A stretch of DNA of 47,234 nt, from IMG/VR virus record IMGVR_UViG_3300046529_000705, positions 1-47,234 of that record, one strand, 5' to 3'. The notes beneath the pieces were generated by a model, which was given only the letters and a program-made list of their open reading frames with translations, was not told the origin of the DNA and made no database searches. Made by a program: the position numbers and the translations under genes. How positions within the stretch are numbered: position 1 is the stretch's first letter; each line of letters starts with the position of its first letter. This stretch comes from a virus. Shown here in pieces: positions 1 to 47,234 of the stretch.

Positions 1-986
1 ACCTCGGCCTGGTTGATGACCGCGTTGCGCTCGTCCTCCAGGCGGAAGGCGTTGTAGGCACCCTCCAAAGCGTTGCCGATGAGGATGAGGTCGATCTCCT
101 TGTCGGAGACCGGGGCGGCCTCACGCTGGATCTTCTGCGCGGCGCGGTTGACCTCCTGCTCCAGGTCCTCCTGCTGCTCCTGGATGTCCTGCTCGACCGG
201 GTGCTCCTCGGGCTCCGGCTCGGGGTCAGCCTGACGACCGCGACGGCCGCGCTTGGGCTCCTCGGCCTTGGGCTCCTCCGGCGCGTCCTCCTCGGTCAGC
301 GGCTCCTCCTCCGGCTCGGCCTCCTCCGGCTCAGCACGGCGGCCACGGCGACGGCCACGCTTGGGGGCCTCCGGCTCGGGCTCCGGCTCGGGCTCGGGCT
401 GGGGCTCCTCTTCCGGCTCCTCGGCCTGCGGCTGCTCGCCGAAACTGATGTCGTCGAGCCCGGCGGTGAGGTCCTTGGCCTTGATACCCGCCTGGTCGGC
501 GGCGTCCAGGAGGAGTTCGGCCTGCTCGCTGCCCTCGTCGCCCCACAGGAGGATGACGTGGACCTCGTCGCCGACGCTGTCGGCCTTCTTCAGCAGGTCG
601 ACGACGCCCGCCGTGACGTTGGCGACGTGGACGGTCTCTTCGGCGTCCTTGAGGATCTGCTCGGTGGCGCGGCTGCGCTTGTTGTCCGCGACGGCGACGT
701 AGGGGAGGTCGGCCTTCTCGGCCCAGCCGAGGACCGCTTCCAGGCCGTCGGACAGGTGCTCCCGGGTGACCGGGAAGATCAGGTTGACCTCGCGGTCGCT
801 CGGCTCGAAGAAGCCGTCCTTGTCCTCGTCGCCGAAGCCGAGCCAGTCGTTGAGCAGGTCCTTGACGTTCTCGGGGTCGATGTCGGCGGAACCAGCGAAG
901 GCCAGGGTGATGGGCTGCTTGCTCAAGTCTGCTCCAGTGTTGTGGTGGTCGCTGCCGTGGTTGGCAACAAGGAAGACCTTAGCCAT
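1..986 (-). CDS. Acidic protein with RGR basic patches, C-terminus cut by window edge
   Basis: The reading frame opens at an ATG at 986 and stays open to base 1, so the C-terminus lies outside the window. I do not recognise the family. The first ~170 residues (starting MAKVFLVANHGSDHHNTGAD) look globular and alpha/beta, with hydrophobic strands such as VHVILLWGDEG. A long low-complexity linker of Pro-Glu repeats follows. It is interrupted twice by basic patches of the type KRGRRRGRR and KRGRRGRQ, which resemble the RGR AT-hook-like motif of actinobacterial Lsr2. A second globular segment follows the linker. It is the last leftward gene seen, beyond a strong terminator that separates it from the membrane-protein genes. 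DNA binding or nucleoid mimicry is only an inference from the RGR patches. Confidence 0.75.
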   Translation of the reverse strand, partial: MAKVFLVANHGSDHHNTGADLSKQPITLAFAGSADIDPENVKDLLNDWLGFGDEDKDGFFEPSDREVNLIFPVTREHLSDGLEAVLGWAEKADLPYVAVADNKRSRATEQILKDAEETVHVANVTAGVVDLLKKADSVGDEVHVILLWGDEGSEQAELLLDAADQAGIKAKDLTAGLDDISFGEQPQAEEPEEEPQPEPEPEPEPEAPKRGRRRGRRAEPEEAEPEEEPLTEEDAPEEPKAEEPKRGRRGRQADPEPEPEEHPVEQDIQEQQEDLEQEVNRAAQKIQREAAPVSDKEIDLILIGNALEGAYNAFRLEDERNAVINQAE

Positions 987-1000
987 TACGGCTTCTAAAA

Positions 1001-1037
1001 GCAAGAAAACCCCGCTTGTCTAGCGGGGTTTTACTTG
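1001..1037. terminator. Bidirectional intrinsic terminator
   Basis: Arms at 1006-1016 and 1022-1032 pair perfectly (AAAACCCCGCT with AGCGGGGTTTT) around a 5-base loop. The flanking GCAAG and CTTGC extend the symmetry to 1001-1037. A-tract and T-tract flank the stem, so it can work both ways. It closes the long leftward tail and lysis unit just upstream of the acidic RGR gene. Confidence 0.9.
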
Positions 1038-1047
1038 CGCTTGACAA

Positions 1048-1332
1048 TCAGGGCAGGTCGGGGACCCTGCGCCCGGTGGCCGGATGCCTGCGCGGAAGGC
1101 GCAGAGAGGACGTCTCCGGCCCGTTCCCCCTCACCTGCGTGTGCAGCACCGCCACGACTCCGGCAGCCGCCACAGCGGCCAGCCACGGGCCGGGAACACG
1201 CTGCGCTCCGTAGGCCAGGCCCACCACGACCAGCGGCTGGAGCGCGGCCGGGATGGTGGGCAGGAGGTCACGCAGCCACTCCCACGCGGTGAAGGTGGCG
1301 AAGGCGATCAGCAGCAGCCGGAACCAGTCCAT
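1048..1332 (-). CDS. Small membrane protein, holin candidate
   Basis: A 94-residue protein starting MDWFRLLLIAFATFTAWEW. Two hydrophobic segments are visible (about residues 3-20 and 32-65, the second possibly two passes), followed by a basic, proline-rich soluble tail (RLPRRHPATGRR). The ATG comes 2 bases after the stop of the upstream membrane protein, so the two are probably translated together. Position at the end of the tail operon, next to another membrane protein, suits a holin or antiholin role, but the sequence alone does not prove it. The terminator follows its stop directly. Confidence 0.6.
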   Translation of the reverse strand: MDWFRLLLIAFATFTAWEWLRDLLPTIPAALQPLVVVGLAYGAQRVPGPWLAAVAAAGVVAVLHTQVRGNGPETSSLRLPRRHPATGRRVPDLP

Positions 1333-1334
1333 GA

Positions 1335-1919
1335 TCAGAACGCCCTCGGGCCCAGGCCGCTGGACTGCACGGCGACGGCGGGGACGGCTTCCACGGCCGT
1401 GACGATGGCCGGGACCGCGACCGACTCGATGTTCTGGACCACGGTGCCGACGACGGGGATCTCCTCGGCCGCCTTGACCGCCTCCTCCACGCCGGACTCG
1501 ATGATGTCGGTGCTCAAGGGGAAGTCGTTGGTGATGCCCTGCTCGTCCTCGGACTGCTCGGCCGCCTGCGCCACCAGGAAGTAGCTCTCGATGTCCGCGC
1601 CGCCGGTATTAAGACGGCTCTCGACCTCGGACACGAACAGGTTCTGGAGCGCGGCGAACCACGAGTACTTCTTCAGCAGCGAGTGGTAGGCCGTGGTGCC
1701 GGACAGCCAGGCCAGGAACGCGGCGATCACCGCAGGCGCCCACACGAAGTTCGACGGGTCGGCCTTGTAGGTGGCCAGGGAGCCGGTGGCAACAGCCAGG
1801 ACGGCGTGCACGATGCCCTTGACGGTGGAGTTGGTCGACGGCTTGGTGAACACCGCCACGATGGCGGGCAGGACCAGGCCGACGGCGAGGGCCGCCACGT
1901 CGGCGTAGTTGGTAAGCAT
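1335..1919 (-). CDS. Phage membrane protein, holin candidate
   Basis: I chose the ATG at 1919 (MLTNYADVAALAVGLVLPAI), preceded by AAGGAT at suitable spacing; an in-frame upstream start at 2000 would overlap the preceding gene and lacks support. The 194-residue protein has about three hydrophobic segments in its first 90 residues (VAALAVGLVLPAIVAVFT, a second near IVHAVLAVATGSL, a third near WAPAVIAAFLAWLSG). An acidic C-terminal half follows. This layout is common in actinophage holins. It lies directly before a second small membrane protein and after the tail genes. A CTTAATACC motif sits near codon 106. Confidence 0.6.
   Translation of the reverse strand: MLTNYADVAALAVGLVLPAIVAVFTKPSTNSTVKGIVHAVLAVATGSLATYKADPSNFVWAPAVIAAFLAWLSGTTAYHSLLKKYSWFAALQNLFVSEVESRLNTGGADIESYFLVAQAAEQSEDEQGITNDFPLSTDIIESGVEEAVKAAEEIPVVGTVVQNIESVAVPAIVTAVEAVPAVAVQSSGLGPRAF
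1605..1613 (-). promoter_or_regulatory. CTTAATACC motif, site 1
   Basis: Exact copy in the membrane-protein gene at 1335, sense direction, read Leu-Asn-Thr (SRLNTGG). Confidence 0.6.
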
Positions 1920-1941
1920 GGGGATCCTTACGGGGTCGTGG

Positions 1942-3156
1942 TTACTGGGTCGGCAGAACGGCGTACTTGGGTACAGCCGCCGTGATTCCCAGAGGAACAT
2001 TCTCTTCGAGCAGGGTGCGGATGAGGTAACTGCGCTCGACGTAGTTCTCGTAGAAGTACGAGCGGGTCAGGTTCGCCGTCCCGCCCTGCTCCCACAGGTA
2101 GTCCCCGCCCATCGAGCCGTCGAAGTAGGAGCGGACGGCGGTGCCCTCTTCCACGAGGATCCCGTCGGCCCAGAAGATGCTGGACTGCCCGGCCGTCATG
2201 GTGGGCTTGGAGACGTTCATCCCCACCCAGACGCTGGACGCCGTGGCTACGAAGGTGGTCCAGATGGTCCGCCACCGGCCAGGTGCTGCCGAGTTGTAGG
2301 TCAGCCGGGCCCCCGGTGTCGAGCCGTTGGTGCTGCTCCACGGGTAGACGTTGCCGCAGTACTGCGCGGCGGAGACCCTGGCGCTGAAGGTGTACGTACG
2401 CCCCGGGATGAGCCCGGTCAACTGGAAGTTCCACCCGGCATCCACGGTGACCGTGGTCGGGACGGTCACCTTCAGGGACTGCGTCCCCTTCCAGACGAGG
2501 GAGGTGTCGGCGGCCACCGAGGCGCCGTTGGTGGCTGCGGCCCCGGTGATGCCGCTCTCGAAGTTGGGGTTGGGCGCGTAGTTGAGCCGGGTCGGCTTGA
2601 TGACGGCCTGGATCTCCCGCGCGTTCTGGTAGGCGCTCGGTCCACTCGCCCCGAGCGGCAGCGGTTCGAGCTGTACCGCGTCGAGGATCTGGTGCTTGTT
2701 CGCCGACATGGACGCGAACTTGAAGCCCACGGATGCGTACGCGGCCCGCTTCCAGGCGTAGCCGCCCCCGGATACCGGGTAGTCCACCGGGCCGGTGAAC
2801 GCGGCGTAGGGGCGGCTGTAGGAGCCAGCGGGGGCTGAGGTCAGCGCGCCGGAGTTGCTGCCGATCCACGCCATGGCCGGGTCGGTGCCCGCGTAGGGGT
2901 AGTGGGCGAAGTCCTTGAACGCTGCGGCGGGTGTCTTCAGTCCGGCCGAGAGGTGACCCTGGAAGGAGATCTGCCCGGCCTCGGGTGCCAGCGGCTGCGG
3001 GCGCGGGATCCGGATGGCCAGCGTGCCGTCGAGGGTGACCTGTCCACCGATCTCCGGGCCGAACACCCGGTAGCGGCGGCCGACGACGATGCCGGAGAAG
3101 GAGATGGTCGGGGACCCGTCGTCGTTGTTGACGAAGGTGATGTTGTGCGTGGTCAT
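1942..3156 (-). CDS. Tail protein with carbohydrate-binding-like domain
   Basis: A 404-residue protein whose ATG overlaps the upstream stop by one base (TGATG). The N-terminal ~60 residues are beta-rich. The middle contains NYAPNPNFESGITG followed by aromatic and Gly/Thr-rich strands, the usual opening of CBM4/9-like jelly-roll domains also seen in other actinophage tail fibres. The C-terminus carries alternating Tyr-rich strands (LTRSYFYENYVERSY). It is probably a receptor-binding or fibre component, the last structural tail gene of the operon. The host sugar ligand cannot be read from sequence. Confidence 0.6.
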   Translation of the reverse strand: MTTHNITFVNNDDGSPTISFSGIVVGRRYRVFGPEIGGQVTLDGTLAIRIPRPQPLAPEAGQISFQGHLSAGLKTPAAAFKDFAHYPYAGTDPAMAWIGSNSGALTSAPAGSYSRPYAAFTGPVDYPVSGGGYAWKRAAYASVGFKFASMSANKHQILDAVQLEPLPLGASGPSAYQNAREIQAVIKPTRLNYAPNPNFESGITGAAATNGASVAADTSLVWKGTQSLKVTVPTTVTVDAGWNFQLTGLIPGRTYTFSARVSAAQYCGNVYPWSSTNGSTPGARLTYNSAAPGRWRTIWTTFVATASSVWVGMNVSKPTMTAGQSSIFWADGILVEEGTAVRSYFDGSMGGDYLWEQGGTANLTRSYFYENYVERSYLIRTLLEENVPLGITAAVPKYAVLPTQ

Positions 3157-5138
3157 CAGGTCACCGCCATTCCGACCTTGGTGGCGGTGCTGAGCGCCGA
3201 GTTGGTGATGGTGAGCACCTGGGTTCCGTTCCGGTAGATCGTGATGTTGCTCCCCGAGAAGGCGGCCGTGATCCGGTCACCGTCCGAGAAGGCGGTCGAG
3301 TAGGTGAAGGTTCCGGTCACCGCTCCGGCCTGGATCAGGTGCAGGGCCGTGCGCCCGGCCCGCCAGTAGTTGGAGGCATCCTGGAGCCGGAAGACTGCGC
3401 CCTGCTTGAGGGTGTTGCCGGGGTTGGTCAGGAACGTGGCCGAGACCGTGCCGTCGGCGTGGCCGGGGACAGTGGCGATGGACGCCGTGGCGCCGACCGG
3501 GTAGGCCGCTCCGCCGGAGAAGCCCCCGGAGGTCCACTGGCCCAGCGTCTCGGTCCAGGACGCGGCGCCCAGGTCGCTGGTGCGGGTCGTCCAGTCGCTC
3601 CACCCCTGGCTGAAGGAGTCGAGCACGTTGTAGGCCGGGACGGCGTCCGCGTACAGCGAGGTGATCAGCGAGCCGTGGGAGTCGTAGTACTCGACGAACG
3701 GGTACACGTTGACCTGCTCGCCGGAGTACGCCTGCGCGTAGCCGGACAGACACATCTGTACGCGGTCGTCATAGCCCAGCGGGGTCCACTGTGCGTTCGC
3801 CGTCGGGGTGTCCGGCGGGGTGACGTTCAGGGACGCGGTGAGCGCCTGGTAGACGCGGCCGTGGTAGATGACCATGTCGCCGGGCTGGTAGTCGACGCCG
3901 TTGTCCCACGCCTGCCAGGTGTACGGCACGGGGACGCCGAACAGGACAGGCTGCTGCGGGTCCATCGTCGCCTGGCCGGACAGTCGGCCGACCGAGCGCA
4001 CACCCATCGTGGCGACGGAGCCGCCGGAGTTGGTGTTGCGCACCCACAGCGCGTTGCCCGCCTTGTCGTCGGGGTTGGTCGGGTTCTGCACGCCGATGCC
4101 CACCAGGACGCCGCCCGTGCCCGGGGTGACGCCTGCGGTGAAGGAGATCTCTTCCCAGCCCGCGACGTGCCCGTTGGCGTCGACCAGGGTGGAGTCGGTG
4201 CCGTACGTGACGACGGTCCAGTACGCGTTGGAGCCGTTGGTGCCGGTAGGTGCCTGAGCCTGTCCGTACGCGCCGGAGGAGCCCGCCTGGTACAGGTACG
4301 AGCCGAACTCCACCTTCTCCCCGGAGGCGTAGTTCACACCCGAGTCCCACTGCGGGAAGGAGGGGTGGTCGAAGTCGGCCTGGTCGTCGGAGAGCATGAG
4401 GTTGTCGCCGATGCTCAGGTCGGCGTCGTAGCCGGTGGTCTCGGAGATGATCGAGCGGATCTGCTCCAGGGTGCCCTTCTGTCGGCCGAGGGTGGCGGCG
4501 TCGCGCACACGCTGGCGGAAGAGGTAGGCGGGCGTGGACGCCTCGTACTGGATCCCGAACTGGGTGGCCAACTGGGCGATGTTGTCGAAGCGCGTGCGCA
4601 TCGCGTCGTTGGTGTACCGGTTGGAGTCGTAGTAGCTCTTCACCATGTCGAACCCGAACCCGAAGATCGACAGGAACGGGGTCAGGTAGGGGTTGAGCGT
4701 GTTGGAGTCGTCGGTGATGTTGTTGCCGGGCTGGACGTCGACCTTGTAGTAGTCGGGGAGCAGGTCGTACAGCCGCTGGGTGTAGCCGTTGTTCTTCGGC
4801 ATCAGGCAGGAGACGGTGCCTGCCCTCGACCACTGGCCGGACGCGGAGATGAAGATCGTGTAGTACAGCCAGTGGCCGCCGACCACGCCCTTGTCGGAGA
4901 ACGAGGTGGCGGCGTGGGTCTGGTTGAGCAGGATCTCGCCGTCGTTCTCGTTGACGGCCCAGCCGTATCTGTTGCGGATCAGGCGCAGGGAGTCCCACGA
5001 TCCGGCCGGGGACTTCCAGTCCAGGAGCACGGTGGAGTAGTCCACGGGCGTGGCTGTGAACGGGCTGACGTCGAAGTCGGGGTGGACGTCCGTCCCGTAT
5101 TGCGACAGCCCGTAGATGGAGACGCCGTACGTTCCCAC
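3156..5138 (-). CDS. gpI-like baseplate/tail fibre protein with CBM5/12-like repeats
   Basis: A 660-residue protein. The start is a GTG at 5138 behind GGGAGG. Residues about 125-240 (TQRLYDLLPDYYK through NRYTNDAMRTRFDNIAQ and LGRQKGTLEQIRS) match the pattern of phage tail protein I (P2 gpI type), which joins the baseplate wedge to fibres. Two later segments, near WDSGVNYASGEKVEFGSYLY and WDNGVDYQPGDMVIYHGRVY, follow the W-x-x-G-x-x-Y-x-x-G-D-x-V-x-x-x-G-x-x-Y pattern of small chitin/cellulose-binding modules (CBM5/12). The last ~150 residues look like a LamG-like beta sandwich. Its place after baseplate J is the usual one. Role assignment is inference from these patterns. Confidence 0.7.
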   Translation of the reverse strand: MGTYGVSIYGLSQYGTDVHPDFDVSPFTATPVDYSTVLLDWKSPAGSWDSLRLIRNRYGWAVNENDGEILLNQTHAATSFSDKGVVGGHWLYYTIFISASGQWSRAGTVSCLMPKNNGYTQRLYDLLPDYYKVDVQPGNNITDDSNTLNPYLTPFLSIFGFGFDMVKSYYDSNRYTNDAMRTRFDNIAQLATQFGIQYEASTPAYLFRQRVRDAATLGRQKGTLEQIRSIISETTGYDADLSIGDNLMLSDDQADFDHPSFPQWDSGVNYASGEKVEFGSYLYQAGSSGAYGQAQAPTGTNGSNAYWTVVTYGTDSTLVDANGHVAGWEEISFTAGVTPGTGGVLVGIGVQNPTNPDDKAGNALWVRNTNSGGSVATMGVRSVGRLSGQATMDPQQPVLFGVPVPYTWQAWDNGVDYQPGDMVIYHGRVYQALTASLNVTPPDTPTANAQWTPLGYDDRVQMCLSGYAQAYSGEQVNVYPFVEYYDSHGSLITSLYADAVPAYNVLDSFSQGWSDWTTRTSDLGAASWTETLGQWTSGGFSGGAAYPVGATASIATVPGHADGTVSATFLTNPGNTLKQGAVFRLQDASNYWRAGRTALHLIQAGAVTGTFTYSTAFSDGDRITAAFSGSNITIYRNGTQVLTITNSALSTATKVGMAVT

Positions 5139-5139
5139 G

Positions 5140-5775
5140 TCACGCCTCCCGGATCATGACCGCGCTCAGGTGCAGGTTCTGGAGTTGAAGGGTCTTGGTG
5201 GTGAGCGGGTGGTAGAGGGTGAGGTCGATGGCCTTGCCTGCCGTGACCCAGCCCTGCCAGCCGATGTGCATGTGGGTGTTGCCGTCGGAGATCGGAGGGA
5301 GGTCCTGTGACATCACCTGGCTGCCGCCGACCGCGAGGTTGATCTGCCGGTCGGCTCCCGTGGCCAGTGAGCCGGTGGCGTTGGCCCACATGACCCGGCC
5401 GAAGACGATCCACCAGCCGGTGCGGTTGGCCGTGATCGAGTGACCATTGAACAGTCCCTCGGGGTCCTGGGCCGCCGACGGCCGGGTGAAGGAGATCGTC
5501 TTGGTCGCGCCGCCCTTGACGCTGTCGGACGTCTTGGAGACGTAGCAGGCGGGTATGCCCTGGCCGCGCTGGATGGCGTCGAGCCGGGCCGCGACGGAGG
5601 CGTAGGTGTTGGTCTTCATCTTCAGCCCGGTGTCCTGGTGCGGCAGGATGCCCAGGGTCTGCTGAAGGGCCAGCACCTCGTCCTGGAGGTTGTTGACGTG
5701 CGACGCGTCGATGTCCTCCACCAGGTTCTTGTGCACGGTGAAGGACTTGTACTGCTTCGGGTAGACGGCGGCCAT
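5140..5775 (-). CDS. Tail fibre-associated structural protein
   Basis: A 211-residue protein starting MAAVYPKQYKSFTVHKNLVED; its ATG shares one base with the stop of baseplate J (TGATG). A longer in-frame extension to 6660 exists but lies entirely antisense-like inside the J gene and is not credible. Residues 15-60 (VEDIDASHVNNLQDEVLALQ) look like the short coiled-coil segment seen at the root of fibre proteins. The remainder is beta-rich and looks like a jelly-roll (WWIVFGRVMWANATGS, HMHIGWQGWV). It ends 2 bases before the gpI-like gene starts. Precise role is unknown. Confidence 0.6.
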   Translation of the reverse strand: MAAVYPKQYKSFTVHKNLVEDIDASHVNNLQDEVLALQQTLGILPHQDTGLKMKTNTYASVAARLDAIQRGQGIPACYVSKTSDSVKGGATKTISFTRPSAAQDPEGLFNGHSITANRTGWWIVFGRVMWANATGSLATGADRQINLAVGGSQVMSQDLPPISDGNTHMHIGWQGWVTAGKAIDLTLYHPLTTKTLQLQNLHLSAVMIREA

Positions 5776-7247
5776 CAGCCGATACCTCCGGTCATGGTGA
5801 TGTTGGCGATGTTGCCGACCGTGGGGATTTCCCAGGCGCGCATGACGATGTCGGCGGTCCCGGTCTGGGCCGCGTCGGCGCGGGCAATCATGGGGATGTC
5901 GACGTAGCGGACTCCGTCCACGTCCAGGAGCGTCTTGTAGAAGTCGGAGAGGGTCAGGCGCATACCGAAGTCGACGTTCGCGAAGGAGAGCATCGTCTTC
6001 AGTGCCTGCTGCACGTCGTAGAGCACGGAGGCCCGGGAGTAGCGGGGCCAGCACTCGACGGTGATCGGGTTGGAGGCGTTGCCGACGTTCACCTTGACGG
6101 TGGTCGGGCCGGACACGGTGACCGTGGTTCCTGCCAGGGCCTTGGCCTGGAGGGTGCTCTGCACGTTCTGGAGGGTGGTCGTGCTCGGGGTGCCTCCGTC
6201 GGAGCCGATGACGAACACCGAGATCGAGGTGTAGGTCGCGGCGAGGGAGTTGGCCCGGACGATGCCGGGGGTGGTCAGTGCGAGGTCGGAGAAGTCCGCG
6301 AGGGTGACGCAGCGGTCCTGGGTGCGGAAGATCCTGGGGGCGTTCGCACGGATCTGGTCGTTGGTCTCCGGGTCGGCCCCGCCGGTCATGGCGGAGGAGA
6401 CCGCGTTGCCGCTGGAGTCCTGCGAGAAGGTGACGCCGGGCAGGGTGGAGTCCGCGATGGCGCTGACCACGCCCGCGTTCACGTTGCCGACCGCTCCTCC
6501 GCCGACGCGGTAGGTGGCGTAGAGGGTCAGGTTCGTGGTCGGGATGGCGCCGTTGATGTTGTCGCCGAAGCGGACCCAGGTGGCGCCTGCGTCGTCCAGG
6601 TAGGTGCTGAAGACGCGGTCGCTCGGGTCGGCGTCCACGATGTAGTCGATGTACGTCCACTCGGTGAGGGTGCTGACGTCGTCCACGTACACGCGCACCG
6701 TGCCGCCGATGACGGGCACGTCGGGCAGCCGGAACTCCTGCACGGGCAGGCCCGAGCTGGTGCCGATGTTGACCTGTGTGCGGGTGACTCCCTGGGTGAC
6801 TGCGACGGTCGCGGTGCCGCCGTTCTTGGGCACGGTCACGTCGGTGTCGGTCTCGTACGTGATCGGGGAGTCGATGGTGTCGACGTAGTCGGTGACGACC
6901 TGGGTGCCTGCTGGCACGGTGACGGCCGGTCCTGGGTTGGACGTCTGGAAGGTGACGGTGCCGCTGGCCGGGACGCCGTTGGAGGGGCGGTAGCCGAGCA
7001 GGTCGGAGATCTGGAGGAGGGACATCCGCTGCGTCGCGGTGGGCAGGAAGGACTCCTGCTGGAGACGGTCGCCGTAGTAGGAGAGGTTGTCCCCGAGGTA
7101 GGAGAACAGCTCGACCATGAGCACGCCGAAGTCACCCTCGGAGGAGGGCACCCACTGGGGGAACGCACGGGAGGCGAAGTCCAGGAGGCTGGACTTGAAC
7201 CCCTCGTAATCCCGGGAGGTGTAGTCCACTGCCGGGTTGTCAGCCAC
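5775..7247 (-). CDS. Baseplate wedge protein J
   Basis: A 490-residue protein with the hallmark N-terminus of the Baseplate_J family: DYTSRDYEGFKSSLLDF, then a Glu-Gly-Asp-Phe-Gly-Val region and FSYLGDNLSYYGDRLQQESFL. The middle has repeated beta strands, and the C-terminal third has YDVQQALKTMLSFANVDFG, typical of the J domain that joins wedges in contractile baseplates (P2 gpJ, Mu gp47). It overlaps the gp25-like gene by 8 bases upstream. With gp25-like, hub and spike genes nearby it fixes the tail type as contractile. Confidence 0.9.
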   Translation of the reverse strand: MADNPAVDYTSRDYEGFKSSLLDFASRAFPQWVPSSEGDFGVLMVELFSYLGDNLSYYGDRLQQESFLPTATQRMSLLQISDLLGYRPSNGVPASGTVTFQTSNPGPAVTVPAGTQVVTDYVDTIDSPITYETDTDVTVPKNGGTATVAVTQGVTRTQVNIGTSSGLPVQEFRLPDVPVIGGTVRVYVDDVSTLTEWTYIDYIVDADPSDRVFSTYLDDAGATWVRFGDNINGAIPTTNLTLYATYRVGGGAVGNVNAGVVSAIADSTLPGVTFSQDSSGNAVSSAMTGGADPETNDQIRANAPRIFRTQDRCVTLADFSDLALTTPGIVRANSLAATYTSISVFVIGSDGGTPSTTTLQNVQSTLQAKALAGTTVTVSGPTTVKVNVGNASNPITVECWPRYSRASVLYDVQQALKTMLSFANVDFGMRLTLSDFYKTLLDVDGVRYVDIPMIARADAAQTGTADIVMRAWEIPTVGNIANITMTGGIG

Positions 7248-7659
7248 TGATGACCTCGCTTACGGTGCCGCCGACCCGGACGACTGCTGTGTTGGACTGG
7301 AGAGCCAGGCTGGAGGGGGACGCCCCGTCCTCGCGGCGGATGTAGTCGACCTCGATACGGGCGAGGGACATCTGCGTGGAGTCCGCGATAGGGGTCGCCT
7401 TCTGGAGGACCACACCCGGCTCGTACGAATTGAATGCCGTGGTCACGGCACGACTGATTTCCTGAGCGACAAAAGGCGCATCAGGTTCGAAAAGCAGATC
7501 GGCCACGGGAACCCCGTAATCGGGGAGCATGACCCGCTCCCCCGGCTGCGTGCCGATGAGCGCGTTCACATGCTGGGCGATCTGCCTGTCCGGGCTCGTC
7601 TCGACGGCTATGGTCCCGTCGGACGCAAGACGAAACGGAAATGCAATCTCGGTAGGCAT
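7240..7659 (-). CDS. Baseplate wedge protein, gp25/gpW-like
   Basis: A 139-residue protein, the normal size for T4 gp25/P2 gpW relatives. The pattern IAFPFRLASDGTIA near the start and GERVMLPDYGVPVADLLF around residue 38-55 are family signatures; the family contributes to sheath attachment at the baseplate. The start at 7659 is supported because the conserved sequence begins immediately after it. That start codon and the next five codons form one arm of an 18-bp perfect inverted repeat with the leader (see 7642-7695). Confidence 0.88.
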   Translation of the reverse strand: MPTEIAFPFRLASDGTIAVETSPDRQIAQHVNALIGTQPGERVMLPDYGVPVADLLFEPDAPFVAQEISRAVTTAFNSYEPGVVLQKATPIADSTQMSLARIEVDYIRREDGASPSSLALQSNTAVVRVGGTVSEVISG

Positions 7660-7695
7660 GCTTGCATTCTCCCAGGAATGCCTACCGAGATTGCA
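7642..7695 (-). promoter_or_regulatory. Hairpin burying the start codon of the gp25-like gene
   Basis: Bases 7642-7659 and 7678-7695 are an 18-bp perfect inverted repeat with an 18-base loop. In the leftward mRNA the 3' arm is ATGCCTACCGAGATTGCA, that is, the start codon plus codons 2-6. The Shine-Dalgarno sequence GGGAG lies in the loop. A smaller alternative hairpin (GCATTC, loop, GAATGC) competes with part of the 5' arm. U-rich sequence (TTTCCGTTTCG) follows the 3' arm, so it might also act as a leaky terminator. Confidence 0.8.
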
Positions 7696-7709
7696 CTTAC
7701 GGTTCTACG

Positions 7710-8012
7710 TCAGATACCGGGGAACGCGGTCTGGGAATCCGCGAGGACCTGTTCGTTCTCCGCCGCGATGTCGCTGTCGACCGCCTGCCTGGACGTGTTG
7801 TAGTCCTGCGCGGCCTGGTTGTAGCGCGGGCCCGCGTTGTTCTGGTTCGTGGCCTGCTCCGTGCTCACCCAGGTGTCACGGATGTAGGTCTTTACCGCCA
7901 ACTGCACGAGGTCCATGTCCGGAGTATCCGCGTTGTTGGGGTAGCAGGCGTGGAACGCAGCAGCGACCCGGGCCCAGTACTCGTCGGGAACGGTGACGGT
8001 AACGTCAGCCAT
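7710..8012 (-). CDS. Small tail-region protein of unknown function
   Basis: A 100-residue protein starting MADVTVTVPDEYWARVAAAFHACYP, preceded by GAGGAAG. It appears helical: a first part with VQLAVKTYIRDTW, then a Gln/Asn-rich helix (ATNQNNAGPRYNQAAQDYN). I do not recognise it. It lies between the spike/fibre gene and the hairpin before the gp25-like gene, so a minor baseplate or chaperone role is possible. Confidence 0.6.
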   Translation of the reverse strand: MADVTVTVPDEYWARVAAAFHACYPNNADTPDMDLVQLAVKTYIRDTWVSTEQATNQNNAGPRYNQAAQDYNTSRQAVDSDIAAENEQVLADSQTAFPGI

Positions 8013-8025
8013 TAAGACTTCCTCA

Positions 8026-11000
8026 CTAGCGTGTGTACGTTATGCGGAGTTGCGGAGGGTGGGAGTCGCCAACACCGTTGAAGATTCCGTAGTAGGTCTT
8101 GTCGGTGCTGGATCCCAGGTCTCCACCGAGCGTAATTCCACGATAGGGGGTGGACGCGTTCCAACTGGAATTCCAGGAGGACGGCAGGGTTACCCACTTA
8201 CCGGCGCCTACCGGCCAGGAGGAAACGGTGTCGTTTACTCCACCCACGCCCGAGAATCCGGTCGGCTCGTTGGTCCCTGTGAACACGCCGATGTGCGCCG
8301 TACCGCCCCCGTTGTAGTACCAGTGGTTGGCGTACAGGTAGACCTCGACCTTGGAGACCTTCGCCGTGGAACCCATGTCCGTGTACGGCTGCGTGCCGAA
8401 GTAGACCATCGACTTCTGCGTGCCCCAGGTGCCGGAGTAGTAGCCCTGGTACATTGAGCCGTCGGTGTACCCGGCGCTGCCGAACCGGCGGGACCAGATC
8501 GCGTTGTACGTCTTGGTGTACGTCTGAGTGGCCGTGACGACCTGGCCACCCGTGTTGTAGACACCGCCTTCGTGGACCGCTGGGCCGATGTCCTCGACAT
8601 AGAAGTCCGAGGACTGTCCCGGGCTGTAGTTGCGCATACCCCAGCCGGTAGCGGCGCCTGCGTGGATGCGCCCGACCCACAAGACCCGGTGAGTGCCCGG
8701 CGCGAGCGCCGTGGTGGCGCCGTACAGTCCGCCCGGGTCGGTGGAGCAGACGAGGATGGTTTCTACATCAACCGTGAAGTCGCTGCCGACGCCGTCGTAA
8801 GAGATCCCGAAGTTGCGGCCGAGCATCGTGTCGTTCACCGTCGGGCTGGCACCGTTCGGTGTGAGGATGGTGCAACCGTTCAGCGTCGTCGTCGTTCCGG
8901 ACGCTTGGATAGCGTTCTCCAACTCGGACGGGGTGCCACCGCTACCTCCTCCCGTGAAGTCGAACTGCGAGCGGGCCCGGATGCGGTACATGCGCCCCTC
9001 GACTGCCGTGAAGGACAACTCGATCAGGCCAAAGGATGCATCCGTGTTGCCGGTGGCGCTCATGTAGTAGGTGCTGGAGGTCGGCTTCTGGGTCCATCCG
9101 CGCTCGTAGGTGACCATGCCCCACGGCATGTTCCACAGCAGGGATCCCAGTTCCTGGCCCTGGTACCAGATCTGGCCGGTCGGGTCGTCGGAGGCAGCAC
9201 CCACCGGACGCTGTGGGGTGAAGACCGCGTTGAAGGTTCCCACTCCGTTGGGGTCGATGGACGCCTTGCCGCCCGCGAAGGTGGCGTACGCGTTGGACGT
9301 GGTCAGTTCGGTGGCGAGGGTGCCGTCCGGGCCGTAGAGGCGGACCCCTGCGGCGGAGATGTCGGTGGCGCCGTAGCCCTCGCGCATGACGAGGACGTCG
9401 TCCACGCAGATGTAGGAGAACGACGTCGTGGACAGTCCGTACGAGCCGGGGTTCAACTGCTGGAAGGAGACCCTGCCCCACAGCGCTCCAGTGGGCGCCG
9501 TCATCTCGAAGATGTCCTCGGTGTACGACGCGGAGTTGTAGGTGACGTCGTTTGCGCTGGCCATCTGGTCGGTCCAGGTGACCTTGTCCGGGCTGGTCTC
9601 GAAGGTGACGTGCAGGTGCCCGATGCCGTAGTACCAGTACCGGAGCATGTACGTATCCCCGGCGACCACCGGGAAGGCGTCGCTGGTCGCGGTCGCGGTT
9701 CCGGTGTTGTTCACGCCCAGAGTCGCCTTGCCCTGGCCGGAGCGCGCGGGGTACGCGCCCTGGGCGATCTCGATCTTTGCCACCGTGGTGGCCAGGGTGC
9801 TGTCGCTCTGGGTCAGGGTCCAGCCGGTGCGGGAGGAGTCCTCGAAGCCCGGGTTGCTGAGCAGGTTGCCGGACACGGAGCCCAGTGAGAGGTGCGAGGC
9901 GTTGACGTTGCCCAGGTTGATGTTGGCCGAGTTGACCTGCCCGGTCTCGACGACCTCGATGGTGAACATGTCGACCTCGACGGTGCCCGTGCCGCCGTTG
10001 TAGTTGGCGTACAGGCAGGGGCTGATGTACCGCACGTTCTGGTGCACGCGCATCGGAGTGAGCGGGCTGGTGTTGGTCCCGGGGTCGGCGGTCGCGGCCG
10101 TGCCCTTGATGTAGCCGGTGAAGACCTGCCAGCCCGAGCCGGTGTTGACGTAGGTGGCCTTGGTCGCGCAATAGTGCTGACTGGAACGGGCGTTGGATCC
10201 GCTGGAGTTGACCAGGGCCACGCCGTCGGCAGCGATGCCTGTGATGCCGACGTAGACGTTCTGATTGGTGCCTGCCACGGCGTTGGCGACGGTCTGGCGC
10301 AGTCGGCAGGTGACGCGGTAGGTGACGCCCGGGTCGAAGGGGATGAGCAGGTCCGGCCGGTAGGCTCCCTGGATGTAGCCGACGCAGCGCATGACGTACC
10401 CGCCGGACGCAGCGTCGGTGACGGCGACCGAGGTCATGGTGCCGGTGCTGCCGTTGCTCCACTTGGACGCGTTGGTGCCGAAGTCGTAGAACTTCTGCCC
10501 GACGGTGCCCTGGAGTCCGGCACTGAGTTTGTCGGCGGTCAGCGTTCCGGCCTTGATGCTGGCGGCGTCCAGGTTGGTTACGGAGACCAGGGAGGCATCG
10601 AGGGTGCCGGTCTTGATCGAGCCGCCGTTGATCGTGGTTGTGGTCGGGATGGTGCCGTTGCTCAACTGCCCGGCCGGGACGCTGACGCCCGCGCCGATGG
10701 ATCCGGTGACCGTGCCCGAGGACGTCGCTGTGCCCGCCGTGGTGGCCGACCCTGCCGTGGTGGCTGAGGTGGCTGAGGTGGCGGAGGCGACCGTGCCGGA
10801 CACGTTGGCGCCGGAGATGACCAGGCCGCTGGCGTCGATCTGCGAGGCGGTGAGTTTCCCGACGGTGATCTTGGACGCGTCGATGGACGCGATGATGCCG
10901 GACTCGGCGGTGATCGTCCCGGTGTGCATCTGGTTCGCGGTCACCGAGTTCGCTGCGAGGTCCCCGGTGCCCGCCTGCTGGGCCGTGCCGGAGTTCGAGC

Positions 11001-11892
11001 CGGACGGGGCGGAGGCGATACCGACCTTGGAGTACGCGACGAGCCGGTAGTAGTAGGCGCTGGCGTAGTTCTGGATGGAGTCGTACAGGAAGTCCGGGCC
11101 GGGCAGGGTGCCCACGACGACCGGGTTGGAGAACGCTACGTCGGTGTCGCGCTGCACCTGGACGTGGGAGAAGACGGCAGGCATGACGGTGCCGGTGGAG
11201 TCCTTGCCATCCCAGGTGACCCGCAGGCCGCCGAGCACGCCGATGACCCCCGGCGCGGAGGGCACCGGAGGCGGGGTGGACGCGGACGCCGTGGTGAGGC
11301 TGGCGCTCGCCCACAGGGAGGAGTTGCTGCTGGTGTCGAAGGACGCGACCCTCACGTAGAAGGTCACGCCGGTATTAAGCCCGTCGAGGAGGACCAGGTC
11401 CTCCGTGGTGACGAAGCCGCCGCTCCAGTTGCTGTTGTCGTAGGAGGTCTGGAGCAGGTAGTGGGACAGGTCGGTGAGGGCGGTCCCGTCCTGGTTCTCC
11501 GTCGGCGGGGTCCAGGAAGCAGTCACGCGGGCGCGGGTGGCTCCCTCTGCGGTGACGTACTGCACCGTGGTGAGGGTGAGCGCGGTCGGCTCCTTGGGCG
11601 GCAGGACGTCGAGGCCGCTGCTTCCGTCGCCGAGCTGGACGACCTGGTCCTGGACGTCCTTGATGCCGAGCGGGGAGTAGACCGGCTTGGTGATGTCGCC
11701 GCCGGAGAACTGCACCCACAGTGTCTGGCCGACCGGCGGGATGGTGTTGGTCGGGGATGAGGGGGCGGCCCAGGCGCTTTCGGCATTACCGAGGACCTGC
11801 GGAATGAGCAGCGTGACGCGGGCCTCGTTCAGCGGGTCCTGGTTATTGGCAACGCTCGCCCGGTACATTCCCAGCACCGGATTAGCCGACAT
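8026..11892 (-). CDS. Spike-hub/fibre fusion: OB-fold, Fn3 and beta-rich fibre
   Basis: A 1288-residue protein. Residues 1-80 (LGMYRASVANNQDPLNEARV, then GQTLWVQFSGGDITKPVYSPLG) have the pattern of the gpV/gp5 OB-fold that seats the tail spike. One or more fibronectin type III domains follow at about 100-300 (TASWTPPTENQDG, LLDGLNTGVTFYVRVASFD). A Thr/Ser/Ala-rich stretch near 330-430 looks like a repetitive fibre stalk. Beta-sandwich domains come next, one opening with LLSNPGFEDSSRTGWTL (CBM4/9-like). The C-terminal ~170 residues are Tyr- and Gly-rich. It overlaps the hub gene by 11 bases. A normal gpV is ~200 residues, so most of this protein is extra, outward-facing material. Confidence 0.78.
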   Translation of the reverse strand: MSANPVLGMYRASVANNQDPLNEARVTLLIPQVLGNAESAWAAPSSPTNTIPPVGQTLWVQFSGGDITKPVYSPLGIKDVQDQVVQLGDGSSGLDVLPPKEPTALTLTTVQYVTAEGATRARVTASWTPPTENQDGTALTDLSHYLLQTSYDNSNWSGGFVTTEDLVLLDGLNTGVTFYVRVASFDTSSNSSLWASASLTTASASTPPPVPSAPGVIGVLGGLRVTWDGKDSTGTVMPAVFSHVQVQRDTDVAFSNPVVVGTLPGPDFLYDSIQNYASAYYYRLVAYSKVGIASAPSGSNSGTAQQAGTGDLAANSVTANQMHTGTITAESGIIASIDASKITVGKLTASQIDASGLVISGANVSGTVASATSATSATTAGSATTAGTATSSGTVTGSIGAGVSVPAGQLSNGTIPTTTTINGGSIKTGTLDASLVSVTNLDAASIKAGTLTADKLSAGLQGTVGQKFYDFGTNASKWSNGSTGTMTSVAVTDAASGGYVMRCVGYIQGAYRPDLLIPFDPGVTYRVTCRLRQTVANAVAGTNQNVYVGITGIAADGVALVNSSGSNARSSQHYCATKATYVNTGSGWQVFTGYIKGTAATADPGTNTSPLTPMRVHQNVRYISPCLYANYNGGTGTVEVDMFTIEVVETGQVNSANINLGNVNASHLSLGSVSGNLLSNPGFEDSSRTGWTLTQSDSTLATTVAKIEIAQGAYPARSGQGKATLGVNNTGTATATSDAFPVVAGDTYMLRYWYYGIGHLHVTFETSPDKVTWTDQMASANDVTYNSASYTEDIFEMTAPTGALWGRVSFQQLNPGSYGLSTTSFSYICVDDVLVMREGYGATDISAAGVRLYGPDGTLATELTTSNAYATFAGGKASIDPNGVGTFNAVFTPQRPVGAASDDPTGQIWYQGQELGSLLWNMPWGMVTYERGWTQKPTSSTYYMSATGNTDASFGLIELSFTAVEGRMYRIRARSQFDFTGGGSGGTPSELENAIQASGTTTTLNGCTILTPNGASPTVNDTMLGRNFGISYDGVGSDFTVDVETILVCSTDPGGLYGATTALAPGTHRVLWVGRIHAGAATGWGMRNYSPGQSSDFYVEDIGPAVHEGGVYNTGGQVVTATQTYTKTYNAIWSRRFGSAGYTDGSMYQGYYSGTWGTQKSMVYFGTQPYTDMGSTAKVSKVEVYLYANHWYYNGGGTAHIGVFTGTNEPTGFSGVGGVNDTVSSWPVGAGKWVTLPSSWNSSWNASTPYRGITLGGDLGSSTDKTYYGIFNGVGDSHPPQLRITYTR
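11371..11379 (-). promoter_or_regulatory. CTTAATACC motif, site 2
   Basis: Exact copy in the spike/fibre gene, sense direction, read Leu-Asn-Thr (DGLNTGV). Confidence 0.6.
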
Positions 11893-13033
11893 TGATGTCC
11901 TCCAGAAGACTTGATTCCCAGAACTGCTTGTTCCTCAGCACAGCCGGGACGGTGTCGAACTTGAAACGCTTGTTCGCATCGCTCCGGAATGTTACCGCGT
12001 AGGGCTGGTCCCTTTCCGCATCGACGGTGGTGGTGAACATCAGGCCCGTGTTGCTCTTGTCGCGGTTGATGACATGCTTGGTGCCCGTCACCATCCACCG
12101 GCCCTTGTTGTCCGACGAAATGGAACTGCCGGAGATCCCGACCAGTGTTCCCGGGGCGACTTTCGCGGTGCCGTATATCTCGGCCTGCATGGTGATCCAG
12201 CCACGGGAAGCGAGAGTGCGTGCTTCCATAAGCGCCTGCGCGTCTGCATAGTTGTCGACGGCTCGGGCAGTGGATATGGAATTCAGGAACGTTCCGATTC
12301 CGGTGTCGGAAGCGGAGGACGCCTTGATGACCTTTCCGGTCTTCGCGTCCAGGCCGGAAATCACCGAGGTGCTGGCCGTCCCATTGCTGCGCGGAATCAT
12401 CGTGCCGGTGAGAATGGAAAGGCTCTGGAGGGTGTCGTAAAGTCCCGGCGTCTGGTTCTTGGAGAACACCGGAATGTCCTGGACCTTCTGCCCCAGCAGG
12501 AGAACGCGCGGGTCGAGGAAGTACAGGGTGGAGCCCTCCACCCAGAAGCGGTAGCCGGTCTCGGACGCGAGGTCGTTGACCAGTTTGAAGTCGCTCTCTC
12601 CGGTCTGGGCCCAGTAGGTCAGGCGCCGGGCGGACGGGGAGATGACGGTGCGCAGGCCGTTCTCCCGGCCCACCTTCCGCACGATCGCGGTCGGGGACAC
12701 GTTCTTCCACGACCGGGTGCGCTGGGTGTTCATCGGCAGGGTGGTGCCGATGCAGATGTAGCGCATGGTGACGTTGCGGCTGCCGGAGGCGGCCAGCGCG
12801 CTGGAGTGGTGCACGTAGCCGTACCAGCGCACGATGTCGTTCGGGGAGCGTCCGTAGTCGAGCACGACCGGGGTCAGTTCGCTGTACGGGCTCGCGGCGG
12901 TGGGCGGCGTGGTCACGTCGATGATTGCCATCGAGTGCACGCCGTAGCCCTCGCGGACTTCCACCCGCGAGATGAGGCTGCTGACCTTGTCGGTGCCCAT
13001 CGACAGACGGGTGACCGGTGCTTGTTCAGACAC
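11882..13033 (-). CDS. Baseplate hub protein, gpD/gp27-like
   Basis: A 383-residue protein resembling the late-control D/gp27 hub family. Features are the N-terminal beta barrel (VSSLISRVEVREGYGVHSMA, RWYGYVHH) and the central WKNVSPTAIVRKVGRENGL, followed by QTGESDFKLVNDLASETGYRF, typical of the hub second domain. The hub forms the trimeric base of the spike; the spike gene follows directly with an 11-base overlap. The LysM-like protein gene lies just upstream and overlaps its start by 8 bases. Confidence 0.82.
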   Translation of the reverse strand: MSEQAPVTRLSMGTDKVSSLISRVEVREGYGVHSMAIIDVTTPPTAASPYSELTPVVLDYGRSPNDIVRWYGYVHHSSALAASGSRNVTMRYICIGTTLPMNTQRTRSWKNVSPTAIVRKVGRENGLRTVISPSARRLTYWAQTGESDFKLVNDLASETGYRFWVEGSTLYFLDPRVLLLGQKVQDIPVFSKNQTPGLYDTLQSLSILTGTMIPRSNGTASTSVISGLDAKTGKVIKASSASDTGIGTFLNSISTARAVDNYADAQALMEARTLASRGWITMQAEIYGTAKVAPGTLVGISGSSISSDNKGRWMVTGTKHVINRDKSNTGLMFTTTVDAERDQPYAVTFRSDANKRFKFDTVPAVLRNKQFWESSLLEDINVG

Positions 13034-13298
13034 TGGGGATCCTGATGATCTGGCCGGGCGTGAGGTCGTCCCACGTCATGACCTCGGGGTTGGCGTCGGC
13101 GATGTGCCACCACATCCGTGCGTCGCCGTAGTACTGGGTGGCGAGCAGGTCGACGCGGTCGGAGGAGGTCCACTGGTGGTACGTGAACTGGAATGACCAC
13201 TCGCGCTGCTGGCCCGGTACGACGGTGAGGTTGGTGCCACGTCCGGAGGAGACCAACGCGAGGGTGGAGCCCGCGTAGCGGGAGTTCGAGGAGATCAC
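13026..13298 (-). CDS. LysM-like tail/baseplate protein (gpX/gp53 type)
   Basis: A 90-residue protein. The start is the GTG at 13298, which overlaps the upstream stop in the arrangement GTGA; longer in-frame extensions run antisense-like through the neighbouring gene and are rejected. Residues 50-90 (DLLATQYYGDARMWWHIADA then LTPGQIIRIP) are a LysM-like fold as found in P2 gpX, T4 gp53 and XkdP-type proteins. These stabilise the hub or wedge rather than degrade the wall. It lies between another tail protein and the hub gene in a tightly overlapping set. Confidence 0.78.
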   Translation of the reverse strand: MISSNSRYAGSTLALVSSGRGTNLTVVPGQQREWSFQFTYHQWTSSDRVDLLATQYYGDARMWWHIADANPEVMTWDDLTPGQIIRIPSV

Positions 13299-14077
13299 CG
13301 GCCTGCCTTTCCGCTGGAGCCCAACTGCTCCGACGCCGACAGCGGGTCGCCCCAGTTGCCGAGGCGCGGGCCGATGATCGGCGCGTACTTGTTGCCGCCC
13401 TGCGGGGAGGGCAGGAGCGTCACGCCCACGACGACCACGCAGCGTTGGGGGATCATCTGCTGAGTCCAGTGGGTGTACCGGACCTCCAGCGACGAGATGG
13501 TCCCGTAGTAGGACAGCGTCGAGCCGATGACGACGAACACCGGGGTGTAGATCATCGGGCCGGACGGGCCGGTGGAGAACGAGCCCTTCTTGAAGTTGTC
13601 GATGGCGCCCTGGACGTCGGCCTTGTTGTCGCCGGTCGCGCTCATCGGGGAGGCGATGCCGGTCATCCGGTACAGGGACAGGACGTCGTAGGCGACACCG
13701 AACTCGGGCACCCACGTGAGGGCGTCCCCGTAGAGTTTCGAGGAGTCCCACAGTTCGTAGGTGCGGTCGAATTGCAGCGCGAAGGACAGCGTCTGCTGGA
13801 GGGGCAGGATGAACTGCCCCGCAGTGACGTCGTTCGGCAACTGTGAGTTCGGGTCGGCGAGGACCCCCGTGTCGATGCCGTGGTTGAGGTCGATCTCGCC
13901 CGGGTTGTACAGGAAGTTGCAGCGGTAGCGCACACCGTTGATCGGCTTCTCCATGATGATGAAGCCGCGCGTCAACTTCTTGTTGTTGTCGAAACTGTGC
14001 CCGTCGTTCTGGAGGAACGGAATGGCAGAGATCCGAGGGTCGAAAGGACCGTTGTCCACGATCTTGCTGGCAGCCAT
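13295..14077 (-). CDS. Baseplate/tail protein of unknown detailed role
   Basis: A 260-residue protein starting MAASKIVDNGPFDPRISAIP. It is beta-rich with GVRYRCNFLYNPGEIDLNHG, FALQFDRTYELWD and LSYYGTISSLEVRYTHWTQQ. The last segment resembles the beta-barrel tail proteins that lie between tape measure and hub in contractile phages. It starts exactly at the stop of a nine-codon ORF (TAATG) and ends in a 4-base overlap with the LysM-like gene. Placement suggests a baseplate inner component. Confidence 0.6.
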   Translation of the reverse strand: MAASKIVDNGPFDPRISAIPFLQNDGHSFDNNKKLTRGFIIMEKPINGVRYRCNFLYNPGEIDLNHGIDTGVLADPNSQLPNDVTAGQFILPLQQTLSFALQFDRTYELWDSSKLYGDALTWVPEFGVAYDVLSLYRMTGIASPMSATGDNKADVQGAIDNFKKGSFSTGPSGPMIYTPVFVVIGSTLSYYGTISSLEVRYTHWTQQMIPQRCVVVVGVTLLPSPQGGNKYAPIIGPRLGNWGDPLSASEQLGSSGKAGR

Positions 14078-14106
14078 TACACAGCCACCCAGATATTAAG
14101 CCGCAT
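14077..14106 (-). CDS. Nine-codon ORF linking tape measure and next tail gene
   Basis: ATG at 14106 lies 1 base past the tape-measure stop (TGACATG) and reads MRLNIWVAV before TAA, which overlaps the next start (TAATG). It exactly fills the gap and would hand ribosomes from one gene to the next. It contains the one-base variant CTTAATATC of the recurrent motif. It may be a coupling ORF without a functional peptide. Confidence 0.4.
   Translation of the reverse strand: MRLNIWVAV
14092..14100 (-). promoter_or_regulatory. CTTAATACC motif, variant site 3
   Basis: CTTAATATC, one base different, in the nine-codon ORF between tape measure and next tail gene; read Leu-Asn-Ile. Confidence 0.45.
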
Positions 14107-14107
14107 G

Positions 14108-17100
14108 TCAGTTCCCTGCCGCGATGAGATTGATTCGGTTGTCCTCGGCGAGCGCCGTCATGAACTTGTTCGCTGCGTCCCGTGCCGAGGTCTGGTCCAT
14201 GGCGCCGGACACCTGCACCGTGACTGCGCCCGCGTGGAAGTTCAGGGTGGCCTTACCACCCGAGGTATTAAGCCCGCCGATACCACCAGCCAGTGGTGTA
14301 TTACTCGACAGCGCCTTACGGATTGCGTCGGCCTGGTGCGCCGGGATAATCATTTCGCCCTTGTGGACGCGGGCCGTCTGGTCAACGTCGATATTCGCCG
14401 ATCCGACGGCGTATCCCTTGTAGGATCCGCCGTTCGCCATCGACTTGATACCGGGCACATTCGCCAGGGAGCCGTACCGGGAATCCGCGTAGCGGACACC
14501 GGCAATGATGTTGTCGACCGGATTCCAGATGTTCTTGTGGCCCGCCAGCGAGTACGCCTTGAACGTCGAGTCGATGGTCTGCATAATGCCCTTCGACGGG
14601 TGGCCCGCCTTGGCATTGCTGTCCCAGTTGTTCTGCGCGTGCGGATTACCGCCGGACTCGTGCATGGCCATCGTGTTGACGTACTTCTCGTTCGACGATG
14701 TGTCCTGGTGCAGGATCCCGAGCGCGGACTTGATCCACCCCTTGAGGTTGCCGGTCGGCATCGAGCCGGGCACGGACCCGTTGTCGGTGCTTTTGCTGCT
14801 GCTGCCGCCCTGCCCTGCGCCCACGCCCGAGCCGACGTTGGCCGCGCCGACCGAGGAGATACCGGCCGCGATGGCGTCGACCTCCTCGACCGAGCCGTAC
14901 GAGCCGACGTCACCGCCGAAGCCCATGGAGGACAGGCGGTTGGAGTCAGACCCGGCGGTGTCGGTACCGTCGTCGGCGAGGTCGCCGAGGTTGCCGACCG
15001 CACCGAGGATGCGCACCGCGTTGGTGAACTCGCCGGACTGGTAGGCGCGGATACGGACCGAGGACCCGGTGTGCGGGGCCTCGATGATCTTCCCGTTGCC
15101 GATGCACATCACGACGTGGTGCGCGGGGTTGCCGTTGAACAGCAGGTCGCCCGCCCGCTCCTGGCCGAGCTTGACCGACTTACCGGCCTTCTGCTGCTGC
15201 GCGGCCGTACGGGGCAGGGAGACGCCGATCTGCTTGAACGAGAACTGGATCAGGCCCGAGCAGTCGAAGCCCTTCGGAGAGGCACCGCCCCAGACGTACT
15301 TCACGCCCAGGTACTTCATGGCGACCCTGATGACCGAAGCGGCCGTCTTGCCCGCACCGTTCGTGCCCGTGGCCACCGCGCCGCTCTTCCCCTTGCCGCC
15401 GGTCGCGGACGCCGCGCTGCTGCCGCTGCCCCCGTCACCACCCCAGAGGCTGGACACCAGACCGTAGCCACCACCGATGGCACCACCGATGACGGTTCCC
15501 TCGGGACCGAACAGCGTTCCGATGGCAGCGCCATACGCTGCGTCGCCGAGCGTGGCCGACGCAACGTTGATGGCCTTCTTGCCCTTTTTGTTCTTGACGT
15601 GCTTGGCCGCGTAGTCACCTGCGGCGTGGATTCCCCACCCGGCCAGACCGAGACCGCCAGCCTTGGCCAGCGGGGAGCGCAGCAGGGCACCGGCACCGGC
15701 CATCATGCCGCCGTCGGCTGCGGCTGTACCTGCACCGCCCAGGAGGCTGCCTGCTCCCCCGGTACCTCCGAGCATGCGTCCGGCCATACCGAGGCCGCGC
15801 ATCATGCCGTAGTTGCCCATGGCGGAACCGACAGCGGATCCGACCATGGAACCCATGCCACCGGCATAACCGATCGCGCTGTCCAGATGGGTGTTCTTCA
15901 GGAAGTTCTGGATCGCGGTGCTGAACTCGTTCAGGTACTTCGTCGCGGTCTGGAGGCCGTCGGTGTAGGAGTCGTTGGTGTTGACGGTCTGGTTGCGCAG
16001 CGTCCCGGCCCGGTCGGACAGGGACTGCGCGTTCGTCTTGCCGATGCCCCACGAGTTCATCTTGGCGATGGCCGACTTGTCTCCGTTACCGACCTTGTTC
16101 ATCGTGGACGCGTACGACTGCGCCGAGATGCCATGCATCTGCGCGGTGAGCAGTCCCAGCAGCGCGCTGCGGACCTGCTGGAGCGTGGAGGCGTCCATGG
16201 TCGCCGACAGCGACTGCATCATGGCCGAACCCGGGCTCAGCGTCTCGTCGAGCTGCTCCTTGGTCTTGACGTTCTTCAGCGACGGCCAGCGCTGGAGCAC
16301 CTGCTGGGCGATCTGCTGGGGCGTCTGCCGCTGCCCGCCCTTGATCGTCTGGATGCCGATGGCCTGGTTGGCGTAGTAGGACTTGGCCGTCCACGCGCTG
16401 GTCATGCCCTGGACGCGCTGCGCCTCGGAGACTCCGGGCTGGAGGTAGCCGGACGACTTGGCGTAGTTCCAGGCGGTGTTGTAGTTCGCACCGCCCGGGG
16501 AGCCCACGGAGGATCCCACGAGGCGCATCTGGGCCTGGGCGATGTCCTGGGTGCTCTGCGCGGTGAAGTTGTTCTTGTACGCCTGGTCGCGCAGGGTGTG
16601 CCAGTTGGAGCCCGACAGTTGGGCTGCCTGGTAGGAGGTGGTCTGCATGACGACCTGGTCGTCCATCTGCTTGGTCGACCAGGCGTAGAAGTCCTTGAGA
16701 CCACCCTTGAACGTGTAAGGGCTCTTGCGCGCACCACTGCCGGAGCCGCTGCCCGAACCGCCGCTGCCGGAGCCGCCCTGGCCGCCGTTGTTGGCCGCTC
16801 CGCCACCCTGTCCGGTCTGGCCGGAGAACGTGGCACCGCCACCGTTGGAGGAGGTCGTCTGGCGCTGCTGCTGGCCGCCAGCTCGGGGAGCCGTGGAGGG
16901 GGCGCTGGCACCGCCGTTGGGTCGGCCGTGGCCGTAGTTGCTGGTGTTGTTCCAGACGTCGTTGGCGAGCATGCCGAAGCCCCGGGCGCCTGATTGCGAC
17001 CCGGAGCCACCGCTGTGCCAGCCCTGCCAGAGCCCCTGGGCTCCTCCGCCGACCGTCTTCATCTTGGCGGCGGCCGTCTCCAGCCCCTTGTTCAGGGCCT

Positions 17101-17191
17101 CGACGTTCTTCGCCAGTTTCGAGATCGCATCCTGGGCCTTGTTCCAGCCCAGGAGCGGTCCCTGTCCTGCCACCGTACCTTCGTCAGCCAT
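14108..17191 (-). CDS. Tail tape measure protein with NlpC/P60 and transglycosylase domains
   Basis: A 1027-residue protein in the tape-measure position. The N-terminal part has a helix (LAKNVEALNKGLETAAAKMK) and then a long Gly/Ser/Gln linker. A hydrophobic Gly/Ala/Met-rich region lies around 440-570. Around 625-740 is an NlpC/P60 peptidase: YVWGGASPKGFDCSG with catalytic Cys near 643, and AHHVVMCIGNG with His near 694. Around 830-935 is a lytic transglycosylase-like (SLT) domain with AMHESGGNPHAQN, the catalytic Glu near 845, and SKGIMQTIDSTF. The pair would cut peptide and glycan of peptidoglycan during DNA entry. A CTTAATACC site lies near codon 975. Confidence 0.9.
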   Translation of the reverse strand: MADEGTVAGQGPLLGWNKAQDAISKLAKNVEALNKGLETAAAKMKTVGGGAQGLWQGWHSGGSGSQSGARGFGMLANDVWNNTSNYGHGRPNGGASAPSTAPRAGGQQQRQTTSSNGGGATFSGQTGQGGGAANNGGQGGSGSGGSGSGSGSGARKSPYTFKGGLKDFYAWSTKQMDDQVVMQTTSYQAAQLSGSNWHTLRDQAYKNNFTAQSTQDIAQAQMRLVGSSVGSPGGANYNTAWNYAKSSGYLQPGVSEAQRVQGMTSAWTAKSYYANQAIGIQTIKGGQRQTPQQIAQQVLQRWPSLKNVKTKEQLDETLSPGSAMMQSLSATMDASTLQQVRSALLGLLTAQMHGISAQSYASTMNKVGNGDKSAIAKMNSWGIGKTNAQSLSDRAGTLRNQTVNTNDSYTDGLQTATKYLNEFSTAIQNFLKNTHLDSAIGYAGGMGSMVGSAVGSAMGNYGMMRGLGMAGRMLGGTGGAGSLLGGAGTAAADGGMMAGAGALLRSPLAKAGGLGLAGWGIHAAGDYAAKHVKNKKGKKAINVASATLGDAAYGAAIGTLFGPEGTVIGGAIGGGYGLVSSLWGGDGGSGSSAASATGGKGKSGAVATGTNGAGKTAASVIRVAMKYLGVKYVWGGASPKGFDCSGLIQFSFKQIGVSLPRTAAQQQKAGKSVKLGQERAGDLLFNGNPAHHVVMCIGNGKIIEAPHTGSSVRIRAYQSGEFTNAVRILGAVGNLGDLADDGTDTAGSDSNRLSSMGFGGDVGSYGSVEEVDAIAAGISSVGAANVGSGVGAGQGGSSSKSTDNGSVPGSMPTGNLKGWIKSALGILHQDTSSNEKYVNTMAMHESGGNPHAQNNWDSNAKAGHPSKGIMQTIDSTFKAYSLAGHKNIWNPVDNIIAGVRYADSRYGSLANVPGIKSMANGGSYKGYAVGSANIDVDQTARVHKGEMIIPAHQADAIRKALSSNTPLAGGIGGLNTSGGKATLNFHAGAVTVQVSGAMDQTSARDAANKFMTALAEDNRINLIAAGN
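14264..14272 (-). promoter_or_regulatory. CTTAATACC motif, site 4
   Basis: Exact copy near the 3' end of the tape-measure gene, read Leu-Asn-Thr (GGLNTSG). Confidence 0.6.
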
Positions 17192-17381
17192 TGTCCGCCT
17201 CAGCCGTTCGCCTATTGCGCTGCGCCGTAAACCACTTCACCCAGTGCAGGCGCTCCCGCACGGTCAACCGGCGAATTTCGCTGAGGCTCCAAGCCGGGGA
17301 TAGCTCGACTAGTTGCTCGTATTCGAAGTACGTGTCGAAGTAGTTACAGGCCCTGAAACAGATCCCCCGCCGAGATGTAGA
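17184..17381 (-). CDS. Frameshift extension of the tail assembly chaperone (GT-type)
   Basis: This frame has no ATG but stays open from about 17415 to a TGA at 17184-17186 that overlaps the tape-measure start by 8 bases. It encodes YFDTYFEYEQLVELSPAWSL and a basic helical tail. It is +1 relative to the end of the chaperone gene. In that gene, AGGAGG (17393-17388) is followed two bases later by CCC C (17385-17382), an arrangement like the SD-stimulated +1 shift of RF2. A GGGGG run at 17368-17364 is a second possible slip site. Slipping at CCC C would add 65 residues. Coordinates assume that site. Confidence 0.65.
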   Translation of the reverse strand, partial: STSRRGICFRACNYFDTYFEYEQLVELSPAWSLSEIRRLTVRERLHWVKWFTAQRNRRTAEADNG

Positions 17382-18210
17382 GGGGGACCTCCTTTCCGCA
17401 CGAATCGTGCAGGAACTTCACATCATTGTATTGCGGGCCGGGCTGCTTCTTTTCAATCGTGTCGAGGATCGTCTGGCGGTCCGCGATGCCGAGAGACCGG
17501 GCGAACTCCGGATTACCAGAAACAGCGTTCTCGGTACCGTCCGCCTCGACCACGGAAATGAGAACCCGGGAGAGCAGGAGGGTGTTCTGCTCGGAGTCGC
17601 TGAGGCGGTCCGCGACGGCCAGGAGGGCTTCCTGGTCACTGCCGACGGGCAGCCGGACGAACGCCTTGCGGTTCTTGCGCAGGGCCACCTCGAAGATGCG
17701 GGCGGACGGGTCCTCCAGGCGCCGGATGGGGATCTCGTCGAGGGTCACGGACAGGCGGAACTCCTCGCCGCAGAACGGGCAGGAGTAGCGGTCCCAGACG
17801 ATCTCGTCGCCGTACGTGGCACGGCGGATCTCCATCAGGAGCATGTCGCGGTCGCCGAGCAGGAGGTTGGACAGCAGGGTGGTGCTGGCCTGCTCGCCGC
17901 CCACGGAGACGGTGCCCGCCGAGAGCAGGGTGGCGATGTATTTGCCGAGGCCGCCGGAGCGCGCCTTGGTCATGGCTTCCTCATCGGCGCCGGTCAGTTC
18001 GCGGACGTCGGCGTCGTAGCGGACGGATGCGTAGTCGCCGCCCAGAACATAGCCTCCCGGCAGGCTGAAATTACCGCCTGCCGGGAGGGTGATCTCGGGC
18101 TTGGCGACCTGTCCCCCGTTGTCATTCAGAATCGCCGCGATGGCGGCGTTCGATGCGCTCGGGTTGGCGAGGGGGTTGGTGTACCCCTCGGTATTAAGGT
18201 CGGTAGCCAC
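17344..18210 (-). CDS. Tail assembly chaperone (G-type) with CxxC motif
   Basis: A 288-residue protein starting at a GTG at 18210 with AGGAG upstream. It lies between the tube and tape-measure genes, where contractile and flexible phages keep the chaperone that coats the tape measure. Residues ~130-145 carry YSCPFCGEEFRLSV and the end has FLHDSCGKEVPLY, so four Cys could bind zinc. The rest is mixed helical (EEAMTKARSGGLGKYIATLL, DRLSDSEQNTLLLSRVLISV). The C-terminal coding region overlaps a second frame that runs to the tape measure (see 17184-17381). Codon 5-7 is the Leu-Asn-Thr motif. The family name is inferred from position. Confidence 0.65.
   Translation of the reverse strand: MATDLNTEGYTNPLANPSASNAAIAAILNDNGGQVAKPEITLPAGGNFSLPGGYVLGGDYASVRYDADVRELTGADEEAMTKARSGGLGKYIATLLSAGTVSVGGEQASTTLLSNLLLGDRDMLLMEIRRATYGDEIVWDRYSCPFCGEEFRLSVTLDEIPIRRLEDPSARIFEVALRKNRKAFVRLPVGSDQEALLAVADRLSDSEQNTLLLSRVLISVVEADGTENAVSGNPEFARSLGIADRQTILDTIEKKQPGPQYNDVKFLHDSCGKEVPLYISAGDLFQGL
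18190..18198 (-). promoter_or_regulatory. CTTAATACC motif, site 5
   Basis: Exact copy at codons 5-7 of the tail chaperone gene (MATDLNTEG). Confidence 0.6.
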
Positions 18211-18246
18211 TGGTGTTGCTCCTAGTCGAGTCTCGGGAATCCGCTA

Positions 18247-18798
18247 TTAGAAACTAACGGAAGACGAGCCCGTGCTGTTAGCCAACTTGAACTCGAAGCC
18301 CTCGTGGGCGAGGGTCATCTGCTGGACGACGATCGCATTGGCTCCGGCGTCGAGGTCGGAGAAGGCAACCGCCGTCGGCCACGCGTTGTAGACGCGGAAT
18401 GCGGCCTTGGCGGGAGTGTTGCCGGAAGTCACCGGGTGGTCGAGCACCTTGATGTCGACCATGTGCCGGAATTCCTGTCCGGCCTTTCCGTTGCCGGTGC
18501 CCTGGATGACGGTGAACAACTGGCGCATCCAGTCCATCATCTGGCTGTCGCCGACCGCGAGGCCCTTGGACAGCGTGATCGGGGCAAAGTCGGACTGACC
18601 GGGCATCTTCTGAGTTGTCGTGTTCATTCCACCCTCACGGTATGGAATGACCTCAGTCGTGACGTTCAAGCCCGAAAGGGACATGAAGCCCATGCGGGCG
18701 AAGCCCTTGATGCCCGGGTGCTGGATCTGGACCTGGAACTTGAAGTTGCGCAACGGATCCGTTGCGATGTGCCCCACGGTCGAAGTGGTCGTAGCCAT
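18247..18798 (-). CDS. Tail tube protein
   Basis: A 183-residue protein matching the contractile-tail tube family (T4 gp19 and extracellular injection system tubes). It has FKFQVQIQHPGIKGFARMGF, then VIPYREGGMNTTTQKMPGQS with the family EGG-x-N signature, and FSDLDAGANAIVVQQMTLAHEGFEF near the C-terminus. The size is standard. It follows the sheath gene by 14 bases and has GAGAGGT before its ATG. It should form the inner tube through which DNA passes. Confidence 0.92.
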   Translation of the reverse strand: MATTTSTVGHIATDPLRNFKFQVQIQHPGIKGFARMGFMSLSGLNVTTEVIPYREGGMNTTTQKMPGQSDFAPITLSKGLAVGDSQMMDWMRQLFTVIQGTGNGKAGQEFRHMVDIKVLDHPVTSGNTPAKAAFRVYNAWPTAVAFSDLDAGANAIVVQQMTLAHEGFEFKLANSTGSSSVSF

Positions 18799-18812
18799 CA
18801 GTCAGTTACCTC

Positions 18813-20357
18813 TCAGGAAGTGGCCGTCGAGTCGGTCGCGGAGGACCCACCCGAGTACTGGCCGATTTCGATGACGATGAATTCGGCCGGTGTCTGGACC
18901 GCCACACCGACGGAGATGTTCACGACACCGTTGGCCACGGAGGCGGCGGTGTTGTTCGAGGAGTCGCAGGTGACGAAGTACGCCTGCTCCGGCGTGGTAC
19001 CGGCCAGCACACCCGTCTGCATCAGGGTGAGCAGGTACTGCGTGATGACCGCGTTGATCTGGTCCCACAGGATCGAGTCGTTGGGCTCGAAGACGGCGAA
19101 GCGGGTCGCGTCGAGGATGCCCTTCTTGATCAGCATCAGCGACCGGCGGATGGAGACGTACCGGTCCGGCATGCCCGTCGACAGCGTCCGGGCGCCGTAG
19201 ATGACAAAACCCGTGCCCGGCAGCGACTTGATCACGTTGACGCCCGCGACGTTCAGAGCGTCCTGGTCGTCGTTGGAGAACCGGAACTCCGTGTCCAGCA
19301 CGCCCTTGAGGACGGTGTCGATACCGGCCGGAGGCTTCTGCACACCGCGCGAGGCGTCGGTACGCGCGTACTGGCCCAGCACCGCGCCGCCAGGCGGCAG
19401 CAGACGGGCCGAACCGGACGCGGTGGTCGCCGGGTCGTTGACGATCAGCCACGGCCCGTAGACGGCCGCGTACGAGGACGCGCTCAGCGCCGAGCCACCC
19501 GTGGACATGCCCTGGAGCGAGAGCGCGTAGGAGTGCGCGTTGTCGGCCGAGGTCGACTTGATGCCGTCCACGACGACGAAGACGCTGCCCTGGTCCTCGG
19601 CCCACGCGATGACCGGGTTCAGGACGGTCGCGTCGGTGACGCCCGGCAGGTTGAGGACGAGGTTCGCATCGACGACCTCCAGCCGCTGCGCAGCGGACGC
19701 CAGGTCCACGGCAGCGACACCGTCCGAACCGCCGGTCAGGGCGACACCGGACTGTATGGCCGGGGCGTGGGTCGGCACCCACGCGGTATTAAGCAGGCTC
19801 TCGACCTGGATGAAGGACGAGCCGGTGACCGGGGAGTTGATCAGCGCGTGGGCGTTGCGGGAGTCGGCCGGGTCCAGGGAGACGTCGGTGAAGCGCTCCT
19901 TGAGGAAGGCCGCCGTGTCACCGCCCACGTACACGAACAGGTCGAAGCGGCCACCGCCGGACGAGGCCGCCGTGACGTCCACGTACACCTGGTTGCCCCA
20001 GGAGCCCGGGGAGATCGCGGTGATCTTCAGGGTCGGCTCGGGGGTCGTCTCGGTGTCGTCGAGGGAGACCTGGGCCGCGACCGCGTCGGCCGCAGCAGCA
20101 CGCACGATGTAGGCCGCGTTGCCACCGTTGTTGAAGTACTGGTAGACGCTGAACGGCAGGTACTCGCTCGTGTCGCCGAACCCGCCGAAGGTGGCCACGT
20201 ACTGCGACCAGGACGACACCAGCGTGGGGGCCAGCGGACCGCCCTGCTTGTTCGTGCCGACGAAGGCCGCGACGGACTCGCCCGGCGTGTTTACGGTCTG
20301 GCTGAGCGGGGTCAACGTCTCCGAAATGTAGACGCCAGGCCGCTTGTAGACAGTCAT
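18813..20357 (-). CDS. Tail sheath protein
   Basis: A 514-residue protein starting MTVYKRPGVYISETLTPLSQ, with SVAAFVGTNKQGGPLAPTLVSSW, the usual opening of phage tail sheath proteins. The C-terminal part holds the conserved core: IYGARTLS, then YVSIRRSLMLIKKGILDATR and FEPNDSILWDQINAVITQYL. The sheath contracts around the tube during infection, which defines a myovirus-type tail. The spacing to the tube gene is 14 bases. A CTTAATACC motif lies near codon 190. Confidence 0.95.
   Translation of the reverse strand: MTVYKRPGVYISETLTPLSQTVNTPGESVAAFVGTNKQGGPLAPTLVSSWSQYVATFGGFGDTSEYLPFSVYQYFNNGGNAAYIVRAAAADAVAAQVSLDDTETTPEPTLKITAISPGSWGNQVYVDVTAASSGGGRFDLFVYVGGDTAAFLKERFTDVSLDPADSRNAHALINSPVTGSSFIQVESLLNTAWVPTHAPAIQSGVALTGGSDGVAAVDLASAAQRLEVVDANLVLNLPGVTDATVLNPVIAWAEDQGSVFVVVDGIKSTSADNAHSYALSLQGMSTGGSALSASSYAAVYGPWLIVNDPATTASGSARLLPPGGAVLGQYARTDASRGVQKPPAGIDTVLKGVLDTEFRFSNDDQDALNVAGVNVIKSLPGTGFVIYGARTLSTGMPDRYVSIRRSLMLIKKGILDATRFAVFEPNDSILWDQINAVITQYLLTLMQTGVLAGTTPEQAYFVTCDSSNNTAASVANGVVNISVGVAVQTPAEFIVIEIGQYSGGSSATDSTATS
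19785..19793 (-). promoter_or_regulatory. CTTAATACC motif, site 6
   Basis: Exact copy inside the sheath gene (SLLNTAW). Confidence 0.6.
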
Positions 20358-20409
20358 CTGTTTCTCCTGGGTAAAGGGAATTCCTGGGGTTACGAATCCT
20401 GGGTCCGGA

Positions 20410-21087
20410 TCATGTGCGGATTACGTGGTTCGTGGAGTACTCGAAGTCCAGCGCCACACTGGTCGCCTTGACGTATGCGTCGGCGACGGACGGAAGCATT
20501 TCGCTGGAGACAGAGATGAGGTATTCGCGACGGAACAGACGCTTTCCGTTCTCGTCACGGGTGTCGGCCAGCTCGGGGCCGCCGAGAAGATCCAGGCGCC
20601 GTACCGTTCCGTCCTCCGGAATTTCCAGGAACCCGAAACGCGCCGGGAGCCGGTCGCGCTGCATCATCGAAGAAGCCAGCGCGATGTCGTGCTCCGCGAG
20701 ACGGGTGAATACCATGACGCGGTACCGCAGGTCGAAGGGGATCGGGTACTCGACGAGGTAGGGGGACTCCGTGACGTCGTAGGAGGCGTCTCCCTCCGCC
20801 CACCAGCCGGTCGTCCCCTCGGGGGCGTAGGGCAGGTAGACGGGGCCACGGTGCTCCCGCTCGTCGGCCTTCTCGATACCCGCGTGCTCGATGACCACCA
20901 GGGGGAAGGTCTGCTTGGCCAGCTCCGTCTCGGGAATGCGGTAACGCACCGGAACGGGTCGACCGTCCGGCGCATTCGCGTCAGTGACAGAGAGACCCTG
21001 GAGTTTCGCCTTAACGGCGCGGTCCTCGTTGATGAGCCATGGCAAAGCGGGCCTCACGGGTCTCGAATAGCAGAAGTCTTCCGCCAT
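20410..21087 (-). CDS. Neck/tail terminator-like protein
   Basis: A 225-residue protein starting MAEDFCYSRPVRPALPWLIN. Motifs such as RYRIPETELAKQTFPLVVIE, VEYPIPFDLRYRVMVFTRLA and LFRREYLISVSSEMLPS fit the small beta-sheet proteins that cap tail tubes and sheaths, between connector and sheath genes. I infer a tail or sheath terminator from position and size; no diagnostic motif is seen. The gene has a 33-base gap to its upstream neighbour and 52 bases to the sheath gene. Confidence 0.5.
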   Translation of the reverse strand: MAEDFCYSRPVRPALPWLINEDRAVKAKLQGLSVTDANAPDGRPVPVRYRIPETELAKQTFPLVVIEHAGIEKADEREHRGPVYLPYAPEGTTGWWAEGDASYDVTESPYLVEYPIPFDLRYRVMVFTRLAEHDIALASSMMQRDRLPARFGFLEIPEDGTVRRLDLLGGPELADTRDENGKRLFRREYLISVSSEMLPSVADAYVKATSVALDFEYSTNHVIRT

Positions 21088-21120
21088 TCAGGATCCCAAG
21101 AAAGGTGGAGAAGTTTATAG

Positions 21121-21639
21121 TCAGACGGCCTGGGACCAGTGCGCGAACTGCACATCGTTGACCAGCTCGTCCGGCTTCATCTGGACGCACTCGATACTGA
21201 CGATGATGTCCCGGTTCTGAATCTGGCCCAGAACAGCAATCGACGTGACGCGGAAAACCGAGGCGTCATAGACGAGCCGGTCCACCAGGTATTTGCCGTG
21301 GTCGATGTCCTGGTCCGTGAATCCCATCTTCCGCAGGCTGTCGAACGAGCAGGTGAGGGAGATGTTGTCGACGGTGTACAGACCCTGCGGGGTGTCCTGC
21401 GCGGCGCCCTGGCCGTGGATGACGTGCAGGGCCGGGATCCGGTACGGGCCGATGAACGTCTTGCCCTGGCCCGTCGCCTCGTCGTACAGGTCCTCCCCGG
21501 CCGGGTCGCTGTGGGAGTAGCGGTAGTACTGGACCATCTCGCCGGTCTCGTGCTGGCGCCCCCGCAGGGACGCCATCATCTCGGTGGTCTCGTAGTTGGC
21601 GTTGAACCGCCCCGACCGCTTCCAGTCGAGCCTGCCCAT
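21121..21639 (-). CDS. Neck/head completion protein
   Basis: A 172-residue protein. I chose the ATG at 21639 (MGRLDWKRSGRFNANYETTE), which shares one base with the upstream stop (TGATG); an alternative at 21657 lies within the neighbour. Segments such as PYRIPALHVIHGQGAAQDTP and YLVDRLVYDASVFRVTSIAV look like the beta-barrel neck proteins that join the portal ring to the tail. Function is inferred only from its place between the connector-like protein and the tail terminator candidate. Confidence 0.5.
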   Translation of the reverse strand: MGRLDWKRSGRFNANYETTEMMASLRGRQHETGEMVQYYRYSHSDPAGEDLYDEATGQGKTFIGPYRIPALHVIHGQGAAQDTPQGLYTVDNISLTCSFDSLRKMGFTDQDIDHGKYLVDRLVYDASVFRVTSIAVLGQIQNRDIIVSIECVQMKPDELVNDVQFAHWSQAV

Positions 21640-22448
21640 CAGAAGTACCCGCCCCACGTCTGCGAGGGGATCCCGGAGTCGTCGTCGTTCTGGTGGCCCG
21701 GCCCGATCGGCGGGAGGATCCGCGTGGGCAGGGAGTAGTCGTCGTACTCGCGCTCACGGAAGATCGGCACGAGACGGTTGGTCGTACGGGAGACGCGCCG
21801 CAGGTTGGTGACCTCGATTGCGTACAGGCCGACGCCCATCTTCTCGCACAGCATCTTGTACCGGTCGGTGAGCATTTCGATCTGCTTCTGGATCTGCGCG
21901 AAACGCTGTCCCCGGTCGACCGAAGTACCGTCGGCGGTCTGGACGTTGATGTCCGTCGCCGCGTCGGTGGCCAGCGCCCACATCGCCTCGGTGCACGCCA
22001 GCATGACGATCATGACGTCCTCCTCCGGCGGGAGGTTCGCGAAGTCGACGGGCTCCTCGGCGTAGCGGATGAAGCCGTTGTCGTCGCGGTACCGGGCGGA
22101 GATCGTCCGGCCCCGGTTGTGCTGGGCGAACGCGTCGTTCAGGTAGACGTCCAGCTCGTCGTCGGCGAACAGGCTGTAGGACTGCCCGGAGGCGAGCAGG
22201 AGTGCGTCCAGCGGGAGCGGGGCGTTCAGGGTGAGGATGCCGTTCAGCGCGTCCAGGACGTAGTCGCTGGTGGTCAGGACCGTCTGCGTGGTGCCGACGA
22301 CCTGGACGGCCTCCAGGCCCGTAACGTTGTTCGCGCTCAGTTCGTACTCGGCGACGTCCCCGGTTCCCCGGATGGTGTCGCGGAACGGCGTGAGCCGGTC
22401 GCCCAGCTCGCTCCTCACCCGCGACCGCAGGTCTTCAAGCGTGGCCAT
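21639..22448 (-). CDS. Head-tail connector/adaptor protein
   Basis: A 269-residue protein starting MATLEDLRSRVRSELGDRLT. A central helical region includes DELDVYLNDAFAQHNRGRTI and EDVMIVMLACTEAMWALATD. QIQKQIEMLTDRYKMLCEKM and an arginine-rich tail follow. Helical adaptors of this type assemble under the portal in many tailed phages. It starts 13 bases after the end of the preceding gene and overlaps the next by one base. The name is an inference from gene order. Confidence 0.55.
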   Translation of the reverse strand: MATLEDLRSRVRSELGDRLTPFRDTIRGTGDVAEYELSANNVTGLEAVQVVGTTQTVLTTSDYVLDALNGILTLNAPLPLDALLLASGQSYSLFADDELDVYLNDAFAQHNRGRTISARYRDDNGFIRYAEEPVDFANLPPEEDVMIVMLACTEAMWALATDAATDINVQTADGTSVDRGQRFAQIQKQIEMLTDRYKMLCEKMGVGLYAIEVTNLRRVSRTTNRLVPIFREREYDDYSLPTRILPPIGPGHQNDDDSGIPSQTWGGYF

Positions 22449-22461
22449 TCCGCGACTCCGA

Positions 22462-22881
22462 TCAGGTATTAAGGGTCAGCGCGCCAGCGGCGATCTGAAG
22501 GGACTCGTTCGTCGCCGCCTGGAGCGGGCTGTCGATCGGCCACGCGTAGATGACGGTGCCGGTCGTGCCGGACGCGGAAGTGACCAGGGCGGCGTAGGTG
22601 GCCGCGTCGGTCATGTCGGCGGTGAACGGGCCGAAGAACAGCAGCGAATTGTTGCCGGTGGTCATCGGGGCGCCGGACGGTGCGGTCCAGACGACCTGCT
22701 GCCGGGCGTAGCCAGTCGTGGTGACCTCCGGCAGGGCGGTCATGCTGTAGGTGCCGTCCTCCTGCGTAGGGTCGGCGATCAGCAGGGCCAGGTAGGTCGT
22801 GCGCGGCGCCGCGAGGGCGATGGCCCGGCCGGTGAGCATGTCCAGGGCGTTACCGGCCCAGACGGGATTGGTACCAGGCAT
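22462..22881 (-). CDS. Minor structural protein, tail fibre/decoration-like family
   Basis: A 139-residue protein with NALDMLTGRAIALAAPRTTY, LALLIADPTQEDGTYSMTAL and TTTGYARQQVVWTAPSG, ending LQIAAGALTLNT. This Tyr-leu-ala-Leu opening, the GYAR centre and the AGALTL end match a widespread group of small phage structural proteins often named tail fibre or minor capsid. In the head-neck region a decoration role is as likely. Its last codons are the recurrent CTTAATACC (Leu-Asn-Thr) followed directly by the stop. Confidence 0.6.
   Translation of the reverse strand: MPGTNPVWAGNALDMLTGRAIALAAPRTTYLALLIADPTQEDGTYSMTALPEVTTTGYARQQVVWTAPSGAPMTTGNNSLLFFGPFTADMTDAATYAALVTSASGTTGTVIYAWPIDSPLQAATNESLQIAAGALTLNT
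22465..22473 (-). promoter_or_regulatory. CTTAATACC motif, site 7
   Basis: Exact copy forming the last three codons before the stop of the gene at 22462 (ALTLNT, then stop). Confidence 0.6.
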
Positions 22882-23177
22882 CAGGCATCCGCCTTCTTGA
22901 ACAGTCGCGTGAAGTCGGACAGGTGGATGGAGAAGTGCCGGACCGCCTTGCCGGGCGCGCGGTTGCCGTCGTCGGTGATGACGTGGGTGTCGTAGTCGTG
23001 CGCGAGCACGACCGAGTCCTCGCCAGCGTGGCCGACACCAGCGGTGCCAGCCGGGTGCACGTCGACCACCACGACCTCGGAGCCGGTGGGCAGGTGGCCC
23101 AGCCCGGCTCCGTGGCCTTCGGCGTTCTCCAGCACGTACGTCTCACCCGAGGCCGGGGAGGGAGCGGGAGTAGTCAT
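22881..23177 (-). CDS. Small structural protein of unknown function
   Basis: I chose the ATG at 23177 (MTTPAPSPASGETYVLENAE), preceded by AAGGAG about 10 bases away; a longer in-frame extension to 23300 is arginine/threonine-rich noise over the neighbouring gene. The 98-residue protein is beta-rich (HLPTGSEVVVVDVHPAG, DSVVLAHDYDTHVITDD) and ends with a short helix (LSDFTRLFKKADA). It overlaps the next start by one base. It may decorate the head or sit in the neck; nothing diagnostic is visible. Confidence 0.6.
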   Translation of the reverse strand: MTTPAPSPASGETYVLENAEGHGAGLGHLPTGSEVVVVDVHPAGTAGVGHAGEDSVVLAHDYDTHVITDDGNRAPGKAVRHFSIHLSDFTRLFKKADA

Positions 23178-23199
23178 GTGAGGGGGTCTCCTTGGACCG

Positions 23200-23574
23200 T
23201 CAGTGCCAGATGTAGCCGAGGCCGTCGAGGTGGTCGTACAGGTCCTTCGGCGCCTTGTAGCGCTGGCCCTCGACGAAGTCGTAGTGCTGGCCATGGCCAT
23301 AGGTCATGTTCTCGATGGAGGTGTTCACCCGGAACTCGCGGTGAGGGATCTCCACCTGGACGGCCTCGGCGACCTCGATGACGGTCTCGACGACCGGCTC
23401 CGGGGTCTTCGGGCGGGCCTCGACGACGGTGTCCGACTTCTCGGCAGCCGCAGCCTCGTTGATGAGGGAGATCTCCCTCTCGCGGGCCGCCAGTTCGTCG
23501 GCGTGCTCCTTGGTGAGGGCGGCCTTGTTACGGCCGGTCAGGTCACCGGGACGGGCAACATTACGTGCAGGCAT
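23200..23574 (-). CDS. Head-region protein of unknown function
   Basis: A 124-residue protein starting MPARNVARPGDLTGRNKAAL. A charged helix (KEHADELAAREREISLINEA) and a Pro/Val/Glu linker lead to a compact C-terminal segment, FVEGQRYKAPKDLYDHLDGL-G-Y-I-W. This end (Y-x-x-P-x-x-L-x-x-H-L-x-x-L-G-x-x) is common in small proteins after the major capsid gene of actinophages. It is the first gene after the capsid terminator and has GGAGA before its ATG. Confidence 0.6.
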   Translation of the reverse strand: MPARNVARPGDLTGRNKAALTKEHADELAAREREISLINEAAAAEKSDTVVEARPKTPEPVVETVIEVAEAVQVEIPHREFRVNTSIENMTYGHGQHYDFVEGQRYKAPKDLYDHLDGLGYIWH

Positions 23575-23629
23575 TTGTTTCTCCGGGTTCGGGACTCAGG
23601 TGTGTGAGGCGGTACTACTTTAACGAGAA

Positions 23630-23665
23630 AGGGGAGCGGTCCTGGTAATCCAGAACCGCTCCCCT
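23630..23665. terminator. Terminator after the major capsid gene
   Basis: Arms 23630-23640 (AGGGGAGCGGT) and 23655-23665 (ACCGCTCCCCT) pair perfectly over 11 bp, and the loop itself contains CTGG/CCAG. In the leftward sense TTTCTCG follows. It would lower transcription of tail genes relative to the capsid gene. Confidence 0.85.
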
Positions 23666-23722
23666 AACCTTCAGGATCGCGTGGCCGCGAATACCAACTA
23701 AGCCATCAGACAGGCTGAGAGA

Positions 23723-24709
23723 TTAGTTCGTCTCCGCGACAAGCACGGCCTGATCGGTGATCAAGCCGAGGCCCCAGATGGCGTACCAGGCGAGCGCGTG
23801 CTCTCGTCCGAAGTCGAGGATGCCGCCGTCGCGGAGTTCCACCGGAAGGGAGATCGCGTGGCCGAACGCATTGTCGCCCAGGAAGATCGACTGGTAGACC
23901 GTCTTACCGGTCGCATTCGTGATCTGCTTGACCTGCGTGGTCTCGATGAACACGGTGTCTGCGATGCGGCCGATTTCACCCAGAAGGAAATTCCCCGGGG
24001 CCGCGTACTTGGTGACCTCGATGAACTCGGGATCATCGCGCAACTTGCGGGACTGGTGCGGGTGGATGAAGCAGACGTAGGTCTCGCCGAGACGCGGGAC
24101 ATTCTTCGTGGCCAACGTCTCGACGGCGTCCTTGACGAGCGCCGTGGTGAAGTCGAAGGTGCCGTCCAGACCGTCCGTGGAAGTCGCGGCGGTGCCGTGG
24201 GTGTACACGCCGAGATTCGTCATCGGCGTGGACGAGGCGTACTTGTTGTAACCCCAGATCTTCGAGGTCGCCTGGAGCAGGGTGTCACGGGCGGACTGGT
24301 CGAGGTAGAGCGCCATGTTGCGGCCGAGCAGGCGGCTGGCCGAGGCCATGACGTCGTCGAACGAGGCGTTCAACAGCAACTCGGAGACCGCGACGGCGTA
24401 GCCGTGCTCGGCGACCGTGATGGAGAACTGGCTGGCCGAGAGGGCGTTGGTCTGCATGCGGACGCCTTCGACCAACTGCGAGGCAGCGCCGAGGTTGTTG
24501 TAACGCATGAAGTTGATCGTCAGACCAGGCTGAACGCCCAATTCGGTCTTCTTCACCGCGAACTGCTCGAAACGCAGAATCGGCATGGACTGGAACAAGA
24601 TTTCCTTGCTCCAGATGGTCTGGATGGCCGCACCGAGAGTGCTGTTGGCGCCCGAGTAGTTCGTCGGCGAACCCGACAGATTCGGGGTACCAGTGATCGC
24701 GCTAGGCAT
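23723..24709 (-). CDS. Major capsid protein, N4-gp56-like
   Basis: A 328-residue protein with the opening WSKEILFQSMPILRFEQFAV then KKTELGVQPGLTINFMRYNN, which is the pattern of the N4 gp56-type major capsid family (HK97 fold). The later LVEGVRMQTNALSASQFSIT and EHGYAVAVSELLLNASFDDV also fit. It lies just after the scaffold gene and before a strong terminator, as expected for the most abundant head protein. No cleaved prodomain is obvious at the N-terminus. Confidence 0.9.
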   Translation of the reverse strand: MPSAITGTPNLSGSPTNYSGANSTLGAAIQTIWSKEILFQSMPILRFEQFAVKKTELGVQPGLTINFMRYNNLGAASQLVEGVRMQTNALSASQFSITVAEHGYAVAVSELLLNASFDDVMASASRLLGRNMALYLDQSARDTLLQATSKIWGYNKYASSTPMTNLGVYTHGTAATSTDGLDGTFDFTTALVKDAVETLATKNVPRLGETYVCFIHPHQSRKLRDDPEFIEVTKYAAPGNFLLGEIGRIADTVFIETTQVKQITNATGKTVYQSIFLGDNAFGHAISLPVELRDGGILDFGREHALAWYAIWGLGLITDQAVLVAETN

Positions 24710-24734
24710 ACTTGGATTTCCTTAGTTACGGGTA

Positions 24735-24757
24735 CTCGACCGAATTACGAGTACAGT
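24735..24757 (-). terminator. Small hairpin between scaffold and capsid genes
   Basis: In the leftward mRNA GTACTCG and CGAGTAC form a 7-bp stem around TAATTCGGT, overlapping the scaffold stop codon. There is no U-tract, so it is more likely an mRNA-stability or processing element that favours capsid mRNA than a true terminator. Confidence 0.4.
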
Positions 24758-25605
24758 CCACGCTGGTTCTGGGCTGCCTGTCCGACGCCCAACTGGCCCC
24801 GAATCTTGGCGTACTCCGACATCGGCATGTCGCGGAGGTCAGAAAGGGAGTACGACTTAGTGCCCGGATCGGTGTCCATCGGTCCTGTGGTGGAATAGCC
24901 CGTGGGGCTCACACCACGCATGGAAGCACGCTGCTGAATTGCTGCCTGCTGAACCGATTCCAGAATAGCCTGGGTCTTCGCCTTGACTGTAGCGATGGAA
25001 GACTCGACCTCTTCCGGCGAATTACCGCCGACGAAGTCGAGAAGTTCGGGAGCGATCTCGTTGGTCTCTTCACCGACGCGACGCTGAATGTAGGACTGGA
25101 GGTTATTGAACTCCTGCTCCTTGGCGAACAGAGTGCGCTCCTGCTCGCGCTCACGCTCCATCTGCTCGAAGCGGGTGTTCCACTCCTGCTCCTTGACCGA
25201 CAGGAGGTCCTTGACGGACAGGTCCTCCTCCGCCTGACGCTTCGCCTGGGCCTGAGCCTCCTGGCGCTTGCGCTCCTCCTCGGCCTGGGCCTCCTCGCGC
25301 GCCTTGCGCTGGGCCTCGATCTCGGAGAGGAACTGCTTGTTCTGGTCCTCGACGGTCTGAAGGCGCTTGTACAACTTGTCCTTCTCCTCCGACCGCGCCC
25401 GCTGGATGTCCTCGGCGGTGAAACGCGCCTCGGCCGGAGGGGTGGCAGGGGCCTCGACGACAGCGGCCGGGACGACGACAACGGGGTCGCCACCCTCGCC
25501 GGGCTGCGGAGCGCCACCTGCGATGGCACGGATCGGACGGCCGTCCTTGCGGTACCCGAGAATCGCGTCGGCGGGCACCGAAATGCCCGAGGTATTAAGC
25601 GTCAT
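24745..25605 (-). CDS. Capsid scaffolding protein
   Basis: A 286-residue protein. After an N-terminal Pro/Ala-rich region, residues ~65-165 form a long charged coiled coil (RARSEEKDKLYKRLQTVEDQ, EEERKRQEAQAQAKRQAEED, FEQMEREREQERTLFAKEQE). The C-terminus is Gln/Met-rich with a short helix (YSLSDLRDMPMSEYAKI) that may bind the capsid. Composition, size and position between portal and capsid genes are those of scaffolds. The second to fifth codons include the CTTAATACC motif (MTLNTSG). Confidence 0.8.
   Translation of the reverse strand: MTLNTSGISVPADAILGYRKDGRPIRAIAGGAPQPGEGGDPVVVVPAAVVEAPATPPAEARFTAEDIQRARSEEKDKLYKRLQTVEDQNKQFLSEIEAQRKAREEAQAEEERKRQEAQAQAKRQAEEDLSVKDLLSVKEQEWNTRFEQMEREREQERTLFAKEQEFNNLQSYIQRRVGEETNEIAPELLDFVGGNSPEEVESSIATVKAKTQAILESVQQAAIQQRASMRGVSPTGYSTTGPMDTDPGTKSYSLSDLRDMPMSEYAKIRGQLGVGQAAQNQRGLYS
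25591..25599 (-). promoter_or_regulatory. CTTAATACC motif, site 8
   Basis: Exact copy at codons 3-5 of the scaffold gene (MTLNTSG). Confidence 0.6.
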
Positions 25606-25617
25606 GGGGACGAACTC

Positions 25618-27339
25618 CTAGTCGGTACTTTTGTCCGGGTCGCGGCGAAGCCCAGCACGCGGGCCATACGCCTGTGTCACGATTTCTGTAGTCATCTTCT
25701 GAACCTCGGACGCCGTGATGTTGCCGAGTTCGACACCACCGGGAAGCGTCACCGGATTCGGACCACCAGGCTGCGGGCCGACGGGATTCCCATCTGCATC
25801 AGTCTGGGGTGCAGGCGCCTCCGCCCCATCAGGCGGCATTCCCGTCAACTGGAGAATACTCGAATCGATCTGAGCCTTTAGCATTCGCAGAGCGCCCTGC
25901 TGCTTGGCGTCCTCGATCTGCTCCTCGAATATCTCCCGCACCTTCTCGTCCGGGAACTCCTCGCCCAAGTCGTGGAGGGCTCCGCGCATGGACTCAAGGC
26001 CCATCGACATCTTCGCCTGGATCTCGTTCAACTTGATGAGGGTGTCGACCGGGAGAGGGGCAGGCCATTCACACTCGGTGAAGTAGGCCATCGGGTCGAG
26101 AACGTCGACCATCGGCGGCTGGTCGTCCTTCATGATTCCCTCGGTGGAGGGGTCGTACAGCCGGGATTCCGGCTCGAAGGTGAACAGCGTCTTGAGGATG
26201 AGTTCGTTGACCTTCTGGAGGCCGACGGAGTACTGCATCTTCTTCTGGTCGTAGCGGGACATCATCGGCCGGTACATGATTGCCAAGGCCACGCCCGACG
26301 TATTCGAAGCGGGCTGCATCTGACCGAGCGCCGTTTCCGGAACGCCCGTGATCTCGTGCATGGAACGCTTGATCATCTCCAGGTACTGAAGCGGTCCAGC
26401 AAGATCGACGCCATTCTCCAGGTTATACACTTGGGCTTCCTTGGGAAGGCCGCCCCACACCTTGCGTGGGCCCTTCTCCAAGTTCGATGCTTTCGCGCCG
26501 GAAATGATCGTCACCGGGGCTGCGTGGTAATTGATGATGTCGCTGATATCCGTCGCCTTCTCGTTGTACTCACGGTTCAGCGAGATGATGTCGGCGATGT
26601 CCGACAGACCCCACGGAGAACCCGAGACCTGAGCATTGGCGATGTGCACGACCGGAATGGTCCCGAGAGGGTTCGGCCGGGAGTCGATCAACTCGTCATT
26701 CAGATACTCCTCGATCGAGTCGTCCGTCAGGACCTCGACATAGGTGTACACCGAACGCGTCCCGTCTTCACCCGTCGCCCAAAAGCGATACTTGAGTTTG
26801 AAGCGGATCAGACGGTCCCGGTCGTGGGGGTGCCACTCCGGGAAGCAGAAGGAAGCGTTCAGGGGAAGGATGCGTACGCGGCCTGCGTGTGGTTGTCCCG
26901 TGCTGTCTTCGAATCCAGGCTCGTATGCGACCTTCACGAAGGAGTCACCCGAGATGCCGCCCTGCTGGCCCATCTCCCAGAGCAACTGCTCCTTGCGGTT
27001 GTCGACCTCCCAGGCCCTCTTCAAGAGGCCGGGAATGATGTGCTCGTACTGCTTCACGCTCTTGAAGTGGACACCGCGTCCGAACGTGAAATTGTTGATG
27101 TAGTCGGCGAACGCTTTCACGTAGTTGAACGTGATCTGCGCCTCGCCCGCTTCTCTCCGGTAGCCCCAGTGATGGCCCAGGTAGTATGCAAAGTTCTGGC
27201 TGTACCGGTTCAAGCGAGGCCCGTGCACCTCAAACTCCTCGTCGGCCAGTTCGACAAGGCCGAGAGGAGAGATCGACACCGTAAGGTCCGACCCCGAAGC
27301 CCGCATGCTGGGGCTCGCGAATGAGATTGCACCGCTCAT
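25618..27339 (-). CDS. Portal protein
   Basis: A 573-residue protein. YLGHHWGYRREAGEAQITFN with YVKAFADYINNFTFGRGVHF fits the N-terminal wing of SPP1/gp6-type portals. IPVVHIANAQVSGSPWGLSD, ITGVPETALGQMQPASNTSG and FEEQIEDAKQQGALRMLKAQ represent the core and C-terminal helices. The TGVPE-x-x-x-G pattern is typical of portals. It lies in the normal place before the scaffold. The C-terminus is Pro/Gly-rich. Confidence 0.9.
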   Translation of the reverse strand: MSGAISFASPSMRASGSDLTVSISPLGLVELADEEFEVHGPRLNRYSQNFAYYLGHHWGYRREAGEAQITFNYVKAFADYINNFTFGRGVHFKSVKQYEHIIPGLLKRAWEVDNRKEQLLWEMGQQGGISGDSFVKVAYEPGFEDSTGQPHAGRVRILPLNASFCFPEWHPHDRDRLIRFKLKYRFWATGEDGTRSVYTYVEVLTDDSIEEYLNDELIDSRPNPLGTIPVVHIANAQVSGSPWGLSDIADIISLNREYNEKATDISDIINYHAAPVTIISGAKASNLEKGPRKVWGGLPKEAQVYNLENGVDLAGPLQYLEMIKRSMHEITGVPETALGQMQPASNTSGVALAIMYRPMMSRYDQKKMQYSVGLQKVNELILKTLFTFEPESRLYDPSTEGIMKDDQPPMVDVLDPMAYFTECEWPAPLPVDTLIKLNEIQAKMSMGLESMRGALHDLGEEFPDEKVREIFEEQIEDAKQQGALRMLKAQIDSSILQLTGMPPDGAEAPAPQTDADGNPVGPQPGGPNPVTLPGGVELGNITASEVQKMTTEIVTQAYGPRAGLRRDPDKSTD

Positions 27340-27357
27340 GGGTAAACGACTCCGACT

Positions 27358-27651
27358 TTAGATCTCGACGACGCGCGTGGGCGCGAGGGAACGTGCAGAC
27401 TTCTTCGCCGCGCGGCGGCTCTCGAAAGGCTCCTCACCGCGCTGCACGACATTGCCGTTCGGCAGAACCTCGTGCAGGAAGTACTGGCGGCTCTTAGAGC
27501 CGTCCTCGGTCTCTACGGGAATGCCCCGCACCAGATAGCGTTCGTCGATCAGGTGCTTCCCAACCGTGTCCCCCTTTGACAGGGGCAGCTTGGGAAGCAC
27601 CTCATCGACGGACGCCTTCGGTGCCCTGCGGCGGTCATGGAACGCAACCAT
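27358..27651 (-). CDS. Small basic protein of unknown function
   Basis: A 97-residue basic protein starting MVAFHDRRRAPKASVDEVLP, with LIDERYLVRGIPVETEDGSK and a KKSARSLAP end. It is probably a small beta-rich protein (SRQYFLHEVLPNGNVVQRGE). It lies 18 bases before the portal gene and 3 bases after its upstream neighbour. No clear Shine-Dalgarno is seen, so it may depend on translation of that neighbour. I do not recognise it. Confidence 0.6.
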   Translation of the reverse strand: MVAFHDRRRAPKASVDEVLPKLPLSKGDTVGKHLIDERYLVRGIPVETEDGSKSRQYFLHEVLPNGNVVQRGEEPFESRRAAKKSARSLAPTRVVEI

Positions 27652-27654
27652 GGA

Positions 27655-28056
27655 TCAGTCGTCCACTACCGCCGGGGAAAGCCGCTCGTAGCGGCTGCCG
27701 TTACGCACGACCTCCTCGTAGGAGACGGCCGCGTAGTCGGAGAACGAACCGTGCGAGAACTCACCGAGGTAGGTCGGAGCCTCGACCCACGCGGCAGAGC
27801 CGACGTGAACCCGCTCGGCCATGGTCTCCTGTGGGAACTTTTCGTACACGTTCGCGTTGTGATTCGGCCGACCGGGCGCCGTGAGGTAGCCCTGCATGAC
27901 GCCCTTGGTGAACTCGTTCGGGACGTCCGTGTCGGTGGCTACGCCCTCCTCAAATCGAAGAGGACCGCGCCGCGCGCCGTTGTCGGCGAACTTGCGCTCA
28001 TAGACGGTGCCGACGCGCTCCTGGAACTGCGGGTCGGGTGCGAGATTTCCTGCCAT
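27655..28056 (-). CDS. Small protein of unknown function in the head gene cluster
   Basis: A 133-residue protein starting MAGNLAPDPQFQERVGTVYE. The sequence is polar and Tyr-rich (GYLTAPGRPNHNANVYEKFP, YAAVSYEEVVRNGSRYERLS), without membrane segments or a known motif. Its start codon and ribosome-binding site lie inside a long inverted repeat (28051-28116). It may be a minor virion protein or a packaging accessory. Confidence 0.6.
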   Translation of the reverse strand: MAGNLAPDPQFQERVGTVYERKFADNGARRGPLRFEEGVATDTDVPNEFTKGVMQGYLTAPGRPNHNANVYEKFPQETMAERVHVGSAAWVEAPTYLGEFSHGSFSDYAAVSYEEVVRNGSRYERLSPAVVDD

Positions 28057-28116
28057 TCCGTAATCCTCTTCCGATAGCGAAGGAACGCTTCAAGCGTAGG
28101 AGGATTACGGACGGCA
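28051..28116 (-). promoter_or_regulatory. Inverted repeat covering the RBS and start of the gene at 28056
   Basis: CCGTAATCCTC (28058-28068) and GAGGATTACGG (28100-28110) pair perfectly over 11 bp. After a 2-3 base mismatch, TGCC (28051-28054) pairs with GGCA (28113-28116). Between the arms a second hairpin, ACGCTT/AAGCGT, is present at 28085-28097. The mRNA arm near the gene contains its SD (GAGG) and start codon, so translation would be low unless the structure opens. Confidence 0.7.
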
Positions 28117-28128
28117 TTGTTAATACCG

Positions 28129-29868
28129 CTAAGAGAGAGCGGCCCAGACAGTTCCGTTCGCCACGTTCGTAATGTTCGCCAGCACGAGCGATCCGGGAAG
28201 TGAGGTAAGGCCAGATCCGTAGGCACCGAATCGGTACGTGGCAGCCGTGAGATTTACGTTGCCCATTCCGAGAATCGCGTTGGTGCCACGGGCCACCGTC
28301 GGCATGGTCGTACCGGCCGACACGAGGAACGCCACCCAGTACCAGCCCGGGGTGAGGGAGTGGGACACACCCATCGCGGCCTGCTTCGTACCCGTGGACG
28401 TCATCGCCGTCGACTGGTCCGGGCTCTGGTCGATCAGCGTGCCGGAGGAGTTGTACAGGCCCACGTAAGCCCCGGACAGGCCCGCACCGACGTTGGTGAC
28501 CGCGTACCAGAAGTTGGCGGCGGTCTTGGTGTTGCGGATGAAGACCTTGGACAGCGCGAGCGCGCCCGACGACAGTGCGACACCCGAGGGGTTGACCGTG
28601 GCCGGGTCCTGGGTCCAGGCGATCAGGCCGTGGTCGACCGGTACGGGCGAGGAGACTGCGCTGGAGGTGTCGAAGGTGGTGCCGTCACTGCCCCGGACCT
28701 TGAACACACCATTCTCGACGTACGCGACACCACCGCTGGAGGACGGGTTCGCGGTCGGCGGGGTCGTGACGTTCTGGAAGAGCAGGGCTCCACCGTTGGC
28801 GCCACCGAAGGAACTTCCGCTGCCGAGGCGCAGGTTTCCCAACTGGGTGGTGCCCGACCCGGTGAAGGTGGTGCCGGTCAGCCCACCAGAGAGCGTGCCG
28901 CCTGTGACAGGGAGGTACTTGGTAGCGGCGTCCGCGCGGTCCCCGTGAGGGTCGGCTGCGGCGACGTGAGCGGACACGGCAGAGGTCGCCGCGCCGGAAG
29001 CGTCAGCGCCTACGTCGGTGGACGTCAGGGTGATGCTGGCGCCGGACTTGCCGTTGACCGTGGTCGGGTTTCCCTGCGCTCCCTGCGGGCCGACGCTTCC
29101 CTGCGGTCCCGCGACACCCTGCGGGCCGGTAGCGCCATCGGCTCCGGCTGCACCCGTGTCCCCCTTGGGACCTTGCGGACCGGTCGCGCCCGTGGCACCC
29201 GCAGGCCCGGTGTCTCCCGTGGGACCTGGCACGCCCTGGAGGCCCTGCGCTCCGGTAGCGCCTGCTGGTCCCGTAGCCCCTGGTTCACCTTGGACGCCCT
29301 GCGGGCCGACGAGGGTGGCCAGCCACTCCACGGCGGTGCCGGTGAAGCCGTTGTCGATGGCGATCTGGTAGGCGCTCTCTCCGCCTGGTCCAGGCTCGCC
29401 CTGGGTGCCGGTCGTGTTGGGGATGTTGATGACACCCATGGAGGAGGGCACCTGCGCCAGCGCGCCGAGGGCCACCGTGGTGACGCTGGAGGGCAGGAAG
29501 AAGTTGAACGGGGCCTGCTGCTGGCCGCCGACGGTACCGCTGACCTTGTAGGTGAAGTTCTTCGGTGACAGGGCCTCGTTGTCTCCGGCGATCAGGTCGA
29601 CGGACATCGTGCCGTTGACGACCTGCGCCTCGCGCCTGCGCAGCCGGATGACCAGACCGGTCAGGGGGTCGACCAGCCGCTCCGTGGACGGGTCGAAGGT
29701 GAAGCGTCCGTTGGCGGGGCGGCCCTGGTCGTCGAGGAACGTCCCGGTGACCGTGACCGTCTTGACGTTGTCCGGAAGGGTGGGTGCCGGGGCACCCCCG
29801 GTATTAAGCGTGCTGCCCCAGTTCTCGTTCTGGACGGTGAATCCTGGGATGTTCCATGCGTCGTTCAA
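28129..29868 (-). CDS. Collagen-repeat fibre/minor structural protein
   Basis: A 579-residue protein. The start is a TTG at 29868 with AAGGAA upstream. The N-terminal ~150 residues form a beta-rich domain (VTVTGTFLDDQGRPANGRFT, FNFFLPSSVTTVALGALAQV). Residues ~190-275 are Gly-x-y collagen repeats (GPQGVQGEPGATGPAGATGA and similar), a trimeric rod. A coiled or beta stalk follows (AAATSAVSAHVAAADPHGDR), then a C-terminal beta sandwich (KTAANFWYAVTNVGAGLSGA). Such fibres are usually in tail or head-decoration positions; here it sits between terminase and portal-side genes. It is perhaps a head fibre. Confidence 0.75.
   Translation of the reverse strand: MNDAWNIPGFTVQNENWGSTLNTGGAPAPTLPDNVKTVTVTGTFLDDQGRPANGRFTFDPSTERLVDPLTGLVIRLRRREAQVVNGTMSVDLIAGDNEALSPKNFTYKVSGTVGGQQQAPFNFFLPSSVTTVALGALAQVPSSMGVINIPNTTGTQGEPGPGGESAYQIAIDNGFTGTAVEWLATLVGPQGVQGEPGATGPAGATGAQGLQGVPGPTGDTGPAGATGATGPQGPKGDTGAAGADGATGPQGVAGPQGSVGPQGAQGNPTTVNGKSGASITLTSTDVGADASGAATSAVSAHVAAADPHGDRADAATKYLPVTGGTLSGGLTGTTFTGSGTTQLGNLRLGSGSSFGGANGGALLFQNVTTPPTANPSSSGGVAYVENGVFKVRGSDGTTFDTSSAVSSPVPVDHGLIAWTQDPATVNPSGVALSSGALALSKVFIRNTKTAANFWYAVTNVGAGLSGAYVGLYNSSGTLIDQSPDQSTAMTSTGTKQAAMGVSHSLTPGWYWVAFLVSAGTTMPTVARGTNAILGMGNVNLTAATYRFGAYGSGLTSLPGSLVLANITNVANGTVWAALS
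29800..29808 (-). promoter_or_regulatory. CTTAATACC motif, site 9
   Basis: Exact copy near codon 21 of the collagen-repeat fibre gene (STLNTGG). Confidence 0.6.
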
Positions 29869-29877
29869 GACGTTTCC

Positions 29878-31455
29878 TTAGCGCTGGAAGGGCGAATTGG
29901 AGACTTCGACCTCGGGCATTGTGTAGTCCTTGGTGAGGACGCAAGCGAGTGCCAGAGAGTCCGCGTAGTCGTCGTGTGCGTCAGCCGCGCGGGGGGCTTC
30001 TGCGAGGACATACGGGCCTTCGAATTTCTTCTCCAAGTCTTCCATCTGCTGACGGAAACGCTTGTAACTCTTGAGGCGCCGGGTGTAAGCGTGAGCGGGC
30101 CAGGAGATGTGTCCCCGGTCCATCAGTTCCATGAGGTGCTTCCAGCGCTTGGACTGTTCGGGGCGCTGGGAATTCAGGGGGACGATGTCGATGTGTGGCA
30201 GGAGGACCTTGAGCCGGGATATGACGACGTCACCGACTCCGCCCTCGTCGACCCCGATCGCCATGACGTTGTAGTTCGAGACGAACTCCACGATCCGGTA
30301 GTACTGGGCTTCCCAGTCCATTCCTGCGAGGTCGAGCCAGTTCAGGATCCGGTGCTCGTAGTAGCCGTACTCGTCCGGCCGGTCCCAGTTGATCCAGACA
30401 GCGGTGACGATCGTGCTGTCCTGCTTGCGAGCAGGGTCGATGCCGATGACGATCGGGCTGGCGTGGTAGGCCGGGACGATCTGCATGGAGGTGTCGCCGA
30501 GGTCGTCCAGCCGCTCGCTGGTCGTGAACATGCCCTTGTCGAGCAGCCAGATGAGGCGGTACGACAACTTGAATTCGTCGGAGTCCTCACCGATGCGCAG
30601 GAGTTCCTTCTTGACGAATTTCCGGTAGTAGTCGGACCATTTCGAGACCTCTTTCCAGTCGGCGTCGAAATGGTTCTGTCGGGCGCCGCGTCTGGTGGCC
30701 GTTCGCCTATTGATCTGGATCTGGTTGTAAAACACACCCTTCTCATAGGTGGGTGTGCCGGTGAACACCATGGTCGCGTTAGTCGAGGCACCCATCGGGC
30801 CGATCGACTTGTTCACCATCTTGGCGTCGGCACCCTGGCACTCGTCAATGAGAATGAGGTGATAGGTGCGGCCTTCAATGGTGGCGCGGGGGTGACAGGT
30901 CTGCTTTCGGACCAGGGATCCGGAGCGCTTGAGGGTAATGGAGCGGCCCTTGCCCTGTACGGTCTCGTCGATTTCGGGGTCCGCCATGATTTCCAGGGCG
31001 TGCTCACTGGTGAGGCGGGCCACGATGCGGCCGTAGAGGTTGTCCGCCTGCTCTTCCACGGGGGCAAAAGCGCCGACCCACAGGCCCTCTTTGAATTTCC
31101 CGAGGAGGTCGGGGAAGATCTTGGCGAGCCGGGGCAGCATGATCATGCAGGCGGCGACGCAGTTGGCCACGGTCTCGGACTTGCCGGACTGGCGGGAGAA
31201 CAGCGCGGTGATGGTGGCGCCGTCGTCGATGATCAGGGACTCGATCAGGCGGGCCGCGAAGGGGCGCTGGTAGGGGCGCAGCGGGTGGCCGGAGACTTCA
31301 TCGACGATGACGAGGAGTTTGGCGACCAGTTCGTCGACGAACTGCTGGCTGGTCTGGTCGAGGACCACCTCGGTGTCGAGCCGGGCTTGGTGTTCCGCCT
31401 CGGTCTCGTCACTGATCGCGTCCTCGGACTCGATTTCCTCCGTAACAGCAGACAC
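29878..31455 (-). CDS. Terminase large subunit
   Basis: I chose the GTG at 31455, which has GGGG six bases upstream and avoids the TTA codon of the longer TTG reading from 31467. The ATPase has Walker A ALFSRQSGKSETV (near residue 85) and Walker B YHLILIDECQGAD (near 205). The nuclease carries VIGIDPARKQDSTIV, AIGVDEGGVGD and AHDDYADSLALAC with the expected acidic residues. It cuts and translocates DNA into the head. The leader and start codon are in a hairpin (31454-31499). Confidence 0.93.
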   Translation of the reverse strand: MSAVTEEIESEDAISDETEAEHQARLDTEVVLDQTSQQFVDELVAKLLVIVDEVSGHPLRPYQRPFAARLIESLIIDDGATITALFSRQSGKSETVANCVAACMIMLPRLAKIFPDLLGKFKEGLWVGAFAPVEEQADNLYGRIVARLTSEHALEIMADPEIDETVQGKGRSITLKRSGSLVRKQTCHPRATIEGRTYHLILIDECQGADAKMVNKSIGPMGASTNATMVFTGTPTYEKGVFYNQIQINRRTATRRGARQNHFDADWKEVSKWSDYYRKFVKKELLRIGEDSDEFKLSYRLIWLLDKGMFTTSERLDDLGDTSMQIVPAYHASPIVIGIDPARKQDSTIVTAVWINWDRPDEYGYYEHRILNWLDLAGMDWEAQYYRIVEFVSNYNVMAIGVDEGGVGDVVISRLKVLLPHIDIVPLNSQRPEQSKRWKHLMELMDRGHISWPAHAYTRRLKSYKRFRQQMEDLEKKFEGPYVLAEAPRAADAHDDYADSLALACVLTKDYTMPEVEVSNSPFQR

Positions 31456-31499
31456 GCCTAACCCCAATCCGTTTACATTACGGATTCGAGATTAGGCGT
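31454..31499 (-). promoter_or_regulatory. Hairpin covering RBS and start of the large terminase gene
   Basis: Bases 31454-31471 and 31481-31499 form an imperfect ~18-bp inverted repeat (ACGCCTAA with TTAGGCGT and AATCCG with CGGATT, joined by G-U pairs and one bulge), loop of 9. The GGGG Shine-Dalgarno and the first two bases of the GTG start are in the stem, so the structure should restrain terminase synthesis. Confidence 0.65.
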
Positions 31500-31538
31500 A
31501 TCTGTCTACGGCTTTGTAATTATGGCTTGACAAGCGGT

Positions 31539-31802
31539 TCAGGATCCCTTGCGGATGTCCCTCTTGCTCACGATCTGCTGGGCCCGCTGCCGGGTGAAGC
31601 CGAACATCTCGCCGAGGCGGTCGAAGGTGTAGCGGCCCTTGTAGTAGACGGCCTCGACGAGAGCGTCACGCCCCTCCGTGGACACCGCCGGGAAGTCTCG
31701 GTAGCACCGCTCGTCGCAGTACACCGCCGCGTCCTTCTTGCCCAGACCGACCGTCCTGCGGCACCCCCGGCAGCGGATGGCGACCAGTCCGGTATCACTC
31801 AT
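31539..31802 (-). CDS. Zinc-ribbon plus HTH protein, small-terminase candidate
   Basis: An 87-residue protein with CRGCRRTVG and YCDERCYRDF (Cys positions ~11, 14, 29, 33), a likely zinc site, followed by a helix-turn-helix (TFDRLGEMFGFTRQRAQQIV). It lies immediately upstream of the large terminase, where the DNA-recognising small subunit belongs. Small terminases usually have an HTH but not this zinc site, so it may instead be a late transcription regulator. Its start overlaps the upstream gene by 8 bases. Confidence 0.55.
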   Translation of the reverse strand: MSDTGLVAIRCRGCRRTVGLGKKDAAVYCDERCYRDFPAVSTEGRDALVEAVYYKGRYTFDRLGEMFGFTRQRAQQIVSKRDIRKGS

Positions 31803-32079
31803 CGTCGCCGCCCTCCGACCGCTCGTACTCCATCGACTGGTCCTGGTCCAGTCCCGGCTCGTAGCCGAGGTCCTGGTAGGCGTCGTCCAGGCCCGCCATG
31901 ATCTCGGGGAAGTGCTCCTGGGAGAAGGTCACACCACGGCCGTACGCTTCAAGGGACGGGATGAACTCGCGGAGATCGACGAACATGCCGTCCCCCGGGG
32001 TGTCCACGGTGGAGACGTGCAACTCCTTGTCGTACACAAGCGGCACACGCTTGAACACCTTCCGTGCCTCTTCAGCCAT
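31795..32079 (-). CDS. Small acidic protein, PC4-like fold possible
   Basis: A 94-residue protein. ELHVSTVDTPGDGMFVDLRE, then FIPSLEAYGRGVTFSQEHFP and EIMAGLDDAYQDLG, follow the pattern of PC4/YdbC-type ssDNA-binding domains (strand with DIRE, a gap, G-V/I-T/S-L/F-S, then helix). The C-terminus is very acidic (YERSEGGDDE). If correct it would bind ssDNA or assist transcription. It is the first gene of the leftward packaging set; its promoter must lie in 32080-32196. The assignment is by eye only. Confidence 0.45.
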   Translation of the reverse strand: MAEEARKVFKRVPLVYDKELHVSTVDTPGDGMFVDLREFIPSLEAYGRGVTFSQEHFPEIMAGLDDAYQDLGYEPGLDQDQSMEYERSEGGDDE

Positions 32080-32138
32080 GACCGCACTCCTGTCGATAGT
32101 TCATCCTGATCTACGAGGCTACACCTCTGCAAGCAGTC

Positions 32139-32168
32139 TCGACAAGTCGCTTGACGAGCGAGTAGAGT
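32139..32168 (+). promoter_or_regulatory. Candidate promoter for two small rightward genes
   Basis: TCGACA (32139-32144) and TAGAGT (32163-32168) are separated by 18 bases and lie ~29 bases before the first rightward ATG, which has AGGAG upstream. The 117-base gap 32080-32196 is divergent, so a leftward promoter should also be here; I see no convincing one. Confidence 0.4.
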
Positions 32169-32196
32169 GAAGGCCCACGACAATAGGAGACACACC

Positions 32197-32415
32197 ATGG
32201 GCATGTACCCGATGCGCGACCCGGAGAAGTGCCCGAAGTGCGGCCGGAACCTTAAAGAAGATCCCAAGCCTGTACGCCCTCCTGTGCCCGGATTTCCGGA
32301 GGATGTAGCGTACAGCGAAGATCCGGTCTGTGGGGGGCGCTGGAACGTGTGGGACAAGACCTCTCCGCTGCGGAGCAAGGCACAGCCGTATGTGGATGGA
32401 GGATCCCATGTCTGA
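32197..32415 (+). CDS. Small zinc-ribbon-like protein
   Basis: A 72-residue protein starting MGMYPMRDPEKCPKCGRNLK, with AGGAG well placed before the ATG. A CPKCGRN knuckle is followed ~34 residues later by DPVCGGRWN, so a mixed zinc site is possible. The remaining sequence is Pro-rich. It overlaps the next gene by 8 bases. It is the first gene of a short rightward unit placed between packaging and integration genes. Function unknown. Confidence 0.6.
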   Translation: MGMYPMRDPEKCPKCGRNLKEDPKPVRPPVPGFPEDVAYSEDPVCGGRWNVWDKTSPLRSKAQPYVDGGSHV

Positions 32416-32686
32416 AGACTTTCGCCTGACCAGCATCAACCACCAGGTCGCCAACGCCCTCAACCCGAACCCGCCCGAGGGCTACGACGCGACGATGGAT
32501 GCCATGCAGCACCAGTTGATGCGTGAGCAGCACGACTTCTACGAGGCGCAGCAGCGGTACGCGAACCACCAGCCCCAGGGAGACAGCCAGCCCGACTTCC
32601 TCGACCAGATATTCGGACTCTGCATGTTCCTGTTCGTGGTCGGGTTCCTCGTGTACGCAGCGGTCGGCGCCGTGTTCGGCGACTGA
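32408..32686 (+). CDS. Small membrane protein with C-terminal anchor
   Basis: A 92-residue protein starting MSEDFRLTSINHQVANALNP, with GGAGG before the ATG. The first ~65 residues are soluble and rich in His/Gln (HQLMREQHDFYEAQQRYANH). One membrane segment ends the protein (IFGLCMFLFVVGFLVYAAVG). A tail-anchored protein in a lysogeny region could be a superinfection or membrane-associated factor, but no evidence goes beyond topology. Confidence 0.6.
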   Translation: MSEDFRLTSINHQVANALNPNPPEGYDATMDAMQHQLMREQHDFYEAQQRYANHQPQGDSQPDFLDQIFGLCMFLFVVGFLVYAAVGAVFGD

Positions 32687-32701
32687 CCTGCGAGACTCCG
32701 C

Positions 32702-32750
32702 ACAGCAAAGCCCCCGACTGATTTTGGGGATCAGTCGGGGGCTTTGCTGT
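32702..32750. terminator. Bidirectional terminator between convergent genes
   Basis: A 21-bp perfect stem (32702-32722 with 32730-32750) and 7-base loop, with the core AGCCCCCGACTGAT and A/T-rich ends. It stops the rightward small genes and the leftward tyrosine recombinase gene, whose stop codon is at 32752. Confidence 0.92.
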
Positions 32751-32751
32751 C

Positions 32752-33825
32752 TCACCGTGCCTGGCGTAGCTGCACGACGTTGTGCTGGGAGACCATCGAG
32801 GTCAGGAACGGCTGGCCCTTCATCGTCTCGTCCCGGCGCCGCGTCTCACTCGACAGCCCCAGGTAGCGCTCGGTGGTCGCCATGTTGCGGTGGTGCAGCA
32901 GCGCGGAGACCGTACGGATCGCGGCGTCGTAGCCCGACTCCTGCGACAGCTTGTCGAAATACGCGCGGGCCACCGCCCGGCGCACCGTGTGCGTCCCCTC
33001 GTAGCGGGTCGGCAGGCCCAGCTTGGCCAGGGCCCCCTTCACGATCTTCTCCGTCCGCTCGACCGGCCGGTCCGGGTGCCACACGTACGGGGTCCGCTCG
33101 TACACCCTGCGCCCCAGCTCCTCGTCGAAGTAGTGCGTCTTGATCTGGTTGCCCGAGCGCGAGGGGAAGAGGTAGTCGTCGTCATCCAGCGGGCGCCCGA
33201 GCAGCGCCGCGTACTCCTCGAACCAGATGCGCAGCTCCCGCTCCAGGTCGGCGGTGAGCGGCATCTCGTCCTCCTCCTTCGTCTTGATCACGGTCACGAA
33301 GACCTCGCTCTGCGCGAAGTCGACGTCCCCGACCTTCAGGGCTTGCAGCTCGCTCGCGCGGCACGCGGTGTTCACGGCCGCCGCCAGGTACGCCCGGTGC
33401 ATCGCGCACTCGGCCTGGTCCAGGAGCTGGAGGAGGATCCCCGGCGCGGGCTGCATCCGCTTGCGCAGCGGCTCGGGCAGCGGCTCGACCAGGCTGAGGT
33501 AGTTGTCCAGCGGGGCGTAGCCGTTGGCGCGGGCGTAGGCGAAGAACACCTTCAGGCGCTTGCGGTAGTGGTTGTGCGTCGTCGGCCCGACGGCCGCACG
33601 CAGGGCCTGGCCCTTGATGCGGGTGACGTGGATGTCCATGAGCCCGCCGTCGCCGTAGAAGAAGTCCCGGACGAGCTGCGGGGTGAGGTCGTCGAAGCTG
33701 GGGTTGCCGAGGTGGTCGGCGAAACGGGGCAGCAGGCTCTCGTCCGTACGCATGGTGTTGTCGGCCTTGGCCACGCGCCGGTTGTGCAGGTACTCGTCGA
33801 TCGCGCTGCGAAGTGCGGTGGTCAC
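32752..33825 (-). CDS. Tyrosine recombinase/integrase
   Basis: A 357-residue protein starting at a GTG with AGGAGG upstream. The N-terminal SAM-like DNA-binding domain covers ~1-105 (AIDEYLHNRRVAKADNTMRT, NHYRKRLKVFFAYARANGYA). The catalytic domain carries Arg near 157 (NTACRASELQALKVGD), Lys near 178 (VIKTKEEDEMPLT), the H-x-x-R box near 277 (GTHTVRRAVARA), the second His near 309 (LLHHRNMATTERY) and the Tyr nucleophile near 319 (ERYLGLS). All catalytic residues are present, so it is probably active. It lies back to back with a serine recombinase 400 bases away. Confidence 0.9.
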   Translation of the reverse strand: MTTALRSAIDEYLHNRRVAKADNTMRTDESLLPRFADHLGNPSFDDLTPQLVRDFFYGDGGLMDIHVTRIKGQALRAAVGPTTHNHYRKRLKVFFAYARANGYAPLDNYLSLVEPLPEPLRKRMQPAPGILLQLLDQAECAMHRAYLAAAVNTACRASELQALKVGDVDFAQSEVFVTVIKTKEEDEMPLTADLERELRIWFEEYAALLGRPLDDDDYLFPSRSGNQIKTHYFDEELGRRVYERTPYVWHPDRPVERTEKIVKGALAKLGLPTRYEGTHTVRRAVARAYFDKLSQESGYDAAIRTVSALLHHRNMATTERYLGLSSETRRRDETMKGQPFLTSMVSQHNVVQLRQAR

Positions 33826-33947
33826 GCTTCCTCCTGTTGCGGGGTGTCGCTGCGGACCTCAGCGTATCGACGTCAAGCGCCCTTGGCAATCCCCTTCACA
33901 AGGTCCGGCGGTAGACGTAATGCGGAAGCCGTAGTAGCGTTCCTGGC

Positions 33948-34100
33948 ATGACGAACCTGACAACGCTTAATACCTCGGGCTCCAACGAGCCCCAGGTCAC
34001 CGTGACCCTCACCAACAACCGGATGGAAGACAGCCGCTGGAACCGGCTCCTCACCATCCTCTTCACCCCGCAGGACGAAGACGCGCCCGCAGCGAGCTAG
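33948..34100 (+). CDS. 50-residue ORF carrying the CTTAATACC motif
   Basis: ATG at 33948 reads MTNLTTLNTSGSNEPQVTVT and continues to DEDAPAAS before TAG at 34098. Codon use is GC-biased as in neighbours. Codons 7-9 are the recurrent Leu-Asn-Thr motif, here on the plus strand, again in the sense direction of its gene. The peptide is polar with one basic helix (RMEDSRWNRLLTILF). The ribosome-binding site is weak. It lies between the two recombinases and may be a leader or recombination directionality-type small protein; this is speculation. Confidence 0.55.
   Translation: MTNLTTLNTSGSNEPQVTVTLTNNRMEDSRWNRLLTILFTPQDEDAPAAS
33966..33974 (+). promoter_or_regulatory. CTTAATACC motif, site 10
   Basis: Exact copy on the plus strand, at codons 7-9 of the rightward 50-residue ORF (TTLNTSG). 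The orientation flips with the gene. Confidence 0.6.
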
Positions 34101-34133
34101 CACAACTCCCCCACACAAACGGGCCGTTCCCCA

Positions 34134-34139
34134 TATACT
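34134..34139 (+). promoter_or_regulatory. Candidate -10 element for the serine recombinase gene
   Basis: TATACT at 34134-34139 is near the consensus and stands out in GC-rich DNA. No good -35 lies 16-18 bases upstream. Transcription would start near 34146, so the leader would include the hairpin at 34144-34202. Confidence 0.4.
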
Positions 34140-34143
34140 GCGC

Positions 34144-34202
34144 TGATCAACAAGACGGGCCTGCCCACCGCGAGTCTAGGCGCGGGGACAGGCCCTTGAT
34201 CA
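34144..34202. other. Inverted repeat before serine recombinase gene, attP candidate
   Basis: TGATCAA (34144-34150) pairs with TTGATCA (34196-34202), and GGGCCTG (34157-34163) with CAGGCCC (34189-34195); CCC/GGG extends it inward. Serine-integrase attP sites are ~50-bp imperfect inverted repeats next to the integrase gene, which fits position and size. It could also be a leader hairpin. The crossover dinucleotide cannot be assigned by eye. Confidence 0.4.
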
Positions 34203-34223
34203 GTCTGTAAAGGAGACTGAGCC

Positions 34224-36320
34224 ATGGCCAGCATAGCGGCTGAACGCGCCCGCGCACGGGCTGAGAAGGTCAACAGCACCCGCCCCGGCACCCCCAACAG
34301 CTTCAAGTCCAGCATCGCCCTCGCACGCATAGTCAAGCGCGTCGGCGCCTACATCCGCGTCTCCACCAAGGACCAGATCGTCGGCTACGGCCTCGACGTC
34401 CAGCTCCAGGGCATCCAGGACCACATCGACAAAAAGAACCTCCACGAACAGCAGAACGAGACCAACATCGTCTGGGAACTCGGCGACATCTACGAGGACG
34501 CAGGCGAGTCCGGCGCCAAGCAGGACCGCCCCCAGATGATGCGCCTGGAGAGGGACGTCCTCGACAAGAAGATCGACGTCGTCGCCGTCCACAAGTTCGA
34601 CCGCATCGGCCGCACCGGCCGTGCCTTCTGGCACTGGGTCTGGGCCCTCGAAGACGCCGGGACCTCCATCATCTCCGTCACCCAGGAGATCGACACCACC
34701 ACCACCCACGGCGTCACCGCCCTCCAGCAGCTCGCCTCCTTCTCCGAGATGGAATGGCGCACCATCCTGGAGCGCACCCAGAACGGCCTCAACATGAAGG
34801 CCGCAGCCGGAGGCTGGACCGGTGGCCCCCCGCCCTACGGCTACCGCATCGAGAACCAGGGCAAGCGCGACTCCAAGCTGGCCGTGGACCCCGTGGAGAG
34901 CCGCACCCTCGAACTGGCCGCCCAGCTCATCGTCGAAGGCGGCTACACCGTCGACCGCGCCGCCCACATGCTCAACCTCATCGGCCGCCTCACCCGCAAG
35001 GGCGTGGCATGGACCGGATCCAACCTGCGGCACAAATTCCGCAACACCGCCCTCGACGGCTTCGTCGTCTACCGCAACACCGACGAGGTCGTCAACAAGC
35101 GCCGCAAGCGCGCCACCAAGATGAACCCCGACGGCAGCCCCAAGCACGGACCGATGATGATCATCGACACCCCGATGGTCTTCGACATCGACCGGCTCAT
35201 GTCCATCCGCCACGCGCTCCGGCGAAACGGCGGCTGGACCCACTCCGGGAACTACAAGTACCACCCGCTCAGCACCCGCGTTATCGGTGAATGCGGCGCC
35301 CACTACACCGGGGTCCACGTAAAGATCGAGGACCGCCGCACCTACCGCTGCTCCGGCAAGAAGTGCGGCGACTCCGTTATCGACGCCGTCGCGCTGGAAG
35401 AGATCGTCTGGGACAGCCTGAAGAAGTTCCTCGGCGACAAGTCCAAGCTGCGGGAGATCGCCAAGGACTGGGTTACCACCGCGCCCGATCACCGGGAGAT
35501 GTACGTCGCCCGTATCGGCGAACTCGAACGGGAAGTCGCGGGACTTCTCGAACTCACCACGACGACGCTGGTGAATCTCGCAACGGCAGGAGTCGACGCG
35601 CGGGCGATCAATTCGGCCGTCGCTAAGATCAACGAGGACATCAGCCTCAAGCAGACGCTGCTCGATGACGCCCGGGACATGCTGTCGAAGTCCGAGGAAG
35701 CTGCACAGCGCGCGGAGGATTTCCAGCGGCTGGTCGAGATCGCCAGCTTCAACCTGGAGAACATCAACGACCGGCAGAAGTCCGAGATCATGGACCTGCT
35801 GGAGATCCAGGTGACGCTTATAGGGCCGGTTCCGCTGGAGCGTCGCTTTGGGCCGGGGTCGGAAATCGAAGCGTGGCACGTCGAGCGCGGGCGTATGCCG
35901 AAGGAACTCACGGACGAGCTGTGGGAGCAGATCAAGCCCAACATCCCGTTTCGGGTCACCAAGCGGAGCCTGGACCTTCGACTGCTCGTGGAGGGGCTGA
36001 TCCACAAGGCGCGTACGGGCTGCCCCTGGGATGAGATGCCGGAACGGTTCCCCGACAAGAACGCTCTGCGCTCCCGCTGGAGGGCCTGGAGGGGCGGGAC
36101 GTGGGAGAGCTTCATGGAGCCGCTTCTGGAGGCCGTGCCGGTCCGTCCACTGCGTCAGGCGCCGCTTCCGCCCATGCGGGTGACGGGGAACATCGACCCC
36201 CGTCTGGTCGAGTTCACGAACGGCAAGCTGACGAGCCAGGTTCCTCACTCTGGCGCACCGACATCCAGGGGATCGTTCACGTACATCATCAACGTGGCTG
36301 ATCTGCGATTGGCCGTCTGA
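34224..36320 (+). CDS. Large serine recombinase with IS5-type transposase-like C-terminal domain
   Basis: A 698-residue protein with AAGGAGA before the ATG. A ~37-residue basic leader precedes the resolvase domain; the nucleophile is Ser47 in GAYIRVSTKDQ, with later motifs DIYEDAGESGAKQDRP and VVAVHKFDRIGRTGRAFWHW. The recombinase domain lies ~185-330. A zinc ribbon has CG near 356 and RCSGKKCG near 378. A coiled coil follows (~420-510). The end, ~561-645, reads LTDELWEQIKPNIPFRVTKR, then LLVEGLIHKARTGCPWDEMP and WRAWRGGTWE, the pattern of DUF4096, the N-terminal domain of IS5-family transposases. That domain is not a usual part of serine integrases. Confidence 0.88.
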   Translation: MASIAAERARARAEKVNSTRPGTPNSFKSSIALARIVKRVGAYIRVSTKDQIVGYGLDVQLQGIQDHIDKKNLHEQQNETNIVWELGDIYEDAGESGAKQDRPQMMRLERDVLDKKIDVVAVHKFDRIGRTGRAFWHWVWALEDAGTSIISVTQEIDTTTTHGVTALQQLASFSEMEWRTILERTQNGLNMKAAAGGWTGGPPPYGYRIENQGKRDSKLAVDPVESRTLELAAQLIVEGGYTVDRAAHMLNLIGRLTRKGVAWTGSNLRHKFRNTALDGFVVYRNTDEVVNKRRKRATKMNPDGSPKHGPMMIIDTPMVFDIDRLMSIRHALRRNGGWTHSGNYKYHPLSTRVIGECGAHYTGVHVKIEDRRTYRCSGKKCGDSVIDAVALEEIVWDSLKKFLGDKSKLREIAKDWVTTAPDHREMYVARIGELEREVAGLLELTTTTLVNLATAGVDARAINSAVAKINEDISLKQTLLDDARDMLSKSEEAAQRAEDFQRLVEIASFNLENINDRQKSEIMDLLEIQVTLIGPVPLERRFGPGSEIEAWHVERGRMPKELTDELWEQIKPNIPFRVTKRSLDLRLLVEGLIHKARTGCPWDEMPERFPDKNALRSRWRAWRGGTWESFMEPLLEAVPVRPLRQAPLPPMRVTGNIDPRLVEFTNGKLTSQVPHSGAPTSRGSFTYIINVADLRLAV

Positions 36321-36334
36321 CCTGCGGAAACGCT

Positions 36335-36367
36335 GAAGGCCCCTACCCGATCAGGGTGGGGGCCTTC
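36335..36367. terminator. Bidirectional terminator after serine recombinase
   Basis: Arms GAAGGCCCCTACCC (36335-36348) and GGGTGGGGGCCTTC (36354-36367) pair over 14 bp with one G-U pair, loop of 5, followed by TTC on the plus strand. It separates the convergent rightward recombinase and the leftward gene ending at 36369. Confidence 0.85.
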
Positions 36368-36368
36368 T

Positions 36369-36641
36369 TCATGCCTCCCGACGGGAGAGGACATCCAGCA
36401 CGCCGAGCAGACTCTGGGCCCCTCGGCGGGCCTCCAGCAGACTCTCCGGCGTGGACTGCTTGCGGTAGTCGTCGAGCGCCTTCGCCAGGCCCGAGCCGAC
36501 ACTGTCCGCCCAGTCCAGCACGTCCCCCGTGGGCAGCCGGTCCAGCCGCTTGGCGACCTTCCCCCGGACCGGGTCTACCAACTCCTCCGAGACGCCGTCA
36601 GCGCCCTGCCACAGCCCCTTCAGAACAGCCCAAGCGCGCAC
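36369..36641 (-). CDS. Small helical protein of unknown function
   Basis: A 90-residue protein starting at a GTG (36641) with GAGG five bases upstream. It reads MRAWAVLKGLWQGADGVSEE and is largely helical and amphipathic (LLEARRGAQSLLGVLDVLSR). Its start lies inside the last codons of the 39-residue ORF upstream, so translation is probably coupled. It is not recognised. It is the last gene of a leftward accessory unit ending at the terminator. Confidence 0.55.
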   Translation of the reverse strand: MRAWAVLKGLWQGADGVSEELVDPVRGKVAKRLDRLPTGDVLDWADSVGSGLAKALDDYRKQSTPESLLEARRGAQSLLGVLDVLSRREA

Positions 36642-36739
36642 AGTGCCTCATACTCCTCGTCGGTGTCGTCCGTCTTCTGGGCCACGACCCTGCGGGCCGC
36701 CGCCTTCTCTTCCTCGGTGTTCTCAGGTGAGGAGGGCAT
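36620..36739 (-). CDS. 39-residue acidic ORF
   Basis: ATG at 36739 reads MPSSPENTEEEKAAARRVVA and then a Thr/Asp/Glu-rich stretch ending EALCALGLF. Codon use is GC-biased. It overlaps the upstream gene by 17 bases and the downstream gene by 22 bases, as in a compact polycistron. Too short for family recognition; the overlaps and coding bias are the support. Confidence 0.5.
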   Translation of the reverse strand: MPSSPENTEEEKAAARRVVAQKTDDTDEEYEALCALGLF

Positions 36740-37028
36740 CGTCGACCTCCGCGTCGAATCTGTGGGCGTGGTCGCGGATGTCGTCGGTCGACAGCGCGTT
36801 TCCGTATCCCTGGAGAGCGGTATAGAGAGCGTCGCTTTCCGAGCGCCAGGTGTGGCACCAGCGGCCGAGGACGATTCCCTTGCCCGGCCATATCTTCAGG
36901 ATCACGGAATTGGACCGCCGATAGGGCGGCTCTATCTCGTCCGTGGGAGCGCGGTGGATAAGTGGCGTATGGGGGCGCAGGTTCACCGCGTGAACGAAGA
37001 AGGGCCCCACCCCATGTGTATTCGGCAT
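36723..37028 (-). CDS. Small protein of unknown function
   Basis: A 101-residue protein starting MPNTHGVGPFFVHAVNLRPH, with EPPYRRSNSVILKIWPGKGI, WCHTWRSESDALYTALQGYG and DDIRDHAHRFDAEVDDALLT. It looks like a small alpha/beta protein; the third-position GC bias is normal. It overlaps the next ORF by 17 bases. No family is recognised. Confidence 0.55.
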   Translation of the reverse strand: MPNTHGVGPFFVHAVNLRPHTPLIHRAPTDEIEPPYRRSNSVILKIWPGKGIVLGRWCHTWRSESDALYTALQGYGNALSTDDIRDHAHRFDAEVDDALLT

Positions 37029-37067
37029 GGGAAGGAGCCTATTCTCCGGGCCGCCGGAAATGGTAAA

Positions 37068-37511
37068 TCAGTGATCGCCAGTGGGTTCGTCGAGATCGTG
37101 TTCCGGTGCGTAGGCGAAGTTGTTCAGCGTCCGGTTGATCGCACGGCCGGGGCTCTTTACGCGCTTGAAGTTCCGCCAGACATTCGGCGGGACGTTGTAG
37201 TAGCCGTAGACCTGACCATTCCTGAATCGGACCCGTAGCGTCTGAGAATCCTTGTCGTATCCAGCGGCAAGAGTTCTCGGGCGCGGCGGATTGATAGAGG
37301 GGGTCGGCTGGTACGGGAGGAGATCCCCGTCATCGCCGTCTTTCGCCAATTGGATGGCGTCGGCGAGTTCCTGCGACATTACCCGGCGGGATCCCGGCGG
37401 AGCGCTGGGAGTTGTTCGGGGCGGCTCTGGGGTGGTCGGCATGGAGAACAGGCTGAGCTGTTCGAAGTCGCTGCCGCGCTTGTTCGGGCCGCGCGGTCCT
37501 CTGCGTGCCAC
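37068..37511 (-). CDS. KTSC-domain protein
   Basis: A 147-residue protein starting at a GTG with AAGGAG. The N-terminal half is a basic and then Pro-rich linker (RRGPRGPNKRGSDFEQLSLF). The C-terminal ~60 residues, AAGYDKDSQTLRVRFRNGQV then YGYYNVPPNVWRNFKRVKSP and GRAINRTLNN, match the KTSC domain, a small fold common in phage and plasmid proteins and sometimes fused to nucleic-acid enzymes. It may be an RNA- or nucleotide-related accessory factor. It lies behind a terminator-like hairpin. Confidence 0.75.
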   Translation of the reverse strand: MARRGPRGPNKRGSDFEQLSLFSMPTTPEPPRTTPSAPPGSRRVMSQELADAIQLAKDGDDGDLLPYQPTPSINPPRPRTLAAGYDKDSQTLRVRFRNGQVYGYYNVPPNVWRNFKRVKSPGRAINRTLNNFAYAPEHDLDEPTGDH

Positions 37512-37525
37512 TGTGTCTCCTTAAA

Positions 37526-37574
37526 CGCAGCCGCCCCTGCCCCGGTGAAGGGAAGCAGGGGCGTGTGAGGCTGC
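37526..37574. terminator. Terminator-like hairpin between two leftward genes
   Basis: CGCCCCTGC (37532-37540) pairs with GCAGGGGCG (37555-37563), and the outer GCAGC and GGCTGC can extend it. The leftward side leads to GCGTTTAAGG, a short T-run. It falls between the unknown gene ending at 37580 and the KTSC gene. Confidence 0.6.
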
Positions 37575-37579
37575 TTGGG

Positions 37580-37978
37580 TCAGGCCGGGACGTTGTCGAC
37601 CGTGGAGGCCGTCGCCGGGGCCTTGTCACCCGCGCCAGGCGCCGTGGAGGTGCCCGCGTTGATGGTGCCCTCGTAGACGGCGGTGCCAGCGAGGCGGTCG
37701 TCGGCCTCCGGGCCACCCGGGTGCGCGGCGGCCTGCTCGGGGGTCAGGACGACGAGACCGGCGTTGGAGGTTGCCGGGTCGATGCCTGCCGCGATCTGGG
37801 CCTTGGGGTCCGGCAACTGGGCCGGTACGAAGACCTGGCCGGGGACCGGGTCGACGTTCTCGAACTTGGTGCCGGACTGGGCGGTCCAGCCGAGGTTCGG
37901 GGCGTCCCAGTCGGACGAGCGGCCGGGGACCGGGGCGGGGACGGTGACCTGGTCGGCAGCGGTCTTGGATGCAGCCAC
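37580..37978 (-). CDS. Pro/Ala-rich protein of unknown function
   Basis: A 132-residue protein starting at a GTG with AGAGGAA upstream (MAASKTAADQVTVPAPVPGR). The sequence has low complexity in Pro, Ala and Thr, with one region of more order (PQVFVPAQLPDPKAQIAAGI-like spacing, ending DDRLAGTAVYEGTINAG). It has no membrane segment. It could be a minor virion or decoration protein but lies far from the virion genes. Not recognised. Confidence 0.55.
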   Translation of the reverse strand: MAASKTAADQVTVPAPVPGRSSDWDAPNLGWTAQSGTKFENVDPVPGQVFVPAQLPDPKAQIAAGIDPATSNAGLVVLTPEQAAAHPGGPEADDRLAGTAVYEGTINAGTSTAPGAGDKAPATASTVDNVPA

Positions 37979-38005
37979 TGTGTTCCTCTTTCGTACAGGG
38001 TCGGG

Positions 38006-38137
38006 TTACCGGGGTTGCTGGACGGTCCAGCCCGGTTCTTGTACCGGACCCTCTTCGTCCTCTATTTGATTATGAGGGCAGTCAGGCCCTGAATAGACAT
38101 GTTGGCCGTCTACGAATACGCAGCGGGATGTGTACAT
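38006..38137 (-). CDS. 43-residue ORF with two Cys, unknown
   Basis: ATG at 38137 with GTAGGAG seven bases upstream; reads MYTSRCVFVDGQHVYSGPDC and then an acidic, Pro-rich end (EEGPVQEPGWTVQQPR) before TAA at 38006. The strong ribosome-binding site and tight position (10 bases after the preceding stop) support it. The C-x(13)-C-P-H pattern could bind a metal. Confidence 0.55.
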   Translation of the reverse strand: MYTSRCVFVDGQHVYSGPDCPHNQIEDEEGPVQEPGWTVQQPR

Positions 38138-38146
38138 GTGGGTCTC

Positions 38147-38335
38147 CTACAGGGAACTGCCTGCCTCGGTATTTGAGCCTAGCGGCATTCCGCCCGGAGT
38201 TTCCCATGGCTGCATTCCGGCGAACTGGTCGGCGGAGAGTAGTTGCCGTCTGAGGGGTGCTCCGCCGACGGTGAAGGTGTAGCCGCCTGCGTAGGCGTCG
38301 CCGGTTGCTGGGATGGGTTCAGGCGCCTTGCGCAT
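38147..38335 (-). CDS. 62-residue protein of unknown function
   Basis: It starts MRKAPEPIPATGDAYAGGYT, with FTVGGAPLRRQLLSADQFAG in the middle and a Gly/Ser-rich end. It overlaps the upstream gene by 17 bases. The small beta-rich sequence has no recognised motif. Coding support comes from codon bias and overlaps on both sides. Confidence 0.5.
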   Translation of the reverse strand: MRKAPEPIPATGDAYAGGYTFTVGGAPLRRQLLSADQFAGMQPWETPGGMPLGSNTEAGSSL

Positions 38336-38522
38336 GTCCGTCCTCCCGGGCCTGGGCGAAGCCGGTGCGCAGTCGTACGAGGCGCACTCTGGTGTTGCGT
38401 AGGTGTCGCATGTGCTCGGGGGTTGAGCCGACGACCTTGGCGACTTCGTCGATGCAGCGGTCTACGAGGTCTTCCAGGTCGGCTATGTCGTCGCGTCGTG
38501 TCTGGGGCAGCAGGGGCATCAC
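38319..38522 (-). CDS. 67-residue helical basic protein
   Basis: It starts MMPLLPQTRRDDIADLEDLV and runs into DRCIDEVAKVVGSTPEHMRH and a basic helix (LRNTRVRLVRLRTGFAQARE). It overlaps both neighbours (4 bases upstream, 17 downstream). It resembles a small helical coiled-coil or DNA-binding protein, but no family is identified. Confidence 0.5.
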   Translation of the reverse strand: MMPLLPQTRRDDIADLEDLVDRCIDEVAKVVGSTPEHMRHLRNTRVRLVRLRTGFAQAREDGHAQGA

Positions 38523-38860
38523 GGCCTCCTCCGGCGGGGCCGGGGGCCTCCGTCGCTCTGAAACAGGTCCAGTACGTCTTCCAGGACGTCGGTGACGGTG
38601 GCCTGTGTGGCTACGCTGTCCCGGGTGGCCTGGACGAGGTCCTTGGCTGCGGAGACCATCTGCTCGGCGAGGGGCACGACCTTCTCGGTCAGGGCGCGGA
38701 GTCGTTTGTTCTCTTCGACCTCGCGTCGGTATGCCTTGCCGGAGACGACGACTTCGGTGACGAACACGGCGAATATGAAGGCCGCGATCGGGCCTAGGAC
38801 CAAGGGGTTGTCGACGGACAGTCCGCCCCCTCCTGGTCCGGAAGCTAGCAAAAGAAACAT
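38519..38860 (-). CDS. Membrane-anchored coiled-coil protein
   Basis: A 113-residue protein read from the ATG at 38860 (MFLLLASGPGGGG). A membrane segment (LVLGPIAAFIFAVFVTEVVV) is followed by a charged coiled coil (AYRREVEENKRLRALTEKVV) and an arginine-rich tail. The annotated ATG lies inside an inverted repeat; an alternative weaker start (CTG or TTG after AGGAGGGGG, around 38820) would give a protein beginning just before the membrane segment. Proteins of this layout are common in actinophage accessory regions. Confidence 0.6.
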   Translation of the reverse strand: MFLLLASGPGGGGLSVDNPLVLGPIAAFIFAVFVTEVVVSGKAYRREVEENKRLRALTEKVVPLAEQMVSAAKDLVQATRDSVATQATVTDVLEDVLDLFQSDGGPRPRRRRP

Positions 38861-38914
38861 CCCGGGTACCGTCCGTCGCTATTGGGGCTTGCGACTTTAA
38901 TGGTACCCGGGATG
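38858..38914 (-). promoter_or_regulatory. Perfect inverted repeat ending at a start codon
   Basis: CATCCCGGGTACC (38858-38870) and GGTACCCGGGATG (38902-38914) are a 13-bp perfect inverted repeat with a 31-base loop. In the mRNA the 3' arm ends in the ATG of the downstream gene and is followed by TTTCTTTTG. It can therefore act as a terminator or as a block on the start codon. Confidence 0.75.
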
Positions 38915-38932
38915 ATTCTTGGCCTATTAGGG

Positions 38933-39220
38933 CTAGAGATTAAGTCCCTTCTTCTGGAGTCGGTTCTTCAGCTTCACGAAAGCCACGCTGACCGGGGTAA
39001 GGCCGCAGATCTCAGGAATCTGCTTCTCTCGGTCTGCATCGGTCCAGTCCTTCCGTGGCTTGTCGAGGGGCGGCGGGGTCCACTTGAGGTGGTTGCCTCC
39101 GGTGACCTCGATCGTCCAGCCCTGCTTCCGGGCCGTCTTGGCCAGGGCCTCCGTCTCCTTGTTCGTGCCGAGCTTTCCGCGTCCTCCGCTTCCAGCAACT
39201 GCCTTGCCCTTGGGGGGCAT
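38933..39220 (-). CDS. HicA-like small protein
   Basis: A 95-residue protein with TAGGAGG before the ATG. Residues ~20-55 (NKETEALAKTARKQGWTIEV then TGGNHLKWTPP) follow the HicA/YcfA pattern, a small dsRNA-binding-like fold whose key residue is the His after Gly-Gly/Ser-Asn. The C-terminus is a basic helix. HicA acts as an mRNA interferase with a HicB antitoxin, but no HicB-like gene is adjacent. A toxin role is therefore unproven. Confidence 0.6.
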   Translation of the reverse strand: MPPKGKAVAGSGGRGKLGTNKETEALAKTARKQGWTIEVTGGNHLKWTPPPLDKPRKDWTDADREKQIPEICGLTPVSVAFVKLKNRLQKKGLNL

Positions 39221-39418
39221 TGGGACCTCCTAGGTCGAGTAGTACTGGGTGATGTAGTAACTGTAAGGGGCGCTATTACGGCTCCGCAAGCTACTTCGCC
39301 AAACCGATTGACGTGACCTAGGCCACATCGGGCTCGAAAGTGTTGACGATCGACGTGTGTAAGGTCCACCTAACTACAGGTCGTTCGTGTACGGAGAGTG
39401 AGGAGTGCCCGGACAGCA
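39221..39418. other. Intergenic stretch without a clear gene
   Basis: About 200 bases between the HicA-like gene and the terminator at 39419. I see no ORF with a ribosome-binding site and no convincing promoter. CCTAGG and a short ACCT/AGGT repeat are present but weak. Confidence 0.5.
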
Positions 39419-39455
39419 CAAAACCCCGCCTGCCAGTGTGGCAAACGGGGCTGCG
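39419..39455 (-). terminator. Intrinsic terminator after the orphan gene at 39466
   Basis: In the leftward sense AGCCCCG and CGGGGTTTT pair, with an internal TGCCA/TGGCA stem, and a T-run (TTTTG) follows. It lies just beyond the stop codon at 39466. Confidence 0.8.
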
Positions 39456-39465
39456 TGCGGCCAGG

Positions 39466-40608
39466 CTAACGGCCGATCGTGTCGCGACGGCGCAGCGGGT
39501 CTCCGCGCTGGGCATCCACGGGAACGATCTGCGTGGGAGCGTCCACACCTTCGGGAAGGTCCTCCAGCTTGGTCCAGTAGGGCTCGACCCACGTGGTGGT
39601 GGACTGAGTGCGCTCGTTGGTCTTGCCCTTCCCGATCCAGACCGTCTTGAAGTGCCCGGCCCTGTGCTGGGGCCCGTACTCGACGCCGGAGGGGATGGAG
39701 ATACCGGAGTGGTCGGCGGAGGCCGCGCGCTGGCCGAGCGCCGAGTGCAGCTTGGGGCCGATGTAGTAGCCGACCCTGACCCAGAAGGGGTCGCGTGCGG
39801 GCCTGCGTCCCTTGCCGGTCTTCCGCTTCCGCTGGGCCATCGCCCACTCCGGGGGCTGTTCGACGTCCCGGTTGTCGGTGCACAGGTAGGTGAGGACGGC
39901 GAAGGCTTTCTGGAGGATGGGCCGGAAGGTCTTGATGGCGTCGCTGCGGTCCTTCCCGTCGGCGCTGCCTCCCTGCCACTCCTCGGCGTACTCGATGGCC
40001 TCGTCGGCGGTGAACGTCTTGCGGCCCATCGGCAGCGGGATGAGGTCGCGGAAGTCCCCAGGGATGATCTCTCCGGTCTCCTCGTCGACCACGTCGTAGC
40101 AGAAGAGGAGGGCCAGGCCGTCCCGGTCGGCGTCGTTGCTGTTGCAGAGCCCGCTGCCGGAGATGCCGACGATGAAGATGCAGCGCACGTATCCCTCAGC
40201 CAGCCCGCCACGGCCCTTTCCTGCGGGCCAGGGGTCGGGGATGACGATCATCGGATTGATGTGCGGCAGGCGGTCGAACAGGTCGCCGGGGACCTTGGCC
40301 ATCTTCGACCGGTACAGCGCGTTGGCCAGGTCGTCGTTGAGGTCGTAGATCACCCGGCCGTTGCGCTTCCACAGCTCGCAGACGGCGATCTCGCCCATCA
40401 GGTCGCCGGTCCGCTCCAGGGTGGCCTGGCTGAACTGGGCACGGTCCTGCATGTCCCAGCGGGGTGCGATGCCTCGCATCATCGAGTCGATCCCGCGTGC
40501 GACCTTCGGGATGCTGCGCAGCTCCGTGGACGCCTCGACCAGCTTGTCGACGTGTGCCATGGCAGCGCGGTGGGTCTCTGCTGCCCTGCGGTGCTTGTCC
40601 TGTGCCAT
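39466..40608 (-). CDS. 380-residue protein of unknown function (possible AcrVA2-like family)
   Basis: I chose the ATG at 40608 (MAQDKHRRAAETHRAAMAHV) with GGGAGGG upstream. The protein is mixed alpha/beta, with ALYRSKMAKVPGDLFDRLPH, YVRCIFIVGISGSGLCNSND and FFPSLEV-like spacing in the middle. The C-terminal segment QHRAGHFKTVWIGKGKTNER then TTTWVEPYWTKLEDLPEG resembles the H-x-R-G-H-[FW] ... W-x-x-P pattern of a broad phage/plasmid family that I associate with AcrVA2-like proteins. This link is tentative. It has its own promoter and terminator, so it is expressed as a single-gene unit, consistent with lysogenic expression. Confidence 0.6.
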   Translation of the reverse strand: MAQDKHRRAAETHRAAMAHVDKLVEASTELRSIPKVARGIDSMMRGIAPRWDMQDRAQFSQATLERTGDLMGEIAVCELWKRNGRVIYDLNDDLANALYRSKMAKVPGDLFDRLPHINPMIVIPDPWPAGKGRGGLAEGYVRCIFIVGISGSGLCNSNDADRDGLALLFCYDVVDEETGEIIPGDFRDLIPLPMGRKTFTADEAIEYAEEWQGGSADGKDRSDAIKTFRPILQKAFAVLTYLCTDNRDVEQPPEWAMAQRKRKTGKGRRPARDPFWVRVGYYIGPKLHSALGQRAASADHSGISIPSGVEYGPQHRAGHFKTVWIGKGKTNERTQSTTTWVEPYWTKLEDLPEGVDAPTQIVPVDAQRGDPLRRRDTIGR

Positions 40609-40643
40609 TGGTCCCTCCCAGACGTGCAAATTCTACGGGCAGG

Positions 40644-40672
40644 AACTTACTCCGGTAGTTACGTGTTGTCAA
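40644..40672 (-). promoter_or_regulatory. Sigma-70-type promoter for the gene at 40608
   Basis: On the minus strand TTGACA (40672-40667) and TAAGTT (40649-40644) are 17 bases apart, a near-consensus vegetative promoter. Transcription would start ~30 bases before the ATG at 40608. Confidence 0.7.
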
Positions 40673-40710
40673 GCAGTCTTTTTAACTAACTTGACACAGA
40701 TGGGCAATAC

Positions 40711-40757
40711 GAAGCCCCGGCCACTGCCTCGGGGGAGGAGCAGTGAGCCGGGGCTTC
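40711..40757. terminator. Terminator after the small leftward genes 40807-41559
   Basis: GAAGCCCCGGCCACTG (40711-40726) pairs with CAGTGAGCCGGGGCTTC (40741-40757) with one bulged A and a 14-base loop. A short T-run follows on the leftward side only weakly. It separates this unit from the promoter at 40644-40672. Confidence 0.7.
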
Positions 40758-40806
40758 CATCCGACCGCCGAGGGGATGATCCACAGCGGCCGGGGAACCT
40801 GCCCTG

Positions 40807-41067
40807 TCAGGGGACCAACAGAGCAGGGGCTTCAGGCGGGCCGTCCTCGTGCCGCACGACCCGGTGGTAGTTCGTCGTGGTCTGCCGGTAGCCGAAGTGC
40901 GCGGTGCGGCCCGCGTGCCTGAGCGCCCACTCCTGGCACTGGTCGTACGGCAGGCACCCGGAGGTCTCATCGCAGGAGGTGCACGCCATCTCCTCCATGT
41001 CCTTCTCGGCAGTGGGCTCCGGACCGATGGAGTGGTCCACGAAGCGGTACAGGGCCTTCGTCGTCAC
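40807..41067 (-). CDS. Small Cys-rich protein of an actinomycete family
   Basis: The start is the GTG at 41067, which overlaps the upstream stop (GTGA); longer in-frame versions are not credible. The 86-residue protein has MEEMACTSCDETSGCLPYDQ then CQEWALRHAGRTAHFGYRQT. The C-x-x-C followed by W-A-L-x-H-x-G-R pattern matches a small protein group widespread in Streptomyces (I recall it as DUF7848-like). Four Cys suggest zinc. Function is not known. Confidence 0.6.
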   Translation of the reverse strand: MTTKALYRFVDHSIGPEPTAEKDMEEMACTSCDETSGCLPYDQCQEWALRHAGRTAHFGYRQTTTNYHRVVRHEDGPPEAPALLVP

Positions 41068-41291
41068 AGCTCCCCCCGACTGCGGGCGTTGGCCAGCGCG
41101 ACCCCGGTACTCAGCAGCTCGGACGCGGTGGGCTGACGCAGGTCGGCCTTCGACGTCCACCACTCCGTGCCGCCGGTCTTCTTGCGCATGGCGCAGCGTT
41201 CGGGACCGATCTCCATGACCTCGGCCACCAGGTTCTTGGTCTTGTCGTACGCCAGGGCGTGCAGTTCAGGCTCGAACCACTGCTCAGCCAC
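41064..41291 (-). CDS. 75-residue protein of unknown function
   Basis: It starts MAEQWFEPELHALAYDKTKN, with LVAEVMEIGPERCAMRKKTG and TEWWTSKADLRQPT. The beta-strand pattern is like small DNA-context proteins found beside Streptomyces regulators. It overlaps both neighbours (4 bases downstream, 8 upstream), so the three genes 40807-41559 form one unit. Not recognised further. Confidence 0.55.
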   Translation of the reverse strand: MAEQWFEPELHALAYDKTKNLVAEVMEIGPERCAMRKKTGGTEWWTSKADLRQPTASELLSTGVALANARSRGEL

Positions 41292-41559
41292 GCGCGTTCG
41301 CCTCCTCGGCTGCCGCGACCTTCCCCCGCAGTTCGACCAGCTCGACCAGACAGGCCGCCAGGTCCTGGGCGACGTCGGGACGGCACCGGCCGAGGTCGAC
41401 GAGCGGGCTGGACATCGCGCTGTACTCGCGGTCGAGGGAGGGGAACGTGACGCCCACCGCCGCCAGTCCGTCCTTCAGCGCCTGGACCGCGTCGGTCGCC
41501 TCCTTGGTGGACCACGTGGTGGGCGGTGGCCCCTGCTTCTTCGCTCTCGTCCCCGCCAT
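41284..41559 (-). CDS. 91-residue helical protein of unknown function
   Basis: I chose the ATG at 41559 (MAGTRAKKQGPPPTTWSTKE), which has GGAGGAG upstream; the frame extends further but without a better start. It is helical and acidic (ATDAVQALKDGLAAVGVTFP, DVAQDLAACLVELVELRGKV). It is the first gene of a leftward three-gene unit. It reads away from the WhiJ-like gene, so the promoters of both lie in 41560-41776. Confidence 0.55.
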   Translation of the reverse strand: MAGTRAKKQGPPPTTWSTKEATDAVQALKDGLAAVGVTFPSLDREYSAMSSPLVDLGRCRPDVAQDLAACLVELVELRGKVAAAEEANARG

Positions 41560-41673
41560 CTGCTTCTCCTCCGCCTTCGCCAGGCCCAACAGCCGTAATT
41601 CGAACAGCAGTTGCAAGGGCGAGTAACGACGTCACCACCCTGCGCTAGTAGCATCCTCCGCATCCGCCCGTCA

Positions 41674-41700
41674 TGCAAGTGCATGAGATGAGCAAGTGCA
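41674..41700 (+). promoter_or_regulatory. Direct repeats GCAAGTGCA, probable operator of the WhiJ-like gene
   Basis: GCAAGTGCA occurs at 41675-41683 and 41692-41700, starts 17 bases apart. A third copy, with T before it, is at 42220-42229 inside the WhiJ-like gene. The pair lies ~80 bases upstream of that gene in the divergent gap, a position expected for autoregulation. Confidence 0.55.
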
Positions 41701-41776
41701 CGTAAGGGTGAAGGCTGTTGTGTGCTAGGAGGGGGTGGCAGACTGTGCAGCAGTACCCGCAACCTGGGAGGTCCCG

Positions 41777-42634
41777 TTGGCAGCCAGTCCGACCGTGCTG
41801 AGGCGACGGCTCGGCCAAGAGCTGCGCAACTTGCGCGAGTCAAAGAAACTCACGGCAGCGCAGGTAGCCAAGTCGCTCGGATGGTCCGAGTCCAAGGTCA
41901 GCCGGATCGAGGGAGGCAAATCCCCGCTTTCCGACAAGGATGCCAAACTCCTGCTGAACGAGTACGGAGTTCAGGATTCCCAGGAGATCCGGCAGTTCGT
42001 CGACCTAGTCCGACGGAGTCGGCAGAATGGCTGGTGGCACTCCTACGGCGATGCCCTGCCGGAGTGGTTCAAGCCCTACCTGGGCTTCGAAGCGGACGCG
42101 GCTCAGATGCTCATCTACGAGACCGAACTGGTCCACGGTCTGCTCCAGACGGAGCGGTACGCGCAGTCGGTGATCCGCTCCATGTCTCAGGCACCGTCGG
42201 CGGATGAGGTAGACCGCCGTGCAAGTGCACGGCTCCAGCGCAAGGAGATCCTTACGCGGGACAGCCCGCCCAAGGTGTGGGTGGTGCTCAACGAAGCCGT
42301 CATTCACCGAGTGGTGGCGACGCGCGACGTGATGCGCGAGCAGTTGAGCCACCTTGCAGATGTGGCGGAGAACAACCCGAATGTCACTGTCCAGATCCTG
42401 CCCTTCGAGGCGGGGGCACACGCCAGCATGGGGTATTCCTTCTCGATCTTGTCGTTCGAGGACACCCCTGGCTCGCTCGTCTACTCCGAGCAGTTGACGA
42501 GCGCTGTGTATCTGGACAAGACCTCAGATGTAAGTCGCCACGAGGAGATCTTCCAACAGCTCGTGGCGGCTTCTACGCGGCCGGATAGCTCCGTCGCTTG
42601 GTTGAAGGAAACAGCAGAGAGGTTCGGAAAATGA
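41777..42634 (+). CDS. WhiJ-like regulator: XRE HTH plus DUF5753
   Basis: I chose the TTG at 41777 with GGGAGG upstream, which gives the usual family start MAASPTVLRRRLGQELRNLR; an ATG at 41735 is in frame but lacks a ribosome-binding site. The 285-residue protein has an XRE helix-turn-helix (LTAAQVAKSLGWSESKVSRI, residues ~25-50) and a C-terminal ligand-binding-like DUF5753 (YETELVHGLLQTERYAQSVI, NPNVTVQILPFEAGAHASMG). These regulators pair with DUF397 proteins in Streptomyces, some in development and some like toxin-antitoxin pairs. On this phage it is the best candidate in the window for a lysogeny regulator. Confidence 0.85.
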   Translation: MAASPTVLRRRLGQELRNLRESKKLTAAQVAKSLGWSESKVSRIEGGKSPLSDKDAKLLLNEYGVQDSQEIRQFVDLVRRSRQNGWWHSYGDALPEWFKPYLGFEADAAQMLIYETELVHGLLQTERYAQSVIRSMSQAPSADEVDRRASARLQRKEILTRDSPPKVWVVLNEAVIHRVVATRDVMREQLSHLADVAENNPNVTVQILPFEAGAHASMGYSFSILSFEDTPGSLVYSEQLTSAVYLDKTSDVSRHEEIFQQLVAASTRPDSSVAWLKETAERFGK

Positions 42635-42834
42635 ACGACATGAGCGGCGAGCTGCACTGGTACAAGTCCAGCTTCAGCAACGGCGAGGGGAGCTGCGTCG
42701 AGGTTGCCGCGACTCCTGATGGTGGCCGTGCCGTAAGGGACACGAAGGACCGCGCGGGCGGGACGCAGTTCTACACCCCGGCCGAGTGGTCGGCGTTCGT
42801 CAGTGGTGTCAAGGCCGGAGAGTTCGACCTCTGA
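42631..42834 (+). CDS. DUF397 protein, partner of the WhiJ-like regulator
   Basis: A 67-residue protein starting MNDMSGELHWYKSSFSNGEG, overlapping the upstream stop (ATGA). It has the family signature W-x-K-S-S-x-S-x-x-x-G-x-C-V-E-V-A (VEVAATPDGGRAVRDTKDRA) and ends W-x-x-F-V-x-G-V-K-x-G-E-F. DUF397 proteins such as BldB-type partners bind or modulate their XRE neighbours. The 4-base overlap argues that the two act as a pair. Confidence 0.9.
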   Translation: MNDMSGELHWYKSSFSNGEGSCVEVAATPDGGRAVRDTKDRAGGTQFYTPAEWSAFVSGVKAGEFDL

Positions 42835-42839
42835 TACGC

Positions 42840-42882
42840 CGGAAGCCCCCGGCTCCTCCAGGTGGGGAGTCGGGGGCTTCCG
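42840..42882. terminator. Bidirectional terminator after the DUF397 gene
   Basis: Arms CGGAAGCCCCCGGCTCC (42840-42856) and GGAGTCGGGGGCTTCCG (42866-42882) pair over 17 bp with one mismatch. It separates the rightward regulator pair from the leftward MazG-like gene ending at 42889. Confidence 0.85.
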
Positions 42883-42888
42883 TATGTC

Positions 42889-43392
42889 CTACACCCACTC
42901 TCCGGTGAGTGCGCCGTGGACGTTGGCCTCGCGGTAGGTGTCCGGCTTGAGGATCTTGCCGTCCTCGCGGCGGATCACCTGGCCGTTGGGGCCGACCTTG
43001 CTCATGTTCGAGCGGTGGACCTCGGCGAAGACGGGCTCCAGGGGGATCTCCAGGAGGTCGGCGGTGCCGTAGATGACGTACAGGGCGTCGGCGAGTTCCT
43101 TGGCCAGGGCCTCGTACCAGTGCGGCGCCTCGACGACGTGCTTCCGGCTGAGGAGCATGTCCTGGTTGGCCTCGAAGTGGTCGTCCATGATCTGGGCCTT
43201 GCGGTAGTTCAGAAGGGCCTCCAGGGCCTCCTGGACCTCCTCGGCGATGAGGGTGGACCGCAGGGCGATCAGGTCGTCCCGTCCGGCCTCCTCGCGCTCG
43301 ATGAACCGCTTCTCCCCCACTGCCTGGTGCCACTGTCTCAGGGACGCCATGGGCCGGTGGGGGCGGGTATTAAGCCAGGTCTTCGCTGTCAC
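42889..43392 (-). CDS. MazG-like/HisE-like NTP pyrophosphohydrolase
   Basis: A 167-residue protein starting at a GTG with GAGGAG. The all-alpha fold shows LIAEEVQEALEALLNYRKAQ with the E-E-x-x-E metal motif, then ALAKELADALYVIYGTADLL with E-x-x-D. EPVFAEVHRSNMSKVGPNGQ is typical of phage PRA-PH/MazG-like enzymes. It would hydrolyse nucleoside triphosphates or alarmone-type substrates. Codon 6-8 is the Leu-Asn-Thr motif. It is the last gene of the leftward unit starting at 45649. Confidence 0.82.
   Translation of the reverse strand: MTAKTWLNTRPHRPMASLRQWHQAVGEKRFIEREEAGRDDLIALRSTLIAEEVQEALEALLNYRKAQIMDDHFEANQDMLLSRKHVVEAPHWYEALAKELADALYVIYGTADLLEIPLEPVFAEVHRSNMSKVGPNGQVIRREDGKILKPDTYREANVHGALTGEWV
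43366..43374 (-). promoter_or_regulatory. CTTAATACC motif, site 11
   Basis: Exact copy at codons 7-9 of the MazG-like gene (KTWLNTRP). Confidence 0.6.
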
Positions 43393-43425
43393 TGTCTGGT
43401 GCTCCTCGCGGATGGGGTGGGGTGG

Positions 43426-43920
43426 TCAGATGATGTCGGCGATGTCGCCCGGGTCGACCGCCAGCGGGAGGCGGCCGTCGTCGAAGAGGTAGATGCCGTT
43501 GCGGCTGTAGGCGAGGTCGCACAACTGGGCGCACTGGAGCCGGTCCTGGCGTGCGATGCGCTCCGCGATCCAGTCCGACCAGAAGCCGAAGAACCGGAGC
43601 CCGAGCGCGATGTCGTCGAGCCAGCCGTAGCCGATGCCCTTGCCTCCGTTGGCCTGGGCGAAGCCGAGGGCGGTCTCCCAGATCTTCTCCCGGGTATCGT
43701 CCGGGATGACGGTGTGGGTGTTGTACTTCGCCTTCGGGTACATCGAGATGTGACCGATGCGGGCGCCGCCCGGCTGGGCCTCGACGAGGAGTCCGGCCGG
43801 GCCGACGATGAAGGCGTGGTTGTAGCGGGAGAACGTCAGCAGCCGGATGCCCCAGCCGATGATCCCTCCGGTCGCGGTGACGCCTATCGATCCGACCGGG
43901 GGCGGGGTTCCTTCAGCCAC
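43426..43920 (-). CDS. Permuted papain-like (YiiX/NlpC-P60-type) cysteine hydrolase
   Basis: A 164-residue protein starting at a GTG. GWGIRLLTFSRYNHAFIVGP carries the early His, and RLQCAQLCDLAYSRNGIYLF near residue 130 carries candidate Cys nucleophiles. This order (His before Cys) is that of permuted papain-like amidases such as YiiX. It has no signal peptide. Wall, lipid or peptide substrates are all possible. Its start overlaps the upstream gene by 8 bases. Confidence 0.55.
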   Translation of the reverse strand: MAEGTPPPVGSIGVTATGGIIGWGIRLLTFSRYNHAFIVGPAGLLVEAQPGGARIGHISMYPKAKYNTHTVIPDDTREKIWETALGFAQANGGKGIGYGWLDDIALGLRFFGFWSDWIAERIARQDRLQCAQLCDLAYSRNGIYLFDDGRLPLAVDPGDIADII

Positions 43921-44107
43921 TGTCTTCCTCCAGGTTGTACTTGCCGATGAAGTCGATCTGGAACAGGTGCGGGGCCCGCTCGGCCTTGTCCCGCCAGTCC
44001 GTCACGTGGAACTGGCGGGAGTAGAAGAACGTCTTGGGCTTCCAGCCCGAGGGGACCTTCAGCAGGACCCGCACCTTCCAGACCGCGTTGTCGCGGGCTG
44101 TCTTCAC
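43913..44107 (-). CDS. 64-residue protein of unknown function
   Basis: It starts at a GTG overlapping the upstream stop (44104-44107). The sequence MKTARDNAVWKVRVLLKVPS then KTFFYSRQFHVTDWRDKAER is basic and beta-rich. No family is recognised. It overlaps the papain-like gene by 8 bases. Confidence 0.5.
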   Translation of the reverse strand: MKTARDNAVWKVRVLLKVPSGWKPKTFFYSRQFHVTDWRDKAERAPHLFQIDFIGKYNLEEDSG

Positions 44108-44430
44108 TCAGCGCCCCCGGAGGGGGAGGTATTAAGCAGGCTGAGGATGGTCGCGGTCTCGGTGGGGACCTGCATGAACGGTTCGGCGATCTGGACGGCG
44201 ACCTGGCTGAAGGCGTCGCCGATCTGCTCGTAGATGCCGCCCATGCCCTCCAACTTCTCGGAGAACTCCAGCAGGGTTCCGACGACGTCCTTGATGGACA
44301 CGTACGTCTCCTCGTCGTCGCCGACGATGTAGTGGTACGCGGCCTCGTGGTCGGAGGTGATCTCGGTGACGATGCTCAACGGGTACTCCAGGGCCGTGGT
44401 GGTCGGCTTACAGCCAGATGCGGTGCTCAC
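44104..44430 (-). CDS. 108-residue acidic protein of unknown function
   Basis: I chose the GTG at 44430, with AAGGGA upstream, since the upstream frame runs into the phosphoesterase gene. The protein reads MSTASGCKPTTTALEYPLSI and contains DEETYVSIKDVVGTLLEFSE and KLEGMGGIYEQIGDAFSQVA. It ends LSLLNTSPSGGAE with the recurrent motif. It is helical and acidic. It overlaps the phosphoesterase gene by 23 bases. Confidence 0.55.
   Translation of the reverse strand: MSTASGCKPTTTALEYPLSIVTEITSDHEAAYHYIVGDDEETYVSIKDVVGTLLEFSEKLEGMGGIYEQIGDAFSQVAVQIAEPFMQVPTETATILSLLNTSPSGGAE
44128..44136 (-). promoter_or_regulatory. CTTAATACC motif, site 12
   Basis: Exact copy near the 3' end of the gene at 44104 (SLLNTSP). 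Confidence 0.6.
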
Positions 44431-45649
44431 TGGTGACGCGTCCCTTCTCGGGGTGGACGAAATGCAGGCGCTGGCTCGGGTCACCGGTCGCGGCCACGAA
44501 CTCGTGGGCGTACACGTTGTCCGATTCGGGGCTTCCGGTCATGTAGACGGAGCCGCCGTTGGCCAACTGCAACTGCATGGACTGGTGGTAGTGGCCGATG
44601 TAGAGGTCGCGGAAGGTCGGAAGGACCCCGCTCGCCCACTGGTTGGCCTTGCGGAGGATGCCGTAGGCGGGGATGTTGCCGCCGAAGGACTTGATCTCGT
44701 CGCCGTGGATGGCCATGGCCTTGTAGTTGCCGATGGAGAAGTTCTGGTACCAGTCCCCGGAGGTCTGGAACTTCGTCAGCCGCCCCTCGTGGGCCAGACG
44801 CTCGCGGACGATGTTGTAGACCATGCGGTCGACGTTGTCGGACGCCTTGATGCCGTCGGACTTCTTGCCGAGGCGACCGTGGTTGCCGTACTCGGCGACG
44901 ACCTCGACCTCCTCGTAGACCTGGAGGGCCTTCTTGATCGTCCACATCATCAGGTCGGAGACGTCGAACATCTGCTCGTAGAGCGTTCCGTCCAACTCCC
45001 AGACCTGGCCGGGGAAGATGCTCACGCCTTCGACCATGTCTCCGGTGAAGAGGAGGACCGCCTTGCGGACGGGGTGGTCGGCGCGCTGGATCTCGGTGAT
45101 CTCGGTGGCCTTCTCGACGTAGCGCATCACCCGGGTCCGCATAATGGTGCGGTCGTAGGTGATCGTCTTCTTGCCGCCCTGCCAGTCGGTGAGGTGCCAC
45201 AGGGCTACCTCGGACGGCTTGGTGCGCTTGTCGGCCTTCGGCGGGGTCACCGGGCTCGCCCCGACGAACTGGGCGGCGTCGCGGGCGGCCTTGTAGACGG
45301 CCTCGATGTACTCGTCGCCGCGCGCCTTGGCCTTGGTGAACTGCTGGAAGAGGCGCCGGTTGTCGGAGGTCAGGGACTCGATGCGGTCCCGCAGCACCTC
45401 CTCGTTCTCGGCCACTGCCTCGGCCGTGCCCTCCTCGGGCAGGGTATTAAGACGCTTCGGTTCCTTGCCCGGCTCGACGAGGATGGCGCGCTTGTAGCCG
45501 TTGGCCTTGCGCCAGCGCCGGACGGCCGTCTCGGACGTCTCGATGCCGTTGAAGACGAGGTCCGCAGCGGCGGCCTCGTGGCCGACGGTGGGGTCCATCA
45601 GGATCTCGCGGACCCACTCGACGTCAGTGGACTCGGTAAGGGCGCTCAA
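44408..45649 (-). CDS. Calcineurin-like metallophosphoesterase with N-terminal HTH
   Basis: A 413-residue protein starting at a TTG with GAGAGGA. Residues ~20-50 (AAADLVFNGIETSETAVRRW) look like a helix-turn-helix, and a coiled coil follows (~75-115). The catalytic domain shows the metal motifs in order: LTDWQGG (~153), FTGDMVEG (~203), YGNHGRLG (~254), AIHGDEI (~314) and IGHYHQ (~352). Phage relatives are usually called Mre11/SbcD-like nucleases or phosphoesterases. The HTH suggests it may act on DNA or regulate. It is the first gene of the unit and follows a promoter with two operators. Confidence 0.82.
   Translation of the reverse strand: MSALTESTDVEWVREILMDPTVGHEAAAADLVFNGIETSETAVRRWRKANGYKRAILVEPGKEPKRLNTLPEEGTAEAVAENEEVLRDRIESLTSDNRRLFQQFTKAKARGDEYIEAVYKAARDAAQFVGASPVTPPKADKRTKPSEVALWHLTDWQGGKKTITYDRTIMRTRVMRYVEKATEITEIQRADHPVRKAVLLFTGDMVEGVSIFPGQVWELDGTLYEQMFDVSDLMMWTIKKALQVYEEVEVVAEYGNHGRLGKKSDGIKASDNVDRMVYNIVRERLAHEGRLTKFQTSGDWYQNFSIGNYKAMAIHGDEIKSFGGNIPAYGILRKANQWASGVLPTFRDLYIGHYHQSMQLQLANGGSVYMTGSPESDNVYAHEFVAATGDPSQRLHFVHPEKGRVTSEHRIWL
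45443..45451 (-). promoter_or_regulatory. CTTAATACC motif, site 13
   Basis: Exact copy near codon 67 of the phosphoesterase gene (KRLNTLP). Confidence 0.6.
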
Positions 45650-45708
45650 GGTGGTTCCTCTCGCAGGGGGGTTGGTGGTGCCGGACCTCCCGGCCCGACA
45701 ACGATTAC

Positions 45709-45736
45709 GCTATACGGATTACGTCTTCCATGTCAA
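45709..45736 (-). promoter_or_regulatory. Promoter of the phosphoesterase-to-MazG unit
   Basis: On the minus strand TTGACA (45736-45731) and TATAGC (45714-45709) are separated by 16 bases. It lies ~60 bases before the TTG start at 45649. Two palindromes lie just upstream (45740-45776). Confidence 0.7.
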
Positions 45737-45739
45737 CAC

Positions 45740-45776
45740 TCACTCCTGAAGTGAACCGGTCTCACCCCTGGAGTGA
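45740..45776. promoter_or_regulatory. Two palindromic operators TCACYCCTGRAGTGA
   Basis: TCACTCCTGAAGTGA at 45740-45754 and TCACCCCTGGAGTGA at 45762-45776 are near-identical 15-bp palindromes starting 22 bp apart, two turns of the helix. They flank the -35 region of the promoter at 45709-45736 and lie in the divergent gap with the rightward gene at 45851. Confidence 0.7.
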
Positions 45777-45850
45777 GGGCAAGTTAGCAGGTCAGAGCAG
45801 CTACGCGCCTACCATTAAGCATCCAAAAGACGTAAAGAGTAGGGGCAGCC

Positions 45851-46132
45851 ATGTTCTGGTACTGCGATGACTGCAACGGCTGGGGTGTGTCCGAGACGGA
45901 GGTGGACATGGCTGTCGACAAGCAGCGGCACCTGGACGCCCACCAGGGCGCCGACACTCCCCCACCGGCCGCCGAGGAGGAGCCGGACGAGGTCACTGTC
46001 TGGACGCTGAAGAACGCGGCGTGGGGTATAACGGCTCTCCTCGGGCTACTGTCCACCCGCTACACGTCCCTGCTGGGGGTATCTGCGGTTGCGGCCCTGC
46101 TCACGTTCGTCGTGACCGGCATCGGAGAATGA
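45851..46132 (+). CDS. Small protein with Cys motif and membrane segments
   Basis: A 93-residue protein starting MFWYCDDCNGWGVSETEVDM, with GGGG before the ATG. YCDDC and HLDAH could bind zinc. An acidic Pro-rich linker follows, then a hydrophobic C-terminal half with about two membrane passes (AAWGITALLGLLSTRYTS, LLGVSAVAALLTFVVTG). It stands alone between the operators and a terminator. Function unknown. Confidence 0.6.
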   Translation: MFWYCDDCNGWGVSETEVDMAVDKQRHLDAHQGADTPPPAAEEEPDEVTVWTLKNAAWGITALLGLLSTRYTSLLGVSAVAALLTFVVTGIGE

Positions 46133-46135
46133 CTG

Positions 46136-46166
46136 AGCCCCGGCAACCAATTAGGTTACCGGGGCT
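46136..46166. terminator. Terminator between the membrane protein and the tRNAs
   Basis: AGCCCCGGCAACC (46136-46148) and GGTTACCGGGGCT (46154-46166) pair over 13 bp with one mismatch, loop AATTA. It serves the rightward gene ending at 46132 and the leftward tRNA transcript. Confidence 0.85.
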
Positions 46167-46173
46167 TACAGGG

Positions 46174-46246
46174 CTCCCTCACCTGGACTCGAACCAGGAA
46201 CCCGCGCATTAACAGTGCGCTGCTCTGCCAATTGAGCTATGAGGGA
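46174..46246 (-). tRNA. tRNA-Asn (GTT)
   Basis: The cloverleaf reads cleanly: acceptor TCCCTCA/TGAGGGA, D-arm with AGCTCAATTGGCAGAGC, anticodon stem GCGCA/TGCGC with loop CTGTTAA (anticodon GTT), T-arm CCTGG-TTCGAGT-CCAGG, discriminator G. CCA is not encoded. It reads AAC and AAT. Confidence 0.95.
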
Positions 46247-46251
46247 TTGCG

Positions 46252-46334
46252 TAGCCAAGGCGGGACTCGAACCCGCACGCCCTTTCAGGCACCGTCTTTT
46301 GAGGACGGCGTGGCTGCCATTTCACCACTCGGCC
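46252..46334 (-). tRNA. tRNA-Leu (CAA)
   Basis: A class II tRNA: acceptor GGCCGAG/CTTGGCT with two G-U pairs, D-arm with GTGGTGAAATGGCAG, anticodon stem CCGTC/GACGG with loop CTCAAAA (anticodon CAA), a long variable arm (TGCCTGAAAGGGCG), T-arm GCGGG-TTCGAGT-CCCGC, discriminator A. CCA is not encoded. It reads TTG codons, used as start and internal codons here. Confidence 0.9.
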
Positions 46335-46384
46335 GTGGGCCGGAGGGAAGATAGGTTCCCTCCGGCCTTTCTTACTGGTGAATC

Positions 46385-47017
46385 CTACTTCACCGTGTAG
46401 CGGCCGTAGTAAACCGACTTCGACCACGGCTTGTAGTAGTTCACGCCCTTACCCGGGCGCTCCGCCTCCAGCCACGTCGTGGAATTGACGTAGATGGCCA
46501 CGTGGTAGACGTGACCGCTGGAGTCGTGCACGAAGACCAGGTCGCCCTTCTGGGGCTTCGAGACCTTCGCCGCCGCGCGGTGCTGGTCGCTCGCGACGCG
46601 GGGAATGCTCTTCCCCAGCTTCTTGAAGGTGTAGTAGGTCAGGCCGGAGCAGTCGAAGCCAGCCGACGGCGAGGTGCCGCCCCAGACGTACCGCGTGCCG
46701 ATGTACTTGGCGGCCTGGTTGATGATCTTCGTGCCCGACGAGGTCGAGCTGCCGGTCGTGGATGCGGGCTTGGCCGGTGCGGGCGTGGACGATGCGGCCA
46801 GAAGGATTCTCTCGCCGGGGTAAATCCGGTTGGGGTTGGATATGTGGTTGATGGACGCGAGGTGCTGATACGTCGTCTTGTGGGCTGATGCGATCCCACT
46901 CAGTGTGTCTCCGCTTTTGACGGTCACGTAACTGGCTGCGGCCTCTGCGGCGGTAACCGCTACCGGCGAAATAGCCAGTGCGCCCGCAAGTGCGATTCCA
47001 GCGATCCTCTTATTCAT
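46385..47017 (-). CDS. Secreted LysM-NlpC/P60 wall hydrolase
   Basis: A 210-residue protein with GGAG before the ATG. A signal peptide (MNKRIAGIALAGALAISPVA, ending near AEAAA) is followed by a LysM (~29-75: YVTVKSGDTLSGIASAHKTT) and a Ser/Thr/Pro linker. The NlpC/P60 domain (~95-205) has Cys in AGFDCSGLTYYTF, His in GHVYHVAIYVN and Pro-Arg before the metal-free site. It is exported by the host Sec route, so it could be an endolysin, a lysogenic wall-modifying factor or a captured host gene. It sits between the tRNA genes, away from the holin candidates. Confidence 0.85.
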   Translation of the reverse strand: MNKRIAGIALAGALAISPVAVTAAEAAASYVTVKSGDTLSGIASAHKTTYQHLASINHISNPNRIYPGERILLAASSTPAPAKPASTTGSSTSSGTKIINQAAKYIGTRYVWGGTSPSAGFDCSGLTYYTFKKLGKSIPRVASDQHRAAAKVSKPQKGDLVFVHDSSGHVYHVAIYVNSTTWLEAERPGKGVNYYKPWSKSVYYGRYTVK

Positions 47018-47185
47018 GATGCACTCCGCACGCCTGCGAAATTAGGTGACGGGCTCGGGATAAGTGCCATTCCCTACCACAAGAAGTTCTGCGGATTCGC
47101 CCCAGTACTGCGTTTCGGTCTCCCGCCCCTGTTCAGGGTTGATTGCAGTTTTTGTCCAGGAACAGGGCTCGGCGTCTGGACAAAG
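47018..47185. other. Gap between the wall hydrolase and a tRNA, with an open frame of unclear status
   Basis: A leftward frame from ~47190 to TAA at 47045 reads CPDAEPCSWTKTAINPEQ and then WGESAELLVVGNGTYPEP. It has no start codon and runs into the tRNA. It could be the end of a broken gene, or chance. Confidence 0.3.
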
Positions 47186-47234
47186 TGGCCCCCCTTGGAA
47201 TCGCACCAAGATCTCCCGCTTTTCAGGCGGGCGC
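47186..47234 (-). tRNA. tRNA-Phe (GAA), 5' part beyond the window
   Basis: The 3' half is complete: anticodon stem CCCGC/GCGGG with loop CTGAAAA (anticodon GAA), T-arm CTTGG-TGCGATT-CCAAG, acceptor 3' strand GGGGGCC and discriminator A. The D-arm and 5' acceptor lie outside the window. Confidence 0.85.

Follow-up and report, generated by a model that had tools for sequence, protein, structure and literature searches.

The window, that is the whole 47,234-nucleotide stretch of viral DNA analysed here (positions 1 to 47,234 of IMG/VR record IMGVR_UViG_3300046529_000705), carries twelve exact copies of the 9-base motif CTTAATACC and a one-base variant, CTTAATATC, all at the coordinates and on the strands given in the initial annotation. 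The exact copies are split 11:1 between the minus and plus strands, and every copy does read with its gene, the flipped copy at 33966 lying in a rightward ORF.

In the tail protein ORF 8026-11892 (minus strand, as are all sites up to the mini-ORFs below), the motif at 11371-11379 is followed by a hairpin at 11342-11370 (-20.5 kcal/mol), the two together occupying 11342-11379. Near the end of a tape-measure-like ORF (14108-17191), the motif at 14264-14272 adjoins the hairpin GGGTGG/CCACCC (14245-14261; element 14245-14272), and in a baseplate-hub-like ORF (17344-18210) codons 5-7 form the motif at 18190-18198, with the hairpin GAGGGG/CCCCTC (element 18169-18198). The tail sheath ORF 18813-20357 contains the motif at 19785-19793 with an 8-bp hairpin, GCGTGGGT/ACCCACGC (element 19765-19793), and a tail fibre ORF (28129-29868) has it near the start, at 29800-29808, with the hairpin GGGTGC/GCACCC (element 29779-29808). 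The copy at 22465-22473 abuts the TGA of a head-protein-like ORF (22462-22881) and has only a weak downstream fold; motif-less relatives have CTGAACGCC at this site. Further copies form codons 3-5 of ORF 24745-25605 (25591-25599, hairpin CGGGCA/TGCCCG, element 25572-25599) and codons 7-9 of a nucleotide pyrophosphohydrolase-like ORF, 42889-43392 (43366-43374, weak hairpin, element 43346-43374), or lie near the end of ORF 44104-44484, just before the start at 44107 (44128-44136, hairpin CCCCC/GGGGG, element 44114-44136), and within the exonuclease ORF 44408-45649 (45443-45451, hairpin TGCCC/GGGCA, element 45427-45451). The copy at 1605-1613, read as CTT-AAT-ACC in ORF 1335-2000 (221 aa, no assigned function), has no strong hairpin. 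The motif is found in replication and structural genes alike.

The remaining sites of the window lie in very short ORFs. The variant CTTAATATC (14092-14100) belongs to a minus-strand mini-ORF at 14077-14106 encoding M-R-L-N-I-W-V-A-V-stop, whose nine codons read ATG CGG CTT AAT ATC ... TAA and whose TAA overlaps the ATG of gene 13295-14077; the homologous site in G001 has the exact CTTAATACC. The sole rightward motif (33966-33974, plus strand) forms codons 7-9 of a 50-codon ORF (33948-34100) and is followed by the hairpin GGGCTC/GAGCCC at 33977-33992 (element 33966-33992). This ORF precedes the rightward recombinase gene and is conserved in G008, G001 and G003. Several of the copies outside called genes on their own strand sit in tiny upstream ORFs that preserve little except the motif, among them conserved mini-ORFs whose peptides vary outside it (MPSR-LNI-NGGFGAAE, MPLP-LHT-YRLGRAGN and MALP-LHT-YRIRL, each followed by a stop) and which overlap the start of the next gene.

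Permutation of synonymous codons, which leaves every protein and the codon usage unchanged, gave a mean of 0.075 and a maximum of 2 copies of CTTAATACC in 200 rounds, against 12 in the window, and the same control in two relatives gave 0.1 against 33 (G008) and 0.14 against 24 (G013). With one mismatch allowed, dinucleotide shuffles of the window yielded a mean of 1.46 and a maximum of 5, against 16 observed. The earlier estimate of fewer than one copy by chance agrees with a Markov expectation of 0.02 copies per strand, and the estimate that about half of all TTAA tetramers fall in the motif with a count of 14 of 24, these 14 being the twelve exact copies, the variant and one GTTAATACC at 28119.

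Relatives of the phage, a group of actinobacterial phages, carry 23 to 41 copies per contig, about one per 2.1-3.3 kb, with strand biases of 37:1, 27:1, 28:1 and 30:1, and the motif is kept where the surrounding codons diverge. According to the initial annotation, most sites are close to a gene start or end. Across six genomes there is an excess at both ends, the first 10 codons holding 17% of copies (5% expected) and the last 15 codons 17% (7% expected), but the majority of copies are internal. The consensus differs by clade: in one clade every copy has switched to CTTCATACC, with the fourth base changed from A to C, and the switch is concerted, A genomes carrying 0-1 C copies and C genomes no A copies. 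Individual copies arise in place by point mutation, the corresponding codons of relatives reading CTGAACGCC, CTCTCCACC or CTGCACACC, and at least 7 C-clade sites were gained as C type, at codons already encoding His. Insertion of a mobile element was rejected, since homologues align gap-free and the motif arises through substitutions. A swap of phage tRNAs was likewise rejected as the cause of the Asn-to-His switch, as the A-type G008 and the C-type G009 have the same tRNA set (Pro/Phe/Leu/Asn).

The presence of integrase and serine recombinase genes suggests that the phage is temperate. Each genome has a motif-free block of 15-19 kb, whose length exceeds chance only marginally (P 0.02-0.07); it might be the lysogeny region, and no lysogeny gene was identified in it. 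In five bacterial genomes, which may not include the true host, the motif is about as frequent as its reversed pattern, so a host signal (nucleoid, methylation or chi-like) was discarded and, by this comparison of sequences, the motif is phage-specific. The more distant relatives G015 and G018-G022 have neither an enrichment of the motif nor an analogous one, their top words resembling Shine-Dalgarno or stop-plus-RBS sequences, and a start-context scan revealed no clear further lineage of unrelated phages with the element among those loci of the listed matches that were counted.

The copies are locked in one reading frame, as CTT-[A/C]AT-A[C/T]N, the third codon tolerating C to T at position 8. 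All exact copies in the window use CTT-AAT-ACC, as had been noted, and in G008 all 35 in-frame CTT-AAT pairs are motifs. The initial annotation attributed the frame to stops or rare codons in the other two frames. This holds for CTTAATACC, where frame 0 is used by 152 of 152 called-gene copies of the A clade, but fails for the CTTCATACC clade, in which all frames of the motif are stop-free: there, 108 of 109 copies in called genes are in frame 0, against 31% predicted from codon usage, although these counts are not all independent because some sites were inherited from an A-type ancestor. Among the 41 copies outside called genes on their own strand, frame 0 is open in every case and an upstream in-frame start was found for 40, the start check excluding one copy antisense to a called gene. 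Copies that do not lie in an open frame 0 were not found.

The motif is usually followed, 0-2 nt to its 3' side, by the start of a short hairpin whose sequence is unrelated from site to site. Over 105 sites, the folding energy has a trough in windows starting at +6 to +10 (-9.3 versus about -5.5 kcal/mol), with a mean z of -0.91 (SE 0.13) against synonymous recoding and +0.20 in control windows. A strong hairpin at offset 0-2 is present at 62% of sites and in 33% of recoded sequences, whereas at offsets of 3 or more there is no excess over recoding; about a third of copies are without a strong hairpin. Compared with homologues lacking the motif, the hairpin is stronger in 38 of 50 families (Wilcoxon p=6e-5). 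Compensatory changes within single site families show no excess over control windows, so the case for the hairpin rests on the energy, recoding and paired tests.

We tentatively propose, at slightly below an even chance, that CTT-[A/C]AT-A[C/T]N and its short hairpin form a translated regulatory element in one lineage of temperate actinobacterial myovirus-type phages. The frame-locked codons and hairpin point to an undescribed form of control, exerted on translated mRNA and reaching many phage genes. An mRNA element, mentioned only in passing by the initial annotation, best fits the frame, the hairpin and the tiny ORFs. As the frame matters, we infer that the motif is read during its translation by a ribosome. 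From the C of CTT to the start of the hairpin are about 10-12 nt; in a ribosome with CTT in its P site and [A/C]AU in its A site, this distance corresponds approximately to the mRNA entry site. A hairpin there could hold the ribosome at the motif, and a phage-encoded factor, co-evolving with the motif, might recognise the paused, codon-specific state. Such a factor could arrest translation or cleave the mRNA, lowering lytic gene expression as a translational counterpart of stoperators, and the A/C switch would be a specificity switch as between immunity groups. Beyond reading during translation, silencing by arrest or cleavage is a guess. A wider version of the proposal, for which we have marginally less confidence, is a genome-wide regulon acting through the ribosome, in which the three-codon word and hairpin occur in some 30-40 genes and tiny upstream ORFs and the codon specificity of a phage factor (Asn-codon versus His-codon type) defines an immunity-like group.

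A factor reading the element did not stand out. Pfam and PHROGs searches of most non-structural G008 proteins gave no conspicuous RelE-type nuclease, RNA-binding domain or classical phage repressor, and no Pfam match to the RelE/HigB family was found in the subset of G008 ORFs scanned. The proteins that segregate with the A/C type are only small or general; they include an Lsr2-like protein and a basic protein of 80 aa (G008 77857-78099), and are at most tentative candidates for the reader.

Rather unlikely, but the best placed of the alternatives, is that motif and hairpin serve in the mRNA as the target of a phage RNA-binding protein or small RNA, which would regulate translation or decay, and are not read by the ribosome, the confinement to frame 0 having another cause, such as a need for clearing by translating ribosomes. 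A conserved single-stranded core beside a structure of free sequence would fit many RNA-binding proteins, as would the orientation with genes and the tolerance of C to T at position 8. A leader present in 12 distinct sequences, whose ORF ends with the motif and a stop, adds to this, since its [A/C]ATACC is paired with a GGTAT[T/G] that co-varies, A-T being the first pair in 6 sequences and C-G in 6, with none broken; this pairing is evidence for the preferred reading as well. The 108 of 109 frame-0 copies of the C clade nevertheless stay unexplained, and for a small RNA the searches were unfavourable: no trans-acting RNA with the full nine-base complement was found, only the 6-nt complement in cis, and another GGTAT[T/G] element, which precedes recA, does not track the A/C type. 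Rfam families in the window and G008 comprised only tRNAs and a c-di-AMP riboswitch, and the leader itself had no credible Rfam match.

It is improbable that the element instead aids phage expression, marking mRNAs for a phage factor that sustains translation, protects the mRNA or couples neighbouring genes. The occurrence in replication and structural genes would suit such a role, as would the ATGA, GTGA or TAATG overlaps that end several mini-ORFs and are typical of translational coupling, and the phage has a full RNA-repair set (RNA ligase, PNKP and RlaP); mid-gene copies, however, have no need of coupling.

The stoperator-like reading of the initial annotation holds in that the motif is a nucleotide-level signal that is multi-copy, asymmetric, oriented with transcription, clade-specific and conserved, but the repressor-bound DNA site it assumes is not supported. 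An operator of that kind, occupied by a phage repressor in the lysogen, would account for copy number, orientation and group-specific consensus (PMC6550527). Such a site needs no 3' hairpin, single frame or tiny translated ORFs, and all three are observed, every copy lying in an open frame 0; the repressor candidates segregating with the A/C type are limited to small proteins of no assigned function and the Lsr2-like protein. Because of frame and hairpin, we do not take it as the best reading; it is probably not correct and has, in our view, a low probability. Still less probable is a site of programmed frameshifting, bypass or recoding: the hairpin behind the three codons has the spacing of frameshift stimulators, but CTT-[A/C]AT-ACC is not slippery, the -1 frame of the A clade meets TAA at once, and motif-less homologues align gap-free through the hairpin, so nothing is skipped. 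Selection for a Leu-Asn/His-Thr peptide, to which the constant frame might point, is the least credible reading, being refuted, in line with the earlier argument against it, by exact retention of the rare codons CTT and AAT/CAT, by the Asn-to-His change in unrelated proteins and by hairpins, which are no protein property.

If confirmed, the preferred reading as a translated element would mean that phage gene control, and possibly superinfection immunity, could be exercised genome-wide at translating ribosomes and not on DNA, and the A/C specificity switch would make the reader factor findable by genetics. Before dispersed phage motifs are named operators, their reading frame and the structure downstream of them should be examined. 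The literature searched contained no report of the motif or of an element like a frame-locked, nucleotide-exact codon word with a hairpin, and we know of no element that matches a repeated frame-locked codon word coupled to a hairpin.

In leader-peptide attenuators of the erm/cat/tna type, hairpins behind a short translated ORF mask a start further downstream. The DUF2637-HTH gene has a leader that resembles them, whereas the same codons recur at 30-40 places here, mostly in ordinary genes. The antisense-RNA immunity of P4 and P1 (CI RNA, C4 RNA) is phage immunity at the RNA level with short complementary targets, unlike the present case, with its 6-nt cis complement and no nine-base trans-acting RNA found. 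Ribosome-dependent mRNA interferases (RelE, HigB, YafO) attack an mRNA only when it is translated and depend on the codon register at the A site, and the known ones read one codon loosely and not three exactly (PMC2814082). The codon register of our motif is evident from its sequence; those enzymes cleave many codons and have no dedicated genomic target sites.

The Start-Associated Sequences (SAS/ESAS) of Cluster K mycobacteriophages are also repeated, oriented and phage-specific; the 13-bp SAS, GGGATAGGAGCCC, is located in the ribosome-binding site, 3-7 bp before the start codon, commonly has one opposite-strand copy and has a proposed role in translation (PMC3203893). Our motif differs in sequence, lies downstream of start codons within or at the end of ORFs, is frame-locked and usually followed by a free-sequence hairpin, and, unlike the SAS, which is restricted to non-structural genes, occurs in tail sheath, tail fibre, baseplate and tail genes. 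The stoperators of Cluster A mycobacteriophages (L5, Bxb1, Trixie) are short asymmetric 13-bp sites in double-stranded DNA, up to 30 per genome, bound by the repressor, in one orientation to transcription and with a group-dependent consensus (PMC6550527, PMC9283540). They also occur as an operator in an early lytic promoter. The phages described here share the many asymmetric sites, the single orientation with transcription at the ratios given above and the group-specific consensus, with its concerted CTTAATACC versus CTTCATACC types, but their sites lie within ORFs, including tiny ones, in one frame and usually with a hairpin directly behind.

All 12 exact copies of CTTAATACC and the one-base variant reported in the initial annotation were recovered at the stated positions, and its expectation of less than one copy by chance holds with a wide margin, a dinucleotide model giving 0.02 per strand. 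A codon-shuffled control, run within each genome as a synonymous-codon permutation that keeps all proteins and the codon usage, yielded a mean of 0.075 against the 12 copies observed in called genes of the window. The same control gave 0.10 against 33 copies of CTTAATACC in the homologous contig G008 (105.7 kb), and 0.14 against 24 copies of CTTCATACC in the related genome G013, again counted in called genes. Motif positions 1 to 7 are near invariant; T is also accepted at position 8, and T or G at position 9, where A is absent from these counts. The full word is CTT-[A/C]AT-A[C/T][C/T/G]. An intergenic GTTAATACC at window 28119-28127 (+) is not in frame, and its complement GGTATTAAC is conserved in a relative (G001 53846).

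The 47,234-base virus record has 65% GC. Genes for a tail sheath, baseplate hub, tail fibre and tape-measure-like protein are among the ORFs scanned, marking its source as a phage with a contractile tail. Of the named phages in the collection, the closest are Streptomyces phages of 113-116 kb, for example Alone3, with only about 75% identity over a tail-tube stretch. The phage is probably temperate, since G008 encodes a tyrosine integrase and a large serine recombinase, and the window has homologues of both. The integrase adjoins the recombinase, which has a DUF4096 stretch, in opposite orientation (window 33948-36320 (+) and 32752-33825 (-); sequence slice L092 1-3519), and a motif-bearing mini-ORF precedes the recombinase gene in the former region. 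A c-di-AMP (ydaO) riboswitch aptamer lies within the phage tRNA cluster (window 47017-47157 (-); slice L096 15912-16051), directly upstream of an NlpC/P60-LysM cell-wall hydrolase gene. Near the tRNA genes is a complete RNA-repair set of RlaP nucleotidyltransferase, T4-type RNA ligase 1 and polynucleotide kinase-phosphatase (L096 9487-13448; G008 89487-93448), and the motif is present in the ligase and kinase genes.

Using the tail sheath protein, we gathered 79 related loci in IMG/VR. The motif is found in dozens of these, in each case on the strand of the gene, and over whole related contigs the strand counts are 37:1, 27:1, 28:1 and 30:1. The initial observation is confirmed, and was understated. 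A second clade has CTTCATACC at homologous positions in place of CTTAATACC. This switch of the fourth base is complete, with 0 or 1 C copies in A-type genomes and no A copies in C-type genomes. Motif-less relatives read CTGAACGCC, CTCTCCACC, CTGCACACC and similar at the same codons, indicating that copies arise in place by substitution. The genome G016, with four CTTCATACC all on one strand, may be an early branch, and the distant relatives G015 and G018-G022 (about 44-50% sheath identity) show no such motif. Nor is it in excess over the reversed pattern in four Streptomyces genomes and one Cellulomonas genome with distant prophages. A motif-free block of small, functionally unassigned genes, 15-19 kb long and including those for SprT-like, DUF2786/DUF7168 and DUF7178 proteins, recurs in five genomes (G008, 72326-87634; G009, 60318-78992; G013, 68409-85481; G003; and G001), its length marginally exceeding chance (P 0.02-0.07 each).

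The initial annotation attributed the reading frame to stops or rare codons in the other frames. This applies to the A clade, where frame 0 is expected because the alternatives bring in TAA or the pair TTA-ATA, which is very rare, but not to the C clade, where all frames are stop-free. Codon usage there predicts 31% in frame 0 (CTT-CAT-A[C/T]N), 12% in frame 1 and 58% in frame 2, whereas 108 of the 109 copies within same-strand called genes are in frame 0; some of these copies are inherited, but at least seven were gained as C type at codons already His in relatives. The two clades together have 41 copies that fall outside same-strand called genes. Frame 0 is open in all 41. The check for starts covered 40 of them, each with an in-frame start codon upstream; the other copy (G009 85919) is antisense to a called gene. 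Several sit in tiny ORFs overlapping the next gene's start, as does the window variant at 14092, and their peptides keep little besides the motif (MPSR-LNI-NGGFGAAE*, MPLP-LHT-YRLGRAGN* and MALP-LHT-YRIRL*). The motif is over-represented in the first 10 codons (17% versus 5%) and the last 15 codons (17% versus 7%).

Directly 3' of the motif, RNA folding over 105 sites averages -9.3 kcal/mol in windows that begin 6-10 nt past the start of the motif, compared with about -5.5 kcal/mol in the flanks (28-nt windows). Relative to synonymous recoding, the excess is z = -0.91 (SE 0.13) 3' of the motif and +0.20 in control windows. A strong hairpin starts 0-2 nt after the motif at 62% of sites versus 33% when recoded, with no excess of starts beyond that distance, and about one-third of sites are without a strong hairpin. 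The motif-bearing version is more stably folded than its motif-less homologue in 38 of 50 families (paired Wilcoxon test, p = 6e-5). The hairpin sequences differ between sites and are unrelated; compensatory changes show no excess within site families, and the evidence is therefore energetic rather than covariational. Separately, the phage recA-like gene has in its leader a strong hairpin, ACCGGTAGT ... ACTACCGGT, which is conserved between G008 (about 53480-53525) and homologues, and whose conservation extends outside the stem.

In 12 distinct sequences, an ORF ending in the motif and an immediate stop precedes a conserved gene that has a DUF2637-like and a helix-turn-helix stretch. This ORF either has just a start and a handful of codons (e.g., M-V-R-L-N-T-stop) or is the tail of the reading frame upstream. 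Here, the motif's [A/C]ATACC pairs with GGTATT or GGTATG over a loop of 5-8 nt. The base pair that switches is A-T in six sequences and C-G in six, with no pair broken. Two further stable hairpins come next, the second of which encloses the downstream gene's AUG. This supports an RNA-level role for the motif, but as the pairing involves only six of the nine motif bases, it is not enough on its own to point to a trans-acting RNA.

The element is nucleotide-exact, oriented and frame-locked, with a hairpin, and is best described as a translated, ribosome-linked regulatory element with a putative co-evolving phage-specific reader. At the observed spacing, a ribosome reaching the hairpin would have CTT in its P site and [A/C]AU in its A site. 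We propose that a phage factor reads this state and arrests translation or cleaves the mRNA. By analogy to stoperators, this suggests silencing of lytic genes, while a positive role is also conceivable. The initial reading as repressor-bound DNA sites is unlikely, because neither frame lock nor hairpin fits it. AAU and CAU codons are both decoded by tRNAs able to carry queuosine, and a G008 product (70527-72065; slice L095 10527-12065) matches phrog_887, queuine tRNA-ribosyltransferase, which could be a tRNA enzyme or a DNA 7-deazaguanine enzyme. As motif-less relatives also have a gene of this group, we do not build on this link.

Rfam gave no family match apart from tRNAs and the c-di-AMP riboswitch. 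Cluster A stoperators resemble the element in copy number, orientation and group-specific consensus (PMC6550527), but they are DNA sites, with which frame lock and a hairpin are at odds. The Cluster K SAS are likewise oriented, with a proposed translational role, but are placed upstream of start codons (PMC3203893). RelE-type interferases work in register with the codons, but their reading of single codons is loose (PMC2814082).
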